Shown: piece by piece, positions 1-64,000 of the stretch
Numbering within the stretch: position 1 is the first letter of the stretch
Layout: every line of letters starts with the position of its first letter
NCBI RefSeq assembly: GCF_014466985.1
Contig: NZ_AP022826.1
Span: 434,001 to 498,000, forward strand
Length of the DNA stretch: 64,000 bases
Reading direction: 5' to 3'
Source: Nitrosophilus labii
GTDB lineage: Bacteria; Campylobacterota; Campylobacteria; Campylobacterales; Nitratiruptoraceae
Notes under the pieces: model-generated
Databases searched by the model: none
The model's input: the letters and a program-made list of their open reading frames with translations, nothing else
Told to the model about the DNA's origin: nothing
Program-made: the position numbers and the translations under genes

Positions 1-2
1 CG

Positions 3-2132
3 ATCATATATCATCAAGAAGAGAAGACAATTTTAAATTCATTGAGTTATCTTCTTTTTAAAACCGAAAAATTTAAATATATATGGATAGGAGAGGTAAA
101 AAAAGATCGAGTTGAGCCAATCTTATCCGATAATATTTCAATAGATATTATAAAAAAAGAGGAGTTTTTATCAAATCCTCCCGAATCCAAACTGTTAAAC
201 TATGTTGAAAAAGCTATAAAAAGCGGAAACTATAATATAACGACTCCTTTAAAAAAGAACTCCATTTTATACGAAGATGTAGAGTCTTTAGCGATTTTTC
301 CCATATATAGATCTAGTAAAATTGAGTATGTTTTGATAATTGCAGCTACAAAAGAGAGTGCCTTTGATGCAAAAATTATCGACCTTATAAACAAAATGGT
401 AAATGCGCTGTCGTTTGCTCTAGAAAAGATAGAGATACAAAAAGAGGAAGAGAAACTAAAAGAGGAATTAAAAATAGCAAGCTACGCCTTTAATACGCAT
501 GAGGCCATAACTATAACGGACATTCATGGGAAGATTATTAGGGTAAATGATGCGTTTACTAGAATAACCGGTTATAGTAAAGATGAGGTTATAGGCAAAA
601 ATCCAAGTATATTAAAATCCGGAAAGCATGATAAGGCTTTTTATACCGAGATGTGGGATAAAATAAGAAAAGATGGATATTGGAAAGGGGAGATATACAA
701 TAAAAGAAAAAATGGCGAGATTTATCCGGAGATGCTCTCTATAAGTGCGGTTAAAAACGATAATGGAGAAGTGACCCACTATATAGCGCACTTTTTTGAT
801 ATAAGTGATCTAAAAGAGGCTCAAAAGAGCGTAGAACACAGAGCTTATCATGATCCGCTAACGGATGTTTTTAACAGGCAAAAACTTTTGGACGAGTTGA
901 AAAAGATATATAAAGAGGCTAAAAGAAAAGGGTTTTATAACGCATTTTTATTTATTGATTTGGATAATTTTAAACATATAAACGACTACTACAATCACGA
1001 AATAGGGGATAAAGTCTTAATAGAATTCGTAAAAAGATTAAAAAAGATCAAAAAAGAGAGCGATATAGTTGCAAGAATAGCTGGAGACGAGTTTGCGTAT
1101 ATAGCTTACAATATTAGCGACGATAAAAGTTTGGCAATCAAAAAAGCCTCTATTTTAGTAGAAAAAATAAAAGATATCTTTTCCGAGACGCTAGATATAG
1201 AAGGACATAGGATAGAACTATCGTTTAGTATAGGTATCAAAATTTTTCCTGATAACGAAAACAGTTTTAAAGATGTTATCGTAAATGCTGATATAGCAAT
1301 GTATCATGCTAAGAAGAATGGGAAAAATCAGTTTTATTTCTTTAATGAGGCGCTTGATATAGAGTCTAAACAGTTTTTAATAGTTAAAAATGAGTTGACT
1401 CAGGCTATAAAAAGTAGAGAAATTATCTTACATTATCAGCCAAAAGTTACCGTAAACGACAACAAAGTCGTAGGCTTTGAAGCGTTAGTAAGATGGGATC
1501 ATCCTAAAAAAGGTCTTTTATATCCGGATCAGTTTTTATACGTCACTTCTGGTAATAGGCTTGTTTTTGATCTTGGAGATTACGTTTTAAAAGAGGTTTG
1601 CAATCAGATAAAACTATGGGAAGAGGAGTTTGAAAACTTTGATAAAAAAATCTCTATAAATATTTCCGCTGAGCAGTTTAATCATCAAAATTTTGAGAAA
1701 AATGTAAAAAAGATCTTAAAAGAGTGTGATATTGATCCAAAATATTTAGAGTTTGAAATAGTTGAAGATGCTCTTTTGAAAAACGGTGAAAGAGCTATTA
1801 AAATAATAAATAGATTTAAAAAGATTGGAATTAACTTTAGTATAGACGATTTTGGAAAAGGCTATTCTTCTATCAACTATTTAAAAACCCTTCCGGTTGA
1901 TTATATAAAAATAGATAGAGATTTTGTCATAGATATCTTTAAAGATAAAAATAGAGAGATAGTAAAGATGATTATACAAACTTCCAAGATTTTCGGCCTA
2001 AAAACTGTTGCTGAGGGAATAGAAAAGGAAGAGACTTTAGGGTATTTAAAAGATATAGGGTGTGATTTGTACCAAGGGTTCTATTTTAGCAGACCGCTTT
2101 CACCTTCCCAAATAAAAAAGTTTTTACGATAG
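3..2132 (+). CDS. GAF-PAS-GGDEF-EAL cyclic-di-GMP signalling protein (5' partial)
   Basis: The reading frame is open to the left edge, so the N-terminus is missing; a TTG at 42 is only an internal candidate start. Visible domains in order are a GAF-like segment (about the first 150 residues), a coiled linker, a PAS domain (NDAFTRITGYSKDEVIGKNP) with a PAC tail, a GGDEF domain with the variant signature AGDEF, and a C-terminal EAL domain. The EAL domain keeps its signature residues: EALVRW, Asn in SINIS, DDFGKGYSS, KIDRDF, AEGIE and QGFYFSRPL. It is therefore probably an active phosphodiesterase. The GGDEF domain lacks the RxxD inhibitory site (KESD instead). No membrane segment is visible in the part present, so it is probably cytosolic. 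Its role is to make or degrade c-di-GMP in response to an unknown signal; which activity dominates cannot be read from sequence. Confidence 0.9.
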   Translation: MIYHQEEKTILNSLSYLLFKTEKFKYIWIGEVKKDRVEPILSDNISIDIIKKEEFLSNPPESKLLNYVEKAIKSGNYNITTPLKKNSILYEDVESLAIFPIYRSSKIEYVLIIAATKESAFDAKIIDLINKMVNALSFALEKIEIQKEEEKLKEELKIASYAFNTHEAITITDIHGKIIRVNDAFTRITGYSKDEVIGKNPSILKSGKHDKAFYTEMWDKIRKDGYWKGEIYNKRKNGEIYPEMLSISAVKNDNGEVTHYIAHFFDISDLKEAQKSVEHRAYHDPLTDVFNRQKLLDELKKIYKEAKRKGFYNAFLFIDLDNFKHINDYYNHEIGDKVLIEFVKRLKKIKKESDIVARIAGDEFAYIAYNISDDKSLAIKKASILVEKIKDIFSETLDIEGHRIELSFSIGIKIFPDNENSFKDVIVNADIAMYHAKKNGKNQFYFFNEALDIESKQFLIVKNELTQAIKSREIILHYQPKVTVNDNKVVGFEALVRWDHPKKGLLYPDQFLYVTSGNRLVFDLGDYVLKEVCNQIKLWEEEFENFDKKISINISAEQFNHQNFEKNVKKILKECDIDPKYLEFEIVEDALLKNGERAIKIINRFKKIGINFSIDDFGKGYSSINYLKTLPVDYIKIDRDFVIDIFKDKNREIVKMIIQTSKIFGLKTVAEGIEKEETLGYLKDIGCDLYQGFYFSRPLSPSQIKKFLR

Positions 2133-2146
2133 AGGAGAGACCTCTA
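2130..2146. terminator. Possible bidirectional terminator hairpin
   Basis: A 6-bp perfect stem (TAGAGG / CCTCTA) with a 5-base loop lies between the convergent GGDEF-EAL gene and sppA and overlaps the stop region of both. The stem is short and the T-run weak, so confidence is low. Confidence 0.35.
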
Positions 2147-3013
2147 AAATAGTTGATAGCCTAGAAGGAAAGAGACTATCTTAGCCGAAGTCTCGTCACT
2201 TAGCTTTTCTAAAAATTTTTCAAATCTATCTTCTTTTTTCCAGATAGGTTTTGTTACACCACTTAAAGCTTCCACCTCTTTTTTAGCTTCGTAAAAAGTT
2301 CCAACTTTATCTATTAGTCCTACATCTTTTGCCTGTCTTGCGGTAAAGATATGCGCTTCGGCAAATTTATCCTTATTTTTTATATCAAGTTTTCTTGCAT
2401 TTGCAACATCTTTTACGAACATATCGTATGTATCGTAGATAACCTTTTTTATCTCCTCTTTTTCAAAATCTCTCCATTCTCTAAAAGGAGTTCCTGCTTC
2501 TTTATATTTTCCGGCTTTAACAATCTGAGGTTCTATACCTATTTTATCTATCAATTTTTTTATATTTGCACTCTCAAATATTACGCCGATGGAGCCTATC
2601 ACGCTTCCAGGGTTAGCTATAATTTTATCGGCCCATATAGATGCGTAGTAACTTCCACTTGCCATAGTTCCTGCAGCGTATGCCACAACCGGTTTTTCCT
2701 CTTTTAGTTTTTTAATTGCCATAGATATCTCTATTGATGGTGCTACAGCTCCTCCAGGAGAGTTTACTACAAATAAAACCCCTTTGATATTGGGCTTTTG
2801 AGCCTCTTCGATCTTATTTAAAACTTCTTTGGCATCCAATATTGCTCCAAAGAGCTCTATTTTCATAAGATTTGGTTTTTGCAAAGTCTGCTCTTTTGAA
2901 GAAGCCACGAGTATTAGAATAAGCAGTAAAAAAATTAAAGATTTAAAATATCTTTGTATAAAGTCAAGAGTAGCAGTTATCGGACTAAAAAGCTTTTTAA
3001 AAAAATCACTCAT
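2144..3013 (-). CDS. sppA: Signal peptide peptidase SppA (S49 family, short form)
   Basis: This is an inner-membrane serine protease that degrades signal peptides left after secretion. The 289-residue protein has one N-terminal membrane anchor (about residues 25-38) and a single S49 protease domain, the short SppA form. The serine nucleophile is expected in the TMASGSYYAS motif (about Ser119), and the lysine general base in the KAGKYKEAGTPF segment near residue 170. The oxyanion region NSPGG is also present. The start has a strong ribosome-binding site (AGGAGGAG). It overlaps the 3' end of the upstream amidohydrolase gene by 8 bases, so the two are probably cotranscribed. In Campylobacter jejuni the same neighbours (amidohydrolase, SppA-like protease, aroQ) lie together. 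Confidence 0.92.
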   Translation of the reverse strand: MSDFFKKLFSPITATLDFIQRYFKSLIFLLLILILVASSKEQTLQKPNLMKIELFGAILDAKEVLNKIEEAQKPNIKGVLFVVNSPGGAVAPSIEISMAIKKLKEEKPVVAYAAGTMASGSYYASIWADKIIANPGSVIGSIGVIFESANIKKLIDKIGIEPQIVKAGKYKEAGTPFREWRDFEKEEIKKVIYDTYDMFVKDVANARKLDIKNKDKFAEAHIFTARQAKDVGLIDKVGTFYEAKKEVEALSGVTKPIWKKEDRFEKFLEKLSDETSAKIVSFLLGYQLF

Positions 3014-4226
3014 AAGATTCTCCTCCTATAAAAACTTTATCTGGTTTTTGAGTATGTAACAATATATGTAGCGGTATCTGATCTATAGTGTCTAAATCTT
3101 TTGGTAGTTTAACTACTTGCAAATCAGCCAGTTTTCCTATTTCGACCTCTCCCGTATCGATTTTTAGAGCTTTTGCTGCATTTATGGTAGCTGCTCTTAT
3201 CAGATCAAAAGATAGAGTGACAGGATCTATGTGATAATGAACAAATAGTGCCGCTTTTAATTCTTCATAAATATTTAATGAGTAGTTTGAGCTTAGTCCA
3301 TCTGTTGCCACAGCAAGATTAATTCCTAAATATTTTGTCTTTCCAAGATCCACAGCTCCGTTTCCAAGCAGTCTGTTTGAAACCGGACAGTGTACGATAG
3401 TGTGTTTCTCTTTTCCTATAATCTCTAGCTCTTTTTCATTTGCCCAGACACAATGAACGAACAAAGAGGGTGTTCCTTCAAACAATGTAAGAAAATCTTT
3501 CGCTCTATTTGCCGGGATAGATTGATTTAAAAACTCTTCAAAAAAGGGCTTAAAATCTCCAACCCCTTTATCGAGCCACTCTCTTTCGGCACGACTCTCC
3601 ATAAAATGGGTAGAGATTAAGAGTCCGTTTTCTTTTGCAAAATCTATCGCTTTTTTAGCTAAAACTCTATGAACGGAGTAGGGTGAATGGATAGCTATCG
3701 CTGGTATAAATTTCTTATCTGCATACTCTTTTGATTCTTTGACTCTTTGTAAAAAATCGTTATATAAAACATCGGCAGCCGCGGGATTAGAACCTATAAC
3801 TTCGTTAAAATATACCACTCTTTGCGGTGCATTTACGCATGGTATCATATCGTATCCGTAGCTGCTAATGGCGCCAAAAGTTGTGGTACCGCTTTTTAAC
3901 ATATTTTTAATAGCCTTTTGGATACATTTTCGATCGCAATTTGGAACTAGTTCTTCTCTCTTTTTTATGACGCTGTTTAACCAGATAAGAAAATTCCCGT
4001 AAGCAAGAGCGGCTCTATTTGCGCTAAACTCTAAATGGACGTGGGTATTGATAAATCCCGGAAGAAGACAGCTATTTTTTTCATACTCAAATATTGTAGC
4101 GCTTGGATACTTTTTTTTTAGAGTTTCAAGATCTTCTATATCTACTACTCTTTCCTTAAAGGCTACGGCTTTGCCTGAGACTATTTTGTGTGGAGTCAAG
4201 ATAAAATCTGTTTTTACTATTTTCAA
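3006..4226 (-). CDS. mqnX: Aminodeoxyfutalosine deaminase (amidohydrolase family)
   Basis: Probably deaminates 6-amino-6-deoxyfutalosine to futalosine in the alternative (futalosine) menaquinone pathway used by Campylobacterota. The amidohydrolase metal and active-site motifs are clear: HVH in NTHVHLEF, His in STHFMESRAE, His in VHCVWA, and Asp in ATDGLSSN. I place the start at a TTG at 4226, because an AGGAG ribosome-binding site lies 6 bases upstream. The longer frame to 4286 adds 20 residues with no ribosome-binding site. This gives 406 residues, normal for the family. S-adenosylhomocysteine or other nucleoside deaminases share these motifs, so substrate assignment rests on phylum and on neighbours (aroQ, sppA) rather than on a diagnostic residue. 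It overlaps sppA downstream. Confidence 0.8.
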   Translation of the reverse strand: MKIVKTDFILTPHKIVSGKAVAFKERVVDIEDLETLKKKYPSATIFEYEKNSCLLPGFINTHVHLEFSANRAALAYGNFLIWLNSVIKKREELVPNCDRKCIQKAIKNMLKSGTTTFGAISSYGYDMIPCVNAPQRVVYFNEVIGSNPAAADVLYNDFLQRVKESKEYADKKFIPAIAIHSPYSVHRVLAKKAIDFAKENGLLISTHFMESRAEREWLDKGVGDFKPFFEEFLNQSIPANRAKDFLTLFEGTPSLFVHCVWANEKELEIIGKEKHTIVHCPVSNRLLGNGAVDLGKTKYLGINLAVATDGLSSNYSLNIYEELKAALFVHYHIDPVTLSFDLIRAATINAAKALKIDTGEVEIGKLADLQVVKLPKDLDTIDQIPLHILLHTQKPDKVFIGGESYE

Positions 4227-4336
4227 TATCTTCTCCTGCTGTTTGCTTTGTAGTAAATTATATCTTAATAGATATACTCTATACAACTTAAATATCGCTA
4301 TTTGGCAGACTAAAAAAAGATTATGCTAAAAGTTGA

Positions 4337-4342
4337 TATAAT
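4337..4342 (+). promoter_or_regulatory. Candidate -10 box for aroQ
   Basis: TATAAT preceded by TTGA sits 35 bases before the aroQ start, in an AT-rich spacer. Campylobacterota housekeeping promoters typically have a strong -10 and little -35, which fits. There is no independent evidence. Confidence 0.4.
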
Positions 4343-4376
4343 CATACCTTAAAAATCACAGAAAAAAGGAAAAAAT

Positions 4377-4850
4377 ATGAAAGTAGTGGTTATACAGGGT
4401 CCAAACTTAAATATGTTGGGGCTAAGAGAACAAAATATCTACGGTCCTATGAAACTAGAAGATATACATGCCCAGATGAGAGCTTTTGCCGAGCAAAACG
4501 GTATGGAGATAGAGTTTTTCCAAAGCAACCTTGAAGGAGAGATAGTCGATAAGATCCAAGAGTGCTTAGGTGACGCCAACGGGATTATCATCAACCCTGC
4601 CGCATATACACACACTTCAATTGCTATAAGAGACGCCATTGCAGCGGTACAGTTGCCTACTATAGAGGTACATATCTCAAACATATACAGACGAGAAGAG
4701 TTTAGACAAAAATCATTGATTGCTCCTGTATGCGCCGGACAAATAAGCGGTTTTGGACCTTTTAGCTACCATCTAGCCATGGTTGCTATGCTACAAATTT
4801 TCAATGAGATGAAAGCGCTTCAAGAGGCGCAAAAACAGCAACAAGCATAA
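4377..4850 (+). CDS. aroQ: Type II 3-dehydroquinate dehydratase
   Basis: Catalyses the third step of the shikimate pathway, dehydrating 3-dehydroquinate to 3-dehydroshikimate. The 157-residue protein matches the small type II enzyme along its length: [17 protein letters not shown] at the N-terminus with the catalytic Tyr (Y22), the NPAAYTHTS loop, and the [13 protein letters not shown] segment with the catalytic His. Family members form dodecamers in the cytosol. The start has a good AAAAGGA ribosome-binding site. It is the first gene of the apparent operon aroQ-pepQ-folK-flhG, whose order is typical of Campylobacterota. The C-terminal tail rich in Gln and Ala ([12 protein letters not shown]) is a family-variable extension. 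Confidence 0.97.
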
Positions 4851-4872
4851 AAGATACCCCTAGGGGAGGGAG

Positions 4873-5892
4873 ATGGAAAATTATATTTTAAAAGATGAAA
4901 ACGCCGTATATTACGATTGTGGTTACTCTTGCGATAATGAAATATTTTTGAAAGTAGGGGATGAAACCTACTTTTTTACTGACGCTAGATATAGCCAAGA
5001 TGCAAAAGAGAATATAAAAGAAGCGTATGTTGTTGAGACTCGCTCACTCCTAAAAAGCGTAAGAGAGGTACTTAGAAAAAAAAGAGTCAAGAAGCTTGTT
5101 TACGATCCTAAAGATTTTACAGTTGCACAATTTGAAGAACTGAAAAAAAGCGGGGTATATCTCATACCAAAACCTATGTTTTCTTGGAAAAAAAGAGCTA
5201 TAAAAAGTGATGAAGAGATAGAGCTTATAAAAAAAAGCGCTCAAATAAACAAAAAAGCTTTCGATAAGTTTGCCTCTTTTTTGGATAGAGAGGGGAGAAA
5301 TAGGAGTGAGAAATTTTTACAATTTAACTCAAAAATCATCTTAAGCGATTTTGGCGAAAGAGATCTTAGTTTTGAGCCGATATTTGCGATAAATGAAAAT
5401 GCGGCAAAACCTCATGCCCATCCAACCCCTAAAGTTTTAAAAAATGGAGATTTGATACTTTTTGACGCTGGAGTAAAATATAAAAGATACTGCTCTGATA
5501 GAACGAGAACTTCTCTTATTAGCGATGGATTAACATTTGAGTATAAGCAGAGTTTTAATAACTCAAATATACAAAAAGCATACGATCTAGTTTTAAAGGC
5601 GCACGATGAAGCGATAAAAAGGGCTAGAAGTGGGATGAGAGCCAGAGAGATAGATAAAATAGCAAGAGATGTGATAGAAAAAGGGGGTTTTGGAGAGTTT
5701 TTCGTACACTCAACCGGACACGGCGTAGGACTTGATATCCATGAAATGCCTTTTATCTCCTCAAAAAGCGAGACTATAATCGAAGATAATATGGTTTTTA
5801 CTATAGAGCCCGGTATATATATACCAGGAGAGTTTGGTATAAGAATCGAAGATATGGTGGTGATGAGAGGTGGTAGAGCCGAAATTATTTGA
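4873..5892 (+). CDS. pepQ: Xaa-Pro aminopeptidase (M24 family)
   Basis: A cytosolic metallopeptidase that removes N-terminal residues preceding proline. It has a creatinase-like N-terminal domain (about residues 1-120) and a pita-bread M24 catalytic domain. The five metal ligands are visible: Asp in LILFDAGV, Asp in RYCSDRTRT, His in HSTGHGVGLD, Glu in TIEPGIY and Glu in GIRIEDMVV. At 339 residues it is a normal length. The start has a GGGAG ribosome-binding site 23 bases after aroQ. In Helicobacter and Campylobacter a peptidase of this kind sits between aroQ and folK. pepQ is used here as a family label; a pepP-type name is equally possible. Confidence 0.88.
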   Translation: MENYILKDENAVYYDCGYSCDNEIFLKVGDETYFFTDARYSQDAKENIKEAYVVETRSLLKSVREVLRKKRVKKLVYDPKDFTVAQFEELKKSGVYLIPKPMFSWKKRAIKSDEEIELIKKSAQINKKAFDKFASFLDREGRNRSEKFLQFNSKIILSDFGERDLSFEPIFAINENAAKPHAHPTPKVLKNGDLILFDAGVKYKRYCSDRTRTSLISDGLTFEYKQSFNNSNIQKAYDLVLKAHDEAIKRARSGMRAREIDKIARDVIEKGGFGEFFVHSTGHGVGLDIHEMPFISSKSETIIEDNMVFTIEPGIYIPGEFGIRIEDMVVMRGGRAEII

Positions 5893-5936
5893 TATAGATT
5901 TTGAGACTTGTTTTTGTGAGTTTCTTTTAGGTTTAT

Positions 5937-6443
5937 ATGATTTTAGGAGTCTGTTTGAGAAGAAAAATAGGTAAAAATTTAGAGCTATTTTATATAGACA
6001 GCTTTCCCTTTGTTAACCCTAAGCCTAAAAAACTACCCCATAGAGTTACTCTAGGAATTGGTGGTAACGTTGGAGATGTTAGAAGAAGATTTAAAAAGCT
6101 ATTTTTTATGTTAAAAAATAACCGTAAAATCTCTATAGTATCTACCTCTCCTCTATTGAAAAACCCTCCATTTGGATATGAAGATCAGCCATATTTTTTT
6201 AATGCCATTATTCATCTTTATACTAAGATGAATCCGGAGAATTTTTTAGATTTTTGTTTAAAGACCGAAAAGAGATTTAAAAGAGTTAGGTCATTTAAAA
6301 ATGCTCCTAGGACACTGGATATGGATATAATCTTTTTTGATAATAAAAAAATTGAAAAAGATAACCTCAAAATACCACATCCAAAATGGAAAGAGAGAGA
6401 TAGTGTAGTTATTCCTCTAATATTGATGGGAGATGACTTTTGA
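5937..6443 (+). CDS. folK: 2-amino-4-hydroxy-6-hydroxymethyldihydropteridine pyrophosphokinase
   Basis: Transfers pyrophosphate from ATP to 6-hydroxymethyl-dihydropterin in folate synthesis. HPPK motifs are present: LGIGGNVGD, the NPPFGYEDQPYFFNAI substrate segment, the RVRSFKNAPRTLDMDII signature and IPHP. At 168 residues it carries about 35 extra N-terminal residues relative to the short E. coli type, as is common in this phylum. The start is uncertain: there is no strong ribosome-binding site, and an in-frame stop lies 9 bases before the ATG. The 3' end overlaps the next gene (TTG start across the stop), implying translational coupling. folB is encoded far away at 58.6 kb. Confidence 0.92.
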   Translation: MILGVCLRRKIGKNLELFYIDSFPFVNPKPKKLPHRVTLGIGGNVGDVRRRFKKLFFMLKNNRKISIVSTSPLLKNPPFGYEDQPYFFNAIIHLYTKMNPENFLDFCLKTEKRFKRVRSFKNAPRTLDMDIIFFDNKKIEKDNLKIPHPKWKERDSVVIPLILMGDDF

Positions 6444-7246
6444 GATTTATAACGATTACTAGCGGTAAAGGCGGAGTAGGGAAAAGTACTATTAGTGCTA
6501 ATCTCTCTTTTGCACTCTCTCAATATGGATATAAAGTTGCTCTTTTTGACGCCGATATAGGACTTGCCAACTTAGATATTATTTTGAATGTTCAGCCTAA
6601 AAAAAATATTTTGGATGTTCTAAAAGGAGAGAGTGAATTTGAAGAGATTCTGATAAATGTAAATAAAAATTTAGTTTTAATTCCTGGTGAAAGTGGAGAA
6701 GAGATTCTTAGTTTCAAAGATGAGGAGTTGATAGAGAAATTTTTGGAAGGAACTAAAAATTTCAAAGATTTTGATTTTTTGATTATAGATACGGGAGCCG
6801 GAATAGGAGATAGCGTTAGAAGCTTTATAAATGCTTCTACAGATACGATTATAGTTACAGTACCGGATCCTGCTGCGATTATGGATGCTTATGCCATGAT
6901 TAAATATTCGAGTAAGATAAAAGATAAGATCTTTATGATTTTAAATGAGGTAAAAAATCAAAAAGAGGCTTTAGGGATATTTAACAAAATAAAAAGTGTA
7001 GCGCAAAAACATCTTAATAAAAAAACAGAACTTGAATTTTTAGGGTATATAGAACAGAGCCTGCTTATCACACAAGCCTCTAAAAACAGAGAACTGTTTA
7101 TAAAAAAAGAGCCTATGTCCAAGTCCTCTTTGCAACTTGTACAAATTGTCAAACAATTGACATCAAATCTTACAAAAGATGGCAAAAAAATAGATAAAGA
7201 AAACTCTATATCCACTTTTTTTAAAAGACTGTTTTTGAATTTTTAA
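6440..7246 (+). CDS. flhG: FlhG-like MinD/ParA-family ATPase without the N-terminal FlhF-binding region
   Basis: A cytosolic deviant-Walker ATPase of the FlhG (YlxH) group, which sets flagellar number and site together with the GTPase FlhF. It has the deviant Walker A box SGKGGVGKST, DADIGLANLD, the Walker B-like LIIDTGAG and the PDPAAIMDAYAMIK segment seen in Campylobacter FlhG. The protein begins directly at the Walker A strand. A TGA lies in frame two codons before the TTG start, and a GGGAG ribosome-binding site fits that start, so no N-terminal helix with a DQA-type motif can be encoded. The C-terminus ends in a short amphipathic, membrane-targeting-like helix (STFFKRLFLNF). flhF, which separates folK and flhG in Helicobacter pylori and C. 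jejuni, is absent here. Confidence 0.82.
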   Translation: MRFITITSGKGGVGKSTISANLSFALSQYGYKVALFDADIGLANLDIILNVQPKKNILDVLKGESEFEEILINVNKNLVLIPGESGEEILSFKDEELIEKFLEGTKNFKDFDFLIIDTGAGIGDSVRSFINASTDTIIVTVPDPAAIMDAYAMIKYSSKIKDKIFMILNEVKNQKEALGIFNKIKSVAQKHLNKKTELEFLGYIEQSLLITQASKNRELFIKKEPMSKSSLQLVQIVKQLTSNLTKDGKKIDKENSISTFFKRLFLNF

Positions 7247-7296
7247 AACTTTAAAATTATAGTAAAATAAATAAAACCGAAAAGGCGGAGTTTAAC

Positions 7297-8313
7297 GTGA
7301 GCAAAGTTTTGGTAGCGATGAGTGGGGGAGTTGATTCTACGGTTACTGCATATCTTCTTAAAAAAGAAGGTTTTGAAGTTGAAGGTGTATATATGAAGAT
7401 ACACACTCGAGAGGATTTGCATCAAAGATATCTAAAAAACGTAGAGAAGGTTTCAAATTTTCTTGGCATTAAAGTTCATATCTTAGACAAGACTCAAGAG
7501 TTTTTGGAAAAAGTTTATAATCCATTTGTTAACGGTTATATTGAAGGTAAAACACCAAATCCTTGTGCAGTATGTAACAGATATATGAAATTTGGAGCAT
7601 TAGTAGATGTGGCTGATTCGGTTGGGGCAAACTTTTTTGCTACAGGTCACTACGTAAAATGTGACGGAAAATATCTTTATGAAGCAAAAGATAAAAGTAA
7701 AGATCAAAGCTATTTTCTTTTCAATATAAAAAGAATGGTTCTGCCTAGATTGATTTTTCCATTAGGAGATATGTACAAAGAGGATGTAAAAAAAATAGCT
7801 GCTTCCATAGAGCCTCTTAAAGAGATTGCAGCTCAAAAAGAGAGCAGTGAGATATGTTTTGTGGAAAATACATATATAGATATATTAAAAGAGCATACTA
7901 AAGTAGATACACCCGGAGAAGTTATCGATAAAGATGGTAGAGTGATAGGAGAGCACAAAGGATATATGCACTATACTATCGGAAAAAGAAAAGGATTCAT
8001 AGTTTATGGTGCTCGTGAACCTCATTATGTATTAAAAATTATTCCGGAAAAAAACCAAATAATGGTAGGTAAAAGAGAGGAACTTGAAGTAAAAAGAGTT
8101 AGGCTAAAAGATTTAAATATGTTTGAAGAGAAAAAAGAGTTTGAAGCTACTATAAAAGTTAGATACAGAACACATAAAGTTCCCTGTTTAGTGCAGATAA
8201 AAGATAATATAGCCGATGTGAGTCTAAAAGAGGGAGTATTTGGGGTAGCGAGCGGTCAGGCAGGAGTATTTTATGAGGATGAAAAAGTATTAGGAGGCGG
8301 GTGGATTGTTTAA
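7297..8313 (+). CDS. mnmA: tRNA-specific 2-thiouridylase MnmA
   Basis: Thiolates U34 of tRNA-Lys, -Glu and -Gln, taking sulfur from a persulfide relay. The PP-loop MSGGVDST is at the N-terminus. The nucleophilic Cys is in TPNPCAVCNRYMKFG and the second catalytic Cys is in SSEICFVE. The central and C-terminal beta-barrel domains complete a 338-residue protein, slightly shorter than the E. coli enzyme. The start is GTG behind a GGCGGAG ribosome-binding site. A TATAGT-like box just upstream suggests its own promoter. It follows the flhG-like gene by 50 bases on the same strand, but the functions are unrelated. Confidence 0.96.
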   Translation: MSKVLVAMSGGVDSTVTAYLLKKEGFEVEGVYMKIHTREDLHQRYLKNVEKVSNFLGIKVHILDKTQEFLEKVYNPFVNGYIEGKTPNPCAVCNRYMKFGALVDVADSVGANFFATGHYVKCDGKYLYEAKDKSKDQSYFLFNIKRMVLPRLIFPLGDMYKEDVKKIAASIEPLKEIAAQKESSEICFVENTYIDILKEHTKVDTPGEVIDKDGRVIGEHKGYMHYTIGKRKGFIVYGAREPHYVLKIIPEKNQIMVGKREELEVKRVRLKDLNMFEEKKEFEATIKVRYRTHKVPCLVQIKDNIADVSLKEGVFGVASGQAGVFYEDEKVLGGGWIV

Positions 8314-8324
8314 TATGGAGTATA

Positions 8325-8385
8325 GAGTTTTGGAGTTTAAAGTTAAGAATAAATATATTATTTTCGATTCCAACTCCAAACTAAT
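8325..8385. repeat. Short degenerate inverted and tandem motifs in the mnmA-prs spacer
   Basis: The spacer carries GTTTTGGAGTTT and, further on, AACTCCAAAC, its near reverse complement, within AT-rich sequence. It resembles in style the 7-8 bp repeat tracts at 20.3 and 34.0 kb but is weaker. The two arms could form a long imperfect hairpin downstream of mnmA. Confidence 0.35.
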
Positions 8386-8390
8386 TTAGA

Positions 8391-8396
8391 TATAAT
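8391..8396 (+). promoter_or_regulatory. Candidate -10 box for prs
   Basis: A perfect TATAAT within TAGATATAATTCC lies about 30 bases before the prs start codons. It is in a non-coding spacer and is the best promoter-like hexamer there. Confidence 0.45.
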
Positions 8397-8422
8397 TCCA
8401 AAAAAAATGTACGGGAGATATG

Positions 8423-9352
8423 ATGCGAGGATATAAGATTTTTTCGGGAACGGCTCATCCTGAGTTTGCAAAAGAGATAACCAAATATCTTGATGTACCT
8501 TTAAGTAAAGCTACCGTTAGTAGATTTAGCGATGGAGAGATAAATATACAGATTTCAGAGAGCGTTAGGGGTAGAGACGTATTTATAGTACAACCTACGG
8601 GAAGTCCGGCAAACGACAATCTTATGGAACTGCTTATTATGACTGATGCTTTAAGAAGAAGCAGCGCAAATACCATCACTGCTGTAATACCATATTTTGG
8701 CTATGCTAGACAAGATAGAAAAGCCGCGCCAAGAGTGCCGATTACCGCTAAACTAGTTGCGAACCTTATAGAAAAAGCTGGGATTACGAGAGTTATTACT
8801 ATTGATCTTCATGCTGGGCAGATACAGGGTTTTTTTGATATTCCAGTTGACAATCTTTACGGAGCTATAATATTTATGGATTATGTTAAAAACAAAAATT
8901 TTAAAAATCCAGTTATTGCAAGTCCCGATATCGGAGGAGTTGCAAGAGCAAGATACTTTGCAAGCAGACTTGGGATGGATATGGTAATAGTAGATAAAAG
9001 AAGAGAAAAGGCCAATGAGTCCGAAGTTATGAACATCATTGGAAATGTGGAAGGAAAAGATGTTATTTTGGTAGATGATATGATAGATACGGCCGGAACT
9101 ATAGTAAAAGCTGCGGCGGCTTTAAAAGCAAAAGGGGCTAAATCCGTGATGGCATGTTGTACTCATCCAGTTCTTAGCGGTCCTGCATATGAGAGAATTG
9201 AAAATGGGAAGTTGGACGAACTTGTGGTTTCAAACTCTTTGCCTTTGAAAAAAAATACCGAAAAAATCAAAGTTTTGTCTGTAGCACCCCTTTTTGCCGA
9301 AGTTATTAGAAGAGTGTATCATAACGAGAGTGTTAATAGTTTGTTTATTTAG
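8423..9352 (+). CDS. prs: Ribose-phosphate pyrophosphokinase
   Basis: Makes PRPP from ribose 5-phosphate and ATP, feeding nucleotide, NAD, His and Trp synthesis. Family motifs are clear: FSDGEINIQI, the ATP-binding QPTGSPANDNLMEL, the ARQDRKAAPRVPITAK flexible loop, DLHAGQIQGFFDIPVDNL, and the PRPP-binding loop VDDMIDTAGTIVKAA. Two ATGs lie in tandem at 8420 and 8423. The GGGAG ribosome-binding site is better spaced for the second, giving 309 residues. Three PRPP-using enzymes are encoded in the window (comF family, nadC, and indirectly pyrF). Confidence 0.97.
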   Translation: MRGYKIFSGTAHPEFAKEITKYLDVPLSKATVSRFSDGEINIQISESVRGRDVFIVQPTGSPANDNLMELLIMTDALRRSSANTITAVIPYFGYARQDRKAAPRVPITAKLVANLIEKAGITRVITIDLHAGQIQGFFDIPVDNLYGAIIFMDYVKNKNFKNPVIASPDIGGVARARYFASRLGMDMVIVDKRREKANESEVMNIIGNVEGKDVILVDDMIDTAGTIVKAAAALKAKGAKSVMACCTHPVLSGPAYERIENGKLDELVVSNSLPLKKNTEKIKVLSVAPLFAEVIRRVYHNESVNSLFI

Positions 9353-9427
9353 TTAAAAAGTTGAGAGTTTATACAATTTTGATCGTTTAACCGTTTTAAC
9401 TTTTAACAAAAGATAGAAGGAGTATTT

Positions 9428-11218
9428 TTGGACAATATTAGAAACTTTTCCATCATAGCTCATATAGATCACGGAAAAAGTACCCTTGCCGACAGACTTA
9501 TACAAGAGTGTGGTGGTATTGAAGATAGAAAGATGAGCGAACAGATGCTCGATACTATGGATATAGAGCGAGAGCGCGGTATCACTATCAAAGCGCAAAG
9601 CGTTAGACTAAAATATAATAAAGATGGAAAAGAGTATATTTTAAATCTTATAGATACTCCGGGACACGTTGATTTTAGTTATGAAGTTAGTCGCTCTTTG
9701 GCTTCTAGTGAAGGTGCTCTTTTGGTAGTGGACGCTAGTCAAGGAGTAGAAGCGCAAACGATTGCCAATGTCTATATAGCACTGGAAAACGACTTGGAAC
9801 TAATTCCCGTTATAAACAAGATAGATCTTCCAGCTGCAGATCCCGACAGGGTAAAAGAGGATATAGAAAACAGTGTAGGATTAGATTGTACGGATGCCTT
9901 AGAGGTGAGTGCTAAAACGGGACAGGGCATAAAAGAGCTTATAGATGCTATTATAGATAGGATTCCGGCTCCAAAAGGAGATCCCAAGGCTCCTTCTAAA
10001 GCTTTGATATACGATAGCTGGTTTGATAGTTATCTAGGAGCTCTGGCACTTGTGAGGGTTTTTGACGGTGAGATAAGAAAAGGTCAAGAAGTATTGGTTA
10101 TGGGGACCGGTAAAAAGCACGAAGTTTTGGAACTTATGTATCCTCATCCTATAAAGCCTCAAAAGAGTGAGAAAATAGCAACCGGTGAAATCGGTATAGT
10201 AGTTATGGGACTTAAAAATATCGGTGATGTTCAAGTTGGAGACACCATCACTGATGCCAAAAATCCTACTCCTGAACCGATTGAAGGATTTGAAGAAGCC
10301 AAGCCTTTTGTATTTGCTGGACTCTATCCGATAGATACGGATAAATTTGAGGATCTAAGAGACGCTTTAGATAAACTTAAACTTAATGATGCAAGTATAA
10401 CATACGAGCCTGAAACTTCAGCGGCTTTGGGTTTTGGTTTTAGAGTAGGGTTTTTAGGGCTTTTGCATATGGAAGTTGTTAAAGAGAGGTTAGAGAGAGA
10501 ATTTGGGCTCGATCTAATAGCCACAGCGCCAACCGTTACATACAGAGTTTTGAAAACCGACGGCGAGGAGTTGGAGATACAAAACCCCAGTGAACTTCCT
10601 CCCGTTCAAGAGATTGAGAAGATTTTCGAGCCTTACGTAAAAGCTACTATTATAACTCCTACCGAGTTCTTGGGAAATGTTATAACACTTTTGAACGAAA
10701 AAAGAGGTGTTCAAACAAAGATGGACTATCTTACAGAAGATAGGGTTTTACTTGAGTATGAAATACCTATGAACGAGATAGTTATGGACTTTTATGATAA
10801 GCTAAAAACCGTTACAAAAGGATATGCCAGTTTTGATTATGAGCCTAGCGGCTACAAAGAGGGTGATTTGGTAAAACTAGACGTTAGAGTTGCTGGAGAA
10901 GTTGTAGATGCTTTATCTATCATTGTTCCTAAAGAGAAAGCTCAATATAGAGGAAGAGAACTTGTTAAAAAGATGAAAGAGATTGTCCCTAGGCAGCTTT
11001 TTGAAGTAGCTATACAAGCAAGTATAGGAAATAAGATAATAGCAAGAGAGACTGTTAAATCTATGGGTAAAAATGTTACTGCTAAGTGTTATGGGGGAGA
11101 TATCTCTAGAAAAAGAAAACTTCTTGAGAAGCAAAAAGCCGGTAAAAAGAGAATGAAAGCCATAGGAAAAGTTCAGTTGCCTCAAGAGGCTTTTTTAACC
11201 GTATTAAAGATAGATTAG
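9428..11218 (+). CDS. lepA: Elongation factor 4 (LepA), ribosomal back-translocase
   Basis: A translational GTPase that rebinds stalled or post-translocation ribosomes. The G-domain motifs are complete: AHIDHGKST (P-loop), [10 protein letters not shown] (switch I), DTPGHVDF (G3) and NKIDLPAAD (G4). They are followed by domains II, III and V and the LepA-specific C-terminal domain, which is rich in Lys and Arg ([18 protein letters not shown]). At 596 residues it is exactly the family length. It starts at TTG behind an AGAAGGAG ribosome-binding site. The next gene, a lipoprotein, follows after 9 bases, so the two are probably cotranscribed. Confidence 0.98.
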
Positions 11219-11227
11219 GAGCTTAAT

Positions 11228-11725
11228 GTGAAAAAGTTGACGGTTCTATTTTTAGCCATATTTTTTATAGCGGGTTGTGCATCCAAAGGTGTAAATATAT
11301 ATATTCCGGTTTCTAATATTCAAAATGAATCGAAAATAAAAGTTTACGATAAAAGAGAAAATAATTCGGTTATAGGTTATATATATTCTAAAGGAGAAAT
11401 AATTGCCGATATAACAATCTCTTCAAATGTTTCTGATATAGTAAAAAATGAACTTGCCAAAAGAGGTTTAGAAAAAGAGGCTAAAATCTATATAGAAAAA
11501 CTTTTTATTACTTATGATAAATCCAAACTTACTGGTGAAAATGTAAAGGGAAGGTTTGTAGCAAAAGTAGTTGTATATAAAAAAGGGGTAACGGTTACAA
11601 AAATTGTAAAGATAGATGAAGCTAAATGGATAAATCCTATAAAAAGTTCCCAAGAGCTTAGCGAATTTGCAAAAAAAATCATATTTGAAGGAGTTAGACT
11701 TGTAATAAAAGCAATAGCTGAATAA
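11228..11725 (+). CDS. Small lipoprotein of unknown function (YajG-like)
   Basis: A 165-residue exported lipoprotein. The N-terminus has a basic start, a hydrophobic stretch and a lipobox ending in FIAGC (Cys17), predicting lipidation and membrane anchoring. The mature part consists of strand-rich segments (SKIKVYDKRE, VIGYIYSKGE, VAKVVVYKKG) compatible with the YajG or similar envelope lipoprotein fold, but the similarity is weak. It starts at GTG with AGGAG upstream and sits 9 bases after lepA and 5 bases before comF, in one apparent transcription unit. I do not recognise a specific function. Confidence 0.7.
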   Translation: MKKLTVLFLAIFFIAGCASKGVNIYIPVSNIQNESKIKVYDKRENNSVIGYIYSKGEIIADITISSNVSDIVKNELAKRGLEKEAKIYIEKLFITYDKSKLTGENVKGRFVAKVVVYKKGVTVTKIVKIDEAKWINPIKSSQELSEFAKKIIFEGVRLVIKAIAE

Positions 11726-11730
11726 GATAA

Positions 11731-12294
11731 ATGAGGTGTATTCTTTGCTCAAGTGTAACTATGAAATATATTTGTCAAAAGTGTCAAAATGCTCTTTTGA
11801 AACCTACAATATCAAAAAGAGAGTTAGTTAAAGATTTTTATGTTATCTCTTTTTATAAATATAAAAATATAGAAACGCTTCTTAAGACAAAACATACTTT
11901 TATTGGAAGCTTTGTTTATGAAATAGTAGCTAAAAACTCTTTTTGTCTGTTTTCTAAAGAGTTTAAGCAAAAGGCTTATGTTTTGCCTGTTGATACTAGA
12001 ATTAAAGACTACTATTCCCATACGGCGATACTTGCAAAAGCGATGAAAAGCAGATATCTTGCACCTTTATACAACTCACTTATAGCACAAAATAGTGTTT
12101 CATATTCGGCAAAAAGCTATCAATATAGAGTGGAAAATCCAAGAAATTTTAACTATATTGGTCCGCAAAGCGTTGATGTAATTATTATTGATGATATTGT
12201 AACTACCGGCCTTACCTTAAAAGAAGCCTATGAAGTAGTAAAGCAAAAAGCAAATCCGCTTTTTGCTCTTACTTTGGCAGATGCTAGAGAATGA
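11731..12294 (+). CDS. comF: ComF-family phosphoribosyltransferase-like protein
   Basis: ComF-type proteins combine an N-terminal zinc finger with a type I phosphoribosyltransferase fold and support natural transformation, probably in ssDNA handling. Here the N-terminus has CxxC pairs (RCILCSS and ICQKCQ), followed about 150 residues on by the PRPP-loop-like IIIDDIVTTGLTLKEA. At 187 residues it is somewhat short. It begins 5 bases after the lipoprotein stop. The last 180 bases of the gene plus 14 bases beyond it are duplicated in inverted orientation at 48108-48301. An IS256-family element begins 14 bases after its stop codon, so any downstream partner has been lost or moved. Confidence 0.88.
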   Translation: MRCILCSSVTMKYICQKCQNALLKPTISKRELVKDFYVISFYKYKNIETLLKTKHTFIGSFVYEIVAKNSFCLFSKEFKQKAYVLPVDTRIKDYYSHTAILAKAMKSRYLAPLYNSLIAQNSVSYSAKSYQYRVENPRNFNYIGPQSVDVIIIDDIVTTGLTLKEAYEVVKQKANPLFALTLADARE

Positions 12295-12308
12295 ACTACT
12301 TTTGTATT
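12115..12308 (+). repeat. 194-bp inverted duplication, copy A (comF 3' end)
   Basis: The sequence 12115-12308 recurs as its reverse complement at 48108-48301. I compared it base by base and found one difference (A at 12157 against G at 48259, which would change Ile to Leu in ComF). Copy A lies inside an intact comF and stops exactly where the IS256-family left end begins (12309). Confidence 0.95.
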
Positions 12309-13699
12309 GATACTGTCAAGTTTTGTTCGCAATTTTACTTTCCAGCAAGTTGTATTTCATTGGATATCAAGCAGCTTTAAGCTGCGCTTCATAGATTTCC
12401 ATCACCTCTTGAAGCTTTTGTGGATGAATATAGCTTCTCTCAATCTCCCAGTCTTCAGTGTACTCCATCAAGTATGTGGTAATGAGTCTAATATAGGACT
12501 CTCTTGATGGAAAAACAGATACTACTTTAGAGCGTCTTCTAATCTCCTTGTTGATTCTTTCTAACACATTTGTCGAACTTATCCTCCTTTTATCAATTTG
12601 CGGGAAGTGATAAAACTGCAAAGAGTCTTCCAATCCATTTTGAAGCACTTGGGTAGCTTCAGGGAATTTTTTGCCATATTCATCGATAATAGCTTGGGCT
12701 ATAAGATAAGCTTCCTTTTTGCTGTTTTGCAGCCAGATTTGTTTGAGTTTTGCTGCAAATTTTTCTTTTGCTTTAGGTGGAACATGAGCTAAAATGTTTC
12801 TCATAAAGTGTACTTTACACCGTTGCCATGATGCGCCAATAAAACTCTCTTTGAAAGCCTTTTTCCCTAAATGTACATCACTGATAAGCAATGCTATTTT
12901 TTGTAATCCTCTTTCTTTGAGTCTCTCAAAGAAATTTCTCCAAGTTTCATAAGACTCATTGATAAATGGCTCTATTGCCAATACCTCTCTTTTGCCTTCT
13001 AGTGTTACACCATAAGCTATCATAATAGCGGTAGATACCACTCTTCCTTCATAGTCTCTCACTTTCTCATACAAAGCATCAACCCTTGCGTTGGGATACT
13101 CTTTTTGCAGTGGTCTGTTTCGAAACTCTTCTACTTGTTCATCTAGCCCTTTGTTGATTTGTGATACCTGTGATGCACTGATATTCTCGATTCCAAGCTC
13201 TTTTGCCAAACGTTCTATCTTTCTTGTTGATATTCCATTGACGTATGCCTCTTTCACCATCGAAATCAGAGCCTGTTCACTTCTTCTCTTTTCGGTGATG
13301 AAAAAGGGAATGTAGCCACCTTTTCTTATCTTTGGAATCATAAGATAAACTGTCCCTAGTCTCGTATCGAACCTTCTTGGTCTATAACCACTGAAATAGC
13401 TTTTTCTCTCACTATTATGCTCACCTTTTTTAGCTCCAACTTTCATCTCGGACTCAATCTTCATCAACTGTTCCATCATCCATTTCATCATTGATAAAAG
13501 TGGATCTTCATCAACTACAAACTGTGTCATTATCTCTTTGAATATTTTTGTTTCATCTATTTTTTGCTATTATTTCTTTTAGATTGGCTTCCTCCTACTT
13601 GCTTTGTTCCTCACTGGGAAGTCTATCCAACTCTTTTGAAGATTTCAAAATCTAAAAAAGAGTCTTCAAGTGAAATTGCGAACTTTAGTGTACACTATC
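12309..13699 (-). mobile_element. Intact IS256-family insertion sequence (about 1.39 kb)
   Basis: The ends were placed by imperfect terminal inverted repeats of about 30 bp. The left end begins GATACTGT and shares GTTCGCAATTT with the right end, which read inward begins GATAGTGT. About 22 of 30 positions match. One full transposase gene lies between them on the minus strand. No 8-9 bp target duplication is seen (left flank TTTGTATT, right flank CATTTAGC), so the flanks have probably been rearranged since insertion. The left flank is comF and the right flank is a metF stump. Confidence 0.85.
12367..13530 (-). CDS. IS256-family (Mutator-type) transposase
   Basis: A 387-residue DDE transposase with the expected family features. 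The first catalytic Asp is in ARVDALYEKVRD, the second in ISDVHLGKKAF, then CKVHFMRN, and the Glu is in SSTNVLERINKEIRRR. The N-terminal helical DNA-binding part (STRKIERLAKELG) is complete. The reading frame is uninterrupted, so the element may still be mobile. It is a different member of the family from the interrupted copy at 49.9-51.3 kb, with clearly different protein sequence and inverted repeats. Confidence 0.95.
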   Translation of the reverse strand: MTQFVVDEDPLLSMMKWMMEQLMKIESEMKVGAKKGEHNSERKSYFSGYRPRRFDTRLGTVYLMIPKIRKGGYIPFFITEKRRSEQALISMVKEAYVNGISTRKIERLAKELGIENISASQVSQINKGLDEQVEEFRNRPLQKEYPNARVDALYEKVRDYEGRVVSTAIMIAYGVTLEGKREVLAIEPFINESYETWRNFFERLKERGLQKIALLISDVHLGKKAFKESFIGASWQRCKVHFMRNILAHVPPKAKEKFAAKLKQIWLQNSKKEAYLIAQAIIDEYGKKFPEATQVLQNGLEDSLQFYHFPQIDKRRISSTNVLERINKEIRRRSKVVSVFPSRESYIRLITTYLMEYTEDWEIERSYIHPQKLQEVMEIYEAQLKAA

Positions 13700-13980
13700 C
13701 ATTTAGCAACGAAAAAGCAAAGTCTGAACTTATTTTAGGTTTTTTTCCTATAACCAGACTTAGAACTGCCCAGTTTCTCCACTCCCACGTTCCGGGTATA
13801 AACGTCCCTAAGGAGTGGATAGATAGACTATATAAAGCCAACAAAATAAGTGAAGAGGAGGAGTTTAAAGTTAGGTTTGAGATGAGTAAAAAACTTTTTA
13901 ACGAAATTTTGGACTTTCATCCTAAAATACACATAATGACGGCAAACAAATTTGATCTGGCAAGAAAAATTCTAGAGTGA
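13700..13980 (+). pseudogene. metF: 3' fragment of a methylenetetrahydrofolate reductase (metF-like) gene
   Basis: The last 93 or so codons of a gene remain: SELILGFFPITRLRTAQFL, HVPGINVPKEWIDRL, and the C-terminal HPKIHIMTANKFDLARKIL. These resemble the C-terminus of the Campylobacterota MetF-type 5,10-methylenetetrahydrofolate reductase (methyl donor supply for methionine). The 5' two thirds of the gene are absent from the whole window. The frame happens to stay open into the IS right end (to 13564), but those upstream codons are IS sequence. Identification is from memory of the family and is probable rather than certain. The 3' end overlaps the convergent lpxH-like gene. Confidence 0.65.
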
Positions 13981-14688
13981 CTTTATAACAATCTTCCCTT
14001 CTTTAAAAACACCATATTTTCCTCCGCAAATAAAAGAGGGAAGGTTAATATATCTTAAATTATCAAAGACTAATTCTACATTTTGATGGAAATGCCCCTC
14101 GATAACCATATCTACATCTTTATAATTTTTTTTATAATTTTTCACTCTCTCTTTTATAATATTTTCAAAATTTTCTATTTTTTTGCATAGATTCTTAGAA
14201 TAGTTATACTCTTGAATCTTTTTTGCTATAAAATCGTTAACTATCTTGTTAAAAAAAGATAAAATTCTCAAAACTGTTTTGTTTTGTAAAACATTTATAT
14301 ATATCTCATATCTTTTCGTAGTCCAAATATCGCCGTGAGATAGTGCAACTTTTATATCTTTATATAAAAAATAACAAGGCTGTTCTTTTCTTTCAAAAAC
14401 TGTTATATTTTTAAAAACACTTTTTAAAGAGAAGTCGTGATTACCTTCAAAATAGTAACTAGGTATTTTACTAGCAATCATATCCATCTTTTTTATAACT
14501 TCTATGTTTTTATCTACGCTGCTTTTAACTTCAGATACCAAAAGATCGAAAATATCTCCCATAAAAAATATTTGCGGAGGATTTAACTCCTCAATCTTTT
14601 GCAGCAATAAAAAAAAGTTATCTTTGTTTTTTTCGTTTACGTGGGAGTCCGCTACAAAAATAGCGCTCTCTTTGATATTACGGAACAT
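13972..14688 (-). CDS. lpxH: LpxH-like UDP-2,3-diacylglucosamine hydrolase (calcineurin-like phosphoesterase)
   Basis: Probably splits UDP-2,3-diacylglucosamine to lipid X and UMP in lipid A synthesis. The metallophosphoesterase ligands are all present in order: ADSH, MGDIFD, EGNHD, LSHGD and EGHFHQ. At 238-240 residues it matches the LpxH family. An ATG at 14688 or a TTG at 14694 may be the start; both overlap the 3' end of argC. Lipid A genes recur nearby (lpxB, gnnB and gnnA from 16.3 kb, and lpxC at the right edge), which supports the assignment. Other phosphoesterases of this fold cannot be fully excluded. Confidence 0.8.
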   Translation of the reverse strand: MFRNIKESAIFVADSHVNEKNKDNFFLLLQKIEELNPPQIFFMGDIFDLLVSEVKSSVDKNIEVIKKMDMIASKIPSYYFEGNHDFSLKSVFKNITVFERKEQPCYFLYKDIKVALSHGDIWTTKRYEIYINVLQNKTVLRILSFFNKIVNDFIAKKIQEYNYSKNLCKKIENFENIIKERVKNYKKNYKDVDMVIEGHFHQNVELVFDNLRYINLPSFICGGKYGVFKEGKIVIKSL

Positions 14689-15685
14689 AGGCAATTTTAG
14701 GAATACCCAAATCTTCTGGAAAAGAAAACATTATATTTGCATTTACTATAGCTTGAGAACTTGCGCCTCTTAAAAGATTGTCGATAGCCGAGGAGATAAA
14801 AAGCGATTTTTGGTTTTTTACAGCAAAAATATCGCAAAAGTTAGTTCCGCTAACTGATTTTACATCTACAGGTTTATCTTTGATTCTAACAAAAATATCA
14901 TCACTATAAAACTCTTTTAAAACTTGATTTGGCTCTATCTCCTCTTTTAACGTAACATAACAGCTAACAAGCATTCCTCTAGTTATTGGAAGAAGATGAG
15001 GTACAAAGTTTATCTCATAATCTTTGCCGGAGCATTCATGTAATTTTTCTTTTATCTCTATAGAGTGTCGGTGTTTTATAGGGTTATATGCAAAAATATT
15101 TTCATTTATGGTAATAAAATGGGTGTTTTGGCTACACTTTTTACCAGCACCGCTTACGCCGCTTTTAGCATCTACAAAAATTGGAGCGTTAGGATCGATA
15201 AAGGGCAAAAAAGGTATCAGCGATAAAAGTGTTGCCGTAGGATAACAGCCGGGATTTGCTACAAGTCGGCTTTTTTCTATTTTCTCTTTATAGATTTCCG
15301 GAAGACCGTATACTGCATCTTTTAAATGCTCTTGATCGATATGAGAAGTATAAAAATTTTCATAATTTTCAAGTTTAAGTCTATAATCCGCAGATAGATC
15401 TACTACCTTAACACCCAAATCCAAAAGCTCTTTTGCAAAACTCATGGAGGCTTTATGAGGAAGAGCTAAAAAAGCAAGATCGCAAAAGTTTGCTATCTCT
15501 TGTGGATCAGCTTTATGTATAGGCATATCTAAAATAGAGTCTAGAGCTGGAAAAACCTTTTTAGTATTCTGGTCTTCACTGCTTCCAAGATAAACCAACT
15601 TAAATTTAGGATGATTAAGAAGTATCTTGATAAGTTCAAGTCCTGTATATCCCGTTGCTCCGACTACCGCACATCTGATATTCAA
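14678..15685 (-). CDS. argC: N-acetyl-gamma-glutamyl-phosphate reductase
   Basis: Third step of arginine synthesis: NADPH-dependent reduction of N-acetylglutamyl phosphate to the semialdehyde. It shows the Rossmann start VVGATGYTGLELIKIL, the catalytic Cys in NPGCYPTAT, and the SGAGKK and HRHSIEI segments. At 335 residues it is of family length. It starts at TTG with a GGAG ribosome-binding site 7 bases before. It lies 9 bases downstream of greA and overlaps the lpxH-like gene by about 11 bases, forming a greA-argC-lpxH unit on the minus strand. Confidence 0.96.
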   Translation of the reverse strand: MNIRCAVVGATGYTGLELIKILLNHPKFKLVYLGSSEDQNTKKVFPALDSILDMPIHKADPQEIANFCDLAFLALPHKASMSFAKELLDLGVKVVDLSADYRLKLENYENFYTSHIDQEHLKDAVYGLPEIYKEKIEKSRLVANPGCYPTATLLSLIPFLPFIDPNAPIFVDAKSGVSGAGKKCSQNTHFITINENIFAYNPIKHRHSIEIKEKLHECSGKDYEINFVPHLLPITRGMLVSCYVTLKEEIEPNQVLKEFYSDDIFVRIKDKPVDVKSVSGTNFCDIFAVKNQKSLFISSAIDNLLRGASSQAIVNANIMFSFPEDLGIPKIAYVP

Positions 15686-15694
15686 AAAAACTCC

Positions 15695-16183
15695 TTATTT
15701 ATCAAACTTAATAGGTTTGTAATATACTTCTAAGATCTCAAAATCTATCTCCCCTTTTGGAAGTTTTACTGTTATCTCATCACCCTCTTCTTTTCCAAGA
15801 AGCTGTCTAGCTAGAGGGGTATTGTAAGATATAAGTCCATGTTCAGGATTGCTTTCTGTAGCTCCGACTATAGTGTACTCTATCTCTTCATCCTCTTCTA
15901 TATCCAAAAGCTTTACGGTTGAGCCGAAGCTCACTTTCTCATGAGGAAGTTTTGAAGGATCAATAACTTGAGCACGGGATAGCAGATCGCTAAGTTCCGC
16001 AAGTCTTGCGTCAATAAATCCCAATCTCTCTTTAGCCGCATGATATTCGGCATTTTCTCTTAGGTCTCCATGCTCTTTCGCTTTTTCAATCTCTACAACT
16101 ACTTTCGGTCTCTCTTCTTTTAAGGCTTCTAGCTCATCTTGTAGTTTTTTATATCCATATTCCGTCATTGGCTCTTTTTGCAC
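15695..16183 (-). CDS. greA: Transcription elongation factor GreA
   Basis: Rescues backtracked RNA polymerase by stimulating transcript cleavage. The N-terminal coiled coil carries the tip acidic residues in EHGDLRENAEYHAAKE, the family signature. The C-terminal FKBP-like domain contains TPLARQLLGKEEGD. At 162 residues it is typical. It starts at GTG with a well-placed GGAG; an internal ATG 5 codons later is a weaker alternative. It is transcribed divergently from lpxB across an 80-base spacer. Confidence 0.97.
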   Translation of the reverse strand: MQKEPMTEYGYKKLQDELEALKEERPKVVVEIEKAKEHGDLRENAEYHAAKERLGFIDARLAELSDLLSRAQVIDPSKLPHEKVSFGSTVKLLDIEEDEEIEYTIVGATESNPEHGLISYNTPLARQLLGKEEGDEITVKLPKGEIDFEILEVYYKPIKFDK

Positions 16184-16237
16184 TTTTTCTCCTTCGTTTA
16201 AAACCTATAATTTTTTATAGTTTCTTAATAATTTTTG

Positions 16238-16243
16238 TATAAT
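16238..16243 (+). promoter_or_regulatory. Candidate -10 box for lpxB-gnnB-gnnA
   Basis: TATAAT in TTTTTGTATAATTATAT lies about 25 bases before lpxB, in the greA-lpxB divergent spacer. Confidence 0.45.
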
Positions 16244-16266
16244 TATATCAACTTTTAGGAGATATG

Positions 16267-17307
16267 ATGAAAATAGTCGTTAGTGCTCTTGAAAAATCTG
16301 CAAATGTTCATCTTAAAGAGGTTTTAAAATATATAGATTGCAAAATTTATGGAATCTTCGATAAAACTTTGGAAGAACCAATTATAGACCTGCAATCTAT
16401 TTCGGTTATGGGTTTTGCGGACGTATTTAAAAAAATTCCTCTTTTTTACGAACTCCAAAACGAGATGGTCTCTTTGGCAAAAGATGCGGACAAAATTTTG
16501 CTTATAGACTCTTCCGGGTTTAATCTACCTTTGGCAAAAAAGATAAAAAAAAGATATCCAAATACCCAGATAATATATTATATATTGCCTCAGGCTTGGG
16601 CTTGGAGAAGAGGAAGGATAAAAGAGCTTGAAAAGTATGTAGACAGGCTTTGCTCCATTTTACCTTTTGAAAAAGAGTACTACTCCAAAAACGCACCGAT
16701 AGAGTATGTAGGTCATCCTCTTTTGGATGAGATAAAGGAGTTTAAAACATCTCTAACCAAGTCAGATTTTATAACTTTTATGCCAGGAAGCAGAAGAGGC
16801 GAGATAAAAAGATTAATGCCGGTTTTCAAAGAGGTTAGAAAAGAGTTAAACAAAGAGGCGCTACTCGTAATACCACCTCACTTCAGTGATAACGATATAA
16901 AAGAGATTTATGGTGATTTAGAAGATTTTACGATAACGAAAGAGCCTCACAAAGCTCTTATGAAATCGGAATTTGCTTTTATCTGTAGCGGTACCGCTAC
17001 TTTGGAGAGTGCTCTTATAGGAACGCCTCTGATTTTAGCTTACATAGCAAAACCTATCGATTATTTTATAGCTAAAACTCTTGTTAATTTGGATTATGTA
17101 GGGTTGGCAAATATATTTATGAACGATCTACTTAACGAGACAATTCATCCGGAATTTATTCAAAATGAGGTATCATCAAAAAATCTATTAGAGGCATACG
17201 AAAATTTTGATAAAAAAGAGTTTTTCAAAAAATCGCTCCTGCTGAGAGATTATCTAAAGCACGGAAGTTCAAAAAGAGTGGCACAAATACTAAAGGAAGA
17301 GTTATGA
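16267..17307 (+). CDS. lpxB: Lipid-A-disaccharide synthase
   Basis: A GT19 glycosyltransferase that joins lipid X to UDP-diacylglucosamine to give the lipid A disaccharide at the inner membrane. Motifs include IDSSGFNLPLAKKIKK, LPQAWAWRRGR, EYVGHPLLDE, FMPGSRRGEIKRLMPV and SGTATLESALIGTP. At 346 residues it is of Campylobacterota length. Of two adjacent ATGs, 16267 is better spaced from the AGGAG site than 16264. The stop overlaps the start of the next gene (ATGA-type junction), tying lipid A disaccharide formation to the gnn genes. Confidence 0.96.
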   Translation: MKIVVSALEKSANVHLKEVLKYIDCKIYGIFDKTLEEPIIDLQSISVMGFADVFKKIPLFYELQNEMVSLAKDADKILLIDSSGFNLPLAKKIKKRYPNTQIIYYILPQAWAWRRGRIKELEKYVDRLCSILPFEKEYYSKNAPIEYVGHPLLDEIKEFKTSLTKSDFITFMPGSRRGEIKRLMPVFKEVRKELNKEALLVIPPHFSDNDIKEIYGDLEDFTITKEPHKALMKSEFAFICSGTATLESALIGTPLILAYIAKPIDYFIAKTLVNLDYVGLANIFMNDLLNETIHPEFIQNEVSSKNLLEAYENFDKKEFFKKSLLLRDYLKHGSSKRVAQILKEEL

Positions 17308-18407
17308 GAGTGGAGTTTATCGACTTAAAAACGCAATACATGGCCTACAAAGAAGAGATAGATAAGACGATAGGTGAGGTTATGCAAAAGGCCGCTTTTA
17401 TCGGAGGGGAAAAGGTCGCTACTTTAGAAAAAGAACTTGCAAATTATACTGGTTCTAAATTTGCAATCAGTTGTAGCAGCGGAACAGACGCACTTTTACT
17501 AGCTTTAATGGCGATAGGGATTAAAGAGGGAGACGAGGTTATAACCACACCCTTTACATTTATAGCAACTGCGGAGGTTATCTCCTTTTTAAAAGCTAAA
17601 CCGGTATTTGTGGATATAGATGAAAAAACATACAATATAGATCCCAAAAAGATAGAAGAGAAGATTACCTCAAAAACAAAAGCGATCATTCCTGTGAGTC
17701 TTTACGGTCAACCAGCGGATATGGAGGAGATCAACCAGATAGCCAAAAACGCTTCAGGGAAAATTTATGTGATAGAGGATGCCTGCCAAAGCTTCGGCGC
17801 TGAATATAAAGGCAAAAAAAGCTGCAACTTAAGCGACATAGGTTGTACTAGCTTCTTTCCTTCAAAACCGCTCGGATGCTATGGTGATGGAGGAGCGGTT
17901 TTTACTAATGATGAAGAGATAGCAAAAAAGATCTTTATACTTAAAAATCACGGACAAAGCAAAAGATACGAGCATGAGGTGATTGGTCTAAATGCAAGAT
18001 TAGACGCGATTCAAGCCGCAGTACTTTTAGTGAAAATGAAACATTTTGATGATGAAGTAAAAAAGAGAATAGAGCTGGGACAAAGATATACGCAACATCT
18101 AAAAGATTTTGTAATAACACCTATCATAAAAGAGGATAGAACCTCCGTTTATGCGCAATATTCCATAAGGGTCCCTGATAGAAGAAAGGAGATCGTAAAC
18201 AAATTAAAAACAACCGGAGTTCCTACGGCTATTCACTATCCAAAACCTCTTCATCTGCAAAAAGCATTTGAGTATCTAGGATATAAAGAGGGAGATTTTC
18301 CTGTAGCTGAAAAGGTTTCAAAAGAGATTTTGAGTCTTCCTATGAGCCCGTTTTTGAGTATAGAAGATCAAGATTACATCATAAAAACATTATCAAAAGC
18401 ATTTTAG
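17304..18407 (+). CDS. gnnB: GnnB-type sugar aminotransferase (DegT/DnrJ/EryC1 family)
   Basis: A PLP-dependent aminotransferase of the DegT family. With GnnA it probably converts UDP-GlcNAc to the 3-amino analogue, so that lipid A carries amide-linked rather than ester-linked acyl chains at position 3. Family motifs are clear: SCSSGTDALLLALMA, IEDACQSFGAEY, FFPSKPLGCYGDGGA with the PLP lysine, and GLNARLDAIQAA. At 367 residues it is full length. The specific assignment rests on its position between lpxB and a Gfo/Idh oxidoreductase. Campylobacter jejuni uses GnnA and GnnB in this way. Another UDP-sugar 3-aminotransferase is the alternative. Confidence 0.78.
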   Translation: MRVEFIDLKTQYMAYKEEIDKTIGEVMQKAAFIGGEKVATLEKELANYTGSKFAISCSSGTDALLLALMAIGIKEGDEVITTPFTFIATAEVISFLKAKPVFVDIDEKTYNIDPKKIEEKITSKTKAIIPVSLYGQPADMEEINQIAKNASGKIYVIEDACQSFGAEYKGKKSCNLSDIGCTSFFPSKPLGCYGDGGAVFTNDEEIAKKIFILKNHGQSKRYEHEVIGLNARLDAIQAAVLLVKMKHFDDEVKKRIELGQRYTQHLKDFVITPIIKEDRTSVYAQYSIRVPDRRKEIVNKLKTTGVPTAIHYPKPLHLQKAFEYLGYKEGDFPVAEKVSKEILSLPMSPFLSIEDQDYIIKTLSKAF

Positions 18408-18415
18408 GAAAAGAG

Positions 18416-19312
18416 ATGATAAATATTGCGATAATCGGTCTCGGTTCTATGGGGAAAAACCATTACAGAGTATTGAAAAACATCGGCGAAGTAAACGTGA
18501 TCGCACTTTGTGACGTAGTTGAATATAGCTCTTTTAAAGAGCCTTTTTATAACGATATTGATGAAATGTTTAAGAATGAAAAGATTGACGCAGCTATTAT
18601 AGCGGTTCCAACTTTTTTACATAAAGATGTAGCACTCAAAGTAGCCTCTTACGGTGCGGATCTTTTTATTGAAAAACCTGCGGCTTCAAAAATCGAAGAT
18701 GCTGAGACTATATTGGATTTTGTAGAAAAAAGAGGGTTGAAAAGTTGCGTAGGTCACGTGGAGAGATTTAATCCCGCAGTTTTAAATCTAAAAGAAGAAC
18801 TCAAAAGTAAAACTATTTACACCATAGAGATAACTAGAGTGGGACCTTTTCCTCCTAGAATTAGCGATGTAGGAGTTTTAACAGATTTGGCCGTACACGA
18901 TATAGATCTGATAAGATATATAACTTCAAAAGATATTTTGGATAAATCTATCTTCAAATCTCAAAAGATTCATAACCATTATGAAGATAACGCGGTTTTG
19001 AGCTTTTTACTTGAAGATGACATAATTGCAAGTATAACAACTAACTGGCTGACCCCTTTTAAAAGAAGAAAAATTGAAGTTGCTTGTGCGAAAGTATATT
19101 TCGAAGCGGATCTCATAGCTCAAACGCTGCAAGAGTTTTCAGATTATCAGACAAACAATTCATACAGAGTAAGAGACTTACACATAAAAAAAGATGAGCC
19201 TCTTTTAAAAGAGTTGGAGGCTTTTGTCGAGTATATAAAAAGCGGAGATAGAGGGAATCTAGCCTCTATAGAAGATAGTATAGAGACTTTAAAGGTTGTG
19301 TTGCCTAAATGA
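18416..19312 (+). CDS. gnnA: GnnA-type NAD-dependent UDP-sugar oxidoreductase (Gfo/Idh/MocA family)
   Basis: Probably oxidises the 3-OH of UDP-GlcNAc so that GnnB can aminate it. It has the N-terminal NAD site IAIIGLGSMGKNH, EKPAA (the family Lys motif), HVERFNPAV, and DLAVHDIDLIRYI with the active-site His. At 298 residues it is slightly shorter than the 320-350 usual in Gfo/Idh proteins. It starts 8 bases after gnnB with a GGAAAAGAG site, and its stop overlaps the start of the transporter gene. An EKPAA-type enzyme from another sugar pathway is possible, but lpxB next door favours lipid A. Confidence 0.75.
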   Translation: MINIAIIGLGSMGKNHYRVLKNIGEVNVIALCDVVEYSSFKEPFYNDIDEMFKNEKIDAAIIAVPTFLHKDVALKVASYGADLFIEKPAASKIEDAETILDFVEKRGLKSCVGHVERFNPAVLNLKEELKSKTIYTIEITRVGPFPPRISDVGVLTDLAVHDIDLIRYITSKDILDKSIFKSQKIHNHYEDNAVLSFLLEDDIIASITTNWLTPFKRRKIEVACAKVYFEADLIAQTLQEFSDYQTNNSYRVRDLHIKKDEPLLKELEAFVEYIKSGDRGNLASIEDSIETLKVVLPK

Positions 19313-20226
19313 TCCAGACAGCTCTCTCTTTGCTCTCGGTTTATGTTTTTATTCTTATTGGATATCTAGTAAAACTCTTTTTCAAGGACAAACTTCATCA
19401 AAAGAGCCTTGTGCTTGTATCTGTATATATATTACAGCCTTTTTTGACATTTTGGGGACTTTTAAAAAAAGATTTGGATTTTGATCTTTTATCAACTCCT
19501 CTATTTTTTATTCTTATATCTTTGATGGCTATATTTTTTAACTTTCTAATCTCAAAAAAACTTTTCACTAATACAAAAGATAGATCTATCTTTACAGTAG
19601 CGGGAGTTATAGGAAATACGGGGAACTTAGGCATTCCTCTAGGAATAGCCATTTTTGGCGAAGGCTCTATTCCTTATACGACTATGATAAATCTAGCTAA
19701 TGTTTTTGTTGTTTATACTTTAGGGGTATACTTTTATTCAAGAGGAAATTTCGATGTTAAAAAATCTTTATTGAACATAATAAAACTACCTATTTTATGG
19801 TTTGCTATATTAGCTATTATTTTTAATTTAGCAAAAATAGAGATTCATCCGGCTTTTATGAGATCTTTGGAGATGGGCGCATACGCTAGTATAGTTGTTC
19901 AGTTGATGATTTTTGGTATATATCTATACTCAGTTAAGATAAAAGAGTTAAATATAAAACTCCAAATCTCCATAAACATAGTTAAGTTTCTTATGCTTCC
20001 AATTTTATCTTTTTTCATCATAAAGTATCTCCCTATAGAGCCTTTCTCAAAAGCTATTTTGTTTATGGAGTGTATAATGCCTTTAGCTGTAACAAACGTA
20101 AATCTATCTGCACTTTATGAATGTAGGCCAAAAGAGGTAACGGCGGCAGTTTTTAGTACCTCTTTGATTTTTTTGGGGCTTATCTTTCTTTATCTTCCGC
20201 TTATTCATATTCTTATAAAAAGCTAA
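19309..20226 (+). CDS. AEC-family membrane transporter (auxin efflux carrier-like)
   Basis: A polytopic inner-membrane protein of 305 residues with about ten hydrophobic segments along its length. The pattern matches the AEC (auxin efflux carrier) or PF03547 permeases, including the conserved central VIGNTGNLGIPLGIAIFGE segment and the C-terminal ECIMPLAVTNVNLSALYE. Bacterial members export or import organic acids such as malate; the substrate here cannot be told. It overlaps gnnA by 4 bases, so it is the last gene of the lpxB unit, although no lipid A role is known for the family. Confidence 0.85.
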   Translation: MIQTALSLLSVYVFILIGYLVKLFFKDKLHQKSLVLVSVYILQPFLTFWGLLKKDLDFDLLSTPLFFILISLMAIFFNFLISKKLFTNTKDRSIFTVAGVIGNTGNLGIPLGIAIFGEGSIPYTTMINLANVFVVYTLGVYFYSRGNFDVKKSLLNIIKLPILWFAILAIIFNLAKIEIHPAFMRSLEMGAYASIVVQLMIFGIYLYSVKIKELNIKLQISINIVKFLMLPILSFFIIKYLPIEPFSKAILFMECIMPLAVTNVNLSALYECRPKEVTAAVFSTSLIFLGLIFLYLPLIHILIKS

Positions 20227-20259
20227 AATTCTTTGGTATAATTTGCAACGAAATTATTT

Positions 20260-20406
20260 GTCATTAAGTCATTGAGTCATTGGTAATATGCATTGGAGTG
20301 AATGTGTGGGTGTGAGTGTGTGTTAATTTACTACTCAACCACTTAACCAAAAATCCGAATTCCCAATTCTTAATTCTTAATTCTTAATACCCAATATCCA
20401 ATTTCA
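20260..20406. repeat. Intergenic phased 7-bp and 8-bp degenerate tandem repeats
   Basis: Three octamers in a row (GTCATTAA, GTCATTGA, GTCATTGG; 20260-20283) are followed by mixed GT-rich sequence. Then come seven head-to-tail heptamers at 20358-20406 with consensus AATTCYY (AATTCCC, AATTCTT x3, AATACCC, AATATCC, AATTTCA). The tract fills the 194-base spacer before surE and runs into its ribosome-binding site. It contains a TATAAT at 20237-20242 on the transporter side. The same style of repeat appears around 34.0-34.5 kb. Confidence 0.8.
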
Positions 20407-20420
20407 AAAAAAGGAGTTTT

Positions 20421-21206
20421 TTGAAAAAAAGAATTTTGATAACAAATGACGATGGATTTGAATCATTAGGGCTGAAAGCTTTGATAGAGGCGGTAAAAGA
20501 GTTGGGAGAAGTTTTAGTTGTTGCTCCTACCACCGAAAAGAGCGCCTGCGGACACAGCCTTACTTTAACGAAACCGCTTAGGTTTATAAAAATCGATGAC
20601 AATTTTTATAAATTAGATGACGGAACTCCAACAGATTGTGTATATTTAGCGTTAAACGCTTTCTATCCGGAAAATGTAAAACCTGACCTCATCATAAGCG
20701 GAATAAACAGAGGAGCAAATATGGGGGAGGATATCACCTATTCCGGTACGGCCGCAGCAGCAATGGAAGGCGCGCTTTACGGAATCCCTTCAATAGCTAT
20801 TAGCCAGGTTTGCAACTCGAACTGTGAAAAAACTGAGATTGAGATAGGATATGAATTGGCCAAAATAGTAGCAAAAGATATTGCTACTAAAATCTTAAAC
20901 AAAGGAATGCCAGTAGGTGATAGAAAATTTTTAAATATAAATGTTCCTCCTTTAAAACCTAAAAGTTTCAAAGGCTATAAAATAACAAGAGCCGGATATA
21001 GACTCTACGCAAACGATGCCCATCTTCACAGGAATCCAAGAGGACTAGAGTACTGGTGGTTAGGGCTTCATCCTCTTGAATGGAGAGTAAATGAAAAAAG
21101 AGATTGCGATTTTGAGGCCGTAAAAGAGGGGTATGTCTCTATTACTCCTGTAAAAGCCGATTTAACAGCTTATGAAGAGATGGAAAAACTGAAAAATTGG
21201 ATATAA
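20421..21206 (+). CDS. surE: 5'/3'-nucleotidase SurE
   Basis: A metal-dependent nucleoside monophosphate phosphatase of the SurE family, linked to stationary-phase survival. Characteristic motifs are ITNDDGFESLG at the N-terminus (the Asp-Asp metal ligands), VVAPTTEKSACGHSLT, the GTPTDCVYLAL loop, and SGINRGANMGEDITYSGTAAAA. At 261 residues it is typical. It starts at TTG behind AAAGGAG. The unusual repeat-filled spacer precedes it. The following gene (tcdA) starts 1 base after its stop, so the two are probably cotranscribed. Confidence 0.97.
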   Translation: MKKRILITNDDGFESLGLKALIEAVKELGEVLVVAPTTEKSACGHSLTLTKPLRFIKIDDNFYKLDDGTPTDCVYLALNAFYPENVKPDLIISGINRGANMGEDITYSGTAAAAMEGALYGIPSIAISQVCNSNCEKTEIEIGYELAKIVAKDIATKILNKGMPVGDRKFLNINVPPLKPKSFKGYKITRAGYRLYANDAHLHRNPRGLEYWWLGLHPLEWRVNEKRDCDFEAVKEGYVSITPVKADLTAYEEMEKLKNWI

Positions 21207-21207
21207 G

Positions 21208-21843
21208 ATGAGATTTGACAGAGTAAAACTGCTTTTCAAAGACGATTTTGAAAAATTTAAAAATGCAAAGATTTTACTTTTGGGCGTAGGAGGCGTAGGA
21301 AGTTTTTGTCTTGACTGCCTCTACAGAAGCGGAGTTCAAGATATAACTATTGTAGATTTTGATAGATACGACATAACCAATCAAAATAGGCAGATAGGTA
21401 GTGAAAATATAGGAGAAGTAAAAGTAGAAGTTTTAAAAAGGCTTTATCCCGGTATTAATGCGATAGAGGCTAAAATAGATGAGGAGTGGGTTGATAGTTT
21501 TGATTTTTCAAAATATGATCTTGTTTTAGATGCGATAGATGATATAAAAGCAAAGATAGCTATAGCAAAAAAAGCCTATCCCAAACTTATATCTTCTACA
21601 GGAAGCGCTAGAAAATGCGATCCTACTAAGATAGAGGTGGCCTCAATCTGGAAAACTTACGGCGATCCTTTTGCAAAAAAGATAAGATACGAGTTAAAAA
21701 AAGCGGGTTTTAAAGGAGATTATCAAGCAATTTTCTCTCCAGAAGAGCCGCGATGCAAGGAGAAGGGAAGTTTTGTAGGAGTAACTGGCAGTTTTGGGCT
21801 TACACTCTGTTCTTATGCTATAAAAAGAGTTTTAAAATATTAA
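21208..21843 (+). CDS. tcdA: TcdA-like tRNA threonylcarbamoyladenosine dehydratase (E1-like ThiF family)
   Basis: An E1-like enzyme that probably cyclises t6A37 to ct6A in tRNA using ATP. It has the ThiF Rossmann motif LLGVGGVGSFCLD, IVDFDRYDITNQNRQIGS with the adenylation residues, and DAIDDIKAK. The SSTGSARKCDPTKIEVASIWKTYGDPFAKKIR segment, split by an adenylation loop, is characteristic of the TcdA/CsdL group. At 211 residues it is shorter than E. coli TcdA (about 270) and lacks the long C-terminal region. A more general ThiF-family role is the alternative. Confidence 0.8.
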   Translation: MRFDRVKLLFKDDFEKFKNAKILLLGVGGVGSFCLDCLYRSGVQDITIVDFDRYDITNQNRQIGSENIGEVKVEVLKRLYPGINAIEAKIDEEWVDSFDFSKYDLVLDAIDDIKAKIAIAKKAYPKLISSTGSARKCDPTKIEVASIWKTYGDPFAKKIRYELKKAGFKGDYQAIFSPEEPRCKEKGSFVGVTGSFGLTLCSYAIKRVLKY

Positions 21844-22146
21844 CTATTTAAGACTTTCTATATATTTTGCAACTGCTAGCATCTCTTTTTCTGTAAGTTT
21901 GGTGGCTCTGTTTCTCATCATATTCCCAAAACCATACTGATTAAGTTTTCCTGTTTTGTACTCTTTTAATTTTTTTATAGTTTTTTCTAGGGGCCAACCG
22001 GCTATAATTTTACTAACGCCTAAAGAGCTTTTTTGTGCATTTTCACCATGACATACTGCGCATTTTTGCTTAAAAATCTTAGCGCCGTCACTAGCAAATA
22101 GGGAAATAGATATTAGACTAATCATCAGTAAAATAAGTTTTTTCAT
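21844..22146 (-). CDS. Small periplasmic c-type cytochrome
   Basis: A monohaem electron carrier exported to the periplasm. An N-terminal signal peptide ends around ISLFAS. A single haem site CAVCH follows at about residue 33, and the distal Met is probably in the GNMMRNRA segment near residue 78. At about 100 residues it fits class I cytochromes of the cytochrome c553 type common in Campylobacterota respiratory chains. Of tandem ATGs at 22149 and 22146, the latter has better spacing to the AAAGG site. It is convergent with tcdA (stops 1 base apart). A TATACT box on the minus strand lies near 22175. Confidence 0.9.
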   Translation of the reverse strand: MKKLILLMISLISISLFASDGAKIFKQKCAVCHGENAQKSSLGVSKIIAGWPLEKTIKKLKEYKTGKLNQYGFGNMMRNRATKLTEKEMLAVAKYIESLK

Positions 22147-22388
22147 CATTTTACCTTTACTTTAAGATTAAAGAAGTATAACATTTTTTAAAAAATTACA
22201 AATTAATTTTACTATCTAGTTATAATAATAAATTATAGTTCAAGACTATTTTTAATGAATATTTTAAAATTGTTCTATAAAAAATCCAAATAAATCTCAA
22301 TATTAAGTAGTAAATATGCAATTATTTTAGATAAGCTTTTATAAGAAGCGCTATCTTCTGCTAAGGATATTTTTAAAAAGGATGACAA

Positions 22389-24231
22389 ATGCCTGCAACT
22401 AGCTCCTCAATAAACATTTTAATGCCCAAACTTCCAAAAGAGATAGAAGGTATCGGCGAAATAGCGCTAAATCTATGGTGGAGTTGGAATAGCAAGGCAG
22501 AAAAGATTTTTGAAAGAATAGATCCATACCTTTGGAACTATAGCGGGAGCAATCCTATATTTCTTTTAAAAAGAGTTTCTGAAAAAAGACTTTTGCAACT
22601 ATCTAAAGAGAAAAGTTTTGTTAGGGACTACACATGTATATGCTCTGTTTAGAGACTACCTAGAACATAAAAAAAATCTTATAGAACAAAGACCTTTGCC
22701 AATCGCATATTTTTGCGCTGAATATGGTTTGCATCATTCAATACCTGTATATGCCGGCGGTCTTGTATTTTTGGCGGGCGATATACTCATAGAGAGTAGC
22801 GATATGGATCTGCCTATAATTGGCTTAGGCTTTATGTATCCGCATGGATATATAAGACAGGTAATCGGTTTAGATGGCTGGCAAAATGGTGTAAGTGAAC
22901 CGGTTGACAGAGACGCTGCGCTTATAGAGAGAGTCCTTGATAAAGATTTAAATCATATGATTTTAGAAGTTCCTTATATCACTCCTAAAGTTTATGTAGC
23001 TGTCTGGAAAGTTAATGTGGGAAGGGTTTCTCTGTATCTACTCGATACCGATATAGAACAAAATGATCCTTGGGACAGACATATCTCAAGCAAACTCTAT
23101 ACAGCAGACCTTAACCAAAGAGTAAGACAAGAGATAGTACTGGGTATTGGAGGATGCAGAGTTTTAAGAGCTCTTGGAATAGAGTATTTTATACTTTACT
23201 TAAATGAAGGTCATCCCGCTTTTGCTTTGCTAGAGAGGATGAGAAAATTTGTAGAGGATGGGTGCGATTTTGAAGAAGCAAGAAAAATTGTGGAAGAAGG
23301 TTCGATATTTACTATACACACCTCTTTACAGGCAGCAACTGATGTTTACTCTTTTGATTTGATGAGAAGATATTTTAGTAAATTTGCGCAAGATATGAAA
23401 ATAGATATGGAAAAACTTATGAGTTTAGGACTTAACCCTGACAATCCATCTAGCGGATTTAATATGACGGCTTTATCTTTATAAAGTATGCAGATATACA
23501 AATGCCGTAAGCACAAAGCATAAAGAAGTTTCAAACGAGATATGGAAAACGCTTCTAGGAGGCAAAAAAATTGATTATATAACTAACGGTGTTCATATAC
23601 TTTTATGGCAAAACAATAAATTCAAAGAGAAAGAAGACTTTATATTTTCAAAGGATTGAAGCGATATTTGTGACAATGAAGATCTATGGCCTAAAATCGA
23701 AGATATTGATGATGCATGTTTATGGAATATTCATTGTAGATACAAAGCAAAACTGATTAATCATGCAAGAGAAAAAATCAAAGAAAATGGGCAGAAGAAA
23801 AGATATGCCCTCAATCGCCATGGCAGAAGGAGTTATGCTCGATCCTAACGTACTTACAATAGTTTTTGCAAGAAGATGTACAAAATACAAAAAACCTGAA
23901 CTAATTTTGTATGAGATTCAAAGACTCGAAAAAATTGTAAACAACCCTTCTATGTCAGTACAGATCATTTTTACCGGTAAAGCTCATCTAGCGGATATAG
24001 AAGACAAAAAGATACTTCAAAAAGTCTTTCAGATTGCAATGAGCCCAATGTTTAAAGGAAGAATAGCATTTTATAGAAGATTATGGCGAGCTTTGTGCAA
24101 AGATACTGACAAAAGGTGCTGATGTATGGCTAAATACTCCCTTTCCTCCTCTTGAAGCATGCGGAATAAGCGGAATGAAAGCAGCACTAAACGGCGTTTT
24201 GCATCTCTCTATTGCAGATGGATGGTGGCTT
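22389..24231 (+). pseudogene. glgP: Decayed alpha-glucan phosphorylase gene
   Basis: This was a glycogen/maltodextrin phosphorylase gene of the short (TIGR02094-type) form. The intact start has AAGGATG upstream and IGEIALNLWWSWNSKAEKIF. The first frameshift falls near 22630, after which the frame resumes as THVYALFRDYLEHK and PIAYFCAEYGLHHSIPVYAGG. Next come NEGHPAFALLERM and a break at 23480. Broken pieces then encode DYITNGVH, DPNVLTIVFARR, QVIIFxGKAH-like and [11 protein letters not shown] segments. The last recognisable part is [17 protein letters not shown] and [14 protein letters not shown] at about 24120-24231. Several frameshifts and stops (for example a TGA near 23658) rule out a functional product. 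The remaining 3' third is missing. Confidence 0.9.
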
Positions 24232-24400
24232 ATTATTCAATGAACTGTGTGGCCGTTTATTATTGTAGTATTCCGCTACTGTTCAATGATAACCTGGGCC
24301 TCTTTTCTGTTTGCGAACCACTCTCTATTTAAGCTTTCATCTATGAATTTTCCATTGAAGCTTTCTACATAGGCATTTTGCCAGGGAGATCCAGGTTTGA
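24232..24400 (-). pseudogene. Remnant of an IS3-family transposase (orfB C-terminus)
   Basis: Read on the minus strand, this stretch encodes KPGSPWQNAYVESFNGKF and NREWFANRKEAQVIIEQ. A stop follows, and then after a frame change [15 protein letters not shown], the typical end of an IS3-family integrase domain with the catalytic Glu (VESFNGKF). No inverted repeats or the rest of the element remain. It separates the glgP wreck from the glgB stump. Its sequence differs from both other IS3 elements in the window, so it is a third lineage. Confidence 0.85.
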
Positions 24401-24401
24401 T

Positions 24402-24572
24402 GAAAGCTGGAGAGTATAAAGAGATATTCAATAGCGATGATAAGCATTTGGAGGGAAAGGTAGGTTCAATGGAGTATTAAAGGCCAAAAGAGAAAAGTTT
24501 TTTGAATTTGAATACTCTTTGAGTCTTGAACTTGCGCCTTTGAGTGCGGTGTATTTGAAAATTAAATCATAA
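24402..24572 (+). pseudogene. glgB: 3' stump of a glycogen branching enzyme-like gene
   Basis: Short readable pieces remain: AGEYKEIFNSDDKHLEGK in one frame and, after a shift, FEFEYSLSLELAPLSAVYLKI in the next. They match the beta-sandwich C-terminus of 1,4-alpha-glucan branching enzymes (YKEIFNSD and the LPPLS-VYLK ending). Everything upstream of this end has been lost, replaced by the IS3 remnant. Together with the broken glgP it indicates loss of a glycogen gene cluster. Confidence 0.75.
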
Positions 24573-24646
24573 AATTTTTGTATAACATATAAGTATAGTT
24601 CTTTAATATAATCTTTATTTAAAAACTTTTCTTTACAATACTTATT

Positions 24647-25069
24647 ATGAAAACAACCAAATTTATCTTAAAAATTTTAGCGGCCATTGTTTGGTATATA
24701 GGAGCTTTTGTCCTATTTTTCAAAGGTTTTTCTCTGTTGGTAGAGGCAGCTGACTTAAACAAAGAGAGATTTGTAATATTTTGGAGTTTTGTTTTCGCGC
24801 TTTTTATAGGGATTTTGAAAGTAAAATATATTTTTATAAAAAGTTGTGAAAAAAACCTAAAGCGCATCAATGAACTGAAAGAACCTAAAATATGGCAGTT
24901 TTATAAACCCTCTTTTTTTCTTTTTTTAGTTTTTGTTATCTCTTTAGGAGCCTACCTTTCGCACCTTTCTCATGGGAACTTCTGGTTTTTGGTAAGTGTT
25001 GGAACTTTAGATTTGTCTCTTTCCTTTGCTCTTTTTTTGAGCAGTATCGCTTTTTGGAAAAATAGATAA
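24647..25069 (+). CDS. Conserved-looking integral membrane protein of unknown function
   Basis: A 140-residue protein with four predicted membrane spans: about residues 8-28, 42-62, 88-108 and 113-135. A basic cytosolic loop lies between the second and third (KSCEKNLKRINELKEPK). I do not recognise the family. The span pattern, with a cytosolic Lys/Arg-rich loop and both termini probably cytosolic, is compatible with small DUF-type inner-membrane proteins of Campylobacterota. No strong ribosome-binding site precedes the ATG. It stands alone between the decayed glycogen locus and a minus-strand small gene. Confidence 0.6.
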   Translation: MKTTKFILKILAAIVWYIGAFVLFFKGFSLLVEAADLNKERFVIFWSFVFALFIGILKVKYIFIKSCEKNLKRINELKEPKIWQFYKPSFFLFLVFVISLGAYLSHLSHGNFWFLVSVGTLDLSLSFALFLSSIAFWKNR

Positions 25070-25109
25070 CTAAGTAAAGCGTTAAAATATGAGATTTGAA
25101 GATAGCTGC

Positions 25110-25235
25110 TTATTTGGAGATTGTGTTTTGTTCTTTAGGTGTAGCATATTTCATTGCGATAAATTTTCCAACCATTACACCCGCAATGAGAGTTAAAAAA
25201 ATTATCAAAGCTGTTATATAATCTTTTTTATTCAT
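25110..25235 (-). CDS. Small single-span membrane protein (41 residues)
   Basis: A short frame on the minus strand encodes a protein starting MNKKDYITALIIFL. One hydrophobic span (about residues 7-27, with the glycine-containing ending LIAGVMVGKF) is followed by a short polar tail. A GAGG site lies 8 bases before the ATG, and the frame fits neatly between two plus-strand genes. The short length and absence of a known family keep this tentative. It may be an accessory subunit-like small membrane protein. Confidence 0.5.
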   Translation of the reverse strand: MNKKDYITALIIFLTLIAGVMVGKFIAMKYATPKEQNTISK

Positions 25236-25299
25236 TTTTTAGCCTCAATTTACTTCTTATTTATTATAATGAAAAAAACTTAAAAATCGGAAAATAGCG

Positions 25300-26115
25300 A
25301 TGATAAAGAAAATTGCCGAAATCATAAAAGATTGTGACTATCTTCTAATCACTACCGGTGCTGGTATGGGTGTGGATAGCGGGCTTCCTGATTTTAGAGG
25401 TAAAGATGGTTTTTGGAGAGCATATCCCGCTGCTAAAAAGCTTGGACTAAGTTTTGAAGAACTTGCAAATCCCTACTGGTTTGAAGAAGATCCTTATTTG
25501 GCTTGGGCTTTTTACGGTCATAGATTAAATCTTTATAGAAAAACCAAGCCGCATGAAGGTTTTTTAAAACTTTTAGAGATTGCAAAAAGCAAAAAAGATT
25601 ACTTCGTTTTTACCTCAAACGTTGACGGTCAGTTTCAAAAGGCAGGATTTAGCGATAAAAAGATAGAAGAGGTGCACGGTTCTATTCATTATTTGCAGTG
25701 CACAAAACCTTGTTGTGAGGATATTTGGAGTGCCGAAAATGTTGAGATATGTATAGATAACGAAAATTTCAGAGCCAAAGAGCCTTTACCTAGATGTATA
25801 CATTGCGGTGAGATAGCTAGACCTAATATTTTGATGTTTGATGACTGGAACTGGGTGGATATAAGGCACGAAGCTCAAAGAAAAAGTTTTGAGACTTTTT
25901 TAGATAAATCCTATAAAAGTCTGGTAATTTTGGAGTTTGGAGCAGGAATAGCAGTACCTACCGTTAGATTGATGGGAGAAAGGATTGCAGAAAATTTTAA
26001 TGCTAAATTAATTAGAGTAAATCCTAGAGACCACAATGTTCCATTTAATGCGATATCGTTGCCTCTTGGTGCTAAAGAAATGATATTAAAGGTTTATAGC
26101 GCGATTAAAAACTAA
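25300..26115 (+). CDS. Sir2-family NAD-dependent protein deacylase
   Basis: A sirtuin of 271 residues. NAD-binding motifs are TTGAGMGVDSGLPDFRG and FTSNVDGQFQKAG, and the catalytic His is in EVHGSIHYLQC. A four-Cys zinc site is formed by Cys residues in QCTKPCCED and CIHCGE. The FGAGIAVPTVR segment replaces the usual GTS motif near the C-terminus, and DPYLAWAF lies in the helical module. It is longer than the CobB core and its GAG motif is divergent, so the acyl preference is unknown. It is probably cytosolic. It starts 185 bases after the previous plus-strand gene and 16 bases before cheB, so cotranscription with the che genes is possible. Confidence 0.88.
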   Translation: MIKKIAEIIKDCDYLLITTGAGMGVDSGLPDFRGKDGFWRAYPAAKKLGLSFEELANPYWFEEDPYLAWAFYGHRLNLYRKTKPHEGFLKLLEIAKSKKDYFVFTSNVDGQFQKAGFSDKKIEEVHGSIHYLQCTKPCCEDIWSAENVEICIDNENFRAKEPLPRCIHCGEIARPNILMFDDWNWVDIRHEAQRKSFETFLDKSYKSLVILEFGAGIAVPTVRLMGERIAENFNAKLIRVNPRDHNVPFNAISLPLGAKEMILKVYSAIKN

Positions 26116-26131
26116 TTACAAAGGAGAGCCT

Positions 26132-27196
26132 GTGGCTAAGAAAGCCTTGGTAATAGATGATTCGGCGTTAGTAAGAAGATTTTTATCTAAAGAGTTACAA
26201 GAACTAGGTTTTGAAGTTGACGTTGCCAAAGATGGAGAAGAAGGTTTAAATAAAGCTTTAAAAGAGAATTACGATCTGATAACTTTAGATATTGAGATGC
26301 CTAAAAAAGATGGTCTTTTGGTTTTGGAAGAGTTGATGAGAGAAAAACCCACTAGAGTAATTGTTGTCAGTTCCTATGCGGTAGAAAACGGTGAAATTGC
26401 TCTTAAAGCTTTAGATTTGGGAGCGCTTACATATATAACCAAACCTGGTGGAAAAAGTTCTATTATTCTTGATCCTCAAAAGATTAAAGAGGAGTTAAAA
26501 GAGAAAGTTTTAGATATTATGAAGATTTCCAAACTATCTTTAATGAAAAGGAAATCTCAAGTTAAAAAAAAGGTTGAGCCATTTAAGGTTAAAGACTTCA
26601 AAGCTAGGGATGATTCTAAATATGTTTTAATAGGCGCTTCAACCGGAGGACCTAAACTTATAGAGACGATAGCCGTATCTTTGCCTAAAGATTATCCATA
26701 TCCTGTATGCGTTGTACAGCATATGCCAACTAGTTTTACGTCTAAGTTTGCCGAAAGACTTAATTCTCTTAGTAAAATAGGGGTAGTAGAGGCAAAAAGT
26801 GGAGAAGTTTTAATGAAAGGAAAAATGATAATAGGAAAAGGTGGAAAACATCTTCATTTTAGAAAAAATGATGACAAGATAGTTATAAAACTCGTACCAA
26901 ACAGTAGCGGAAGATTTTTTGTTCCGAGTGTAGATGAGATGTTTTTTAGTGCATTGGAAGTGATGGAGCCTAGAAACATTATGGCTATTTTATTGACCGG
27001 TATAGGTGATGATGGCGCGGATGGAATGGTTGCCTTGAAAAAAGCTGGAGCCTATACTATTGCTGAGAGCGAAGAGAGCGCTACGGTTTATGGAATGCCA
27101 AAAGAAGCATATGTTAGAGGTGGAACTGTCAAAGTTTTACCTTTTGAAGATATTTTAAAAGAAATTATCAAGTTTGGAGAGCAAAATGGCGTTTAA
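26132..27196 (+). CDS. cheB: Chemotaxis protein-glutamate methylesterase CheB
   Basis: Removes methyl groups from chemoreceptors during adaptation and can deamidate Gln. An N-terminal receiver domain carries phospho-acceptor Asp53 (LITLDIEMPKKDG). After a linker, the methylesterase domain has the catalytic Ser in IGASTGGPK, His in VQHMPTSFTSKFAERL, and Asp in LLTGIGDDGADGM. At 354 residues it is of full two-domain length. It starts at GTG with AAAGGAG upstream. Its stop overlaps the next gene by 11 bases. C. jejuni CheB lacks the receiver domain, so this organism retains the more canonical, phosphorylation-controlled form. Confidence 0.96.
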   Translation: MAKKALVIDDSALVRRFLSKELQELGFEVDVAKDGEEGLNKALKENYDLITLDIEMPKKDGLLVLEELMREKPTRVIVVSSYAVENGEIALKALDLGALTYITKPGGKSSIILDPQKIKEELKEKVLDIMKISKLSLMKRKSQVKKKVEPFKVKDFKARDDSKYVLIGASTGGPKLIETIAVSLPKDYPYPVCVVQHMPTSFTSKFAERLNSLSKIGVVEAKSGEVLMKGKMIIGKGGKHLHFRKNDDKIVIKLVPNSSGRFFVPSVDEMFFSALEVMEPRNIMAILLTGIGDDGADGMVALKKAGAYTIAESEESATVYGMPKEAYVRGGTVKVLPFEDILKEIIKFGEQNGV

Positions 27197-27746
27197 AAAA
27201 GTAGATGGCGGGGTAAAGATTCCTAGATTTAAAGAGTTTGATGAGGCAAGAGTTTATATAGAAAATTTGCGCAATTACGATAAAGATATAGTTTTTAGTG
27301 CGATAGATTATATGATTATTCATAAAGAGTACTATTTTTTATTAAAAAATATACTATCACAGTTTTTTGAAAAGGGTGGAGAGGAGTTTATTGACTATAC
27401 TTTTTCAAGAATGGATTGTATAAAAAGAGAAGAAGATAAAGAACTTCTAAAAAAGATGCTTTGTTCTTGTAATTATTATTTATCTTTTAAAGCTTTTATA
27501 TATATTATAGATTGTTGTGAGACTTTTAAGTTTAATTATTTTTTTAAAGATTTAAAGATAACCAAAAAACATATAGAGCTTTTTTTAGAGAGAGGTGATT
27601 GTGAAGAGGTAAGAATGTTTCTCAAAAAATTTAAAGAGGAAATATTGGAAACAAGCAGGTCTTTACTGGATTTTTTTAAAATCTATGATGAAGAGGATTT
27701 TAAAAGTTTTAAAAATAGCTATCGTACTTTAGAGGAAAAAGAATGA
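27186..27746 (+). CDS. Unrecognised protein encoded between cheB and cheR
   Basis: The protein is 186 residues from the ATG at 27186, which overlaps the cheB stop; a TTG at 27174 is less likely. It is acidic and lysine-rich, mainly alpha-helical in appearance, with no signal peptide or membrane span. Aromatic- and Cys-rich repeats stand out: CSCNYYLSFKAFIYIIDCC and FFKDLKITKKHIELFLERG. The order of short helices would suit a HEAT/ARM-like or adaptor fold, but I recognise no family. Its overlap with both cheB (11 bases) and cheR (4 bases) strongly suggests translational coupling and a role in receptor methylation control. That role is inferred from position only. Confidence 0.7.
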   Translation: MAFKKVDGGVKIPRFKEFDEARVYIENLRNYDKDIVFSAIDYMIIHKEYYFLLKNILSQFFEKGGEEFIDYTFSRMDCIKREEDKELLKKMLCSCNYYLSFKAFIYIIDCCETFKFNYFFKDLKITKKHIELFLERGDCEEVRMFLKKFKEEILETSRSLLDFFKIYDEEDFKSFKNSYRTLEEKE

Positions 27747-28567
27747 AACTAAGTGAAGAGCAACTTAAAAAGATTAGAGACTTAATTGCCGTTAAAACAG
27801 GTATATATATGGATGATAATAAATTATTAAATATTTACAGAAAAAAGATTGAGGAGTTTGTCGATAGAGCAAAATATAAAAGTTTTGAATCTTTTTACAG
27901 TACTTTGGTTTTTGAAAAAGATAAAGAGCTATTACAAGATTTTATTAGTTTGATAACTGTTAATGAAACATACTTTTTTAGAGAAAAGTATCAGTTTGAA
28001 GCGTTAATTAAAAATTTATTGCCTGAACTAGATAAATTAAGACCGAAAGGAGAGTCGATTAAGATTTTGAGCGCGCCATGTTCCTCCGGTGAAGAACTCT
28101 ATTCAATTGCTATTTACATATTGGAAGAAGAAAAAATAATTGAAAAAAGAGATATAGCTCTAATTGGTATTGATATAGATAAGGTTATGATTGAAAAAGC
28201 AAAGAGAGGAGTTTATACAAAAAGAAGTATTAGTAAAATTCCTTCAGATTTATTGAGAAAATATTTTGATTTTAATGGAACTGTATATAAAATTAAAAAT
28301 GAGATCTCAAAAAATATGACATTTGAGATGGCGAATGTGCTTGATTTTTATTCATTAAAAAGATTGGGTAGCTTCGATGTTATATTTTCTAGAAATATGT
28401 TGATATATTTTGATGATAAAACAAGGAGAGAGGTTTTTGCATCTTTTTATTCGATATTGAAACCTGGAGGATATCTTCTTTTAGGACATGCGGAGAAAGT
28501 TCCTGAAGATATGAAGCTTTTTAAAAGAATCAAACTTGAAGATAGTATAGTTTATAAAAAGGTTTAA
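27743..28567 (+). CDS. cheR: Chemotaxis protein methyltransferase CheR
   Basis: Methylates glutamates of chemoreceptors with S-adenosylmethionine. An all-alpha N-terminal domain (about residues 1-75) is followed by the SAM-binding domain. Motifs include ITVNETYFFREKYQFEAL, ILSAPCSSGEELYSIAIYI (SAM motif I), GIDIDKVMIEKAKRGVYTKRS, VIFSRNMLIYFDD and LKPGGYLLLGHAE. At 274 residues it is full length. It overlaps the preceding unknown gene by 4 bases and completes a cheB-unknown-cheR unit. No cheA, cheW or cheY is in the window. Confidence 0.97.
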   Translation: MKLSEEQLKKIRDLIAVKTGIYMDDNKLLNIYRKKIEEFVDRAKYKSFESFYSTLVFEKDKELLQDFISLITVNETYFFREKYQFEALIKNLLPELDKLRPKGESIKILSAPCSSGEELYSIAIYILEEEKIIEKRDIALIGIDIDKVMIEKAKRGVYTKRSISKIPSDLLRKYFDFNGTVYKIKNEISKNMTFEMANVLDFYSLKRLGSFDVIFSRNMLIYFDDKTRREVFASFYSILKPGGYLLLGHAEKVPEDMKLFKRIKLEDSIVYKKV

Positions 28568-28664
28568 TTTTTTAAAAGTTTAAACAGTATTGCGTTTAAT
28601 TCGTTAGCGAAAACGTGAACATTTTTTTTGTTAAAAGGTTTTGGACCTTTTGTTATCTCTATCC
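28564..28664 (-). pseudogene. 3' stump of an unidentified gene truncated by an IS3 element
   Basis: On the minus strand an open frame runs from the IS left end to a TAA at 28564-28566. It encodes ITKGPKPFNKKNVHVFANEL and a short leucine-rich tail. The stop sits tightly against the cheR stop, as expected for a genuine convergent gene end. The upstream part is not found on the other side of the IS. Only about 33 codons remain, so the family cannot be named. Confidence 0.4.
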
Positions 28665-28727
28665 TAACCCCACCCAACTGCACAGGATATAATACATAAA
28701 GAGTAAGAAACAAAAGGGTCAACAAAA

Positions 28728-29048
28728 ATGGAGAAATTAAATAAAAATCAAGAAGAGATAAAGCGTTTTACAGCAAAAAAGAAAGCTTCCATCGTTATGG
28801 ATATTTTTCAAGGAAAAACAACAGTAACTGAAGTTGCGAGAAAGTATGATTTGACGCCTGGGGAAATAGAGGAGTGGATGGAAGATGCACGCAGAGATAT
28901 GGAGAATCAGCTTCGTGCCAGACCTAAAGATATTGCTGCTATATATGAAGAGAAGATAAAAGATATGAAGGCAGTCATCGGTGAATTGACATTGGAGAAT
29001 ATCGCATTAAAAAAGTACGACGCTCTGTTCGGAAAAGAGAAGAAGTGA
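28728..29048 (+). CDS. IS3-family transposase OrfA (DNA-binding subunit)
   Basis: A 106-residue protein with an N-terminal helix-turn-helix (KKKASIVMDIFQGKTTVTEV, then ARKYDLTPGEIEEW) and a C-terminal coiled, leucine-zipper-like region used for dimerisation with OrfAB. It is preceded by AGGGTC rather than a strong ribosome-binding site. Its stop overlaps the orfB start (GTGATG), which allows reinitiation rather than the classical -1 frameshift. Confidence 0.88.
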   Translation: MEKLNKNQEEIKRFTAKKKASIVMDIFQGKTTVTEVARKYDLTPGEIEEWMEDARRDMENQLRARPKDIAAIYEEKIKDMKAVIGELTLENIALKKYDALFGKEKK

Positions 29049-29863
29049 TGCAAGTTCAGAGCGAGATGAGAAGTGAAGGTTACTCAATCAGCATCACAAA
29101 GCTTTGTTCTCTTTTTGAACTTCCATGCAGGAGCTTTTATTATAAACCAATTAAAAGAATGCAAAAACTAGATGAAGGGCGTGTTAAAAAAGTCAAAGAG
29201 ATGATTGAAAAGTTTCCAACGTATGGCTATCGTCGTTTAGCTTTGCTGCTTGGAATGAACAAAAAAGCAGTGCAGTGCATTCTGCAACTAAAAAGTTGGC
29301 AGGTAAGAAAGCGTTCCAAAGGGCATAGGCCAAGAGCCAAAATGATGCCTTCACGTTCACACTATCCCAATCAAAGATGGGCAATCGATATGACCCGCAT
29401 CTACAGTATCAATGATGGCTGGAGTACTTTAGCTTGCATGATTGATACTTGTACCTGTGAAATCGTTGGATGGAGACTCTCAAAAAGCGGTAAAGCAAAC
29501 ACAGCAGAGGCAGCTTTGCAAGAAGATCTAATCTACCGTTTCGGAAGACTCCAGCGATTGAAAGAGCCCATTGTATTACGAAGCGACAATGATCTAGTTT
29601 TTAGCAGCAAATCATTCACCAAAACAATCAAAGATTATAATTTTACTCAGGAATTTATTACTCCCTACACTCCTGAACAAAATGGTATGATTGAAAGGTT
29701 CTTCCGAACCATCAAGGAAGAGTGTATCTGGCACTATAACTTCAAATCACTCAAGGAGGCTAATAAAATTATTGGAGAATGGATCAATTTTTACAATCAA
29801 AAACGAAAGCATTCAGCGCTGCAGTACAAAACGCCCGCAGAAGTGTTTCGTTTAGTAGCTTAG
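29048..29863 (+). CDS. IS3-family transposase OrfB (integrase core)
   Basis: A roughly 271-residue catalytic subunit. The HTH_21 region has the typical FPTYGYRRLALLL. The rve integrase core carries the DDE triad: Asp in WAIDMTRIY, Asp in LRSDNDLVF, and Glu in TPYTPEQNGMIERFFRTIK. It ends in the family-typical FYNQKRKHSALQYKTPAEVF. The frame is intact from the ATG at 29048, which overlaps the orfA stop. Confidence 0.93.
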   Translation: MQVQSEMRSEGYSISITKLCSLFELPCRSFYYKPIKRMQKLDEGRVKKVKEMIEKFPTYGYRRLALLLGMNKKAVQCILQLKSWQVRKRSKGHRPRAKMMPSRSHYPNQRWAIDMTRIYSINDGWSTLACMIDTCTCEIVGWRLSKSGKANTAEAALQEDLIYRFGRLQRLKEPIVLRSDNDLVFSSKSFTKTIKDYNFTQEFITPYTPEQNGMIERFFRTIKEECIWHYNFKSLKEANKIIGEWINFYNQKRKHSALQYKTPAEVFRLVA

Positions 29864-29884
29864 GTGTGCAGGAAAAAGGGGTCA

Positions 29885-30211
29885 TTACAATTATAACATA
29901 GTGAAGGCAGACTTAACTTTTTAAAATTCAATTTAGCTTAAATCATAGGTGATTTTTACTAATCTGCAAGTGGCTCTTAAATCTAAATAGGAACCTTTAA
30001 AAAAGAAAAGATGCTATAGAGAAACTTATAAATGTTTTGGACCTATAGATGTTGTTTACTTGTTAACAAGGCAAATTTTCATAATAGAAATAAATTCTAA
30101 AAAATGTTAGTTTTACATAGAATTTTATAAAACGATTTAGAAGATAAGTAAGCCTAATCGGCCTTAAAAAAGAGATTTTTAAATAAGTTTGAAAGAAATT
30201 GAATTATATAG
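29885..30211. other. Non-coding stretch between IS3 element and tRNA-Ser
   Basis: A 327-base AT-rich region with stops in all frames and no recognisable gene, RNA or strong hairpin. Given the missing target duplication on the IS, it may be the eroded remains of the gene whose 3' end survives at 28564-28664, but I could find no coding similarity. Confidence 0.5.
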
Positions 30212-30302
30212 TGGCGGACAGGGCGGGATTCGAACCCGCGGTACCCTTACGGATACGCCTCCTTAGCAGGGAGGTGGTTTCAGCCAGCTCACCCACCTGT
30301 CC
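30212..30302 (-). tRNA. tRNA-Ser (anticodon GCT)
   Basis: On the minus strand the 91-nt sequence folds as a class II tRNA. The acceptor stem is GGACAGG/CCTGTCC with discriminator G and an encoded CCA. The D-arm contains GGCTGAAA. The anticodon stem CCTCC/GGAGG has loop CTGCTAA (anticodon GCT, reading AGC and AGT). It has a long variable arm, and the T-arm contains GGTTCGAATCC. It lies 27 bases downstream of the pyrF stop. Confidence 0.97.
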
Positions 30303-30329
30303 GAATGAGAATGAAATTATAGGTTAATT

Positions 30330-31013
30330 TTAAAGATTTGTCAATATCCTTTCTACTACCTCTCTTGGATTTTCGGCTTTGTAGATAGGCCTTCCTACCA
30401 CGATAAAATCGACAAGATTTTCTTTAGCGCTTTTTATATCGGCTACTCTTTTTTGATCTGCAGCCTCTTCACCAAAAGGTCTGATACCGGGTGTTAAAGT
30501 TATAAAATCTTTTGATGTAACCTCTTTTATCTGTTTGCTCTCAAAAACCGAACAAACGACCCCGTCTAGTTCTGATTCAAAAGCGTCTTTAGCAAACTCT
30601 TTAGCTTTTTCTTCGAGAGGACTACCGTAAATTTTTCTAAAACTCTCCTCATCAAAAGATGTTAAAGCGGTTACTGCCAAAACAAGAGGTCTTTTTTCAA
30701 ATTTTTTGATTCTTTCCATAACGGCTTTCATAGCTTTTTTACCCGCACTTGCGTGTATGTTGAACATATCTATATCTAGTTTTGCTATCTCTTCTGAGGC
30801 ATCGGCCATAGTGTTTGGAATATCGTAAAGTTTTAGATCTAGAAAAATTTTAAAATTCTCGTTTATTTCTTTTAGTTTGTATAAAAACTCTTTAGAGTCT
30901 CTTATGAAGCTTCTAAAACCTACTTTTAACCAAACGTCGAACTCTTTTAACTCTTTTGCCAAGGAGATATTTTCTTTTTTAGTTGGAAGGTCTAAAGCGA
31001 CGCAAAGTTTCAT
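30330..31013 (-). CDS. pyrF: Orotidine 5'-phosphate decarboxylase
   Basis: Last step of UMP synthesis. The beta/alpha-barrel begins KLCVALDLPTKKENI. The catalytic Asp-Lys-x-x-Asp array is FLDLKLYDIPNT, and the phosphate loop segments are LTPGIRPFGEEAADQKRV and FIVVGRPIYKAENP. At 227 residues it is normal. It is transcribed away from mutS, with a -10-like box on the minus strand about 30 bases upstream. Confidence 0.96.
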   Translation of the reverse strand: MKLCVALDLPTKKENISLAKELKEFDVWLKVGFRSFIRDSKEFLYKLKEINENFKIFLDLKLYDIPNTMADASEEIAKLDIDMFNIHASAGKKAMKAVMERIKKFEKRPLVLAVTALTSFDEESFRKIYGSPLEEKAKEFAKDAFESELDGVVCSVFESKQIKEVTSKDFITLTPGIRPFGEEAADQKRVADIKSAKENLVDFIVVGRPIYKAENPREVVERILTNL

Positions 31014-31039
31014 TTTTTCCCTTTTGACAAATAATCGAA

Positions 31040-31063
31040 ATTATACCAAAGCTTCGATATAAT
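31040..31063. promoter_or_regulatory. Back-to-back -10 boxes for pyrF and mutS7
   Basis: A TATAAT on the minus strand (31040-31045) faces pyrF, and one on the plus strand (31058-31063) faces the mutS gene, in an 86-base divergent spacer. Both are perfect hexamers, suggesting overlapping divergent promoters. Confidence 0.5.
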
Positions 31064-31099
31064 AATATTTATATTAAGTAAGAACAAAGGCGAACCGGT

Positions 31100-34024
31100 T
31101 TGGATATCGATACAAAAGAGCTTAATGAACTTTTAAACAACAAAAAGAGACTTTTAACGGATATCTATTTTGAACTTCAAAAAGTTTTTGAGGCTAAATA
31201 TGGTCAAAACACCGTAGTGCTTATGGAGGTTGGCTCCTTTTTTGAAATTTACGAGGTTAATAACGAAGAGTTTAAAATCGGTAAAGCAAAAGAGATAGCC
31301 GAATTTTTAAATATTCAGCTTACTAGAAAAAACAAATCGATTTTGGAAAACTCCGTAGCCAATCCTTTAATGGCCGGAGTTCCAAATTTCGCATTAGAGA
31401 GATATCTAAATCGTCTAGTTCAGAGTAAAAAATATACTATCGTTTTAGTTAAACAAAAAGGGGAGCCTCCCAATGTAAAAAGATATATATCAAACATAAT
31501 ATCTCCGGGAACAAATTTCGATTATCAAGTAGAGCCTACGGAAAACTACATAGTTTCGCTGATTATAGGGGAAAATAGAGGGATATATTATGGAGGATAT
31601 GCGGCAGTTGATGTTACTACCGGCAAATGTTTTGTAAACGAGATCTACTCTACGAGGGACGACAAAACCTACGCTTTGGATGAGATATTTAATCTTTTGC
31701 AAACTTACAATACTTCAGAAGTAGTCATAACTTTTGATACCGATACTGACAAAGAGTTTATATACAACTATCTAGAGATTAAGAATCACTACACTTTTAA
31801 CGAAAACAAAGAACGAGTCAAGATAGGTTACCAAAACGAACTGTTTGCAAAAATTTTTTCTATAAACTCCATTTTGACTCCTATTGAGTATTTAGATCTT
31901 GAGAGATATCCTTATGCGAGTGAAACTCTTGCATTTTTGCTAGATTTTATCATCGAACATGATCCGGTTATTATTGAAAAGCTTAATCGTCCTGTATTTT
32001 TGGGAAATCGACACTTTGTCTATCTTGGAAACAACGCTCTTGAGCAGCTAAATATCATCTCAAGAGACCCAGACGAGATGACTCTTTTAAAACTTCTTGA
32101 CAAAACCTCGACTCCTATAGGAAAAAGGCTTTTAAAAGAGAGGCTTTTAAATCCTATAATGGATGAAAAAGAGCTAAATAGAAGATATGAACTGATTGAA
32201 TCTTTGTTGGAGGATTATCCTAAATTTGAGAGGCTTTTAAAACAGGTTTACGATATAGAGAGGATTTTAAGAAGAATAAAACTGAAAAAAATACACCCTT
32301 TTGAGATAAATTATCTCCACTCCTCTTTATACTCTATTGAGAAACTCTTTAAAGAGGTTCAAAAGTATAGTTTAGGGATAGAAAATTTTTCAATTGATGA
32401 GGTTTATGGATTTAGAAAAGAGTTGGAAAGAATTTTTGATTTTGAAGAGAGTGCTAAATATAGAAGAGACCAGATAGCTGGGAATATTTTTAATCCTGGT
32501 GTAAATATTTTTATAGATAAGATAGAAGAGGAGATAAAGGATGTACTTGAAAAATTAGAAACTATAAAAAAACATATCTCCTCCTTTTTTGATTTGGAAG
32601 AGGATTACGTAAATATAGGTTGGCTCGATAGCGAAGGATTTTACCTGACACTTACCAAAAACAGATTCGCAGCTATCGAAAAAGAGCTATTGAAAAGTTT
32701 TGTTACTATTGACAACAAGCACTACTTTTTAAAAGATTTTAACTACAAAAGATTGAAAAATAGCGTCAAGATAACCTCTGAACTGATAGATGAGCTTTCA
32801 GGCCAATATACCACTTTGCATTCTCGACTAGTAGCGCTTGTTAAAAAAAGTTTTTTAGATACTTTAAGTGAGTTGGAAAGACTATATAGTGCTCTTTTAG
32901 AAAAATTGATAACTTTTATAGGAGAATTGGACTTTGCCATAAGTGGAGCTAAAAGTGCAGTGCTTTATAACTATACCAAGCCTATTATCAGCAAGAGTGA
33001 GACTTTAGAGTTTATAGGACTTCGCCATCCTATTATCGAGTCTAGAGAAGAGAACGGCATATATATACCAAATGATCTCCTACTAGGCGTAATTCCAAAA
33101 GATCTTGAACATAATCACATAACTTTGGAAGCGAGTGATAATAAAGAGGTTAAGGGAATATTGCTTTACGGTATCAACTCCAGCGGAAAATCATCTCTTA
33201 TGAAAAGTGTAGGAATTGCAGTAATTATGGCGCAGGCTGGTTTTTTTGTACCGGCGGCTTATATGAGATTTTCACTTATAGACAAACTATTTACAAGAAT
33301 TATCTCAAAAGATAATCTATACAAAGGGCTTTCCACATTTGCCATAGAGATGCTTGAACTAAAAAACATATTTAACAGAGCTACAAAAAACTCTTTGATT
33401 TTAGGAGATGAGATAAGTCACGGGACGGAGACGTATTCAGCTCTATCGATTGTTAGCGCAGCTATAAAAAGACTTAGTGAAATAGGCTCATATTTTATCT
33501 TTGCTACGCACCTTCATCAGCTAACAGAGATAAAGAGTATAAAAGAGATAGAAAATATTATATTTTTGCATCTTGGAGTTACTTATGATGAAGAGAGCGA
33601 TAGACTCATCTATAACAGAAAGCTTCAAATAGGAAGCGGAAGTACTTTGTATGGTCTTGAGTTTGCAAAAGCTTTACACATGGATAAAAGATTTTTGGAT
33701 GAAGCTTATAGGATAAGGAAAGAGCTTACAAAAGAGTTTAGTGAAATGGAGCTTTTAAAAAGGAAAAGAAGAAGCAGATACAATAAAAGCTTATATCTGA
33801 CAAAATGTGCTATCTGTAATGAGATAGTTGAGGAAGTACACCATATAGAGCCCAAATCCAAAGCAAATAGAGGTTTCATAGAGCATTTTAAGGCAAACCA
33901 TAGATTTAACCTGATACCTTTATGTTCCAAGCATCATAGAATGGTTCATGAAGGCAAACTGATAATCAGCGGTTTTGTTATGACTGAAGAAGGTCTAAAG
34001 TTGCATTATATTGAAATTGATTAA
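31100..34024 (+). CDS. MutS7-type DNA mismatch repair protein with C-terminal HNH nuclease domain
   Basis: A 974-residue MutS homologue. An N-terminal mismatch-recognition-like domain carries the FxE-type motif in [12 protein letters not shown]. Connector, core and clamp domains follow, then the ABC ATPase with Walker [16 protein letters not shown], the [13 protein letters not shown] signature region, Walker [13 protein letters not shown] and FATHLHQL. After a basic linker, about 60 C-terminal residues form an HNH nuclease motif: [16 protein letters not shown], then [17 protein letters not shown]. This MutS+HNH architecture is MutS7, described from some epsilonproteobacteria, octocoral mitochondria and giant viruses. 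The start is TTG with no strong ribosome-binding site. Fusion of mismatch sensor and nicking nuclease could make it independent of MutL/MutH, which is an inference. Confidence 0.9.
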
Positions 34025-34029
34025 TTTTA

Positions 34030-34091
34030 GTTATTGGTTTATTGGTATATTTGTATATTGGGAAAATAGATATTGGACATTAGACATTAGA
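34030..34091 (+). repeat. Tandem ATTGG octamers and CATTAGA heptamers upstream of a Sel1-repeat gene
   Basis: Four octamers run head to tail at 34030-34061 (GTTATTGG, TTTATTGG, TATATTTG, TATATTGG). After two further octamer-spaced units come two identical heptamers (CATTAGA, 34078-34091). They lie in the mutS-sel1 spacer. Confidence 0.8.
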
Positions 34092-34130
34092 AAAAGATAA
34101 ATTAATCTTTTCTATTTAAAAAGGATGTAT

Positions 34131-34388
34131 ATGCTTAAAAGAGCGATTGAACTCTTTGAAGAGGATAGATACGAAGAGGCAATGCTGATTTTTGAAAAGC
34201 TTGCAAGAGATGGAGACAAAGAGGCTATGTATTATATGGGGATGTTTTATTATGAAGGGTATGGAGTCCAAAAAGATAAAAAAAAGGCGATAGAGTGGTG
34301 GAAAAGAGCTGATAGAAGAGGAAGCATTGACGCAAAATATATGCTGCAGACTATAAGTACCGATTCGAGTATATTTGGGAGAGAGTGA
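34131..34388 (+). CDS. Small Sel1-repeat protein
   Basis: An 85-residue protein built of about two Sel1-like (TPR-related) helical repeats: YEEAMLIFEKLARDGDKEAM and GYGVQKDKKKAIEWWKRAD. Such proteins act as protein-interaction scaffolds. No signal peptide is seen, so it is probably cytosolic. I place the start at the ATG at 34131, because the AAAAAGG site abuts the earlier ATG at 34125 but is properly spaced for 34131. Repeat tracts of the ATTGG type flank the gene on both sides. Its partner is unknown. Confidence 0.75.
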   Translation: MLKRAIELFEEDRYEEAMLIFEKLARDGDKEAMYYMGMFYYEGYGVQKDKKKAIEWWKRADRRGSIDAKYMLQTISTDSSIFGRE

Positions 34389-34391
34389 AAC

Positions 34392-34461
34392 TTAGTTATT
34401 GGTTATTTGTTTAATAGTAAATATAATTTTATATATCCCAATACACCAATATACAAAATAA
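34392..34461. repeat. ATTGG-type repeats in both orientations downstream of the Sel1 gene
   Basis: A direct unit TTAGTTATTGGTTATTTG at 34392-34409 repeats the opening of the 34028 tract. At 34438-34461 three octamers (CCAATACA, CCAATATA, CAAAATAA) are the reverse complement of the same motif family (TGTATTGG, TATATTGG). Confidence 0.7.
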
Positions 34462-34473
34462 AAGGTTATAGTT

Positions 34474-34740
34474 ATGTATATGTTTATAGTTATTTTGATT
34501 TTATCAATTTTAGGAATTTTGGCATATTATCTATATCTAAAACAAAAAAGCGAAAAACTATCAAAAATAGAGCAGGGTATCTGTCCTGATTGCGATAAAG
34601 AGAGTATAGTGGTAAAAAGAAGTAAAAACGGCGGTTGCAGCGGAACAACTAGCGTAATCTACAAATGTGAAAGTTGTGATTATGAAGAGGAGTTTAACAT
34701 AGGTGCCGGAAGTTGTAACTCCGGTAAATGCGGGTTTTAA
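34474..34740 (+). CDS. Membrane-anchored zinc-ribbon protein
   Basis: An 88-residue protein with one N-terminal membrane span (about residues 3-21) and a cytosolic or periplasmic domain. That domain has the Cys pairs CPDC and CESC of a zinc ribbon plus two further Cys (GGCSG and GSCNSGKC) near the C-terminus. I do not recognise a named family. An AAAGG site is spaced 8 bases before the ATG. Its stop runs into the terminator-like hairpin shared with acs. The function is unknown; the zinc ribbon suggests a regulatory or assembly role. Confidence 0.65.
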   Translation: MYMFIVILILSILGILAYYLYLKQKSEKLSKIEQGICPDCDKESIVVKRSKNGGCSGTTSVIYKCESCDYEEEFNIGAGSCNSGKCGF

Positions 34741-34757
34741 GAGGCAAAAAGCCTCTT
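34739..34757. terminator. Bidirectional terminator between zinc-ribbon gene and acs
   Basis: AAGAGGC - AAAAA - GCCTCTT is a perfect 7-bp stem with a 5-base loop. It is followed by ATTTTT on the plus strand and flanked by A/T on the other. It sits exactly between the two convergent stop codons. Confidence 0.65.
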
Positions 34758-36708
34758 ATTTTTGAACTATTTGAATGATTTTTTCTACTACGCTAGGATC
34801 TTCTAAAGTTGAAGTATCTTGTTTAATCTCTTCGCCTTTTGCGATTGCTCTTAAGATTCTTCTCATGATTTTACCGCTTCTTGTTTTTGGAAGTCCAGGA
34901 ACAAAAGCTATTTCGTCAGCTTTTGCCAAAGGCCCTATATCTTTAGTGATAACTTCGTTGATCTCTTTTGTGAGTTCAACTTCGTCGGCTAAGCCTTCAT
35001 CATCTTTTAACACTACAAACGCAAAAACACTTTCTCCTTTAACTTCGTGAGGTTTTCCTACAACCGCACACTCTGCGACTCTTGGATGGTGCCCTATGGC
35101 GGCTTCGATCTCGGCTGTTCCTAAGCGATGTCCGCTAACATTTATAACATCATCCATACGTCCAGTTATCCAGATATAGCCCTCTTCATCATAGATAGCA
35201 CCGTCACCGCTAAAATATACAGGTTTTCCATCTTTTTTACAAGTTCCAAAATAGCTCTTAACAAATCTATCAGGGTCTCCCCAGATAGTTCTTATCATAC
35301 TAGGCCAAGGTTTTGTAATACACAGATATCCTTTTTCATTAGGCTCTTTTTTATTTCCTTCTTGGTCGATGATTTCCGCAAAGATTCCCGGAAGAGAGAA
35401 TGTAGCAGAACCAGGTTTTATAGGAGTTGCTCCAGGTAGTGGGCTTATCATATGTCCTCCTGTTTCTGTTTGCCACCAAGTATCTACTATAGGACATTTT
35501 CCGCCGCCAACTTCGTTAAAATACCATAGCCATGCATCTGGATTTATAGGCTCACCAACGGTTCCAAGGATCCTTAGGCTTCTTAAATCATACTTTTTAG
35601 GTTCATTTTCTCCAAGTTTATGTAAAAGTCTAATAGCAGTAGGGGCTGTATAGAATTGATTTACTTTATACTCTTCAATCATTCTCCACCATCTACCTGG
35701 ATCAGGATATACTGGAACTCCTTCGTACATCATTGTAGTGGCACCCGCGGCCAAAGGTCCGTAAACGATATAAGTGTGTCCAGTTATCCAGCCTACATCT
35801 GCCGTACACCAGTATGTATCTTCATCTTTTATATCAAAAACCCACTCCATAGTCAGTTGTGCCCAGAGAATATATCCTGCCTGTGCATGCTGAACACCTT
35901 TTGGTTTTCCCGTACTTCCTGAGGTATAAAGCAAAAATAACGGATCTTCGCTATCCATTATTTCAGGTTCACATTTTCCGCTTTCATTTTGGATAAGCTG
36001 ATTATAATCATAGTCACGACCTTCGTGCCAATCAATCTTTTCGTTGTTTCTTCTAACAACCAAAACAGCTTCTACGCTTTCACAATCTTTAGCTAAAGCT
36101 ACATCAACAACTGGTTTTAAAAGATAAGGTTTTCCTCTTCTATATGCGCCATCAGCGGTGATAACAAGTTTTGCCTTAGCATCGACTATCCTATCTCTTA
36201 AGGCCTCGGCGCTAAATCCACCAAAAACAACAGAGTGAATCGCTCCGATTCTAGCACAAGCTAGCATCGCAAAAGCCGCCTCAGGTATCATTGGCATATA
36301 GATAACGACACGATCACCCTTTTTAATGCCAAATCTGTTTTTTAATAGATTTGCAAATCTGTTAACTTCGTAATATAGCTCAAGATATGTGATAACTCTT
36401 TTATCTCCAGGTTCGCCTTCCCATATAATGGCGGCTTTGTTTTTTCTTTTTTCCAAATGTCTATCTATACACTGATAACTGACATTTAGTTTTCCGCCTA
36501 CGAACCATTTGTAAAAAGGTGCGTTTGAATCGTCCAAGACCTTTTCAAAAGGTTCTACCCAATCAATCTTTTCTTTTGCAAATTTAGCCCAGAATCCTTC
36601 ATAATCTTTTTCGGCCTCTTTTACCAAATTCCAGTATTCGTCCATACTTTTTATTTTGGCTACTTTTTTTATCTCTTCACTAGGATCGAAAATAGGTACT
36701 TGTTCCAT
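34756..36708 (-). CDS. acs: Acetyl-CoA synthetase (AMP-forming)
   Basis: Activates acetate to acetyl-CoA through acetyl-AMP. The 650-residue ANL-family enzyme carries the core motif [20 protein letters not shown]. It also has [20 protein letters not shown], the substrate-pocket segment [14 protein letters not shown], the hinge region [22 protein letters not shown], and [14 protein letters not shown] with the regulatory acetylation Lys. The sirtuin at 25.3 kb could in principle deacetylate that Lys, a known mode of control in other bacteria. It ends the acetate operon (oprD-DUF485-actP-DUF294-exonuclease-acs) and has AAAGGAGGAG before its ATG. Confidence 0.98.
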
Positions 36709-36731
36709 AACTCCTCCTTTATTAAATGGTT

Positions 36732-37328
36732 TTAACTGTTTTTTAATTTCAAAAAGATCATAGCGCTCATAAGCGCGTCGTTAAAGGCATTGTGTGTTTT
36801 AAGCTTAGGTATATTTAGCTCTTTCAAGATTGTATCAAATCTCAGGTCTATAAAACCTTGCGGTATAACTTTTTGTTTATAATCGTAATAAAGCCCCGAT
36901 ACTTCTATCTTTTTATTGGGCAACTTAAATCCGAAATACTTTTTTAAATACCTATCTATAATTTTGACGTCAAAATCAAGATAGTAACCCACAAGAGGTC
37001 TGTTTTTGACAAAATATAAAAATCTCTCTATTGCCTCTTTGGGCTCCATAGCATCTTTAAGGTCGCATTCTCTGATTTTATGAATTTTTATACTTGTTTT
37101 ATCAATCTCATTTTGCGGTTTGATTTTTATATGCATCGACTTACCTGTTAAGATTTTGTTATCTTTTATCAAGATAGCCGCAATTGACAAAATCTCATCT
37201 TTTCTAGGGTCCAGACCGGTTGTTTCGGTATCGATGGCCACATACTCGTCAGGTATATCCTCATTGAATATAAACTCAAACCTTTTATCTTTGAGCCTTT
37301 TTTTGTAAAACCATCTTTTCAAATCCAT
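36732..37328 (-). CDS. DnaQ-like 3'-5' exonuclease
   Basis: A 198-residue DEDDh exonuclease: [19 protein letters not shown] (Exo I), [17 protein letters not shown] (Exo II) and [16 protein letters not shown] (Exo III, with the H-x4-D arrangement). It belongs to the polymerase III epsilon family. In Pseudomonas and Vibrio acetate clusters an exonuclease of this type lies between acs and the CBS/DUF294 gene, as here. It is therefore probably not the replicative proofreading subunit, but its role in acetate metabolism is unknown. Its start overlaps the DUF294 stop by one base (TAATG). Confidence 0.9.
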
Positions 37329-39133
37329 TAAGTAACCATATCTAATCTAAAATGGTATTTAATAAACTTTTTAAATTTATCTACTATTTTAAAGGAATCC
37401 TTAAGAATATCCCTTTCAATTTTTGTCAATTCTTCAGTTTTTATCTCATTAATAGCTTCACCTCCTTTTTCGATGTTTTCGATAGAAGCTTTGAGTCTAA
37501 AACTTTGAAGCGTTTCAAAAGCTTCTATAAGATCTTCGGAAAACTCTCGATCGATAATGTTTAATCTACTAATCTCTTTGATTCTTTGTATTGTATTTGT
37601 CTCTTTTATTCTAAATTGCAAAGACAAGACTCTAACACCATGAACTATAGGAAAAATCCCACCCTTTTTTAAGTCTACTTTTTTTTCTTTGTCGGTCAAA
37701 AAAGTGTTAAAAAATCCTAGAGGAGTGGAAAAAGACAATATAGGTTTAGCCATATTGGATAGATAGGAGAAATTATCACTTACTCTCTCATATATTATAT
37801 TTTTTAGATTTTCCAAACTCTCTTTTTTTCCATAAACAGATTTTGCATCCAAAAATATGGAAATTTTCAAAAAACTCTCTTCACAAGGATTTTCTATCCA
37901 GTTTAGAATATCTTCTTTAAATTCTGTCTCATATTTACACCAGTATGGATTTGAAATCATTATATTGCCGGGACACTTTGGGTATCCTAACTCTACTAAC
38001 GCTTCGCTAAATTTTTTAGCTCTGTTTAAAATAGTCTCTTTTGGAGCCCTGTCTTTTATAATAAGTGCGTTATCTTGATCAGTTCTTAGAAGCTGCTCGC
38101 CTCTACCTTCACTACCCAATACTATCAAAGTACAATCATTGCAATTATTAAAAATTAGTTCGAAAACTTTTCTGTATAATTTTTGATGCAACTCATCCAT
38201 CAATTTTGATAGATACCTTATCTTAATCCCTTTATGGTATAAAATCTTTACCATATCAAAAAATCTTTCACTAAGTTTTTTTAGCTCATCCAAAGTTTGA
38301 ACGTTTTCAAGATTTTTTGAGATCAGATAAGATTGATTAGAAAAGAAACTTAAAACTTCAGTAATTTCTAAAGTGCCTATTATATTGTTCTCTTTAGTTA
38401 CTACAAGATGTTTTATACCGTGATTTGTCATTTTCAAAAGGGCATTGAATAAAAACTCATCGTAATTGATTGTTATTGCTGGGAAACTAGCCAATTTTTC
38501 AATCGGCTCGGTTGCAGAAATATTTTTTAAGATCGCTTTTCTCAAATCCTTGTCCGTAAAGACTCCGTAATTTTTACTTTTTCGTACTATTAAAACTTGA
38601 GTCTTTTTCTCTTCCATAATCTTTATAGCTTCAAAAATTGAACTATTACTATCAATAATCTGAGCTCTATTTAAAATGGTATCTTCAATCTTTGCGGACA
38701 AAAATTCGCTTATCGTTTTTGTTCTGTTTTGTTCTTTAATTTTTTGAAGTTTATGAGAAATACCTAAAAAAAAGTAGTTTTTGAAATCTTTAGAACTATT
38801 TATGGCTTCTAGGAACGCCTCTTTTTTTATCTCGTAAGTTATAGTCTCTTCAATAGTCTCAAACCTGTTTTCACTTTTTTGATCTATCAACGTTTTGGCG
38901 TCAAACCCTTCTAAATCTTTATAGATATCTACTATTTCCTCATCTTTATCAATCTCTTTGACTGTACCTTTTAATATGATGTAGTAAAAGTCGGCAGAGT
39001 CGCCATAATCGATAAGAACACTGTTTTCTTTGTAATAACCTATTTGGGTTGAAGAGGCGATCTTATCTAAAAGATCACTGCTCAATGTATCGAAAGGATG
39101 AATAGATTTTAAAAACTCTTTTATCTCTTCCAT
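37328..39133 (-). CDS. DUF294 nucleotidyltransferase-like protein with cNMP-binding and CBS domains
   Basis: A 601-residue cytosolic signalling protein. An N-terminal cyclic-nucleotide-binding-like domain (about 1-130) is followed by a CBS pair (about 160-280) that probably senses adenine nucleotides. A GlnD-like DUF294 nucleotidyltransferase domain then carries LIVLGSEGRGEQLLRTDQDNAL, with a helical C-terminal domain last. This architecture is a regular companion of acs and actP and is suspected to control acetate uptake or Acs, but no substrate is established. It is translationally coupled to the exonuclease gene downstream. An AAGGA site precedes its ATG. Confidence 0.9.
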   Translation of the reverse strand: MEEIKEFLKSIHPFDTLSSDLLDKIASSTQIGYYKENSVLIDYGDSADFYYIILKGTVKEIDKDEEIVDIYKDLEGFDAKTLIDQKSENRFETIEETITYEIKKEAFLEAINSSKDFKNYFFLGISHKLQKIKEQNRTKTISEFLSAKIEDTILNRAQIIDSNSSIFEAIKIMEEKKTQVLIVRKSKNYGVFTDKDLRKAILKNISATEPIEKLASFPAITINYDEFLFNALLKMTNHGIKHLVVTKENNIIGTLEITEVLSFFSNQSYLISKNLENVQTLDELKKLSERFFDMVKILYHKGIKIRYLSKLMDELHQKLYRKVFELIFNNCNDCTLIVLGSEGRGEQLLRTDQDNALIIKDRAPKETILNRAKKFSEALVELGYPKCPGNIMISNPYWCKYETEFKEDILNWIENPCEESFLKISIFLDAKSVYGKKESLENLKNIIYERVSDNFSYLSNMAKPILSFSTPLGFFNTFLTDKEKKVDLKKGGIFPIVHGVRVLSLQFRIKETNTIQRIKEISRLNIIDREFSEDLIEAFETLQSFRLKASIENIEKGGEAINEIKTEELTKIERDILKDSFKIVDKFKKFIKYHFRLDMVT

Positions 39134-39144
39134 CTTTTATCCTT

Positions 39145-39165
39145 AAAGCGGCAAAAAGCCGCTTT
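39145..39165 (-). terminator. Hairpin terminator or attenuator after actP
   Basis: AAAGCGGC and GCCGCTTT form a perfect 8-bp stem around a 5-base loop, 4 bases beyond the actP stop. It lies between actP and the DUF294 gene, so it probably lowers expression of the distal half of the acetate operon (intrinsic terminator without a strong T-run). Confidence 0.6.
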
Positions 39166-39169
39166 AAAA

Positions 39170-40813
39170 TTAGTGTGAAGAGGCTTTTTCGGCGCCTATA
39201 CCGGTTTGAGCTCTGATATATTGAGCTTCAAACTTTTCTCTCTCTTCCTGAGCCTCTTTTGAGTTGTCGATCTTAGAGAAGAACCATATACCTATGAATG
39301 CAACCGTTACTGAGAAAAGGGCAGGATACTTATATGGGAATATCGGCTCTGGATTTCCTAGAACACTTACCCATACTGTCGGCCCAAGTATAACCAATAC
39401 TATAGCCGTAAGCAAGCCTAAAAGACCGCCTCTAAATGCACCTTTGGTAGTTAAGCCTTTCCAGTACATAGACAAAAATAGAACAGGGAAGTTTGCACTT
39501 GCGGCTATCGCAAAAGCAAGTCCAACCATAAAAGCGATATTTTGTTTCTCAAATGCGATACCAAGTAAAATTGCCAGTACGCCGATAACTAAGGTAGCTA
39601 TTTTTGATACTTTCATTTCGGTTATTTCGTCAACTTGTCCACGTTTAATAACACTTGCATATAAATCGTGTGAAATTGCCGAAGCACCAGCTAGTGTTAG
39701 GCCAGAAACAACGGCCAAAATTGTTGCAAAGGCTACAGCTGAGATAAATCCTAAAAAGAAGTTTCCGCCTACTGCGTGAGACAAGTGAATAGCTGCCATG
39801 TTGTTACCGCCAAAAATCTTACCGGCAGCATCAAGATATTCTGGATTTTTCATAACAAATACTATAGCACCAAAACCTATTATGAAAGTTAAAATATAAA
39901 AATACCCAATAAAGCCCGTAGCGTAAAATACCGATTTTCTTGCTTCTTTTGCATCAGCAACTGTGAAAAATCTCATTAAGATGTGTGGAAGTCCGGCAAG
40001 ACCAAACATTAAAGCCATACCAAGTGAAATTGCCGATATCGGATCGCTTACAAGTCCACCTGGAGACATTATTTTAGCGCCATCTGGATGGGTGTTTACA
40101 GCCTCTTTGAAAAGAGCCTCAAAACTAAATCCAAAATGAGCCATTACCGCTAGAGCAATAAAAGTTGCACCTGCAAGCAACAGTACCGCTTTGATTATTT
40201 GGACCCAAGTTGTTGCAAGCATTCCACCAAAAGTTACGTACAAAATCATCAAAACACCGACTATAATAACCGCAAATGCGTAATCTAGTCCGAAAAGTAC
40301 TTGTATAAGTTTTCCAGAACCAACCATTTGCGCTATAAGATAGAGTAGAACTGTCGCTATTGAACCAAAAGCGGCCAATGTTCTTGTTTGTCCTTGCTGA
40401 AGCCTATAACTTACAACGTCTGCAAAAGTGTATTTACCCAAGTTTCTTAATTTTTCTGCGATTAAAAACATCACAAATGGCCAACCTACTAAAAATCCTA
40501 TAGAGTAGATTAATCCATCATATCCTTTTAGATATACAAGACCCGATATACCTAGAAATGAAGCGGCACTCATATAGTCGCCAGCAAGTGCTAGACCGTT
40601 TTGAAATCCGGTTATCCCGCCGCCGGCAGTATAAAAGTCTTTTGCGGTTCTTGTTCTTTTAGCCGCCCAATAGGTTATCCCTAGCGTAGCGGCAACAAAA
40701 AGCAAAAACATTACAATTGCAGAAACGTTTAACTCTTTTTGACCGCTAACGTCTGCAGCGCCTGCAGCGAAGGCAGAAATAGCGAATAAACCAACTATTA
40801 ACCACTTTTTCAT
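39170..40813 (-). CDS. actP: Cation/acetate symporter ActP (SSS family)
   Basis: A sodium:solute symporter importing acetate and related short monocarboxylates. The 547-residue protein has an N-terminal signal-like span, then about 13 further membrane spans with SSS hallmarks: [52 protein letters not shown] and [20 protein letters not shown]. It overlaps the DUF485 gene by 4 bases (ATGA), the standard yjcH-actP arrangement. It ends just before a hairpin. Confidence 0.96.
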
Positions 40814-41124
40814 AGTTCATCCTTTATGGAATCATGAAGTTCTTTTGTAATAACATCAAACTCTTTATTCGCTTTGTTTACGTATATACCCGTGAGCGCA
40901 AACGCAAACACGATTATTCCGATACCTACAGGAATACCGACGGTGGTCACCCCGTCTCCAAGAGGTTTTCCTAAAAGCGATGGCTCAAAGGCGATAGTTA
41001 AAATGAACGCGTAATAGCCGATCAATAAAATAATCGCCATTGTCCACGAAAACTTCTCTCTTTTTTCTATAAGTTCCCAAAGTCTTGGATTGTTTTTAAG
41101 CTTTTGTAATATTTCGGTTTTCAT
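40810..41124 (-). CDS. yjcH: DUF485 (YjcH-like) inner-membrane protein
   Basis: A 104-residue protein with two membrane spans (about residues 27-45 and 62-81) and charged ends. DUF485 proteins are encoded immediately before ActP-type symporters and are probably accessory subunits. AAGGAG lies ahead of the ATG, 9 bases after the oprD stop, and the stop overlaps the actP start. Confidence 0.92.
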
Positions 41125-41133
41125 ATCTACTCC

Positions 41134-42462
41134 TTAGAAGTTATAGTTGGCGATAAGTCTATATTCGTTCCAGCCTAGGTCGTTGCCGCTGGAGTTTTCG
41201 TAGAAGTTTCTAGGGAAGTTGCCTCTAAATCTTAGTTGTAGGTTTTTGACGTTTTTAGGATAGTAGATAAAGTCAAAACCTGCTTCCGTTGCTGTCCACG
41301 AGTGATTAGGAGAGTATGCGTTATTACTACCTACGTCAAATGAGGTATAATAGAGGGTAGTTTTAAGATTTATACCAAAAGAGTTCCATTTATAAGTACC
41401 GGCTACTTTCCATGCGTCCGTATCGGCAAAGAACTGATGTCTAGTAACCATACCTTGAGTGAAAGCAGGCATACCTCCCCAAGGGGTTATAATACCTCCA
41501 TTTACTGCTGCATTAGTATTAGAGTCTGTTGTTGAGTAAGCTCCGTAAACGGTTAAGTTGTTATAACTACCGCCTACTTTAAAGCCTATATAACTTGAGT
41601 CTACCTTTCCGGCATAACTGTCGCCTACATCACTTTCATTAATATATTGTAAAGCTGCAAAAGGTTTTATATCTTCACTTAATAGAGAGTTCCATTTAAA
41701 ATCGGCTTGAAGGTAGATTGCGTTTAGTATATCATAAGCATAGTAATCCCAAGCTTGTAAAGTAAGGTTTTTAATACCTTTGTAGATTATAGCGCCCGCA
41801 GTAACCCCGTCTGTTTCCGTTCCTATGGCGTACCATCCCATATCTTCGAATCTTCCTATACTGGCATTTGGGTTTGCACCGTAACCTGCCGTTAGGGCTA
41901 AAGCGGTAGAGCCTCTGTATTGGTTAAAGAATGTTCCGGGAGCAACTTTTGTAACATGAGCCGCAACCAAAGTTGTATCCGGAAGGTCTGTATTTGTTAA
42001 GACATAAGCTTCAAAAAGAGTTGGTATCATTCTTGCATCATCAGCTGCTGCAAGAGGGGTATTGAGTTTTTGGCGTCCTGCTTTTATTGAAGTATTGCCA
42101 TTTTTGTACTGAATATATGCTTCACCTACAAAAGAGTAGCTATCACCATTGTCACCAAGTATTGATGTATGGACTTTAGCCGGGTCTGAGCTATTAAGAC
42201 CGAAATCATTGTCACTATAGAGACCTATTCCGGCACTAAAGCCTTTGTAATCTGCAGTTTGGTAGTGTAAATCTACTCCAACTGCAAAAGCACTGTAGTC
42301 AGTTTTAGCCGATTCAAGGGCTCCTTGCCAGTTTCTATCGATATAAAAAGCTCTTACGTGACCATTTAAAGTTCCGTTTTTAAAAGCTTCGTCTAAACTG
42401 TCCGCCGCAAAACCAGATGTTAGCAAAGATGCTGCCATTAAGGATAAGGCGATTTTCTTCAT
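41134..42462 (-). CDS. OprD-family outer membrane porin
   Basis: A 442-residue outer-membrane beta-barrel. A signal peptide with cleavage expected after TSGFA-A is followed by DSLDEAFKNGTLNGHVRAFY, the typical OprD-family start, then many amphipathic strands ending in YRLIANYNF (terminal Phe). KAGRQKLNTPLAAADDARM matches the family region lining the pore. It heads the acetate operon, so it probably brings acetate or other small carboxylates across the outer membrane; the substrate is inferred from context. It has AAGGAG before the ATG and a structured promoter region upstream. Confidence 0.9.
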   Translation of the reverse strand: MKKIALSLMAASLLTSGFAADSLDEAFKNGTLNGHVRAFYIDRNWQGALESAKTDYSAFAVGVDLHYQTADYKGFSAGIGLYSDNDFGLNSSDPAKVHTSILGDNGDSYSFVGEAYIQYKNGNTSIKAGRQKLNTPLAAADDARMIPTLFEAYVLTNTDLPDTTLVAAHVTKVAPGTFFNQYRGSTALALTAGYGANPNASIGRFEDMGWYAIGTETDGVTAGAIIYKGIKNLTLQAWDYYAYDILNAIYLQADFKWNSLLSEDIKPFAALQYINESDVGDSYAGKVDSSYIGFKVGGSYNNLTVYGAYSTTDSNTNAAVNGGIITPWGGMPAFTQGMVTRHQFFADTDAWKVAGTYKWNSFGINLKTTLYYTSFDVGSNNAYSPNHSWTATEAGFDFIYYPKNVKNLQLRFRGNFPRNFYENSSGNDLGWNEYRLIANYNF

Positions 42463-42487
42463 ATCTACTCCTTAAAATTTGATTTTA

Positions 42488-42532
42488 CTATTATTGTAAA
42501 TGTCTTTAGTAGCATAAACGTAGCAATAATAG
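42488..42532 (-). promoter_or_regulatory. Candidate response-regulator operator upstream of the acetate operon
   Basis: In the 122-base spacer between the response regulator and oprD, the hexamer GTAGCA occurs twice with an 11-base period (42509-42514, 42520-42525). This is the spacing typical of OmpR/PhoB-family tandem sites. It is enclosed by a 9-bp inverted repeat CTATTATTG / CAATAATAG (42488-42496, 42524-42532). Binding is inferred from pattern only. Confidence 0.45.
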
Positions 42533-42584
42533 TTTAAAAGGTTTAAGATTAAAAAAAATATGTAAAGTGTGTAGAGTTGAAGCG

Positions 42585-43235
42585 CTATTTTTCTATTTTG
42601 TATCCGAGTCCTCTGATGTTTATAATAAAATCTTCTTTAAGAGTTTTTTTTAATCTACTTATTTCTGCTCTAATTGTAGGGTTATCAACAAACTCATCAC
42701 GATAGACATATTCTCTAAACAAATCAAAATCCACGACCAAACCTCTGTTTTTTGCAAGTAGATCAATGATCTGGAGTTGCCTTTTTGTAAGCTCTACTGG
42801 GGATTGTTCAAAATAGAGAGTCTTTTTTTCTATGGAGTAACTGTAGTTTTTGCTTAAAACTATATGTTTTTTGTTTTCTATCTCTTTTGAGATTTTTTCG
42901 ATCCTAATCTCAAGCTCTTTTAGATGAAAAGGTTTTTTTATATAATCTTTACAGCCAAGTTCAAAGGCTTTTGTTATATCTTCAATATCCGTTAAAGCAC
43001 TAATAAAGATTGTGGGGATGTATTTATGCTTTTTTTTAAGAGTCTCAAGAAGTTTAAAGCCGTCTAAATCTGGAACGTTTATATCTAAAATCAGCAAGTC
43101 AAAACTCTCTTTTTCTACTATCTCAAGTCCCTCTTTTCCGTTAAAACAGATTTTTACTTCATGGCCAATTTTTTGTAGGTATCTATCTATAGATTTGCAC
43201 AAAATTATCTCATCTTCAAGCAAAAATATTTTCAT
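42585..43235 (-). CDS. OmpR/PhoB-family response regulator (acetate cluster)
   Basis: A 216-residue two-domain regulator. The receiver domain has the phospho-acceptor Asp51 in LLILDINVPDLDG, Thr/Ser in FISALTD and Lys in DYIKKPFH. The C-terminal winged helix is of OmpR type (ELTKRQLQIIDLLAKNRGLV ... IRGLGYKIEK). It overlaps the kinase gene upstream by 20 bases and directly precedes oprD. It probably controls the acetate operon, replacing the LuxR-type CrbR of Pseudomonas and Vibrio. Confidence 0.93.
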   Translation of the reverse strand: MKIFLLEDEIILCKSIDRYLQKIGHEVKICFNGKEGLEIVEKESFDLLILDINVPDLDGFKLLETLKKKHKYIPTIFISALTDIEDITKAFELGCKDYIKKPFHLKELEIRIEKISKEIENKKHIVLSKNYSYSIEKKTLYFEQSPVELTKRQLQIIDLLAKNRGLVVDFDLFREYVYRDEFVDNPTIRAEISRLKKTLKEDFIINIRGLGYKIEK

Positions 43236-44841
43236 CTCTCTCTTTCAGTATATATTTAAAAATATTGTAACCGTTTTTATATGTTAGTTCGATCTTAAAG
43301 CCGTATTTATCGCAAATCTCTTTTACTAAAGCTAGACCCAACCCAAAACCGCCTTTAGCGTCGTCTTCTTTGTAAAACTGCTCAAAAATGTTTTTTGTCT
43401 CTTGTATCTTTTTTGATTTTGTAGCTATCTCAAATATTATATCTTCATCTTTATAAAGTTTTATGTAAATAGTGCTTTTTGGATAGCTGTACTTAATAGC
43501 GTTTGACAAGTTGTTATCAATTATTCTTTGAAGCTCTATGGAGTTTATAGACAGCTTTAGATTTTTTTCGATTGACGCTTCTATTTGTAGCATATTGCCT
43601 TTTGCCACCTCTTTAAAGAAATCTATCCTATTTTTTAAAAAGGTAGATATATCAACCGGCTCTTTTTTATATTCGACTCTATCTTTTTTAAGCATATAAG
43701 CTAGATCGTTATAGATATTGTGGATGATTTTTATGCCCGATTCTATATTTGTGATCTCTTGATTTTTTATATTTTCCATTTTTAAAAGATCAATATTTGC
43801 AAGTATTATACTAAGAGGCGTATTTATTTCGTGAATAGCCGTTTTTAAAAATTTATCTTGTGCTTTTAGGAGTGATTCGGTTAACTCTTTTGAGCGTTTG
43901 AGTTCTAAGTTTTGGATATGTAGTTTTTTCGTTTTTTGTAAAACCTTTTCTTCTAACGTTTTGTTTAGTTCTTGAAGTTTTCTTGTTCGATCTTTAATAA
44001 TTTTTATCATTTTGTTTGTATATTTGGCAATCTCTTTAAACTCTTCAAAAAGAATATCTTCGGTATATATATATATATTTTTGTTTGCCGCTTCATTAAA
44101 CCTATCTCTGATCTTTATCAAAGATTTTTCTATTAAAGTAGAAAAGTATCTCATCGTAGTAATTGTTATCAATAAAAGAATAAATGATAGGGTGATAATA
44201 TTGATTATATATTTAATCATTTTATCTTTATAGGCTTGTTCTTTGTTTTTGATAAATTTTTCTATCTCGTCTAAATATACTCCGGTTCCTACCATCCAGC
44301 CAAAGGGTTCGTAGGATTTGGCGTAAGAGATTTTTGGTGCTAAAACGTTAGCTATAGGTTTGTTCCAGACATACTCTACATATCCCCCTTCTGGTTTTCT
44401 TGAAACTTCTATAAGCTCTTTTATAACTTTTTTGCCGTTTGGATCTTCAAAATCAATCAGATTCTTTCCTTTGTTTTGTTTTAGTATCGGATCGGCTACG
44501 TTAATACCCTCGAAGGTATAGATAAAAATATATCCCGTTCCGTCTCTTTCGTTTCTCATATACTCAATAGCATCTATTATCTCTTGTTTTACTTCCGAAA
44601 GTGGTTTGTCTCTGTTTTTGGAGTGTTTATAAGCGATAAACTTTAAAGCTCTTAGAGTCTCTTTTTTTATAAGATGCTTTTGTTTTTTGATATACTCTTT
44701 TTTAAATCTAGCTATCTCTTTTTGAAACTCTTGATACTCTTCAAAAACTATTAAAGCCGTAAAAAGTGACACAAACAAGATGAAAAGAGAAAGCATAAAG
44801 TATTTTAGTTTAACGAAACTAATACTTTTAAAAGGATTCAA
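43216..44841 (-). CDS. Cache-domain sensor histidine kinase (acetate cluster)
   Basis: A 541-residue membrane sensor. The first membrane span is at about residues 14-33, a periplasmic single Cache domain follows (RNERDGTGYIFIYTFEGINV, YAKSYEPFGWMVGTGVYLDE), and the second span is at about 208-230. After a coiled linker come the HisKA domain with the phospho-acceptor His in TAIHEINTPLS and an ATPase domain with N-box DNNLSNAIKYS and KGGFGLGLALVKEICDKYG. The usual DxGxG (G1) box is not visible; FEIATKSKKIQETKNIFEQF occupies its place. Cache domains of this kind bind small organic acids, so acetate or a relative is a plausible ligand (inference). Confidence 0.9.
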   Translation of the reverse strand: MNPFKSISFVKLKYFMLSLFILFVSLFTALIVFEEYQEFQKEIARFKKEYIKKQKHLIKKETLRALKFIAYKHSKNRDKPLSEVKQEIIDAIEYMRNERDGTGYIFIYTFEGINVADPILKQNKGKNLIDFEDPNGKKVIKELIEVSRKPEGGYVEYVWNKPIANVLAPKISYAKSYEPFGWMVGTGVYLDEIEKFIKNKEQAYKDKMIKYIINIITLSFILLLITITTMRYFSTLIEKSLIKIRDRFNEAANKNIYIYTEDILFEEFKEIAKYTNKMIKIIKDRTRKLQELNKTLEEKVLQKTKKLHIQNLELKRSKELTESLLKAQDKFLKTAIHEINTPLSIILANIDLLKMENIKNQEITNIESGIKIIHNIYNDLAYMLKKDRVEYKKEPVDISTFLKNRIDFFKEVAKGNMLQIEASIEKNLKLSINSIELQRIIDNNLSNAIKYSYPKSTIYIKLYKDEDIIFEIATKSKKIQETKNIFEQFYKEDDAKGGFGLGLALVKEICDKYGFKIELTYKNGYNIFKYILKERDENIFA

Positions 44842-45001
44842 AACACTCCTTTTTAAAATATGGAAACGATAATAGCTTAAAATTTACTAAACTTTTTCTT
44901 TATAATAATATCATAAAAGTAAAAGTTGTGATTATTATCTAACCTCTTATTTACATTTATTGACTTTTTGCAATAAGGGAATTTTTATGGCTTTTGTAAA
45001 C

Positions 45002-46306
45002 TGTCCCATTTGTCAAGACAACTTTTTTAGCATTCATCTTTCAGCTTTTCAAGCTGCTTTTTCTTTTGATGTCTGATAGACATTCATCGGTCTGTTATAG
45101 TTTAAAGATGAATGCATTCGATTGAAATTGTAAAATTTGATGTAGTTTCGTATGCCTGTTCTGAGTTCCTTAACGTTGCTATATTCCCTGAGATAGATCT
45201 CTTCATATTTGAGTGTTCTAAAGAAGCGCTCTATTGCAATGTTATCGATACTTCTTCCTTTAGAGTTCATAGAGATTGTGATGCCATACTTTTTTAAAAG
45301 TTTGGTATGATTATCACTTGTATATTGACTTCCTTAATCTGAATTGAAGATTTGGGGTACTCCATGTATATCGATAGCATCTTGAAGTGTCTGTGTCACT
45401 AATGATACATCTATAGTGTGTTGGAAAGCCTCCACGATAGCAAGGCTTTAGAGTGCCAATCGATAATGGCGCATAGATACATAAAGCCACCCTTGACTGG
45501 GATATAGGTAATATACCACTCCACACTCTATTTGGTCTATCCACAACTACTTGACCTTTATCGTTTTAAAGGCTTTCAAAGAGTAAGGATAGATTGTGTG
45601 CTCTTTGGCTTTGGTGCTGGTTTGTTTCTTTCTTTTAGGATAAATTGCAGCAATTCCTAAAAGTTGCATCAATCTATGTACTTTATTATGACCTATATGC
45701 CAACCTTCCTCTTTGAGCCTAGCGTGGATTCTACGATAGCCATAGGTTGCAACATCGGTATATATCTCATCGATACGGCGCATAATCTTCAAATCGTATT
45801 CGCTTATTCCTTTTGGTTTATAGTAAAGTGTGGAGCGATTGAGACCCAAAAGTTCACATTGTCTCGTCAAAGAGATGGTTTTAAGCTTGGACTCGACGAG
45901 ACTTTTCTTACTTGATAAGTCCAAGCTTTTTAGTTTTCCCACTGCCCAGTCTCTTTCTATTGTGGTCTTTCCTAAAGTTTTCGCTAAAACTTCATTCTCA
46001 ATTTCTAGCTCTTTTATCTTTTCTCTATACTCTTTTGTAGCCTCTGCGATATCGAATGCCAAAGAAGCGTTTTCTAAAAACTTCTTCTTCCATTGGTTGA
46101 GTGTTTGAACGCTGATACCATATTTACTTGCTATCTTTGCAGCAGGCTCCTCATCTTTTCATAGCTCCAATACTACTTTGGTCTTAAACTCTGCGCTATA
46201 GCTTTTTTTCTTTTTGCTCATCTTTAGCCCCTTTCTTTTTCCCTCTTATCATTTTAGCTAATTTGAAGCTCCTTATTAGATTTTGTTGTCTAAAATTTTA
46301 GGGGCA
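45002..46306 (-). mobile_element. Decayed IS3-family insertion sequence (about 1.3 kb)
   Basis: The ends are set by inverted repeats. The left end TGTCCCATTTGTC-AAGACAAC and the right end, read inward, TGCCCCTAAAATTTTAGACAAC agree in the TG..CCC start and AGACAAC. There is no target duplication (left AAC, right TTA). On the left, five codons of an unidentified start (MAFVN from 44987, with upstream AAGGGA) run straight into the element. On the right a GGDEF gene is truncated. The transposase has several lesions, so the element is dead. Confidence 0.85.
45049..46221 (-). pseudogene. Broken IS3-family transposase (orfA-orfB)
   Basis: OrfA starts at 46221 (SYSAEFKTKVVLEL) and meets a TGA after about 20 codons, then continues as AAKIASKYGISVQTLNQWKKK. 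It runs on in frame through the coiled region into the first part of OrfB (YKPKGISEYDLKIMRRIDEI, TYGYRRIHARLKEEG, to 45547). Frameshifts near 45540 and 45330 break the integrase core. The C-terminal catalytic piece IAIERFFRTLKYEEIYL and NRMHSSLNYNRP ends at 45049. It is of IS150-like type and distinct from the intact element at 28.7 kb. Confidence 0.88.
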
Positions 46307-46586
46307 TTATAAAATCCGGGCTGATATGTTATCAAGAACAGGAGGTAATGAATTTACTATCATTGCATCCAATACAGATTTATCTCATGCAAAAAATTTG
46401 ATTATAAAACTAAAAAATAAGTTGGAAAGAGATGGCATTAAAGATATTCATGAAAAAATCTGCTGCAGCTTCGGAATAACGGAGTATAAAAAACGTGAAA
46501 GTAAAGAGGAGTTCTTTAAAAGAGCCAATAAAACTCTTTATATCTCGAAAAAAAGGAACAAAACAGAATATCTTTTTTATAAATAA
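46307..46586 (+). pseudogene. 3' fragment of a GGDEF-domain (diguanylate cyclase-like) gene
   Basis: From the IS boundary the frame reads YKIRADMLSRTGGNEFTIIA, the heart of a GGDEF domain with the variant signature GGNEF. It continues through CCSFGITEYKKRESKEEFFK and the KTLYISKKRNKTEYLFY ending. The domain's N-terminal half and any sensor region are missing. An internal ATG at 46326 gives an open frame, but it would lack half the fold, so it is almost certainly non-functional. Confidence 0.85.
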
Positions 46587-47678
46587 TTATTCTAAGTTCT
46601 CTTTTTCAACCAATATTTTATCTAGGATTTCAAAAACTTTTTTACTACCTTCCTCCATCTCTTCTAAAGCCGCAATTAATTCATCAAATGAATAATCTTT
46701 ACCCGTAAATATCAAATCAAAAATATTCTTAGTACCCTTATGAACTATCTCATGAGGAGTCTCTAATAAATCAAAAGATGGTACGGTTGAAAAAAACTCT
46801 TTTCCCTCTCCTTCATAATACCACTTTCCCAATCTACACTCGTGAAAATCCACATAATCAAAAACCTGTTCATTTTTTATTACGGAAAGATAGGTATTTA
46901 CTTTCCATATAATATGATCTAATTTAGCCAAACTCATAAAAATTCTATTTGATATTTTAATAATTTTATCAAATGTTTTATTTACACTAATATTTATTTC
47001 TGAAAGCTCTCTTCTAAAATTTTCAATCTTTAAATCTATTTTTTCTATCTTTTCGCTCACTTCAGTAGCGATTACATCAACGTCGTTCATCTCCTCTTTC
47101 ATAGTCTTTATAATTTTGTCAACTTCTCTAACCGCCTTTTGCGTTCTATCAGCAAGATTTCTCACCTCTTCTGCAACTACTGAAAATCCTTTTCCAAACT
47201 CACCGGCTCTTGCAGCCTCTATAGCCGCGTTAAGAGCTAGAAGATTGGTTTGTTCGGAGATCTCTTTAATCAATGAAAGTATTCTATCTACCTCTTCGGT
47301 TCTTTCAAAAAGTTCTTGTACGCTATTTTTAGATTTATATGCTGTTGAATTAAGCACGTTTGTATCGTTCATTATAGAGGTTATGCCCTCTACTATCTCG
47401 TTAAATTTGTTATTTAAATCGGTAGCGGAATGGATGGTGGTTTTGGCTTCATTAACAGATTCTGCAATATTTGATTGAATATCTACAAGACCAAATTTTA
47501 GATTTTCGTTTTCCAATTTACACAACTCTTTAAAATCCTTTTTAGTATCTATATTTTTCAATTCTTTACTCGTTAGACTACTTTTTAGCTCTTCGTTCTC
47601 ATTTTTTAGTCTGTTATTCTCATCTTTAAGTTTTTCAATAACTTTTTCGAGCTCTTTTTCTCTTTTAGAAAAAAACAT
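46587..47678 (-). CDS. Cytosolic chemoreceptor with C-terminal CZB zinc-binding domain (TlpD-like)
   Basis: A 363-residue soluble methyl-accepting protein without membrane spans. An N-terminal coiled coil (about 1-60) is followed by a signalling hairpin whose tip reads [21 protein letters not shown], then [20 protein letters not shown]. The C-terminal CZB domain has the zinc ligands His in [12 protein letters not shown], Cys in [15 protein letters not shown] and His in TPHEIVHKG. In Helicobacter pylori the CZB receptor TlpD senses oxidants through the Cys-Zn site. A similar redox or energy-taxis role is likely here. A -10-like TATAAT lies upstream near 47720. It stands alone, next to a small gene of unknown function. 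Confidence 0.93.
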
Positions 47679-47787
47679 ATTTAATCCTTAATTTTCCAAA
47701 TTATAGAAAATTATAACAAATTTACTTTAAAATTTTTAAAAATATTTTGTTATACTATGAAAAATATTAACAAAGGAGTTATGTATT

Positions 47788-48120
47788 ATGAAAATATCAA
47801 ACGAAGGAATATTAACTCAACTTGGATACAATATAGACGAAAAATCAACGAAACAGTTAGAAAATATTGAAAAAAATACACCAGGCTTTGAAAATATCAA
47901 AAAACATATTGTGGCTTTAAACGATCATTTAAAACATCTATCTTCATATGTTGCCATGTCAAATTCTAATCCTTATTTTAAAATTAAAATCGATACTGAA
48001 AATAAAGAGTTTATAGAAGAAGCTAAAGATATCATAAACAGATGGGCTCAAAAATATAACGTAAATCTTCAAAAAGTTCAAAATAAAGAGACATACTACA
48101 TATTGGGAATACAAAAGTAG
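47788..48120 (+). CDS. Small protein of unknown function next to the CZB receptor
   Basis: A 110-residue soluble protein, mostly helical in appearance with an HxxH-like patch (ALNDHLKHLSSYVAM) in the middle. I recognise no family. An AAAGGAG site and a TATACT box make expression likely, and it diverges from the CZB receptor across about 110 bases. The last four codons and stop lie within copy B of the 194-bp duplication. The comF 3' end begins just beyond, one base from this stop, on the opposite strand. This suggests it was the native convergent neighbour of comF. Confidence 0.65.
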   Translation: MKISNEGILTQLGYNIDEKSTKQLENIEKNTPGFENIKKHIVALNDHLKHLSSYVAMSNSNPYFKIKIDTENKEFIEEAKDIINRWAQKYNVNLQKVQNKETYYILGIQK

Positions 48121-48301
48121 TTCATTCTCTAGCATCTGCCAAAGTAAGAGCAAAAAGCGGATTTGCTTTTTGCTTTACTACTTCATAGGCTTCTTTTAAG
48201 GTAAGGCCGGTAGTTACAATATCATCAATAATAATTACATCAACGCTTTGCGGACCAAGATAGTTAAAATTTCTTGGATTTTCCACTCTATATTGATAGC
48301 T
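48108..48301 (-). repeat. 194-bp inverted duplication, copy B (comF 3' fragment)
   Basis: The reverse complement of 12115-12308, with one base different. It encodes the last 59 or so codons of comF without any start. It is bounded on the right by the left end of the IS1634-family element (48302). On the left its first 13 bases form the end of the small gene at 47788-48120. Confidence 0.95.
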
Positions 48302-49985
48302 CCTGACTTTCGCGTTATCTCAGAAACGTCAAGATTCAAATTAGCAAATGCCCTAAAATAGGGGCTTTCATGGGACAAAAAAATAAAAAATGTGTGCCTC
48401 AAAGAGAAATAGGCTAAAATTTCTATATGGGCTTAAGAGTAAGAAAGAAGAAAAATAGAAGCGGAAGTGTTAGTATCGTTATTGTTGATAGGACTAATAG
48501 AGGGTATAAGGTTGTTGAAACTATAGGATGCAGTAAAGATGAAAATAAGATAGAGCAGTTATATCAACAGGCACTCCAAAGAATTGATGAATTAGAGCAA
48601 AATCTATTTACAACAATAGAAGATAGAAAAAAAGAGCAACTAAAGACTCTTCTTGCACAAATTACTAATGAGAGTTTTATATCAATAGGTGATGAACTTA
48701 TATATGGGAAACTTTTTAAGCAGATTGGATGTAATAAGATATTTGATAAACTAAAAAATATTAGAAACAAACAACAAAAACTCTTTTTATTCAAATCACT
48801 TGTAATCTCAAGACTACTTTATCCAGGAAGTAAACTCTATTTGATAGATTATTTGTACTACTTCAAACGACAAGAGATAGAAAAGGATAGGATATATCGT
48901 TTTTTAGACAATCTCTATAGTGAAGAGATAAAACTGGAAATAGAGCGGTGTGTGTTTGAACATACTCTTAAAGTAGTTAAAAATCAGCTTATAGTGAGTT
49001 TTTATGATGTTACTACTTTGCACTTTGAGAGTGAAAGTGAAGATGATTTAAGACGAATTGGTTTTTCTAAAGAGGGAAAACTTAACCGTCCCCAATACAG
49101 CTTGGACTTCTAACAACAATTGAAGGATATCCATTAGCTTATGAAGTATATGAATGGAACAAATTTGAAGGACATACAATTATAGATGTATTGGAGAAAT
49201 TTCAAAAAAAGTTTCTATTATCCCATAAGCCTATAGTTGTTGCTGATAGAGGGATGTTGAGTAATTGCAATCTTATAGAACTCTCCAAAGCTGGATACCA
49301 ATATATTATTGCTGCACGAATAAAGAGTTTAAAAGATTCACTCAAAGAGAAAATTACAAATCTTGTTTTTCTTTCAGATATGGACACAAAAGAGATTTTA
49401 TTGGATAAAGAACTTATTTGTAAAGAAAAGAATAAAATAAAAGATAAAGAGACTATAAAACAAAGATTAATTCTTTCATACTCTACACAAAGAGTAAAAA
49501 AAGATAGATATTTAAGAGAAAAAGCCTTTAAAAAACTAAAAGAGAAGATAGAAAAGTCAAATAATATCACAAAGTCCGATTTAAAACTCTCCCATTATGC
49601 AAAGTTTTTAGATTTGGATGAAAATTGTAAAATCGAGTTTAAACTTAATCTTGAGAAAGTAACTCAAGATGAAAAACTTGATGGAATCAAAGGATTCATT
49701 ACTAATAATTTTTCACTCAAACATCAAGAAATTATAGAACATTATAAAAACCTTTGGCATATTGAAAAAGCGTTTCGTATCTCTAAAACAGATCTTAAAA
49801 TCAGACCAATCTACCATTCAATAGCTCATAGAATAAAAGCTCATATCCTTATATCATTTGTTGCCTATGCAATCTATATGGAGTTTGAAAGAAAGCTCAA
49901 ACAAAATAATGTTACTCTACCTTTTTCAAGAAAAATTTTAGAGACCGTTCATAATTTTGTGTCACCGATAGTTCATAGGATTATA

Positions 49986-51219
49986 TCATAGCTCGAGAGC
50001 TTTCTCGAGTCTTCCTTCAAAAAATATAGCCAATTGGGAGAGAGTAAGACTCCAGTTTCTAATTGGCATTGTCCACTTTTTTTGAGCATTCTGAATACCA
50101 AGATAGAGCAGCTTTAAAAGGCTGTTTTCATTGGGAAACGCTCCTTTTGTTTTAGTAAGTTTTCGAAACTGTCGATGGACAGATTCTATGATATTTGTAG
50201 TATAGACGATACGACGGATATCTTCAGGATATTTGAAATAATAGGAGAGATTTTCCCATTTATTTCTCCACGAGTTGATAACAATGGGGTATTTTTTGCC
50301 CCATTTCTCTTCAAGCCGATCCAATTCCGTTTCGGCAGCCTCTTTGGATATTGCCTGATACACTTTTTTAAGGTCTTTCATGAACTCTTTGGAGTCTTTA
50401 GAAGCTACATATTTAAGGGAATTTCTTATTGTCCTCGGCTTCGCCTGCGGGGTTGTCGCTTCGCTCGGACGATGAATAATGCAAAGTTGCACTTCGGTCT
50501 TAGGAAATATTGCATTGATAGCCTCTGAAAACCCTTTGAGTCCATCCACTGATAATAAGTATATCTTCGACTCCTCTATTGTTTAAATCTGTTAAAATAG
50601 ATAGCCAGAAATTGGCACCTTCAGACTCTGATAGATAAAGTCCCAATATCTCTTTTTTGCCTTCCAAATTTACTCCAAGAATAGTATAAACAGCTTTATT
50701 AACATATTTACCATTATCTTTGATTTTATAGTGTATTGCATCAAGCCAAATGAAAGGATATACTGCCTCTAATGGTCTTTGCTGCCACTCTTTTAACATT
50801 GGAATAATCTTATCTGTAACAGCACTAATAGTGGCTTTGGAAAATTCAATACCATAAAGTTCTTTAATATGCTGGGCTATCTGGCTATAGGAGTTTCCAA
50901 GAGCATAGAGTAATAGTATTTTCTGCTCTATTTGATCGCTCATATAAGTTTGATACTTTTTAACGATTTGAGGTTCGAATGTCCCTTTTCTATCTCTTGG
51001 AACCACTAGTTCAAACTCGCCAACTGAACTCTTCATTGTTTTTGAAGATTTGCCATTTTTGCGGTTTTTTATCTCTTTAGCTAGATGTGATTCAAGTTCT
51101 GCTTCTAAAGCAGCCTCTGTGAGTTGTTTAATAAGTGGTGCAAGTACTCCATCTTTGCCATCTATTTTTGCTCCAGCCTTGATAGCCTCAAGAGCTTCAT
51201 TCAAATCGAAGTTTTCCAT
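49986..51219 (-). pseudogene. IS256-family transposase, frameshifted
   Basis: The N-terminal frame (51219 to about 50540) has the AALEAELESHLAKEIKNRKN start, the first catalytic Asp in PFIWLDAIHYKIKDNG and the NFWLSILTDLNNRGVEDILI segment. A frame change occurs at LIIS/VDGLKGF, right before the second catalytic Asp. The rest continues as DGLKGFSEAINAIFPKTEVQ, CIIH, NSLKYVASKDSKEF, and YTTNIIESVHRQFRKLTKTK with the catalytic Glu, ending at 49986. A GC-rich 14-codon segment interrupts CIIH-IRNSLK without changing frame. Confidence 0.93.
50431..50470 (-). repeat. GC-rich 40-bp in-frame insertion within the IS256-family transposase
   Basis: Where the family has CIIHQIRNSLKYV, this copy encodes CIIH-RPSEATTPQAKPRT-IRNSLKYV. 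The extra segment is 28 of 40 bases G or C, against roughly one third in the surroundings, begins GTCC and ends GGAC, and adds a net 39 bases (13 codons). It looks like a small foreign palindrome-ended element. Confidence 0.7.
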
Positions 51220-51456
51220 ATTGTGTCTCTCCTTTAGATTATTTTATTCTATCGGATTGACACAAAATTTCTAACGCTCCCAAATTTTAAGGGATATGAT
51301 CAAACATATTTTTGCTATTGAACTTGATGATGAAACAATCCCTTTGAATCTATCCAAAATTCAACAGCAAATTTTCGATGCAATTTGCTCTGATTCATAA
51401 AAATCTTATTTGTGTTCCTTATCGAGAAAGTCAGGAGGGAAGAAAAAGGGGATAAA

Positions 51457-52284
51457 TTATAAAATCTTATGCAAAGTGGTGGCTGTTTTCATCCACTCTT
51501 TAAGCTCTTCCCAACTCTCTTCTTCTATAAGTTTTTGTGCATATTTGAGCTCTTTTTTGAAAACCTCAATGGATAGCAGAAGATTTTCTCTATTTTGTTT
51601 GAAAATATCCGTCCACATGTTTGGGGAACTTTTTGCAAGGCGGCTCATATCTCTAAAACCGCCTGCAGCAAGAATCAAGATACTTTTTGGATCTTCTTGC
51701 TTGAGTACGCTGTTTGCTAATGCGTAGCTGATGGCATGAGGAAGATGGCTTATAAATGCTGCATGTTTGTCATGTTCTTTTGCATCCATATAAACTATCT
51801 GCATACCTATATCAGTAAATATCTTTTCGGATAGCTTTTTCTGTTTTTCTCCACTATCTTCTATATTGCATAAAACCAGTATTTTATCTTTGTAGAGTCC
51901 TTTAAATGCAGCTTCAGGGCCGAACTTTTCAGTTCCTGTCATAGGGTGTGCTGCTACGAAGTTTTTTCTTATCTTTTTAGGAACATTTTTTACAATTTTC
52001 TCTTTTGTACTTCCTAAATCTATGACAGTAGTATTCTCGTTGATATCGATAAGTTTGTTTAAAGCTTCTATTATGCCTTCTACGGGAATAGCCAAAAATA
52101 TTACGTCACATTTTTTTATATCATCAAAGTCAACAATTTCATCTATGAGGCCTAGTTTCAACGCCTCTTTTTTATGTTCTTCGTTTTTATCATATCCTAA
52201 AACTTTCTCTATAAAATCTAACTCTTTCAGTTCTAAAGCCAATGAGCCTCCCATAAGCCCTAAACCAACTATTCCAGCAGTCAT
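51457..52284 (-). CDS. tyrA: Prephenate dehydrogenase
   Basis: Oxidative decarboxylation of prephenate to 4-hydroxyphenylpyruvate for tyrosine. It has the NAD-binding GIVGLGLMGGSLALEL, IDLGSTKEKIV, AAHPMTGTEKFGPEAA with catalytic residues, HDKHAAFISHLPHAISYALA and AAGGFRDMSRLAKSSP. At 275 residues it is the monofunctional form without chorismate mutase or ACT domain. It is divergent from bamA, the same pairing as in C. jejuni. The IS1634 right end lies about 20 bases beyond its stop, so any native downstream gene has been cut away. Confidence 0.97.
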   Translation of the reverse strand: MTAGIVGLGLMGGSLALELKELDFIEKVLGYDKNEEHKKEALKLGLIDEIVDFDDIKKCDVIFLAIPVEGIIEALNKLIDINENTTVIDLGSTKEKIVKNVPKKIRKNFVAAHPMTGTEKFGPEAAFKGLYKDKILVLCNIEDSGEKQKKLSEKIFTDIGMQIVYMDAKEHDKHAAFISHLPHAISYALANSVLKQEDPKSILILAAGGFRDMSRLAKSSPNMWTDIFKQNRENLLLSIEVFKKELKYAQKLIEEESWEELKEWMKTATTLHKIL

Positions 52285-52373
52285 GGTAACCTTTAAAAGT
52301 AAAATTAGAAGACATTATTATAACTAGCCTCGCTTTTAATCAAGATTAATCAAAATATTGGTAAACTAAGGCC

Positions 52374-52379
52374 TATAAT
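52374..52379 (+). promoter_or_regulatory. Candidate -10 box for bamA
   Basis: TATAAT in GGCCTATAATAAATC, 27 bases before the bamA ATG, in the tyrA-bamA divergent spacer. Confidence 0.45.
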
Positions 52380-52406
52380 AAATCTTGTTAATCCTAAGGT
52401 AAATTA

Positions 52407-54617
52407 ATGAAAAAAAGTGTTTGGTCTTTGTTACTATTATCCTCTTTGATTCTACAAGCTAAAAACATAAAAGAGATTAAATTTGAAGGGCTTATTCATC
52501 TATCTTCAACTATCGCGGAAGAGATAGTCGGACTTCATCCTGGCAGTGAACTGGATATAAAAAAAATAGATATAGCTATAAAAAAATTTTATGAACAGGG
52601 CTATTTTAAAGATATTTGGGTAACGGAAGAGGATGGAATTCTAACTTTTCATTTTGTTGAAAAGCCTATGATCTCTAAAATAGATGTTACGGGATATTTA
52701 GAGAGCAAGAAAGAGGAGCTTCCTCAGATTTTAGGTATTAAAAAGGGCGATATTTATGATGAGGAGAAGATAGAAGAGGCCAAACTTAAAATCATACAAA
52801 AAGCGAGAGAAGAAGGTTACTACGATACTGTAGTTGAGGTAGAGACGAAAACTTTGCCAAATGGAAGTATAGAAGTCGATTTTCTAGTAAACAAGGGTGA
52901 AAATATTATTATTAGAAAACTAGAAATTTGTGGTTTAAGGGCTTTTGATAAAGATGAGATAGAAGATATCGTAGCAAACAGAGAACGCGACTTTTTTGGT
53001 TGGATGTTGGGATTTGACGACGGTAAGCTAAAAATGGATCAGATAGAATATGACAGTGCTAGGATCAAAGACCTATATATGAGAGAGGGGTATCTAGATG
53101 CTAAAGTGAGCAATCCATTTTTAAGAGTGGATTTTAACACTTATAACGCTAAACTTCTTTATCACGTTAAAGAGGGAGAACCTTATACTGTAGAAGATAT
53201 AAAGATATTTTTGACCCAACCGGTTATAGAGCCTAAAAAACTTTTGGAAGAGATGAAACTAAAAAAAGGAAAAATATTTAACATAGAAAGATTAAGACGC
53301 GATATGCAAAAAATTAAAGAGCATATTGCAGATCTTGGGTATGCCTATGTTAGGGTAATTCCTGATTTTAAAAAAAATTCTAAAAATCATACAACTATAG
53401 TTGAATATACTGTAATTCCTGGAAAAAAAGTATATATTCATGATGTTATAATCTCTGGCAATCAAAGAACTTTAGATAGGGTAATAAGAAGAGAGATCTA
53501 CCTAGCGCCTGGAGATCTTTATAGTTTAACAGATTTGAAAGATTCCAAAAACGCTCTTAAAAGAACAGGTTTTTTTCAAGATGTAACTATCGAGGAGAGA
53601 CGTGTAAGCGAAAATGAAATTGATCTTTTGGTAAAAGTTAAAGAGATGCCAACAGGAAATATAATGGTTGGTGGTGGTTACGGCTCTTATGAAGGCGTAA
53701 TTTTAAATGCAAGCATATCTGATAGAAACATATTTGGTAGTGGAATAAATACCTCTTTATCAGTTGACTACTCATCTAAATCATTAAGATTTAATTTTGG
53801 TATCTACAATCCTAGAATTTTTGATAGCGATTACAGTTTAAGTCTTAATTTCTATAATACTACGTATCAATCGTACGACTATACCCAAAAAAGGAAGGGT
53901 GCTTCTGTAGGATTAGGTAAGCAGTTATCAAGATATCTTAGAGGTTCTGTTACCTACAAATACGAAGAGAATGAGTTAAGTGATGTAACTTTTGATAGTA
54001 TATATTTTCCGGAAGGAAAATATATAAAAAGTGCTATTGTACCTGCATTTTATTGGGATAATACTGATGATTTTTATGTTCCAAGACACGGTATCGCCTC
54101 TTCTGTATCTGTTGAGTATGCAGGAATAGGAGGAGATGATAAATATTTGAAAAGTTATGCAAAATTTGCTTATTATTATGGTCTTGAAGATATTATAGAC
54201 TATGATCTTGTATTAAGATATAAAGCAAGAGTAGGCTATATATCTGATCTTGGTTATCTACCTGTAAACGAAAAATTTTATATAGGTGGAATAAGAAGCG
54301 TTAGAGGATACTCTTCTGGTTCTATTTCACCCGTAGATACTGAAGGCAGACTTATCGGGGGAAAACAGACTTTTTCCAACTCTATAGAAGCAAGTATTCC
54401 TTTGATAAATTCTGCAAGAATGAGACTTACATTTTTTTATGATTACGGAATGATAGGTGAAGAGAGTTTTAACGAAATTTCAAGAAGCGGTGCTGGGGCT
54501 GCAATAGAGTGGCTTTCTCCTATGGGACCTATACAGCTTATTTTCTCGACACCGCTTAATGACAAACCTGGTGATAGAACCTCGAGTTTAGAATTTAGTA
54601 TGGGTACGAAATTTTAA
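52407..54617 (+). CDS. bamA: Outer membrane protein assembly factor BamA
   Basis: The central beta-barrel assembly machine subunit. A signal peptide (about residues 1-18) is followed by five POTRA domains (about 20-420, starting KNIKEIKFEGLIHLSS). The C-terminal 16-strand barrel begins near MPTGNIMVGGGYGSYEG. It contains the conserved barrel motif YIGGIRSVRGYSSG (family RGF/Y loop) and AIEWLSPMGPIQLIF, and ends in Phe. At 736 residues it is typical. It has TAAGG before the ATG. Essential in all Gram-negative bacteria; it would insert the OprD-like porin encoded here. Confidence 0.98.
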   Translation: MKKSVWSLLLLSSLILQAKNIKEIKFEGLIHLSSTIAEEIVGLHPGSELDIKKIDIAIKKFYEQGYFKDIWVTEEDGILTFHFVEKPMISKIDVTGYLESKKEELPQILGIKKGDIYDEEKIEEAKLKIIQKAREEGYYDTVVEVETKTLPNGSIEVDFLVNKGENIIIRKLEICGLRAFDKDEIEDIVANRERDFFGWMLGFDDGKLKMDQIEYDSARIKDLYMREGYLDAKVSNPFLRVDFNTYNAKLLYHVKEGEPYTVEDIKIFLTQPVIEPKKLLEEMKLKKGKIFNIERLRRDMQKIKEHIADLGYAYVRVIPDFKKNSKNHTTIVEYTVIPGKKVYIHDVIISGNQRTLDRVIRREIYLAPGDLYSLTDLKDSKNALKRTGFFQDVTIEERRVSENEIDLLVKVKEMPTGNIMVGGGYGSYEGVILNASISDRNIFGSGINTSLSVDYSSKSLRFNFGIYNPRIFDSDYSLSLNFYNTTYQSYDYTQKRKGASVGLGKQLSRYLRGSVTYKYEENELSDVTFDSIYFPEGKYIKSAIVPAFYWDNTDDFYVPRHGIASSVSVEYAGIGGDDKYLKSYAKFAYYYGLEDIIDYDLVLRYKARVGYISDLGYLPVNEKFYIGGIRSVRGYSSGSISPVDTEGRLIGGKQTFSNSIEASIPLINSARMRLTFFYDYGMIGEESFNEISRSGAGAAIEWLSPMGPIQLIFSTPLNDKPGDRTSSLEFSMGTKF

Positions 54618-54633
54618 AAAATGCTAATAAAAA

Positions 54634-54665
54634 GAGGTGATGAAGTGATAAGATAATGGTGAGGA
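54634..54665 (+). repeat. Degenerate tandem octamers after bamA
   Basis: GAGGTGAT, GAAGTGAT, AAGATAAT and GGTGAGGA follow each other without gaps in the bamA-ppx spacer. This is a purine-rich version of the 8-bp phasing seen at 20.3 and 34.0 kb. Confidence 0.5.
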
Positions 54666-54674
54666 AAGTTCTCT

Positions 54675-56165
54675 TTATTTTGTTGCTTTATCACTTTGTG
54701 GTTTTTCAAAAATGATAGCAAAGGGTGCCGGTTTTTCTAAAGATTTGATCTCCTCTTTTGCAAGATATAGCAAAGAGTCAGACTTGATCTTAAGTACTCC
54801 TTTTTTATACTCAATTTCAAATTTAGGACAACTCATATCTTTGTTTATAACTTCTGCTAGGGTTAGTATAAAGCTAAGCCAATTTAATATATGAATGGGT
54901 GGTAGAAGTTTTTTAAAATCTTTTATAAAACTATTTCCAGGAAGCTTTTTTTTGTGAAATCTAACCAATGTTGAAATCAATACTATATCTTTGTGCGTAA
55001 CTCCATATTCGAGATCATTTAAAATAATATATGAACTATGTTTGTGATGTTCGTAAAAATCTATCTTTATCCCGATATTTGAAAGTTTTGAGGCTATTAG
55101 TAGATGTTTTTCATATTCTCTTTTTTTGTCAAACTCTTCAAACAGAGTATTATAAATTTTTGAGGCATTTTTGTAAAAACATCTACTTGCTTTTTTGTTT
55201 AAACAGAATCTATCTAAAAGACTTTTTACACTTGGATTGAAGTTTTTGGGGAGCGAAAAATTTGTGTTTCGAAGAAGATCGTACAAGAAAAATCCCTCTC
55301 TTACTCCTACTCCACTTGTGATAACTTTTTGTGCTTTAATATATTTTAATACTTCTACAAAGATTAAAACACCTTCTTTTATAGTATCGTATCTATCTTT
55401 TTTTATATAATATTTTTTTAGTTTTCCTGTAGGTGCAAAAATAAGTTTTTCAAGATACTTTTTCTCACTATTAAGTTCATATTCGAAACCGTGCAGTTTA
55501 TCTAAAGGATATTCGTTTTTTTGCATTATCGATTTAGATAAAGCTCTTATAGTACCGCCTATGCCTATCGCAGTATGTTCTATAAAAGTTTTAGGTACTT
55601 TTTTGAGCTCTTCTTGGATAAAAGATATAGCTTCCTTAAAATCTAAATTTTTATCAAAAAAGAGTTCTTTTAATCTAACTGTTCCGAGATTCAATGAGAC
55701 TGTTTCTATAATTTTTGAATCTTTGATCAAGGCAAGTTCAGTAGAACCGCCACCTATATCTATGGTTATTCCGCTGTTAATAGGCAAAAGATTAGAAGCA
55801 GCAATAGCTCCTAAAAGAGCCTCTTTTCTTCCGTCAATTACTTTTATATTGAGTTTAAGCTCTTTTTTAACTCTGTTAAGAAAAACATTTTTATTTGGGG
55901 CATCCCGAAGTGCAGAAGTAGCAACACATAAAATTTTTCTTGATTTCAAAGCTTTTGCTATATTTAAAAACTCTTTTATAGCGTTAAAAGCCCTTTCCAT
56001 AGCATGAGGTTGAAGTAAACCGCCATTTTCATAGGCTCCTTCACTAATCCTTACTCTGCTTTTTACTTCTTCAATGAGATAAAAACCAAATCTACTGGTT
56101 CTCTCGATTATTATCATTCTGGCTGAGTTAGAACCGATGTCAATTATTGCGGTTCTTTTAGCCAT
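54675..56165 (-). CDS. ppx: Ppx/GppA-family exopolyphosphatase
   Basis: Hydrolyses inorganic polyphosphate and/or converts pppGpp to ppGpp. ASKHA-fold motifs are IDIGSNSARMIIIE (phosphate 1), TIDIGGGSTELALI (phosphate 2) and AIGIGGTIRALSKS. After the actin-like domains comes an HD-like helical C-terminal domain (about residues 310-480). At 496 residues it is of long Ppx/GppA type. Its ATG overlaps the ferredoxin stop by one base, indicating translational coupling. Campylobacter homologues degrade pppGpp as well, so substrate preference is open. Confidence 0.93.
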   Translation of the reverse strand: MAKRTAIIDIGSNSARMIIIERTSRFGFYLIEEVKSRVRISEGAYENGGLLQPHAMERAFNAIKEFLNIAKALKSRKILCVATSALRDAPNKNVFLNRVKKELKLNIKVIDGRKEALLGAIAASNLLPINSGITIDIGGGSTELALIKDSKIIETVSLNLGTVRLKELFFDKNLDFKEAISFIQEELKKVPKTFIEHTAIGIGGTIRALSKSIMQKNEYPLDKLHGFEYELNSEKKYLEKLIFAPTGKLKKYYIKKDRYDTIKEGVLIFVEVLKYIKAQKVITSGVGVREGFFLYDLLRNTNFSLPKNFNPSVKSLLDRFCLNKKASRCFYKNASKIYNTLFEEFDKKREYEKHLLIASKLSNIGIKIDFYEHHKHSSYIILNDLEYGVTHKDIVLISTLVRFHKKKLPGNSFIKDFKKLLPPIHILNWLSFILTLAEVINKDMSCPKFEIEYKKGVLKIKSDSLLYLAKEEIKSLEKPAPFAIIFEKPQSDKATK

Positions 56166-56422
56166 TAATCTTCTTTTTCTTTTATAATTTGTTCATATTT
56201 GAGTTTAAGTTCCGCTATTGTTTCCATGTTATCAGGATCAGGTACAATGCACTCTACTGGACATACCGCTATGCAAGCTGGTTCATCGTAAAATCCTACA
56301 CATTCCGTGCATCTGTCTGGATCTATTATATAGATTGGATCACCTTCTTCGATAGCTTCTGTCGGGCACTCTTCTCTACAAGCGTCACATGCAATGCACT
56401 CATCAGTAATCATTAAAGACAT
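56165..56422 (-). CDS. 2[4Fe-4S] ferredoxin (Alvin/YfhL-like)
   Basis: An 85-residue electron carrier with two cluster motifs: CIACDACREECP (CxxCxxCxxxCP) and CTECVGFYDEPACIAVCP (CxxC-x8-CxxxCP). The extended second spacing and the C-terminal helix (ETIAELKLKYEQI) mark the Alvin-type ferredoxins with very low potential. I chose the ATG at 56422 because GAGGGGG lies just before it; the longer frame from 56455 would place that site inside the gene. It overlaps ppx downstream. The redox partner is unknown. Confidence 0.94.
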   Translation of the reverse strand: MSLMITDECIACDACREECPTEAIEEGDPIYIIDPDRCTECVGFYDEPACIAVCPVECIVPDPDNMETIAELKLKYEQIIKEKED

Positions 56423-56517
56423 TAAAACCCCCTCTATATAAATTAAATATCGCAAATTTATATCTGAAATAAACTTAATAAAAAATTAAATCAATAAAAC
56501 AGAACAAAAAGTGAGAT

Positions 56518-57819
56518 TTAACAAATAGGGCAAGCAAGAGTAGAAGGTATTATTAATGTAGCAACAGCACCTTTTTTATCTTCTCTGTTTTTGATCTCTA
56601 TTGTAGCACCCATTGCATCTGCTGCACTTTTTGCTAAGAAAAGCCCTAGTCCTACACCGCTTTTTTCACCGCTTCTTTTAAAGGGTGCAAAAAGATCTAA
56701 TTTTTCGTCTATTCCAGGTCCTTCGTCAATAACTTCGATTTTCAATCCATCTTCTACTGGGTTACTTTTTAAAACAATTTTTCCGCCTTCAGGAGTAAAC
56801 TTAATCGCATTTTGTATGAAATTTTGCAAAATATGGTTAACAAGTGTAGGCTGAATCATTGTTTTATATTTTTCCGGTTTTAGTTTTATTATAAGTTCCT
56901 TGTTTTCTTGTTCTGCTAAAAGCTTATAGTTGTTTGCTTTCTCTTTTAAATAGTTTATAACGTCCATCTCAACTGGCGGTTCGAAATGATCACCTTCTTG
57001 TCTTCCTATTTTTAGAACATTTTCGATCATTTTATTCATTTCGTTGATTGTTTTTATATTGAGTTTTATAGTATCTATATACTCTTCTGGACTTCTTTTT
57101 TTAATGAGAGTTACTTCATTTTTTAGTTTCATGACTGCCAAAGGAGTTTTGAGTTCATGAGCAACTCCTATAAATAACTCTTTTTGGTATTTTACAAATG
57201 TTTGTATTCTGTTTATAAGCATATTTATAGAGCGTCCGAGTGGTTGAAACTCAACAGGAAGATTTTCAATTTTAATCGGTTTTAACATATTTTCGTTCAT
57301 ATCTGCTAGTTTTTTCGTAAAGTTGGTTATATAGGTAGTTAGCATTTTTGAGATTAAAAAAGCGTATATAATGATTAAAGCAAAACCTAAAATATTGGCA
57401 AATATTATAATTCTGTGAATTTTGTTTAAGAGATGAGATATGGAAGTAATATTTTTCGTAATTTTTAAAAACGTCTGTTCTCTAAAATTGTAAGGGTAGT
57501 AGAGTATCGCGTAAACCTGTTTATTTTTTTTTAAAACTGCAAAATGTATGCTATTTATATTAGGAGGTTTTGATATTACTTCTACATGAATATCTAAAGT
57601 ATTTTGAAGATAAAAACTATCTATTTTGTCTCCGGCGTGTTGGTTTGGAATATTTGTTACTATATATTTTGCTTGTCTTATTAATCCCTCTTCTAGTTCT
57701 TGGTATAAAGAGTGTCTAATGTAGCTGTATAAAATGGTGGAAAATATGGCAATTAGTGCGGCCGAAGCCAGCACTAACTGCCATATAAACTTTCCTCTTA
57801 TGCTCCTCTTGGAAAGCAA
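56518..57819 (-). CDS. Membrane sensor histidine kinase
   Basis: A 433-residue kinase with two membrane spans (about residues 13-32 and 140-163), a periplasmic domain of about 105 residues, a HAMP-like linker, and HisKA with the phospho-acceptor His in GVAHELKTPLAVMK. The HATPase domain is complete: QNAIKFTPEGG, EVIDEGPGID and SGVGLGLFLAKSAADA. It partners the OmpR-type regulator directly upstream, overlapping its 3' end. The start is uncertain: the TTG at 57819 has no clear ribosome-binding site. The pair is reminiscent of the ArsS/ArsR acid-responsive system of Helicobacter in organisation, but the stimulus cannot be inferred. Confidence 0.92.
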   Translation of the reverse strand: MLSKRSIRGKFIWQLVLASAALIAIFSTILYSYIRHSLYQELEEGLIRQAKYIVTNIPNQHAGDKIDSFYLQNTLDIHVEVISKPPNINSIHFAVLKKNKQVYAILYYPYNFREQTFLKITKNITSISHLLNKIHRIIIFANILGFALIIIYAFLISKMLTTYITNFTKKLADMNENMLKPIKIENLPVEFQPLGRSINMLINRIQTFVKYQKELFIGVAHELKTPLAVMKLKNEVTLIKKRSPEEYIDTIKLNIKTINEMNKMIENVLKIGRQEGDHFEPPVEMDVINYLKEKANNYKLLAEQENKELIIKLKPEKYKTMIQPTLVNHILQNFIQNAIKFTPEGGKIVLKSNPVEDGLKIEVIDEGPGIDEKLDLFAPFKRSGEKSGVGLGLFLAKSAADAMGATIEIKNREDKKGAVATLIIPSTLACPIC

Positions 57820-58469
57820 AATCTATAACCTCGTCTTCTAACCGTTTCTATTGTAGTTATTCCTAAAGGTTTATCTAGTTTTTGTCTTATTTGGTTAATC
57901 GCAACTTCTATAACGTTTGGAGTTACCAGTTCAGGTTCTTCCCAGATAGCGTCAAGAAGCTGCTCTTTAGATACAATTTGGTCTTTATGCCTTGCAAGAT
58001 GTGTAAGAACCTCAAAAGGTTTTCCTTTAAGTTCTATTTCTTTATCTTTGTAGGTTATTTTTTCTTCTTCGGGGTTGATAATTAGATCTTCGATTTCGAT
58101 AATATTGCTTCCTCCAAACCTAAGTCTAGCTTCTATTCTAGCTATCAAAACATCAAAATCAAAAGGTTTTCTTATGTAATCATCTGCTCCTGCTTTAAGT
58201 GCTTCGATTTCGCTCTCTTTATCGTCTCTAGCAGACAATACCAAAACAATAGTTTTTGGACTACTCTGTTTTACTTGTGTTACAAGCTCTAAACCGCTTC
58301 CGTCTGGTAACATCCAGTCAGCTAAAATCAGATCATAGTTTCTAATATCTAAATAGTATAATGCATCTTTGAGATTTTCCGCAACATCACTTTGATAACC
58401 AAACTCTTTTAGCCCTTCCGCAAGAGTTTTATTAAGCGTTACTTCATCTTCTACTATTAAGATTCTCAT
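57798..58469 (-). CDS. OmpR-family response regulator
   Basis: A 223-residue regulator. The receiver has Asp51 (LILADWMLPDGSG), VLSARDD and Lys in DDYIRKPFDF. The winged-helix output domain contains ELKGKPFEVLTHLARHKDQI and ETVRRRGYRFCF. It is followed, with overlap, by its cognate kinase gene. A GGGGTA-type site and AT-rich leader precede it. The target genes are unknown; the next genes downstream (ferredoxin, ppx) are candidates only by proximity. Confidence 0.93.
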   Translation of the reverse strand: MRILIVEDEVTLNKTLAEGLKEFGYQSDVAENLKDALYYLDIRNYDLILADWMLPDGSGLELVTQVKQSSPKTIVLVLSARDDKESEIEALKAGADDYIRKPFDFDVLIARIEARLRFGGSNIIEIEDLIINPEEEKITYKDKEIELKGKPFEVLTHLARHKDQIVSKEQLLDAIWEEPELVTPNVIEVAINQIRQKLDKPLGITTIETVRRRGYRFCFPRGA

Positions 58470-58590
58470 TGTACCCCTTTATTTTATTTTAAATTTAAGC
58501 GAGATTATATCACAATTTTAGAAAAATTTAAAGAAAATTTCAACTTTTTTTAATCTTTTTTATGAAATAGGTTATACAGTGGAAAATTTT

Positions 58591-58917
58591 TTAGAAGTTT
58601 TTTTCTAAAACAATTCCAACACTGCAGTTTTTGAGGATATCTGGTTTTTTTAGTGAAGTTTTAATGGAGGTTATTTGAGGATATAGTTTTTTTAGATTGT
58701 CAGTTAAGCTTTCAAGAGCCTCTTCTATTAAGTAAAATCTGTTTTTTTTGATATGTTGTACGGTAAAATCTGCAATTTTTGTATAATCTACAAACTCCTT
58801 ATTTTTATAGTTGTACTCTATCTCCATATCTATAACGATTTTTTGTTCTTTTTCCCTCTCAAAATCAAGAATCCCTATAATGGTTTCAAATTCTAGATTT
58901 TCTATCACTATTTTCAT
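58591..58917 (-). CDS. folB: Dihydroneopterin aldolase (FolB-like)
   Basis: Converts 7,8-dihydroneopterin to 6-hydroxymethyl-dihydropterin, the FolK substrate. The 108-residue protein has the tunnelling-fold pattern: LEFETIIGILDFEREKEQKI at the start, the active-site Glu region FYLIEEALESLTDNL, and a C-terminal Lys-Pro (SLKKPDIL). It is shorter and more divergent than E. coli FolB. Its ATG overlaps the plsY stop by 4 bases. Confidence 0.85.
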   Translation of the reverse strand: MKIVIENLEFETIIGILDFEREKEQKIVIDMEIEYNYKNKEFVDYTKIADFTVQHIKKNRFYLIEEALESLTDNLKKLYPQITSIKTSLKKPDILKNCSVGIVLEKNF

Positions 58918-59540
58918 ACTGCGGCTTTCTCCTCTCGTTTTATGAGTCTGACTATGTTCGGTATATGTTTGTAAACTACGATCGCAGCTATTAATAATAT
59001 AGGAGCGTGGGATTTAATATGAGGTATTTCAGGGTGAATTATAAAACTTGAGATAATTAAAACAAAAAGGCCACTTAGTGATGCCAATGATGAGATTTTT
59101 GTAGTTTTTGCAGTAATTGCCCAAGCTACAAGAGCCAATAAAGTCTCAATTGGAAGCATTAACAGCAGTACCCCAACACCTGTAGCTACTCCTTTTCCAC
59201 CTTCAAATTTCAAAAAAGGGCTAAAACAGTGTCCAAGTACCGATAATACAGCTATTGCCCATTGGGCTGCGTATGAGAGTCCTATCGCCTTTGCCAAAAG
59301 AATTACGACGACCCCTTTTAAGGCATCTAAAATGACTGTCGCGATAGCCAATTTTCTTGCTAATTTTGGATCCTTTTCCTTAAGTACTCTTAATACGTTT
59401 GTAGCTCCTATACTTTTGCTACCTGCCTCTTTGATATTGGTACCAGTAAAGGTCTTGGCTAGAATTAGACCAAATGGTATGCCTCCTATAATATATGCCA
59501 ATATATAAAATTGAACGTTGATATTTGTAAAAAAATCCAT
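58914..59540 (-). CDS. plsY: Acyl-phosphate:glycerol-3-phosphate acyltransferase PlsY
   Basis: The first acyl transfer in phospholipid synthesis, using acyl-phosphate. The 208-residue polytopic protein has about five membrane spans and the PlsY motifs: EAGSKSIGATNVLRVL (motif 1, with SKS in place of the common SGN), FLKFEGGKGVATGVGV (motif 2) and ISSLASLSGLF (motif 3). plsY-folB is a common pairing in this phylum. It is divergent from nadA. Confidence 0.96.
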   Translation of the reverse strand: MDFFTNINVQFYILAYIIGGIPFGLILAKTFTGTNIKEAGSKSIGATNVLRVLKEKDPKLARKLAIATVILDALKGVVVILLAKAIGLSYAAQWAIAVLSVLGHCFSPFLKFEGGKGVATGVGVLLLMLPIETLLALVAWAITAKTTKISSLASLSGLFVLIISSFIIHPEIPHIKSHAPILLIAAIVVYKHIPNIVRLIKREEKAAV

Positions 59541-59696
59541 TTTTAACCTTTCAAATTTATAAACTCTTGTTTTTGCCTGTATGTAAGTTTAAAAAATTTC
59601 AGATAATTTTAGCTAAAATAACATAATATTATGATTATAAAAAAGTGCTGATTAGCGAATATACGCTTAAAGCAAACACCACTATAAAGGATGTAT

Positions 59697-60701
59697 GTGA
59701 GTGATATAAAAAGTATGCAAGAGGAGATCAAACAACTCAAAAAAGAGCTTTCCGTTACGATAGTAGCACACTATTATCAAAAAGATGAGGTGTTTGAAAT
59801 TGCAGATATTACAGGGGATAGTTTAGAGCTTGCAAAAAGATCCAAAGAGAGTGATAGCGAATTTATACTTTTTTGCGGCGTTGGTTTCATGGGGCAAAGT
59901 GTCAAAATACTAGATCCAAAAAAAAGAGTTGTAATGCCAAGAATAGCATGTTGTGCTATGGCAAGAATGATAGATTCTACATATTTTGATCAATCAGTCG
60001 AGTATATGATGGAATACGGGATAAAAAAAGAGGATATTTTGCCTGTAACTTATATAAACTCTGGTGCGGAAGTAAAAGCTAAAGTGGGTAAAATGGGCGG
60101 TATGGTATGTACTAGTAGTAGTGCCAAAAAGATAATCCAAAAGGCTTTGGAAACTGGGAAAAAAATCCTTTTCGTTCCAGATAAGTGCCTAGGGCAAAAT
60201 ATAGCATGGATGATGGGACTTAAATCTTGCGTTATAGGCGAGGGAGGATGCGATCCAAAAGAGGCTGATATCATCTGTTTCAATGGTTTTTGTTCGGTAC
60301 ATCAGCTTTTCGAAGTCGAAGATGTAGAGTTTTACAGAAAGAGATATCCTGGGATAAAAATAGCTGTTCACCCTGAGTGCAAACCTGAAGTTTGCAAAGT
60401 AGCGGATTTTGTTGGTTCTACAAGTCAGCTTCTTCATTATGTAAAATCTTTGCCGATAGAACAAAAAGTTGCTGTAGGAACTGAGTACAATTTTGTTCAT
60501 AGACTAAGAGAAAAAAATACCTATGTTCTTTCTTCAACAAAACCTGAATGCCCTACTATGAACGAAACCACTTTGCAAGATGTAGTGGATGTTTTGAGAG
60601 CCATCAGGGATAACAAGCCGTTCAACGAGATTTTTATAGAAGAAGATACTAGAAAATGGGCAAACATAGCATTAGAGAGAATGTTTGAGTATTACAAATA
60701 A
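59697..60701 (+). CDS. nadA: Quinolinate synthase NadA
   Basis: A [4Fe-4S] enzyme condensing iminoaspartate with DHAP to quinolinate for NAD. It contains TIVAHYYQKDEVFEIADITG, SLELAKRS, FCGVGFMGQSVKIL with the first cluster Cys, FVPDKCLGQNI, and VHPECKPEVCKVADFVGSTS. The last cluster Cys is in STKPECPTMNET. I prefer a GTG start at 59697 (MSDIKSMQ...), because the AAAGGA site abuts the ATG at 59691 but is 6 bases from the GTG. It is followed by nadC after 13 bases. Confidence 0.96.
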   Translation: MSDIKSMQEEIKQLKKELSVTIVAHYYQKDEVFEIADITGDSLELAKRSKESDSEFILFCGVGFMGQSVKILDPKKRVVMPRIACCAMARMIDSTYFDQSVEYMMEYGIKKEDILPVTYINSGAEVKAKVGKMGGMVCTSSSAKKIIQKALETGKKILFVPDKCLGQNIAWMMGLKSCVIGEGGCDPKEADIICFNGFCSVHQLFEVEDVEFYRKRYPGIKIAVHPECKPEVCKVADFVGSTSQLLHYVKSLPIEQKVAVGTEYNFVHRLREKNTYVLSSTKPECPTMNETTLQDVVDVLRAIRDNKPFNEIFIEEDTRKWANIALERMFEYYK

Positions 60702-60714
60702 AATAAGGAAACTG

Positions 60715-61545
60715 ATGTTTATTGAAGATTTTGCAAGAGATGTTTTAGCTGAAGATATAGGCAGAGGCGATCTTTTTGAAAAAATTGCTGAACCGGTATA
60801 TGCTGAAGCTAAAATTGTTGCAAAAAGTGAAGGTGTTTTGGCTGGAGTAATATACGCTCAAGCAATTTTGAAATATCTAGATTTGGAATCTGAATGGTTT
60901 AAAAAAGATGGAGATGAGTTTGAGAAAGGTGATATCATAGCTAAAATAAAAGGTAAATCTGTTTCTCTTTTAAAATGTGAAAGAGCTGTTTTAAACACTA
61001 TTTTACACGCAAGCTCTATAGCTACCAATACAAAAAAATATGTAAACAGACTCAAAGATAGTGGCATTAAAATACTTGATACCAGAAAGACTAGGCCGCT
61101 TTTGAGGGAGTTTGAAAAGTATGCGGTACTTTGCGGAGGGGGGATTAACCACAGATTGGGTCTTGATGACTGTTTGATGCTAAAAGATACTCATCTTAAA
61201 ACCGTAAAAGATCTTAAAAGTTTCGTTAAAAAGGCGAGAGAAAAGATTCCTTTTACATCTAAGATAGAGATTGAGTGTGAAGATTTTGATATGGCAAGAA
61301 GTGCTATGGAAGCTGGAGCCGATATAGTGATGTGTGACAATATGGATATTGAGGAGATAAAAAGAGTAACGACTTTTAGAGATGAAAATTATCCGCATGT
61401 TTTGATAGAAGCTAGTGGAAACGTAACTTTGGAAAATATAGATAGATTTATAGGAAGTGGTGTTGATGCTATAAGTTCAGGAAGTCTGGTTCATCAAGCA
61501 AAATGGCCAGATATTTCTATGAAGATTGAGAGTGCCAATGTATAA
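60715..61545 (+). CDS. nadC: Nicotinate-nucleotide pyrophosphorylase (quinolinate phosphoribosyltransferase)
   Basis: Transfers phosphoribose from PRPP to quinolinate with decarboxylation, giving nicotinate mononucleotide. Motifs include LAEDIGRGDLFEK, CERAVLNTILHASSIATNTK, LDTRKTRPLLREFEKYAV, GGGINHRLGLDDCLMLKDTH, IEIECEDFD and EASGNVTLENIDRFIGSGVD. The ATG at 60715 has AAGGA upstream and gives 276 residues; the frame extends 10 codons further but without a site. It overlaps the next gene by 8 bases. Confidence 0.96.
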   Translation: MFIEDFARDVLAEDIGRGDLFEKIAEPVYAEAKIVAKSEGVLAGVIYAQAILKYLDLESEWFKKDGDEFEKGDIIAKIKGKSVSLLKCERAVLNTILHASSIATNTKKYVNRLKDSGIKILDTRKTRPLLREFEKYAVLCGGGINHRLGLDDCLMLKDTHLKTVKDLKSFVKKAREKIPFTSKIEIECEDFDMARSAMEAGADIVMCDNMDIEEIKRVTTFRDENYPHVLIEASGNVTLENIDRFIGSGVDAISSGSLVHQAKWPDISMKIESANV

Positions 61546-62479
61546 AGAAGCATATGAGGTTATTAAAAACTCAAAAAGTATAGTTTTGATCTCTCATATT
61601 AATCCTGACGGTGATGCTCTTGGTAGTTCATTGGCTCTACTGCCTGTTTTGAAAAAGATGAACAAAAAGGTAAGAGTGGTTAACGTAACTAAAAACTTAC
61701 CTTCAAATCTGGATTTTTTGCCCGGTTTTAAAGAGGTAAAAAGAGAACTTCCTAAAAATTATGATTTGATTATCTCTTTTGATTGTGGAAGTTTTGATAG
61801 GTTGGGTATTGAGACAAAAGAGGCAAAACTGATCAATTTTGATCATCATATCTCCAATACAAGATATGGGGATATAAATCTCATTGAACCAGATTTCTCA
61901 TCTACTGGAGAAGTGGTTTATAAGTTTTTAAAGGAAAACGGTATTGAGATCCCAAAAGAGAGTGCTTTATGCATCTATACCGCTGTGGTTAGCGATACCG
62001 GTTTTTTTCAGTATGAGAGTGTCAATGAAAGAGTCTTTTTAATGGCTTCTGAACTTGTGAAATTGGGTGTTGAACCTGATTTCGTTGCAAAGATGTTAAA
62101 CGAGAGAGAACCTTTAAGCAAGATAAGATTAATAGCCAAAATTTTAGATACTTTAACTCTCTATCTTGATGCTAAAGTTGCTGTTGTAAAACTGACTCAA
62201 AAAATGTTAAAAGAGACTGGAGCCAATATCAGTCATGCGGAAAATGCTTCAAATATGGCTAGAAGTTTGGCTACTGTTGAAGTAGGGGTTCTTTTGAGAG
62301 AGGAAGAGGATGGTCGCATTAAAGTTTCTTTGAGATCAAAAAACTATGTGGATGTGAGTAAAATTGCTAAAATGTTTGATGGAGGAGGCCATAAAAGGGC
62401 GGCAGGATTTACCAGCCGATACAGTGAGTTTGAATCTGTTTTGAAAGAACTTTTAGAAGTGTTGAAAAAGGAGTTGTAG
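61538..62479 (+). CDS. nrnA: DHH-family phosphoesterase (NrnA-like oligoribonuclease / pAp phosphatase)
   Basis: A DHH/DHHA1 protein of 313 residues that probably degrades short RNA oligonucleotides (including pGpG from c-di-GMP) and/or pAp. It has SHINPDGDALGSSLAL (motif I), ISFDCGSFDRLG, INFDHHISNTRYGD (DHH), VVSDTGFFQYESV, and the C-terminal GGGHKRAAGF. It starts at the ATG at 61538, overlapping nadC. pGpG removal would link it to the EAL protein at the left edge, which is an inference from family biochemistry. Confidence 0.9.
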   Translation: MYKEAYEVIKNSKSIVLISHINPDGDALGSSLALLPVLKKMNKKVRVVNVTKNLPSNLDFLPGFKEVKRELPKNYDLIISFDCGSFDRLGIETKEAKLINFDHHISNTRYGDINLIEPDFSSTGEVVYKFLKENGIEIPKESALCIYTAVVSDTGFFQYESVNERVFLMASELVKLGVEPDFVAKMLNEREPLSKIRLIAKILDTLTLYLDAKVAVVKLTQKMLKETGANISHAENASNMARSLATVEVGVLLREEEDGRIKVSLRSKNYVDVSKIAKMFDGGGHKRAAGFTSRYSEFESVLKELLEVLKKEL

Positions 62480-63853
62480 TTGAGAAGAAGAGAAAAAGGA
62501 AAATTCAAGATACTTTTTGTCCTGATTATTTTGATTGTAGCAGCATTAGGCGTATATATATACACTTCTAAAGATTTTGAGAGAGAAAAACCTGAAATTT
62601 TGATAGAGAATAAGATATATTGGAATATGAAAAAACCTATTGAAGTAACTATAAAAGACAATCTGGGAATAAAATCTTACAAGATAACCATAAATGACGG
62701 TAAAAATGAACAAGTTTTATTTGATGAAAAATTAGATGTTCCTGTAAAAATTTTAACTATACCTATTGAGGCTCCTAAAGTAGGAATGCTATTTGAATCT
62801 AATAAAGCGATTATCGATATAGAAGTAAAAGATGCGAGCAAATGGAACTATCTAATGGGGAATGAAGCTGGGAAAAAAGTTTATGTAGTTATAGATAGAA
62901 AAAAACCGAATCAGTTTATAGTAGCAAACTCTTATAAGATTAGAAGAGGAGGTAGCGCTGCAGTTATCTTTAAATCAACCGATGAAAACCTAAAAGATGT
63001 ATATATAAAGACAAATTTTGGTAAAAAATTTATTCCGCAACCTTTTTATAAAGATGGATATTATATCTCTTTGGTTGCTTGGCCCGTTAATCAGAAAAAT
63101 TTTAGAGCTTATGTCATAGCAGAAGACAAAGCCGGCAATGTTACCAAAACATATATCAGATATTTTTTGCAGGATAAGAAATATAAAAAGAGCAAGATTA
63201 GACTGAAAAAGAGTTTTTTAGAGGGAAAAGTTGCAGATCTTGCCAATGAATATATAGAAACGGCAAAAATGAGCGATATTGAAAAATTTAAATTTGTCAA
63301 TGAAATGCTTAGAAAGAAAAACGAAGATTTGATACACGAAATTACTTCAAAAGTGCCGCAGGAGATGATCGAGAATTTTTCTCTAAAGTCTTTTTATCCG
63401 TTAAAAAACGCAGCGGCAGTTGCAAGTTTTGGAGATCATAGATACTATTATTATAAAGGAAAGCTTATCAGCGAATCGTATCATTTAGGTCTTGATCTTG
63501 CAAGTGTGAAAAGAGCCCCCATAATTGCTAGTAACGACGGGAAAGTTATATATGCGGATTATAATGGGATATACGGAAATATGCCTATTATCTATCACGG
63601 GTTAGGACTATATACATTGTATGCACACTGTTCTGCACTCAAAGTTAGAAAAGGTGATGATGTAGTAAAAAAAGATGTAATTGCCAAAACGGGTGCTACG
63701 GGATTGGTTTTAGGAGATCATCTCCATTTTGGCGTGCTTGTTCAAGGAGTAGAGGTTCTTCCTAGCGAATGGATGGATAAAAGATGGATTAAACTCAATG
63801 TTACAGATATCATTAAAGATGCTAAGAAGATGATAGATATGGAAGAGCGATAA
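62480..63853 (+). CDS. Membrane-anchored M23 (LytM) peptidoglycan endopeptidase
   Basis: A 457-residue periplasmic zinc peptidase held by one N-terminal span (about residues 10-28). A beta-rich region (about 35-240) precedes the C-terminal LytM domain. Metal ligands are His and Asp in YHLGLDLAS and the last His in GDHLHFGVL, with a further catalytic His in LYAHCS. In C. jejuni an M23 DD-endopeptidase of this type lies just before lpxC and acts in cell shape. The same order here supports that role. It starts at TTG immediately after the nrnA stop, with AAAAGGAG upstream. Confidence 0.93.
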   Translation: MRRREKGKFKILFVLIILIVAALGVYIYTSKDFEREKPEILIENKIYWNMKKPIEVTIKDNLGIKSYKITINDGKNEQVLFDEKLDVPVKILTIPIEAPKVGMLFESNKAIIDIEVKDASKWNYLMGNEAGKKVYVVIDRKKPNQFIVANSYKIRRGGSAAVIFKSTDENLKDVYIKTNFGKKFIPQPFYKDGYYISLVAWPVNQKNFRAYVIAEDKAGNVTKTYIRYFLQDKKYKKSKIRLKKSFLEGKVADLANEYIETAKMSDIEKFKFVNEMLRKKNEDLIHEITSKVPQEMIENFSLKSFYPLKNAAAVASFGDHRYYYYKGKLISESYHLGLDLASVKRAPIIASNDGKVIYADYNGIYGNMPIIYHGLGLYTLYAHCSALKVRKGDDVVKKDVIAKTGATGLVLGDHLHFGVLVQGVEVLPSEWMDKRWIKLNVTDIIKDAKKMIDMEER

Positions 63854-63921
63854 ATGAACTTTTGTTAACATTTATAAAGAAATTTTATGGTAAAATGAGC
63901 AAAATATAGTTAAGGTAAATG

Positions 63922-64000
63922 ATGAAACAGACAACTATAGCTAAAAAAGTGGAGCTTACCGGTATAGGTTTACATAAAGGGAAACCTGTTAAAATGATTT
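63922..64000 (+). CDS. lpxC: UDP-3-O-acyl-N-acetylglucosamine deacetylase (3' partial)
   Basis: The first 26 codons are present before the window ends: KQTTIAKKVELTGIGLHKGK, the unmistakable LpxC N-terminus (committed step of lipid A synthesis). TAAGG lies upstream; ATGs at 63919 and 63922 are in tandem and the second is better spaced. It lies 68 bases after the M23 peptidase gene. Confidence 0.93.
   Translation, partial: MKQTTIAKKVELTGIGLHKGKPVKMI

Follow-up and report, generated by a model that had tools for sequence, protein, structure and literature searches.

A solitary FlhG lacking the FlhF-stimulating helix in Nitrosophilus labii is almost certainly a native Campylobacterota protein kept beside a second flagellar FlhG

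The window analyzed here is a 64,000-nucleotide stretch of the 2.09-Mb genome of Nitrosophilus labii (C1:434001-498000). It encodes a solitary FlhG, hereafter FlhG' (gene flhG'), which sequence comparison identifies as almost certainly the native FlhG of Campylobacterota, inherited by vertical descent. We consider it reasonably likely, as the best overall explanation, that this native protein was kept for a positioning task that depends on neither the flagellum nor FlhF. The features of the locus are collected in Table 1.

Table 1. Features at and around the flhG' locus (positions within the window)
Feature	Position	Strand	Remarks
aroQ, ancestral neighbor	4377..4850	+	gene order compared with relatives
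pepQ-like peptidase, ancestral neighbor	4873..5892	+	gene order compared with relatives
folK	5937..6443	+	TIGR01498, 118 bits, above cut-off; 4-base overlap with flhG' start
GGGAGA ribosome-binding site, within the end of folK	6428..6433	+	
In-frame TGA, two codons 5' of the flhG' start	6434..6436	+	rules out an N-terminal enhancer helix
flhG', solitary FlhG, MinD-like ATPase without the FlhF-stimulating enhancer helix	6440..7246	+	268 aa, TTG start
Deviant Walker A loop GKGGVGKS, residues 9-16	6464..6487	+	residues 8-15 invariant across FlhG'
C-terminal amphipathic helix SISTFFKRLFLNF, putative membrane-targeting sequence	7205..7243	+	modeled helix 256-266; moment 0.55
mnmA	7297..8313	+	next gene after flhG'; follows flhF-flhG-flgV-fliA-fliM-fliY in flagellated relatives
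prs, downstream ancestral neighbor	8420..9352	+	gene order compared with relatives
lepA, downstream ancestral neighbor	9428..11218	+	gene order compared with relatives

As described in the first-pass annotation, folK runs straight into flhG', and its stop codon (TGA, 6441-6443) falls within the TTG start of the latter. The absence of flhF and fliA near flhG' in the window was likewise borne out, mnmA being the next gene. The product contains ParA/MinD domains by Pfam comparison and shares 46-88% identity with the copies in 20 other genomes of the family. Because the start residue is identical (M/L-R-F..TSGKGGVGK) in 21 of 22 family genomes, and most of these starts follow a GGAG/GAGG-like site, the reading frame is neither a chance occurrence nor a sequencing slip. 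folK was located upstream of flhG' in all 21 family loci. For the 22nd genome (G013), a loss of flhG' was rejected because the contig breaks there, ending inside mnmA.

Elsewhere in the genome, one full-length FlhF is encoded at C1:1301.8-1302.9 kb and is followed by a second FlhG, referred to as the island FlhG. The order flhA-flhF-flhG-fliA lies inside a long flagellar operon including flgFGAHI, flgBC, fliE, and fliF, where the names of the structural flagellar genes were taken from the translations. The island FlhG starts with MEDQAKGLRELV, which is the enhancer-helix motif with DQAxxLR kept. As the first-pass annotation had predicted, no such FlhF-stimulating helix can be encoded by flhG', given the upstream TGA codon; the QAxxL motif was present in none of 21 FlhG' copies, compared with 19 of 19 island FlhG and 41 of 42 native FlhG proteins. 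Separately, an FlhF-linked FlhG without the QAxxL helix was observed in family f9 (L081, genome G064); there AKGGVGK replaces GKGGVGK and the branch is very long, and the FlhF-FlhG pair of G064 thus has no stimulating helix.

The window protein was then compared across 249 genomes of the phylum. FlhG' showed 48-54% identity to the FlhF-linked FlhG of other families (E about 1e-80), compared with 41% to its own flagellar FlhG (1e-44). Among relatives, several families share the order aroQ-pepQ-folK-flhF-flhG-orf(~120 aa)-fliA-fliM-fliY-mnmA, followed in some by prs and lepA; the small gene after flhG corresponds to flgV (PMC10655999; PMC9321776). The window's family shares these flanks, with flhG the sole gene left between folK and mnmA. 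The closer identity to native proteins and the ancestral aroQ-pepQ-folK...mnmA locus therefore point to FlhG' as the native FlhG left behind. In a maximum-likelihood tree, the 21 FlhG' proteins clustered as a single clade within the native FlhG proteins, with the Nautilia-like family as a weakly supported sister, and the clade of native FlhG, FlhG', and the copies of genus g18 described below received support of 87/76. Outside the native clade, Pseudomonas FleN and Geobacillus FlhG were joined by the 19 island FlhG proteins. An AU test against FlhG' and island FlhG as one clade gave p 0.083 with an lnL difference of 27.9, which is suggestive without firmly rejecting that grouping; synteny and identity thus carry the argument for native descent together with the tree. 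Origin by recent duplication of the island FlhG was judged unlikely from the same identities (41% versus 48-54% to native) and trees. According to Mo et al. (2022, PMC9321776), Nitratiruptor acquired its chemosensory and flagellar genes from Aquificota, with complete removal of the original set, and our naming of Aquificota as the donor rests on that study. The native flhG is an exception to this reported removal, and the claim is corrected to that extent.

Next, we considered whether FlhG' has the features of a working protein. D37, D39, D117, and N169 are kept in FlhG'. An AlphaFold (AF2) model reached a pLDDT of 88.8 and placed the C-terminal helix at residues 256-266; the moment of this helix was 0.55 versus 0.63-0.72 in native FlhG. 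The C-terminus is of the FFKRLL type as in native FlhG, unlike that of the island FlhG. The best PDB matches of the model were FleN (5j1j, TM 0.83) and FlhG (4rz2), and the Pfam and PDB comparisons together placed FlhG' nearest to FleN/FlhG, with MinD next. The dN/dS of flhG' was 0.04-0.115 (about 0.04-0.12), and wherever a pair allowed both values to be computed, folK had the higher one. Judged at the sequence level, the descent of FlhG', the collapse of its locus, its conservation, and its intact catalytic and membrane motifs are established; by these marks FlhG' is functional and has ceased to depend on FlhF, and a biochemical activity of the ATPase kind is presumed.

Compared with known systems, FlhG' is orthologous to the FlhG of C. 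jejuni and H. pylori by tree, identity to native relatives, and locus, and has the ATPase motifs and the FFKRLL-type C-terminal helix in common with them. Unlike those proteins, it has neither the DQAxxLR helix nor adjacent flhF, flgV, fliA, fliM, and fliY, and it coexists with a second, acquired FlhG. Thus, the marks of native FlhG descent were found (tree and locus, Walker A, catalytic Asp, and C-terminal amphipathic helix), whereas two marks of an FlhF-FlhG switch, the enhancer helix and an flhF directly upstream, are missing. Pseudomonas FleN (5j1j) and Geobacillus FlhG (4rz2) share the fold (TM 0.80-0.85) and the ATPase residues of FlhG', but identity is about 30% and FlhG usually has an enhancer helix and an flhF partner; the island FlhG falls on their side of the tree. 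MinD resembles FlhG' in fold (TM about 0.75), deviant Walker A, C-terminal membrane helix, and the lack of an N-terminal extension. However, FlhG' lies outside the MinD clade, which is separate with support of 100/100, and the genome has no MinC. A misnamed MinD was accordingly rejected, the NCBIfam MinD model giving 120.7 bits against a cut-off of 212.9.

A solitary FlhG was found again in genus g18, which is probably the non-flagellated Campylobacter clade (ureolyticus/gracilis/hominis) named in PMC9321776. FlhA and FlhF were each detected in 0 of 14 of its genomes, and flhG alone is kept in 10 of 14, between folK and orf207-mnmA (pepQ-folK-flhG...mnmA) and without the helix. This solitary retention is independent of that in the window's family. 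Three genomes carry a clean deletion of flhG at the locus, and the catalytic Asp or other catalytic residues are lost in several copies (G046, G226, G078, and G156). Because of this decay and clean absence, flhG is dispensable in g18. No MinD was seen in the genus. The copy of G226 (in the set L121-L128, L085, and L090) also bears a long low-complexity insertion.

The mirror image, FlhF alone, was observed in the Sulfurovaceae-like family f4. In all five loci examined (L174-L178; genomes G219, G192, G154, G073, and G024), FlhF is present and FlhG is not; mnmA follows FlhF immediately or after a single small open reading frame, and folK is visible upstream in three. The SRP-GTPase core is present in all five and the GTPase loop is clearly kept in four; identity was 37-46% to native FlhF versus 30-37% to island FlhF. 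Loss of all flagellar genes has been reported for Sulfurovaceae-like bacteria (PMC9321776), and we take f4 to be without flagella from that report together with the collapsed folK-mnmA locus. The two halves of the FlhF-FlhG switch have therefore been uncoupled at a single locus in either direction, FlhG alone in the window's family and g18, and FlhF alone in f4. In the Nautilia-like family f5, one genome (G101, locus L179) lacks FlhG and has a second, partial mnmA-like gene beside mnmA.

To account for FlhG', we propose that an ancestor of the Nitratiruptor-like family lost its native flagellum and gained a flagellar operon of Aquificota type, which brought a separate flhF-flhG pair. Deletion of flhF on one side and of flgV-fliA-fliM-fliY on the other would then have emptied the folK locus around a retained flhG, which would have lost only its N-terminal FlhF-activating helix. 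The remaining protein would be a complete MinD-type ATPase, undergoing ATP-driven dimerization, membrane binding through the C-terminal helix, hydrolysis, and release, and this cycle probably serves positioning that is independent of flagellum and FlhF, foremost perhaps by keeping the Z-ring off the poles.

That FlhG' works outside the FlhF-FlhG switch is, on these sequence data, quite probable, and a second job of FlhG gains probability because the flagellum-less g18 also kept the same gene alone. Placement of the division site as the specific task is put forward only tentatively. It is favored since MinC (PF03775) is absent from the window genome (G000) and none of its other ParA-like proteins is a MinD, this set comprising the island FlhG, a ParA encoded next to ParB, and Mrp of two types. 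Against a division role, the gene decays in g18, and 5 of 22 family genomes have weak, sub-cut-off MinC-like matches and MinD-like genes and still keep FlhG'. These genes lie side by side in G001, G009, G011, G012, and G014, all of one genus, and are patchy in an otherwise Min-less family. Balaban and Hendrixson (2011) reportedly found that FlhG limits polar division in Min-less C. jejuni, and at normal levels this role needs the MS ring and the switch. In the bacterium considered here, neither MinC nor MinD was found. Nevertheless, in C. jejuni FlhG normally works with FlhF and with the native MS ring and switch, whereas the corresponding partners of FlhG' (FlhF beside the gene, MS ring, and switch) are absent or foreign, and by this analogy the dependence on flagellar rings counts against a division role of FlhG'.

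Alternatively, FlhG' might still act for the acquired flagellum: without the capacity to stimulate FlhF, this second FlhG could adjust flagellar number or gene expression, for instance through pairing with the island FlhG or through binding to C-ring proteins. Every FlhG' genome comes from a flagellated group, the island flhF-flhG was seen in almost all of them, and Bacillus FlhG binds the C-ring protein FliY (PMC12327844). We nevertheless regard such a role as rather unlikely, given that g18 kept the same gene alone without flagella, that the core and C-terminus of FlhG' resemble the native and not the acquired system, and that the locus no longer encodes the native partners FliM, FliY, and FlgV.

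The first-pass annotation had suggested that FlhG was repurposed, perhaps for pili. Retention for a job other than FlhF control is supported by the native locus, purifying selection, and g18, but placement of type IV pili, or of some other surface machine at the pole, appears improbable. Pilus/secretion ATPases (PF00437) occur in 2-5 copies in every tested genome with a solitary FlhG, and pilT is expressed in a related Nitrosophilus (PMC11539149). However, no covariation of FlhG' with type IV pilus ATPases was observed and coevolution was rejected, because PF00437 was present in 30 of 30 tested genomes, including Sulfurovaceae-like and g18 genomes without FlhG, and none of the loci examined shows a pilus gene beside flhG'. 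It is more improbable by far that FlhG' is a decaying leftover without function, as the lost catalytic residues and three clean deletions of g18 might suggest; that decay does not transfer to the window's family, where all 21 copies are intact within an unbroken locus, catalytic residues are invariant, and the low dN/dS led us to reject a pseudogene. Finally, the proposal that FlhF is missing from the lineage and flagella are placed in its absence, raised in the first-pass annotation from a window without flhF, was wrong and is virtually excluded, since genome-wide searches recovered a full-length FlhF from 20 of the 22 family genomes, the window genome included, directly 5' of the second, DQA-helix-bearing FlhG in the large flagellar operon. 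This is the finding that the first-pass annotation itself had named as refuting evidence.

Previously, FlhF and FlhG have been described as consistently encoded together, forming one switch for flagellar number and place, and flhG as consistently downstream of flhF (reviewed in PMC12826062). Here, FlhG alone outlasts a complete flagellum exchange and, in g18, complete flagellum loss, and FlhF alone outlasts in a third group. With some reservation, we suggest that FlhG may have an ancestral, flagellum-independent function in marking the division site or the pole, separable from FlhF in Campylobacterota, such that solitary FlhG arose twice from the same locus, each time losing the helix, while f4 kept FlhF alone. 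If so, evolution would have split both halves of the switch, each with work outside flagella. These lineages offer clean material for probing whether FlhG has a MinD-like division role, a question dating from the C. jejuni minicell work.

Two other genes of the window were recorded. The CZB-domain chemoreceptor that the first-pass annotation listed among the chemotaxis genes was confirmed at 46587-47678; it lies away from the flagellar operon and is possibly a component of the partial F9 chemosensory set known from Nitratiruptor. At 31100-34024, a MutS-like protein of 974 aa shows a weak, sub-cut-off HNH_2 match at its C-terminus, making it an unusual MutS.

What the first reader, a model, noticed from the sequence alone, without database searches (positions are those of the whole stretch)
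12115..48301. Inverted 194-bp duplication of the comF 3' end marks a ~36-kb rearrangement with an IS at each breakpoint
12115-12308 and 48108-48301 are reverse complements with one mismatch (12157 vs 48259). Copy A ends exactly at the IS256 left end (12309); copy B ends exactly at the IS1634 left end (48302). Copy A keeps the native 5' side of comF. Copy B keeps what looks like its native 3' neighbour: the stop of the gene at 47788-48120 falls inside the repeat, one base from the comF stop and convergent with it. One reading is an inversion of the intervening 36 kb with staggered breaks. The other is a larger inverted duplication trimmed by IS-adjacent deletions. The single difference argues against a simple assembly echo but does not exclude a strain mixture.
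Basis: partly seen in the sequence, partly recalled or inferred. Interest (0 to 1): 0.72.

Follow-up and report, generated by a model that had tools for sequence, protein, structure and literature searches.

The report
Long IS1634 target duplication split by inversions
The two mirror-image 194-base copies at the comF gene are the two halves of an unusually long target duplication made when a jumping gene of the IS1634 family inserted, later pulled 36 kb apart when copies of that element recombined and flipped first about 34 kb and then half the chromosome; this is a known kind of event, preserved in an unusually readable form.

Summary
In detail: 12115-12308 and 48108-48301 are inverted copies with one mismatch, bounded by IS256 and IS1634 ends, and are the only two copies in the genome. 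The inversion reading holds, but 'staggered breaks' is not the best cause. The 194 bp are best explained as the long target-site duplication (TSD) of an IS1634-family insertion. Two more split duplications exist: 523 bp (metF/phosphoesterase; window 13700-14222 and C1:1511711-1512233) and 267 bp (batD-like/tyrA; window 51436-51702 and C1:1514019-1515634, interrupted by an IS256). The three junctions are an exact left/right permutation of three IS1634 insertions, as expected from two successive inversions between oppositely oriented IS1634 copies (34.4 kb; then 1.03 Mb, symmetric about ori-ter). The ancestral neighbours are adjacent and convergent in relatives. An unrearranged IS1634 relative in the same genome has 195-bp perfect direct repeats; relatives elsewhere have 28-682 bp (one inferred 938 bp). 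At the comF junction an IS256 copy without its own TSD sits where IS1634 is predicted, so 194 and 523 bp are lower bounds. Long, variable TSDs are already reported for IS1634 and IS1549; their mechanism is open.

The parts
11731..12294 (+). comF-like gene, R-side neighbour of insertion site S1
   Evidence: TIGR00201 comF hit, E 1e-8, below its cut-off; orthologue in G003 88% identical
12115..12308 (+). S1 TSD, copy A (at least 194 bp; 3' end possibly trimmed by IS256a)
   Evidence: 193/194 identical to 48301-48108; only two copies in genome
12309..13699 (-). IS256-family element (IS256a), no TSD here; occupies the place where the model predicts an IS1634 copy
   Evidence: NF033543 334 bits for its transposase; other copies have 8-bp TSDs, this one none
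13700..14222 (+). S2 TSD copy (at least 523 bp): metF 3' end plus phosphoesterase C-terminal part
   Evidence: 520/523 identical to C1:1511711-1512233, which abuts an IS1634 right end
13972..14694 (-). phosphoesterase (LpxH-like) gene, intact; ancestral convergent neighbour of metF
   Evidence: adjacent to metF in G003 and G001
13700..48107 (.). segment B (34.4 kb), inverted relative to the inferred ancestral order
   Evidence: inferred from junction permutation and gene order of relatives
47788..48120 (+). 110-residue gene, L-side neighbour of S1, ancestrally convergent with comF
   Evidence: G003 and G001 gene order
48108..48301 (-). S1 TSD, copy B
48302..51435 (+). IS1634-family element (1785 bp without insert) with ends CCTGACTTTCGCG / CCTGACTTTCTCG, interrupted by IS256b; transposase frameshifted
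   Evidence: second copy C1:1512234-1514018 differs at 1 of 1639 bases in the main aligned piece; PF01609
49941..51281 (-). second IS256-family element (IS256b) inserted inside IS1634
   Evidence: PF00872; flanked by about 8 bp of duplicated IS1634 sequence
51436..51702 (-). S3 TSD copy (267 bp): tyrA 3' end and batD-like gene 3' end
   Evidence: matches C1:1514019-1514243 plus C1:1515585-1515634, interrupted there by another IS256b
51457..52284 (-). tyrA (prephenate dehydrogenase), R-side neighbour of S3
   Evidence: NF006307 442 bits; convergent with batD-like gene in G001 and G002

Best explanation
Three copies of an IS1634-family element inserted at three tight convergent gene junctions: comF/110-residue gene (S1), metF/phosphoesterase (S2) and batD-like/tyrA (S3). 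Each insertion duplicated hundreds of bases of target (at least 194, at least 523, and 267 bp), so both neighbouring genes stayed intact. The copies alternated in orientation round the chromosome. Homologous recombination between S1 and S2 inverted 34.4 kb; recombination between the resulting copy and S3 inverted 1.03 Mb about the ori-ter axis. Each inversion exchanged the flanks, so the TSD halves now lie at different junctions, the S1 pair in inverted orientation. Later an IS256 element replaced IS1634 at the comF junction, probably by IS256xIS256 recombination or adjacent deletion, and other IS256 copies inserted into IS1634 and into one TSD copy. Shown: the duplications, their boundaries, the flank permutation, the ancestral adjacencies, and long direct repeats around undisturbed relatives. 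Inferred: order of events, homologous recombination as agent, and the IS256 replacement.
For: (1) Three split duplications, not one, involving IS1634 ends. (2) Each junction joins one L-side and one R-side flank: comF(R)/pho(L), 110-gene(L)-[IS1634 L-R]-tyrA(R), metF(R)-[IS1634 R-L]-batD(L); exactly the result of two inversions between alternating copies. (3) Empty sites: S1 aligns to G003 898/898 without gap, S2 1626 bp at 94%, S3 to G001 across the site; outer flanks are collinear on both sides; no IS1634 match in the congeners G001 and G002. (4) Undisturbed IS1634 relatives have direct repeats at their ends: 195 bp in this genome at C1:1559966/1561945, 382 and 198 bp in G321, 682 bp (1 mismatch) on an Aliarcobacter plasmid, 406 and 33 bp Persicobacter, 610 bp (1 mismatch) M. 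riyadhense, 58 bp Actinomyces oris, 28 bp Rhodococcus. (5) Literature: IS1634 and IS1549 make long, variable DRs of 8-514 bp (PMC2266710). (6) dnaA is at C1:121; the large inversion's ends lie 485 and 478 kb from the origin, and GC skew switches between 1.01 and 1.04 Mb.
Against: No IS1634 remnant remains at the comF junction; its former presence is inferred. S1 and S2 TSD lengths are therefore lower bounds and their IS256a-side edges are not proven TSD ends. One relative (G372) has defined ends but no long repeat, and several alpha-, beta- and actinobacterial copies show only short or no repeats. Both remaining IS1634 copies share a frameshift, so activity is not demonstrated. No reads were available.
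Confidence: 0.93

Rival explanations
1. Inversion by staggered double-strand breaks with fill-in, which duplicates both breakpoint regions in inverted orientation; the IS elements came later.
For: Gives inverted duplications at the two ends of an inverted segment.
Against: Needs three separate fill-ins, with IS1634 ends exactly at the edges of the duplications; an unrearranged IS1634-type copy in the same genome already has 195-bp direct repeats.
Confidence: 0.03
2. A larger inverted duplication of the comF end, trimmed by IS-adjacent deletions.
For: IS256a lies at one edge and has no TSD; adjacent deletions are a known activity of IS elements.
Against: Outer flanks are two halves of one ancestral locus in G003, not two copies of a larger block; the other two duplications show the same pattern.
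Confidence: 0.01
3. Assembly artefact or strain mixture.
For: Repeats and IS copies are where assemblies go wrong; no reads were available.
Against: Two-contig genome with clean GC-skew halves; TSD copies carry 1, 3 and 1 differences; IS256 insertions sit in only one copy; same anatomy in independent genomes.
Confidence: 0.03

Closest known systems
IS1634 of Mycoplasma mycoides subsp. mycoides SC (Vilei 1999, as cited in PMC2266710)
   Same: Transposase family, element size range, long variable-length direct repeats
   Different: Here in Campylobacterota; the TSD halves are separated onto different junctions by inversions, so they read as inverted or distant repeats
IS1549 of Mycobacterium smegmatis (Plikaytis 1998, as cited in PMC2266710)
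   Same: Long direct repeats on insertion; same family
   Different: Host; here TSDs of 610 and 682 bp were seen and one of about 938 bp inferred, longer than the 514 bp quoted
Inversions flanked by IS1634 or IS1296 in M. mycoides SC PG1, and the ICE-ICE inversion with exchanged direct repeats in M. mycoides capri 95010 (PMC3053259)
   Same: Recombination between inverted element copies inverts the DNA between them and exchanges the flanking direct repeats
   Different: Here three element copies and two successive inversions, with repeats long enough to be seen without knowing the element

Membership tests
IS1634 family | Transposase of the family model NF033559 above cut-off 100 | tested here: met
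   Relatives P0006 349.5 bits and P0005 347.6 bits; the window element itself is frameshifted, its C-terminal half is 67% identical to P0005 and hits PF01609
IS1634 family | Length 1500-2000 bp, terminal inverted repeats starting with C (PMC2266710) | tested here: met
   1785 bp, CCTGACTTTCGCG / CCTGACTTTCTCG
IS1634 family | DDE catalytic motif in an intact transposase | tested here: inconclusive
   Intact relatives hit the DDE domain PF01609; both window-type copies share a one-base frameshift; catalytic residues not mapped one by one
IS1634/IS1549-type long TSD | Direct repeats of tens to hundreds of bp abutting both ends, variable between copies | tested here: met
   Nine undisturbed relatives with 28-682 bp; at S1-S3 the halves are separated but pair up
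IS256 family (element at 12309-13699) | Family transposase NF033543 above cut-off | tested here: met
   334 bits against 150
IS256 family (element at 12309-13699) | 8-9 bp TSD at this site | tested here: not met
   TTTGTATT against CATTTAGC; other copies L004, L006 and L011 have 8-bp TSDs; read as secondary recombination, not as non-membership
Inversion by recombination between IS copies | Exchange of L and R flanks between inverted copies | tested here: met
   J1-J3 permutation

The most novel reading that the evidence does not exclude
IS1634-type elements with long TSDs are found preferentially at tight convergent gene junctions because duplicating both 3' ends makes the insertion harmless: five of six Campylobacterota chromosomal sites with both TSD edges examined (S1, S2, S3 and both G321 copies; the sixth lies in another IS) have a TSD holding both stop codons of a convergent pair -9 to +12 bp apart. 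Either target choice or survivorship could cause this. Strand transfer with cuts up to several hundred bases, perhaps 0.9 kb, apart implies a joining mechanism outside the ordinary DDE scheme.
Probability: 0.3. Interest if true: 0.6.

Novelty: new member of a known kind. Interest (0 to 1): 0.42.

Why it matters
It explains a striking repeat without a new process, and shows that long TSDs act as durable tags that let the order of IS-driven inversions be read from one genome. The family's way of making duplications of 28 to at least 682 bp had no mechanistic model in the review consulted (PMC2266710), and the intact copies found here (for example in G321) are practical material to study it. It also warns that inverted or distant repeats of a few hundred bp next to IS1634 copies should not be taken as staggered breaks or segmental duplication.

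Tried and rejected
Pairing the flanks of the TSD-less IS256a copy with other IS256a copies found no partner, so its exact history is open. A viral-contig scan for the transposase found none. The genome-contig scan gave only two relatives, without usable flanks on both sides. The original IS1634 and IS1549 papers are not held; their numbers are cited from PMC2266710. A programmed-frameshift reading of the IS1634 transposase was considered; relatives have one intact frame, so a one-base loss shared through recombination is simpler.

Full report
Observation. The repeat is real: 12115-12308 and 48301-48108 match at 193 of 194 bases, are the only such pair in the window and the only two copies in the genome. 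Boundaries are as stated: IS256a starts at 12309 and IS1634 at 48302.

The repeat is one of three. Searching the genome with the two IS elements and the sequence beyond IS256a showed a second IS1634 copy at C1:1512234-1514018 and an intact metF beside it. Comparing that region (L037) with the window gave two further split duplications: 523 bp (window 13700-14222 and C1:1511711-1512233; 3 differences) and 267 bp (window 51436-51702 and C1:1514019-1515634, the latter interrupted by an IS256b with an 8-bp TSD). The IS1634 element is 1785 bp with ends CCTGACTTTCGCG and CCTGACTTTCTCG; the window copy is interrupted by IS256b and resumes to 51435.

Junction logic. Calling the two ends of IS1634 L and R, the junctions are: J1 comF-194-IS256a-523-phosphoesterase; J2 110-gene-194-[L IS1634 R]-267-tyrA; J3 metF-523-[R IS1634 L]-267-batD-like. 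If IS1634 had inserted at three ancestral sites with TSDs, each site would have one L-side and one R-side flank: S1 (L 110-gene, R comF), S2 (L phosphoesterase, R metF), S3 (L batD, R tyrA). The observed junctions are a permutation in which every junction still has one L and one R flank. Read round the circle, S1, S2 and S3 alternate in orientation; inversion between S1 and S2 (34.4 kb) and then between the new S2 junction and S3 (1.03 Mb) yields J1, J2 and J3 exactly. J1 should hold IS1634; it holds IS256a, which has no TSD, unlike copies L004, L006 and L011. IS256a is therefore inferred to have replaced it, and 194 and 523 bp are minimum TSD lengths.

Ancestral order. In congeners comF and the 110-residue gene are convergent neighbours (G003, G001), as are metF and the phosphoesterase (G003, G001) and tyrA and the batD-like gene (G001, G002). 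Joining the two flanks reproduces the empty sites: S1 aligns with G003 over 898 of 898 bases without a gap (88%), S2 over 1626 bp (94%), S3 with G001 across the site. Flanks further out are collinear on both sides. The second inversion's ends lie 485 and 478 kb from the origin (dnaA at C1:121) and GC skew changes sign between 1.01 and 1.04 Mb, so it is almost symmetric about ori-ter, the kind of inversion that bacterial chromosomes usually tolerate (general knowledge; data).

The duplication is made by transposition. Undisturbed IS1634-type copies are flanked by direct repeats abutting the terminal inverted repeats: 195 bp (this genome, C1:1559966-1560160 and 1561945-1562139, perfect), 382 and 198 bp (G321, perfect), 682 bp (Aliarcobacter cryaerophilus pCNAC48, 1 mismatch), 406 and 33 bp (Persicobacter), 610 bp (M. 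riyadhense, 1 mismatch), 58 bp (Actinomyces oris), 28 bp (Rhodococcus PD04). In G099 the first copy is cut by the contig end after 83 bp, but its offset implies about 938 bp. G372 and several alpha-, beta- and actinobacterial copies show short or no repeats. Family membership of the relatives is by NF033559, 349.5 and 347.6 bits against a cut-off of 100. The literature reports long variable repeats of 8-514 bp for IS1634 and IS1549 and no mechanism (PMC2266710); IS1634-flanked inversions are reported in M. mycoides (PMC3053259).

Gene context. At S1, S2, S3 and both G321 copies the TSD contains both stop codons of a convergent pair (spacing -9 to +12 bp), so both genes remain intact. That is a pattern worth testing, not a shown target preference: insertions that break genes may simply have been lost.

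Age. TSD copies differ at 5 of about 984 bases while the two IS1634 copies differ at 1 of 1639 in the main aligned piece (Fisher p 0.02 with 1785 taken as the element length), which fits homogenisation of the IS copies by recombination; this is weak evidence.

Verdict. Observation confirmed; inversion confirmed and extended; cause reassigned to a known property of IS1634-family transposition plus recombination between IS copies.

Noticed in passing
window 49941-51281: The IS256b transposase carries a GC-rich in-frame stretch (about 39 bp near 50435-50475, peptide RPSEATTPQAKPRT) where the flanking sequence reads like an ordinary IS256 motif; exact in six places in the genome, apparently all copies of this element.
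   Followed up: partly
window 48302-51435 and C1:1512234-1514018: Both IS1634 copies share the same one-base frameshift in the transposase, although a 67%-identical relative at C1:1560 kb has an intact frame.
   Followed up: partly
L072 1-83 and 1870-2807 (G099): Geometry implies a TSD of about 938 bp, longer than any quoted for the family in the review consulted; only 83 bp are directly seen because the contig ends there.
   Followed up: partly
window 44997-46309 and 28660-29890: An IS3-like element has near-identical copies at C1:1498705-1500017 and 1521969-1523283; the stretch 28660-29890 recurs at C1:1523315-1524544. The GGDEF-like ORF 46326-46586 beside the IS3-like element looks like a 3' fragment.
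   Followed up: no
L105 (C1:300001-310000): GC 0.256 and GC skew -0.25 against the positive trend of that replichore; possibly an island or an inverted block.
   Followed up: no
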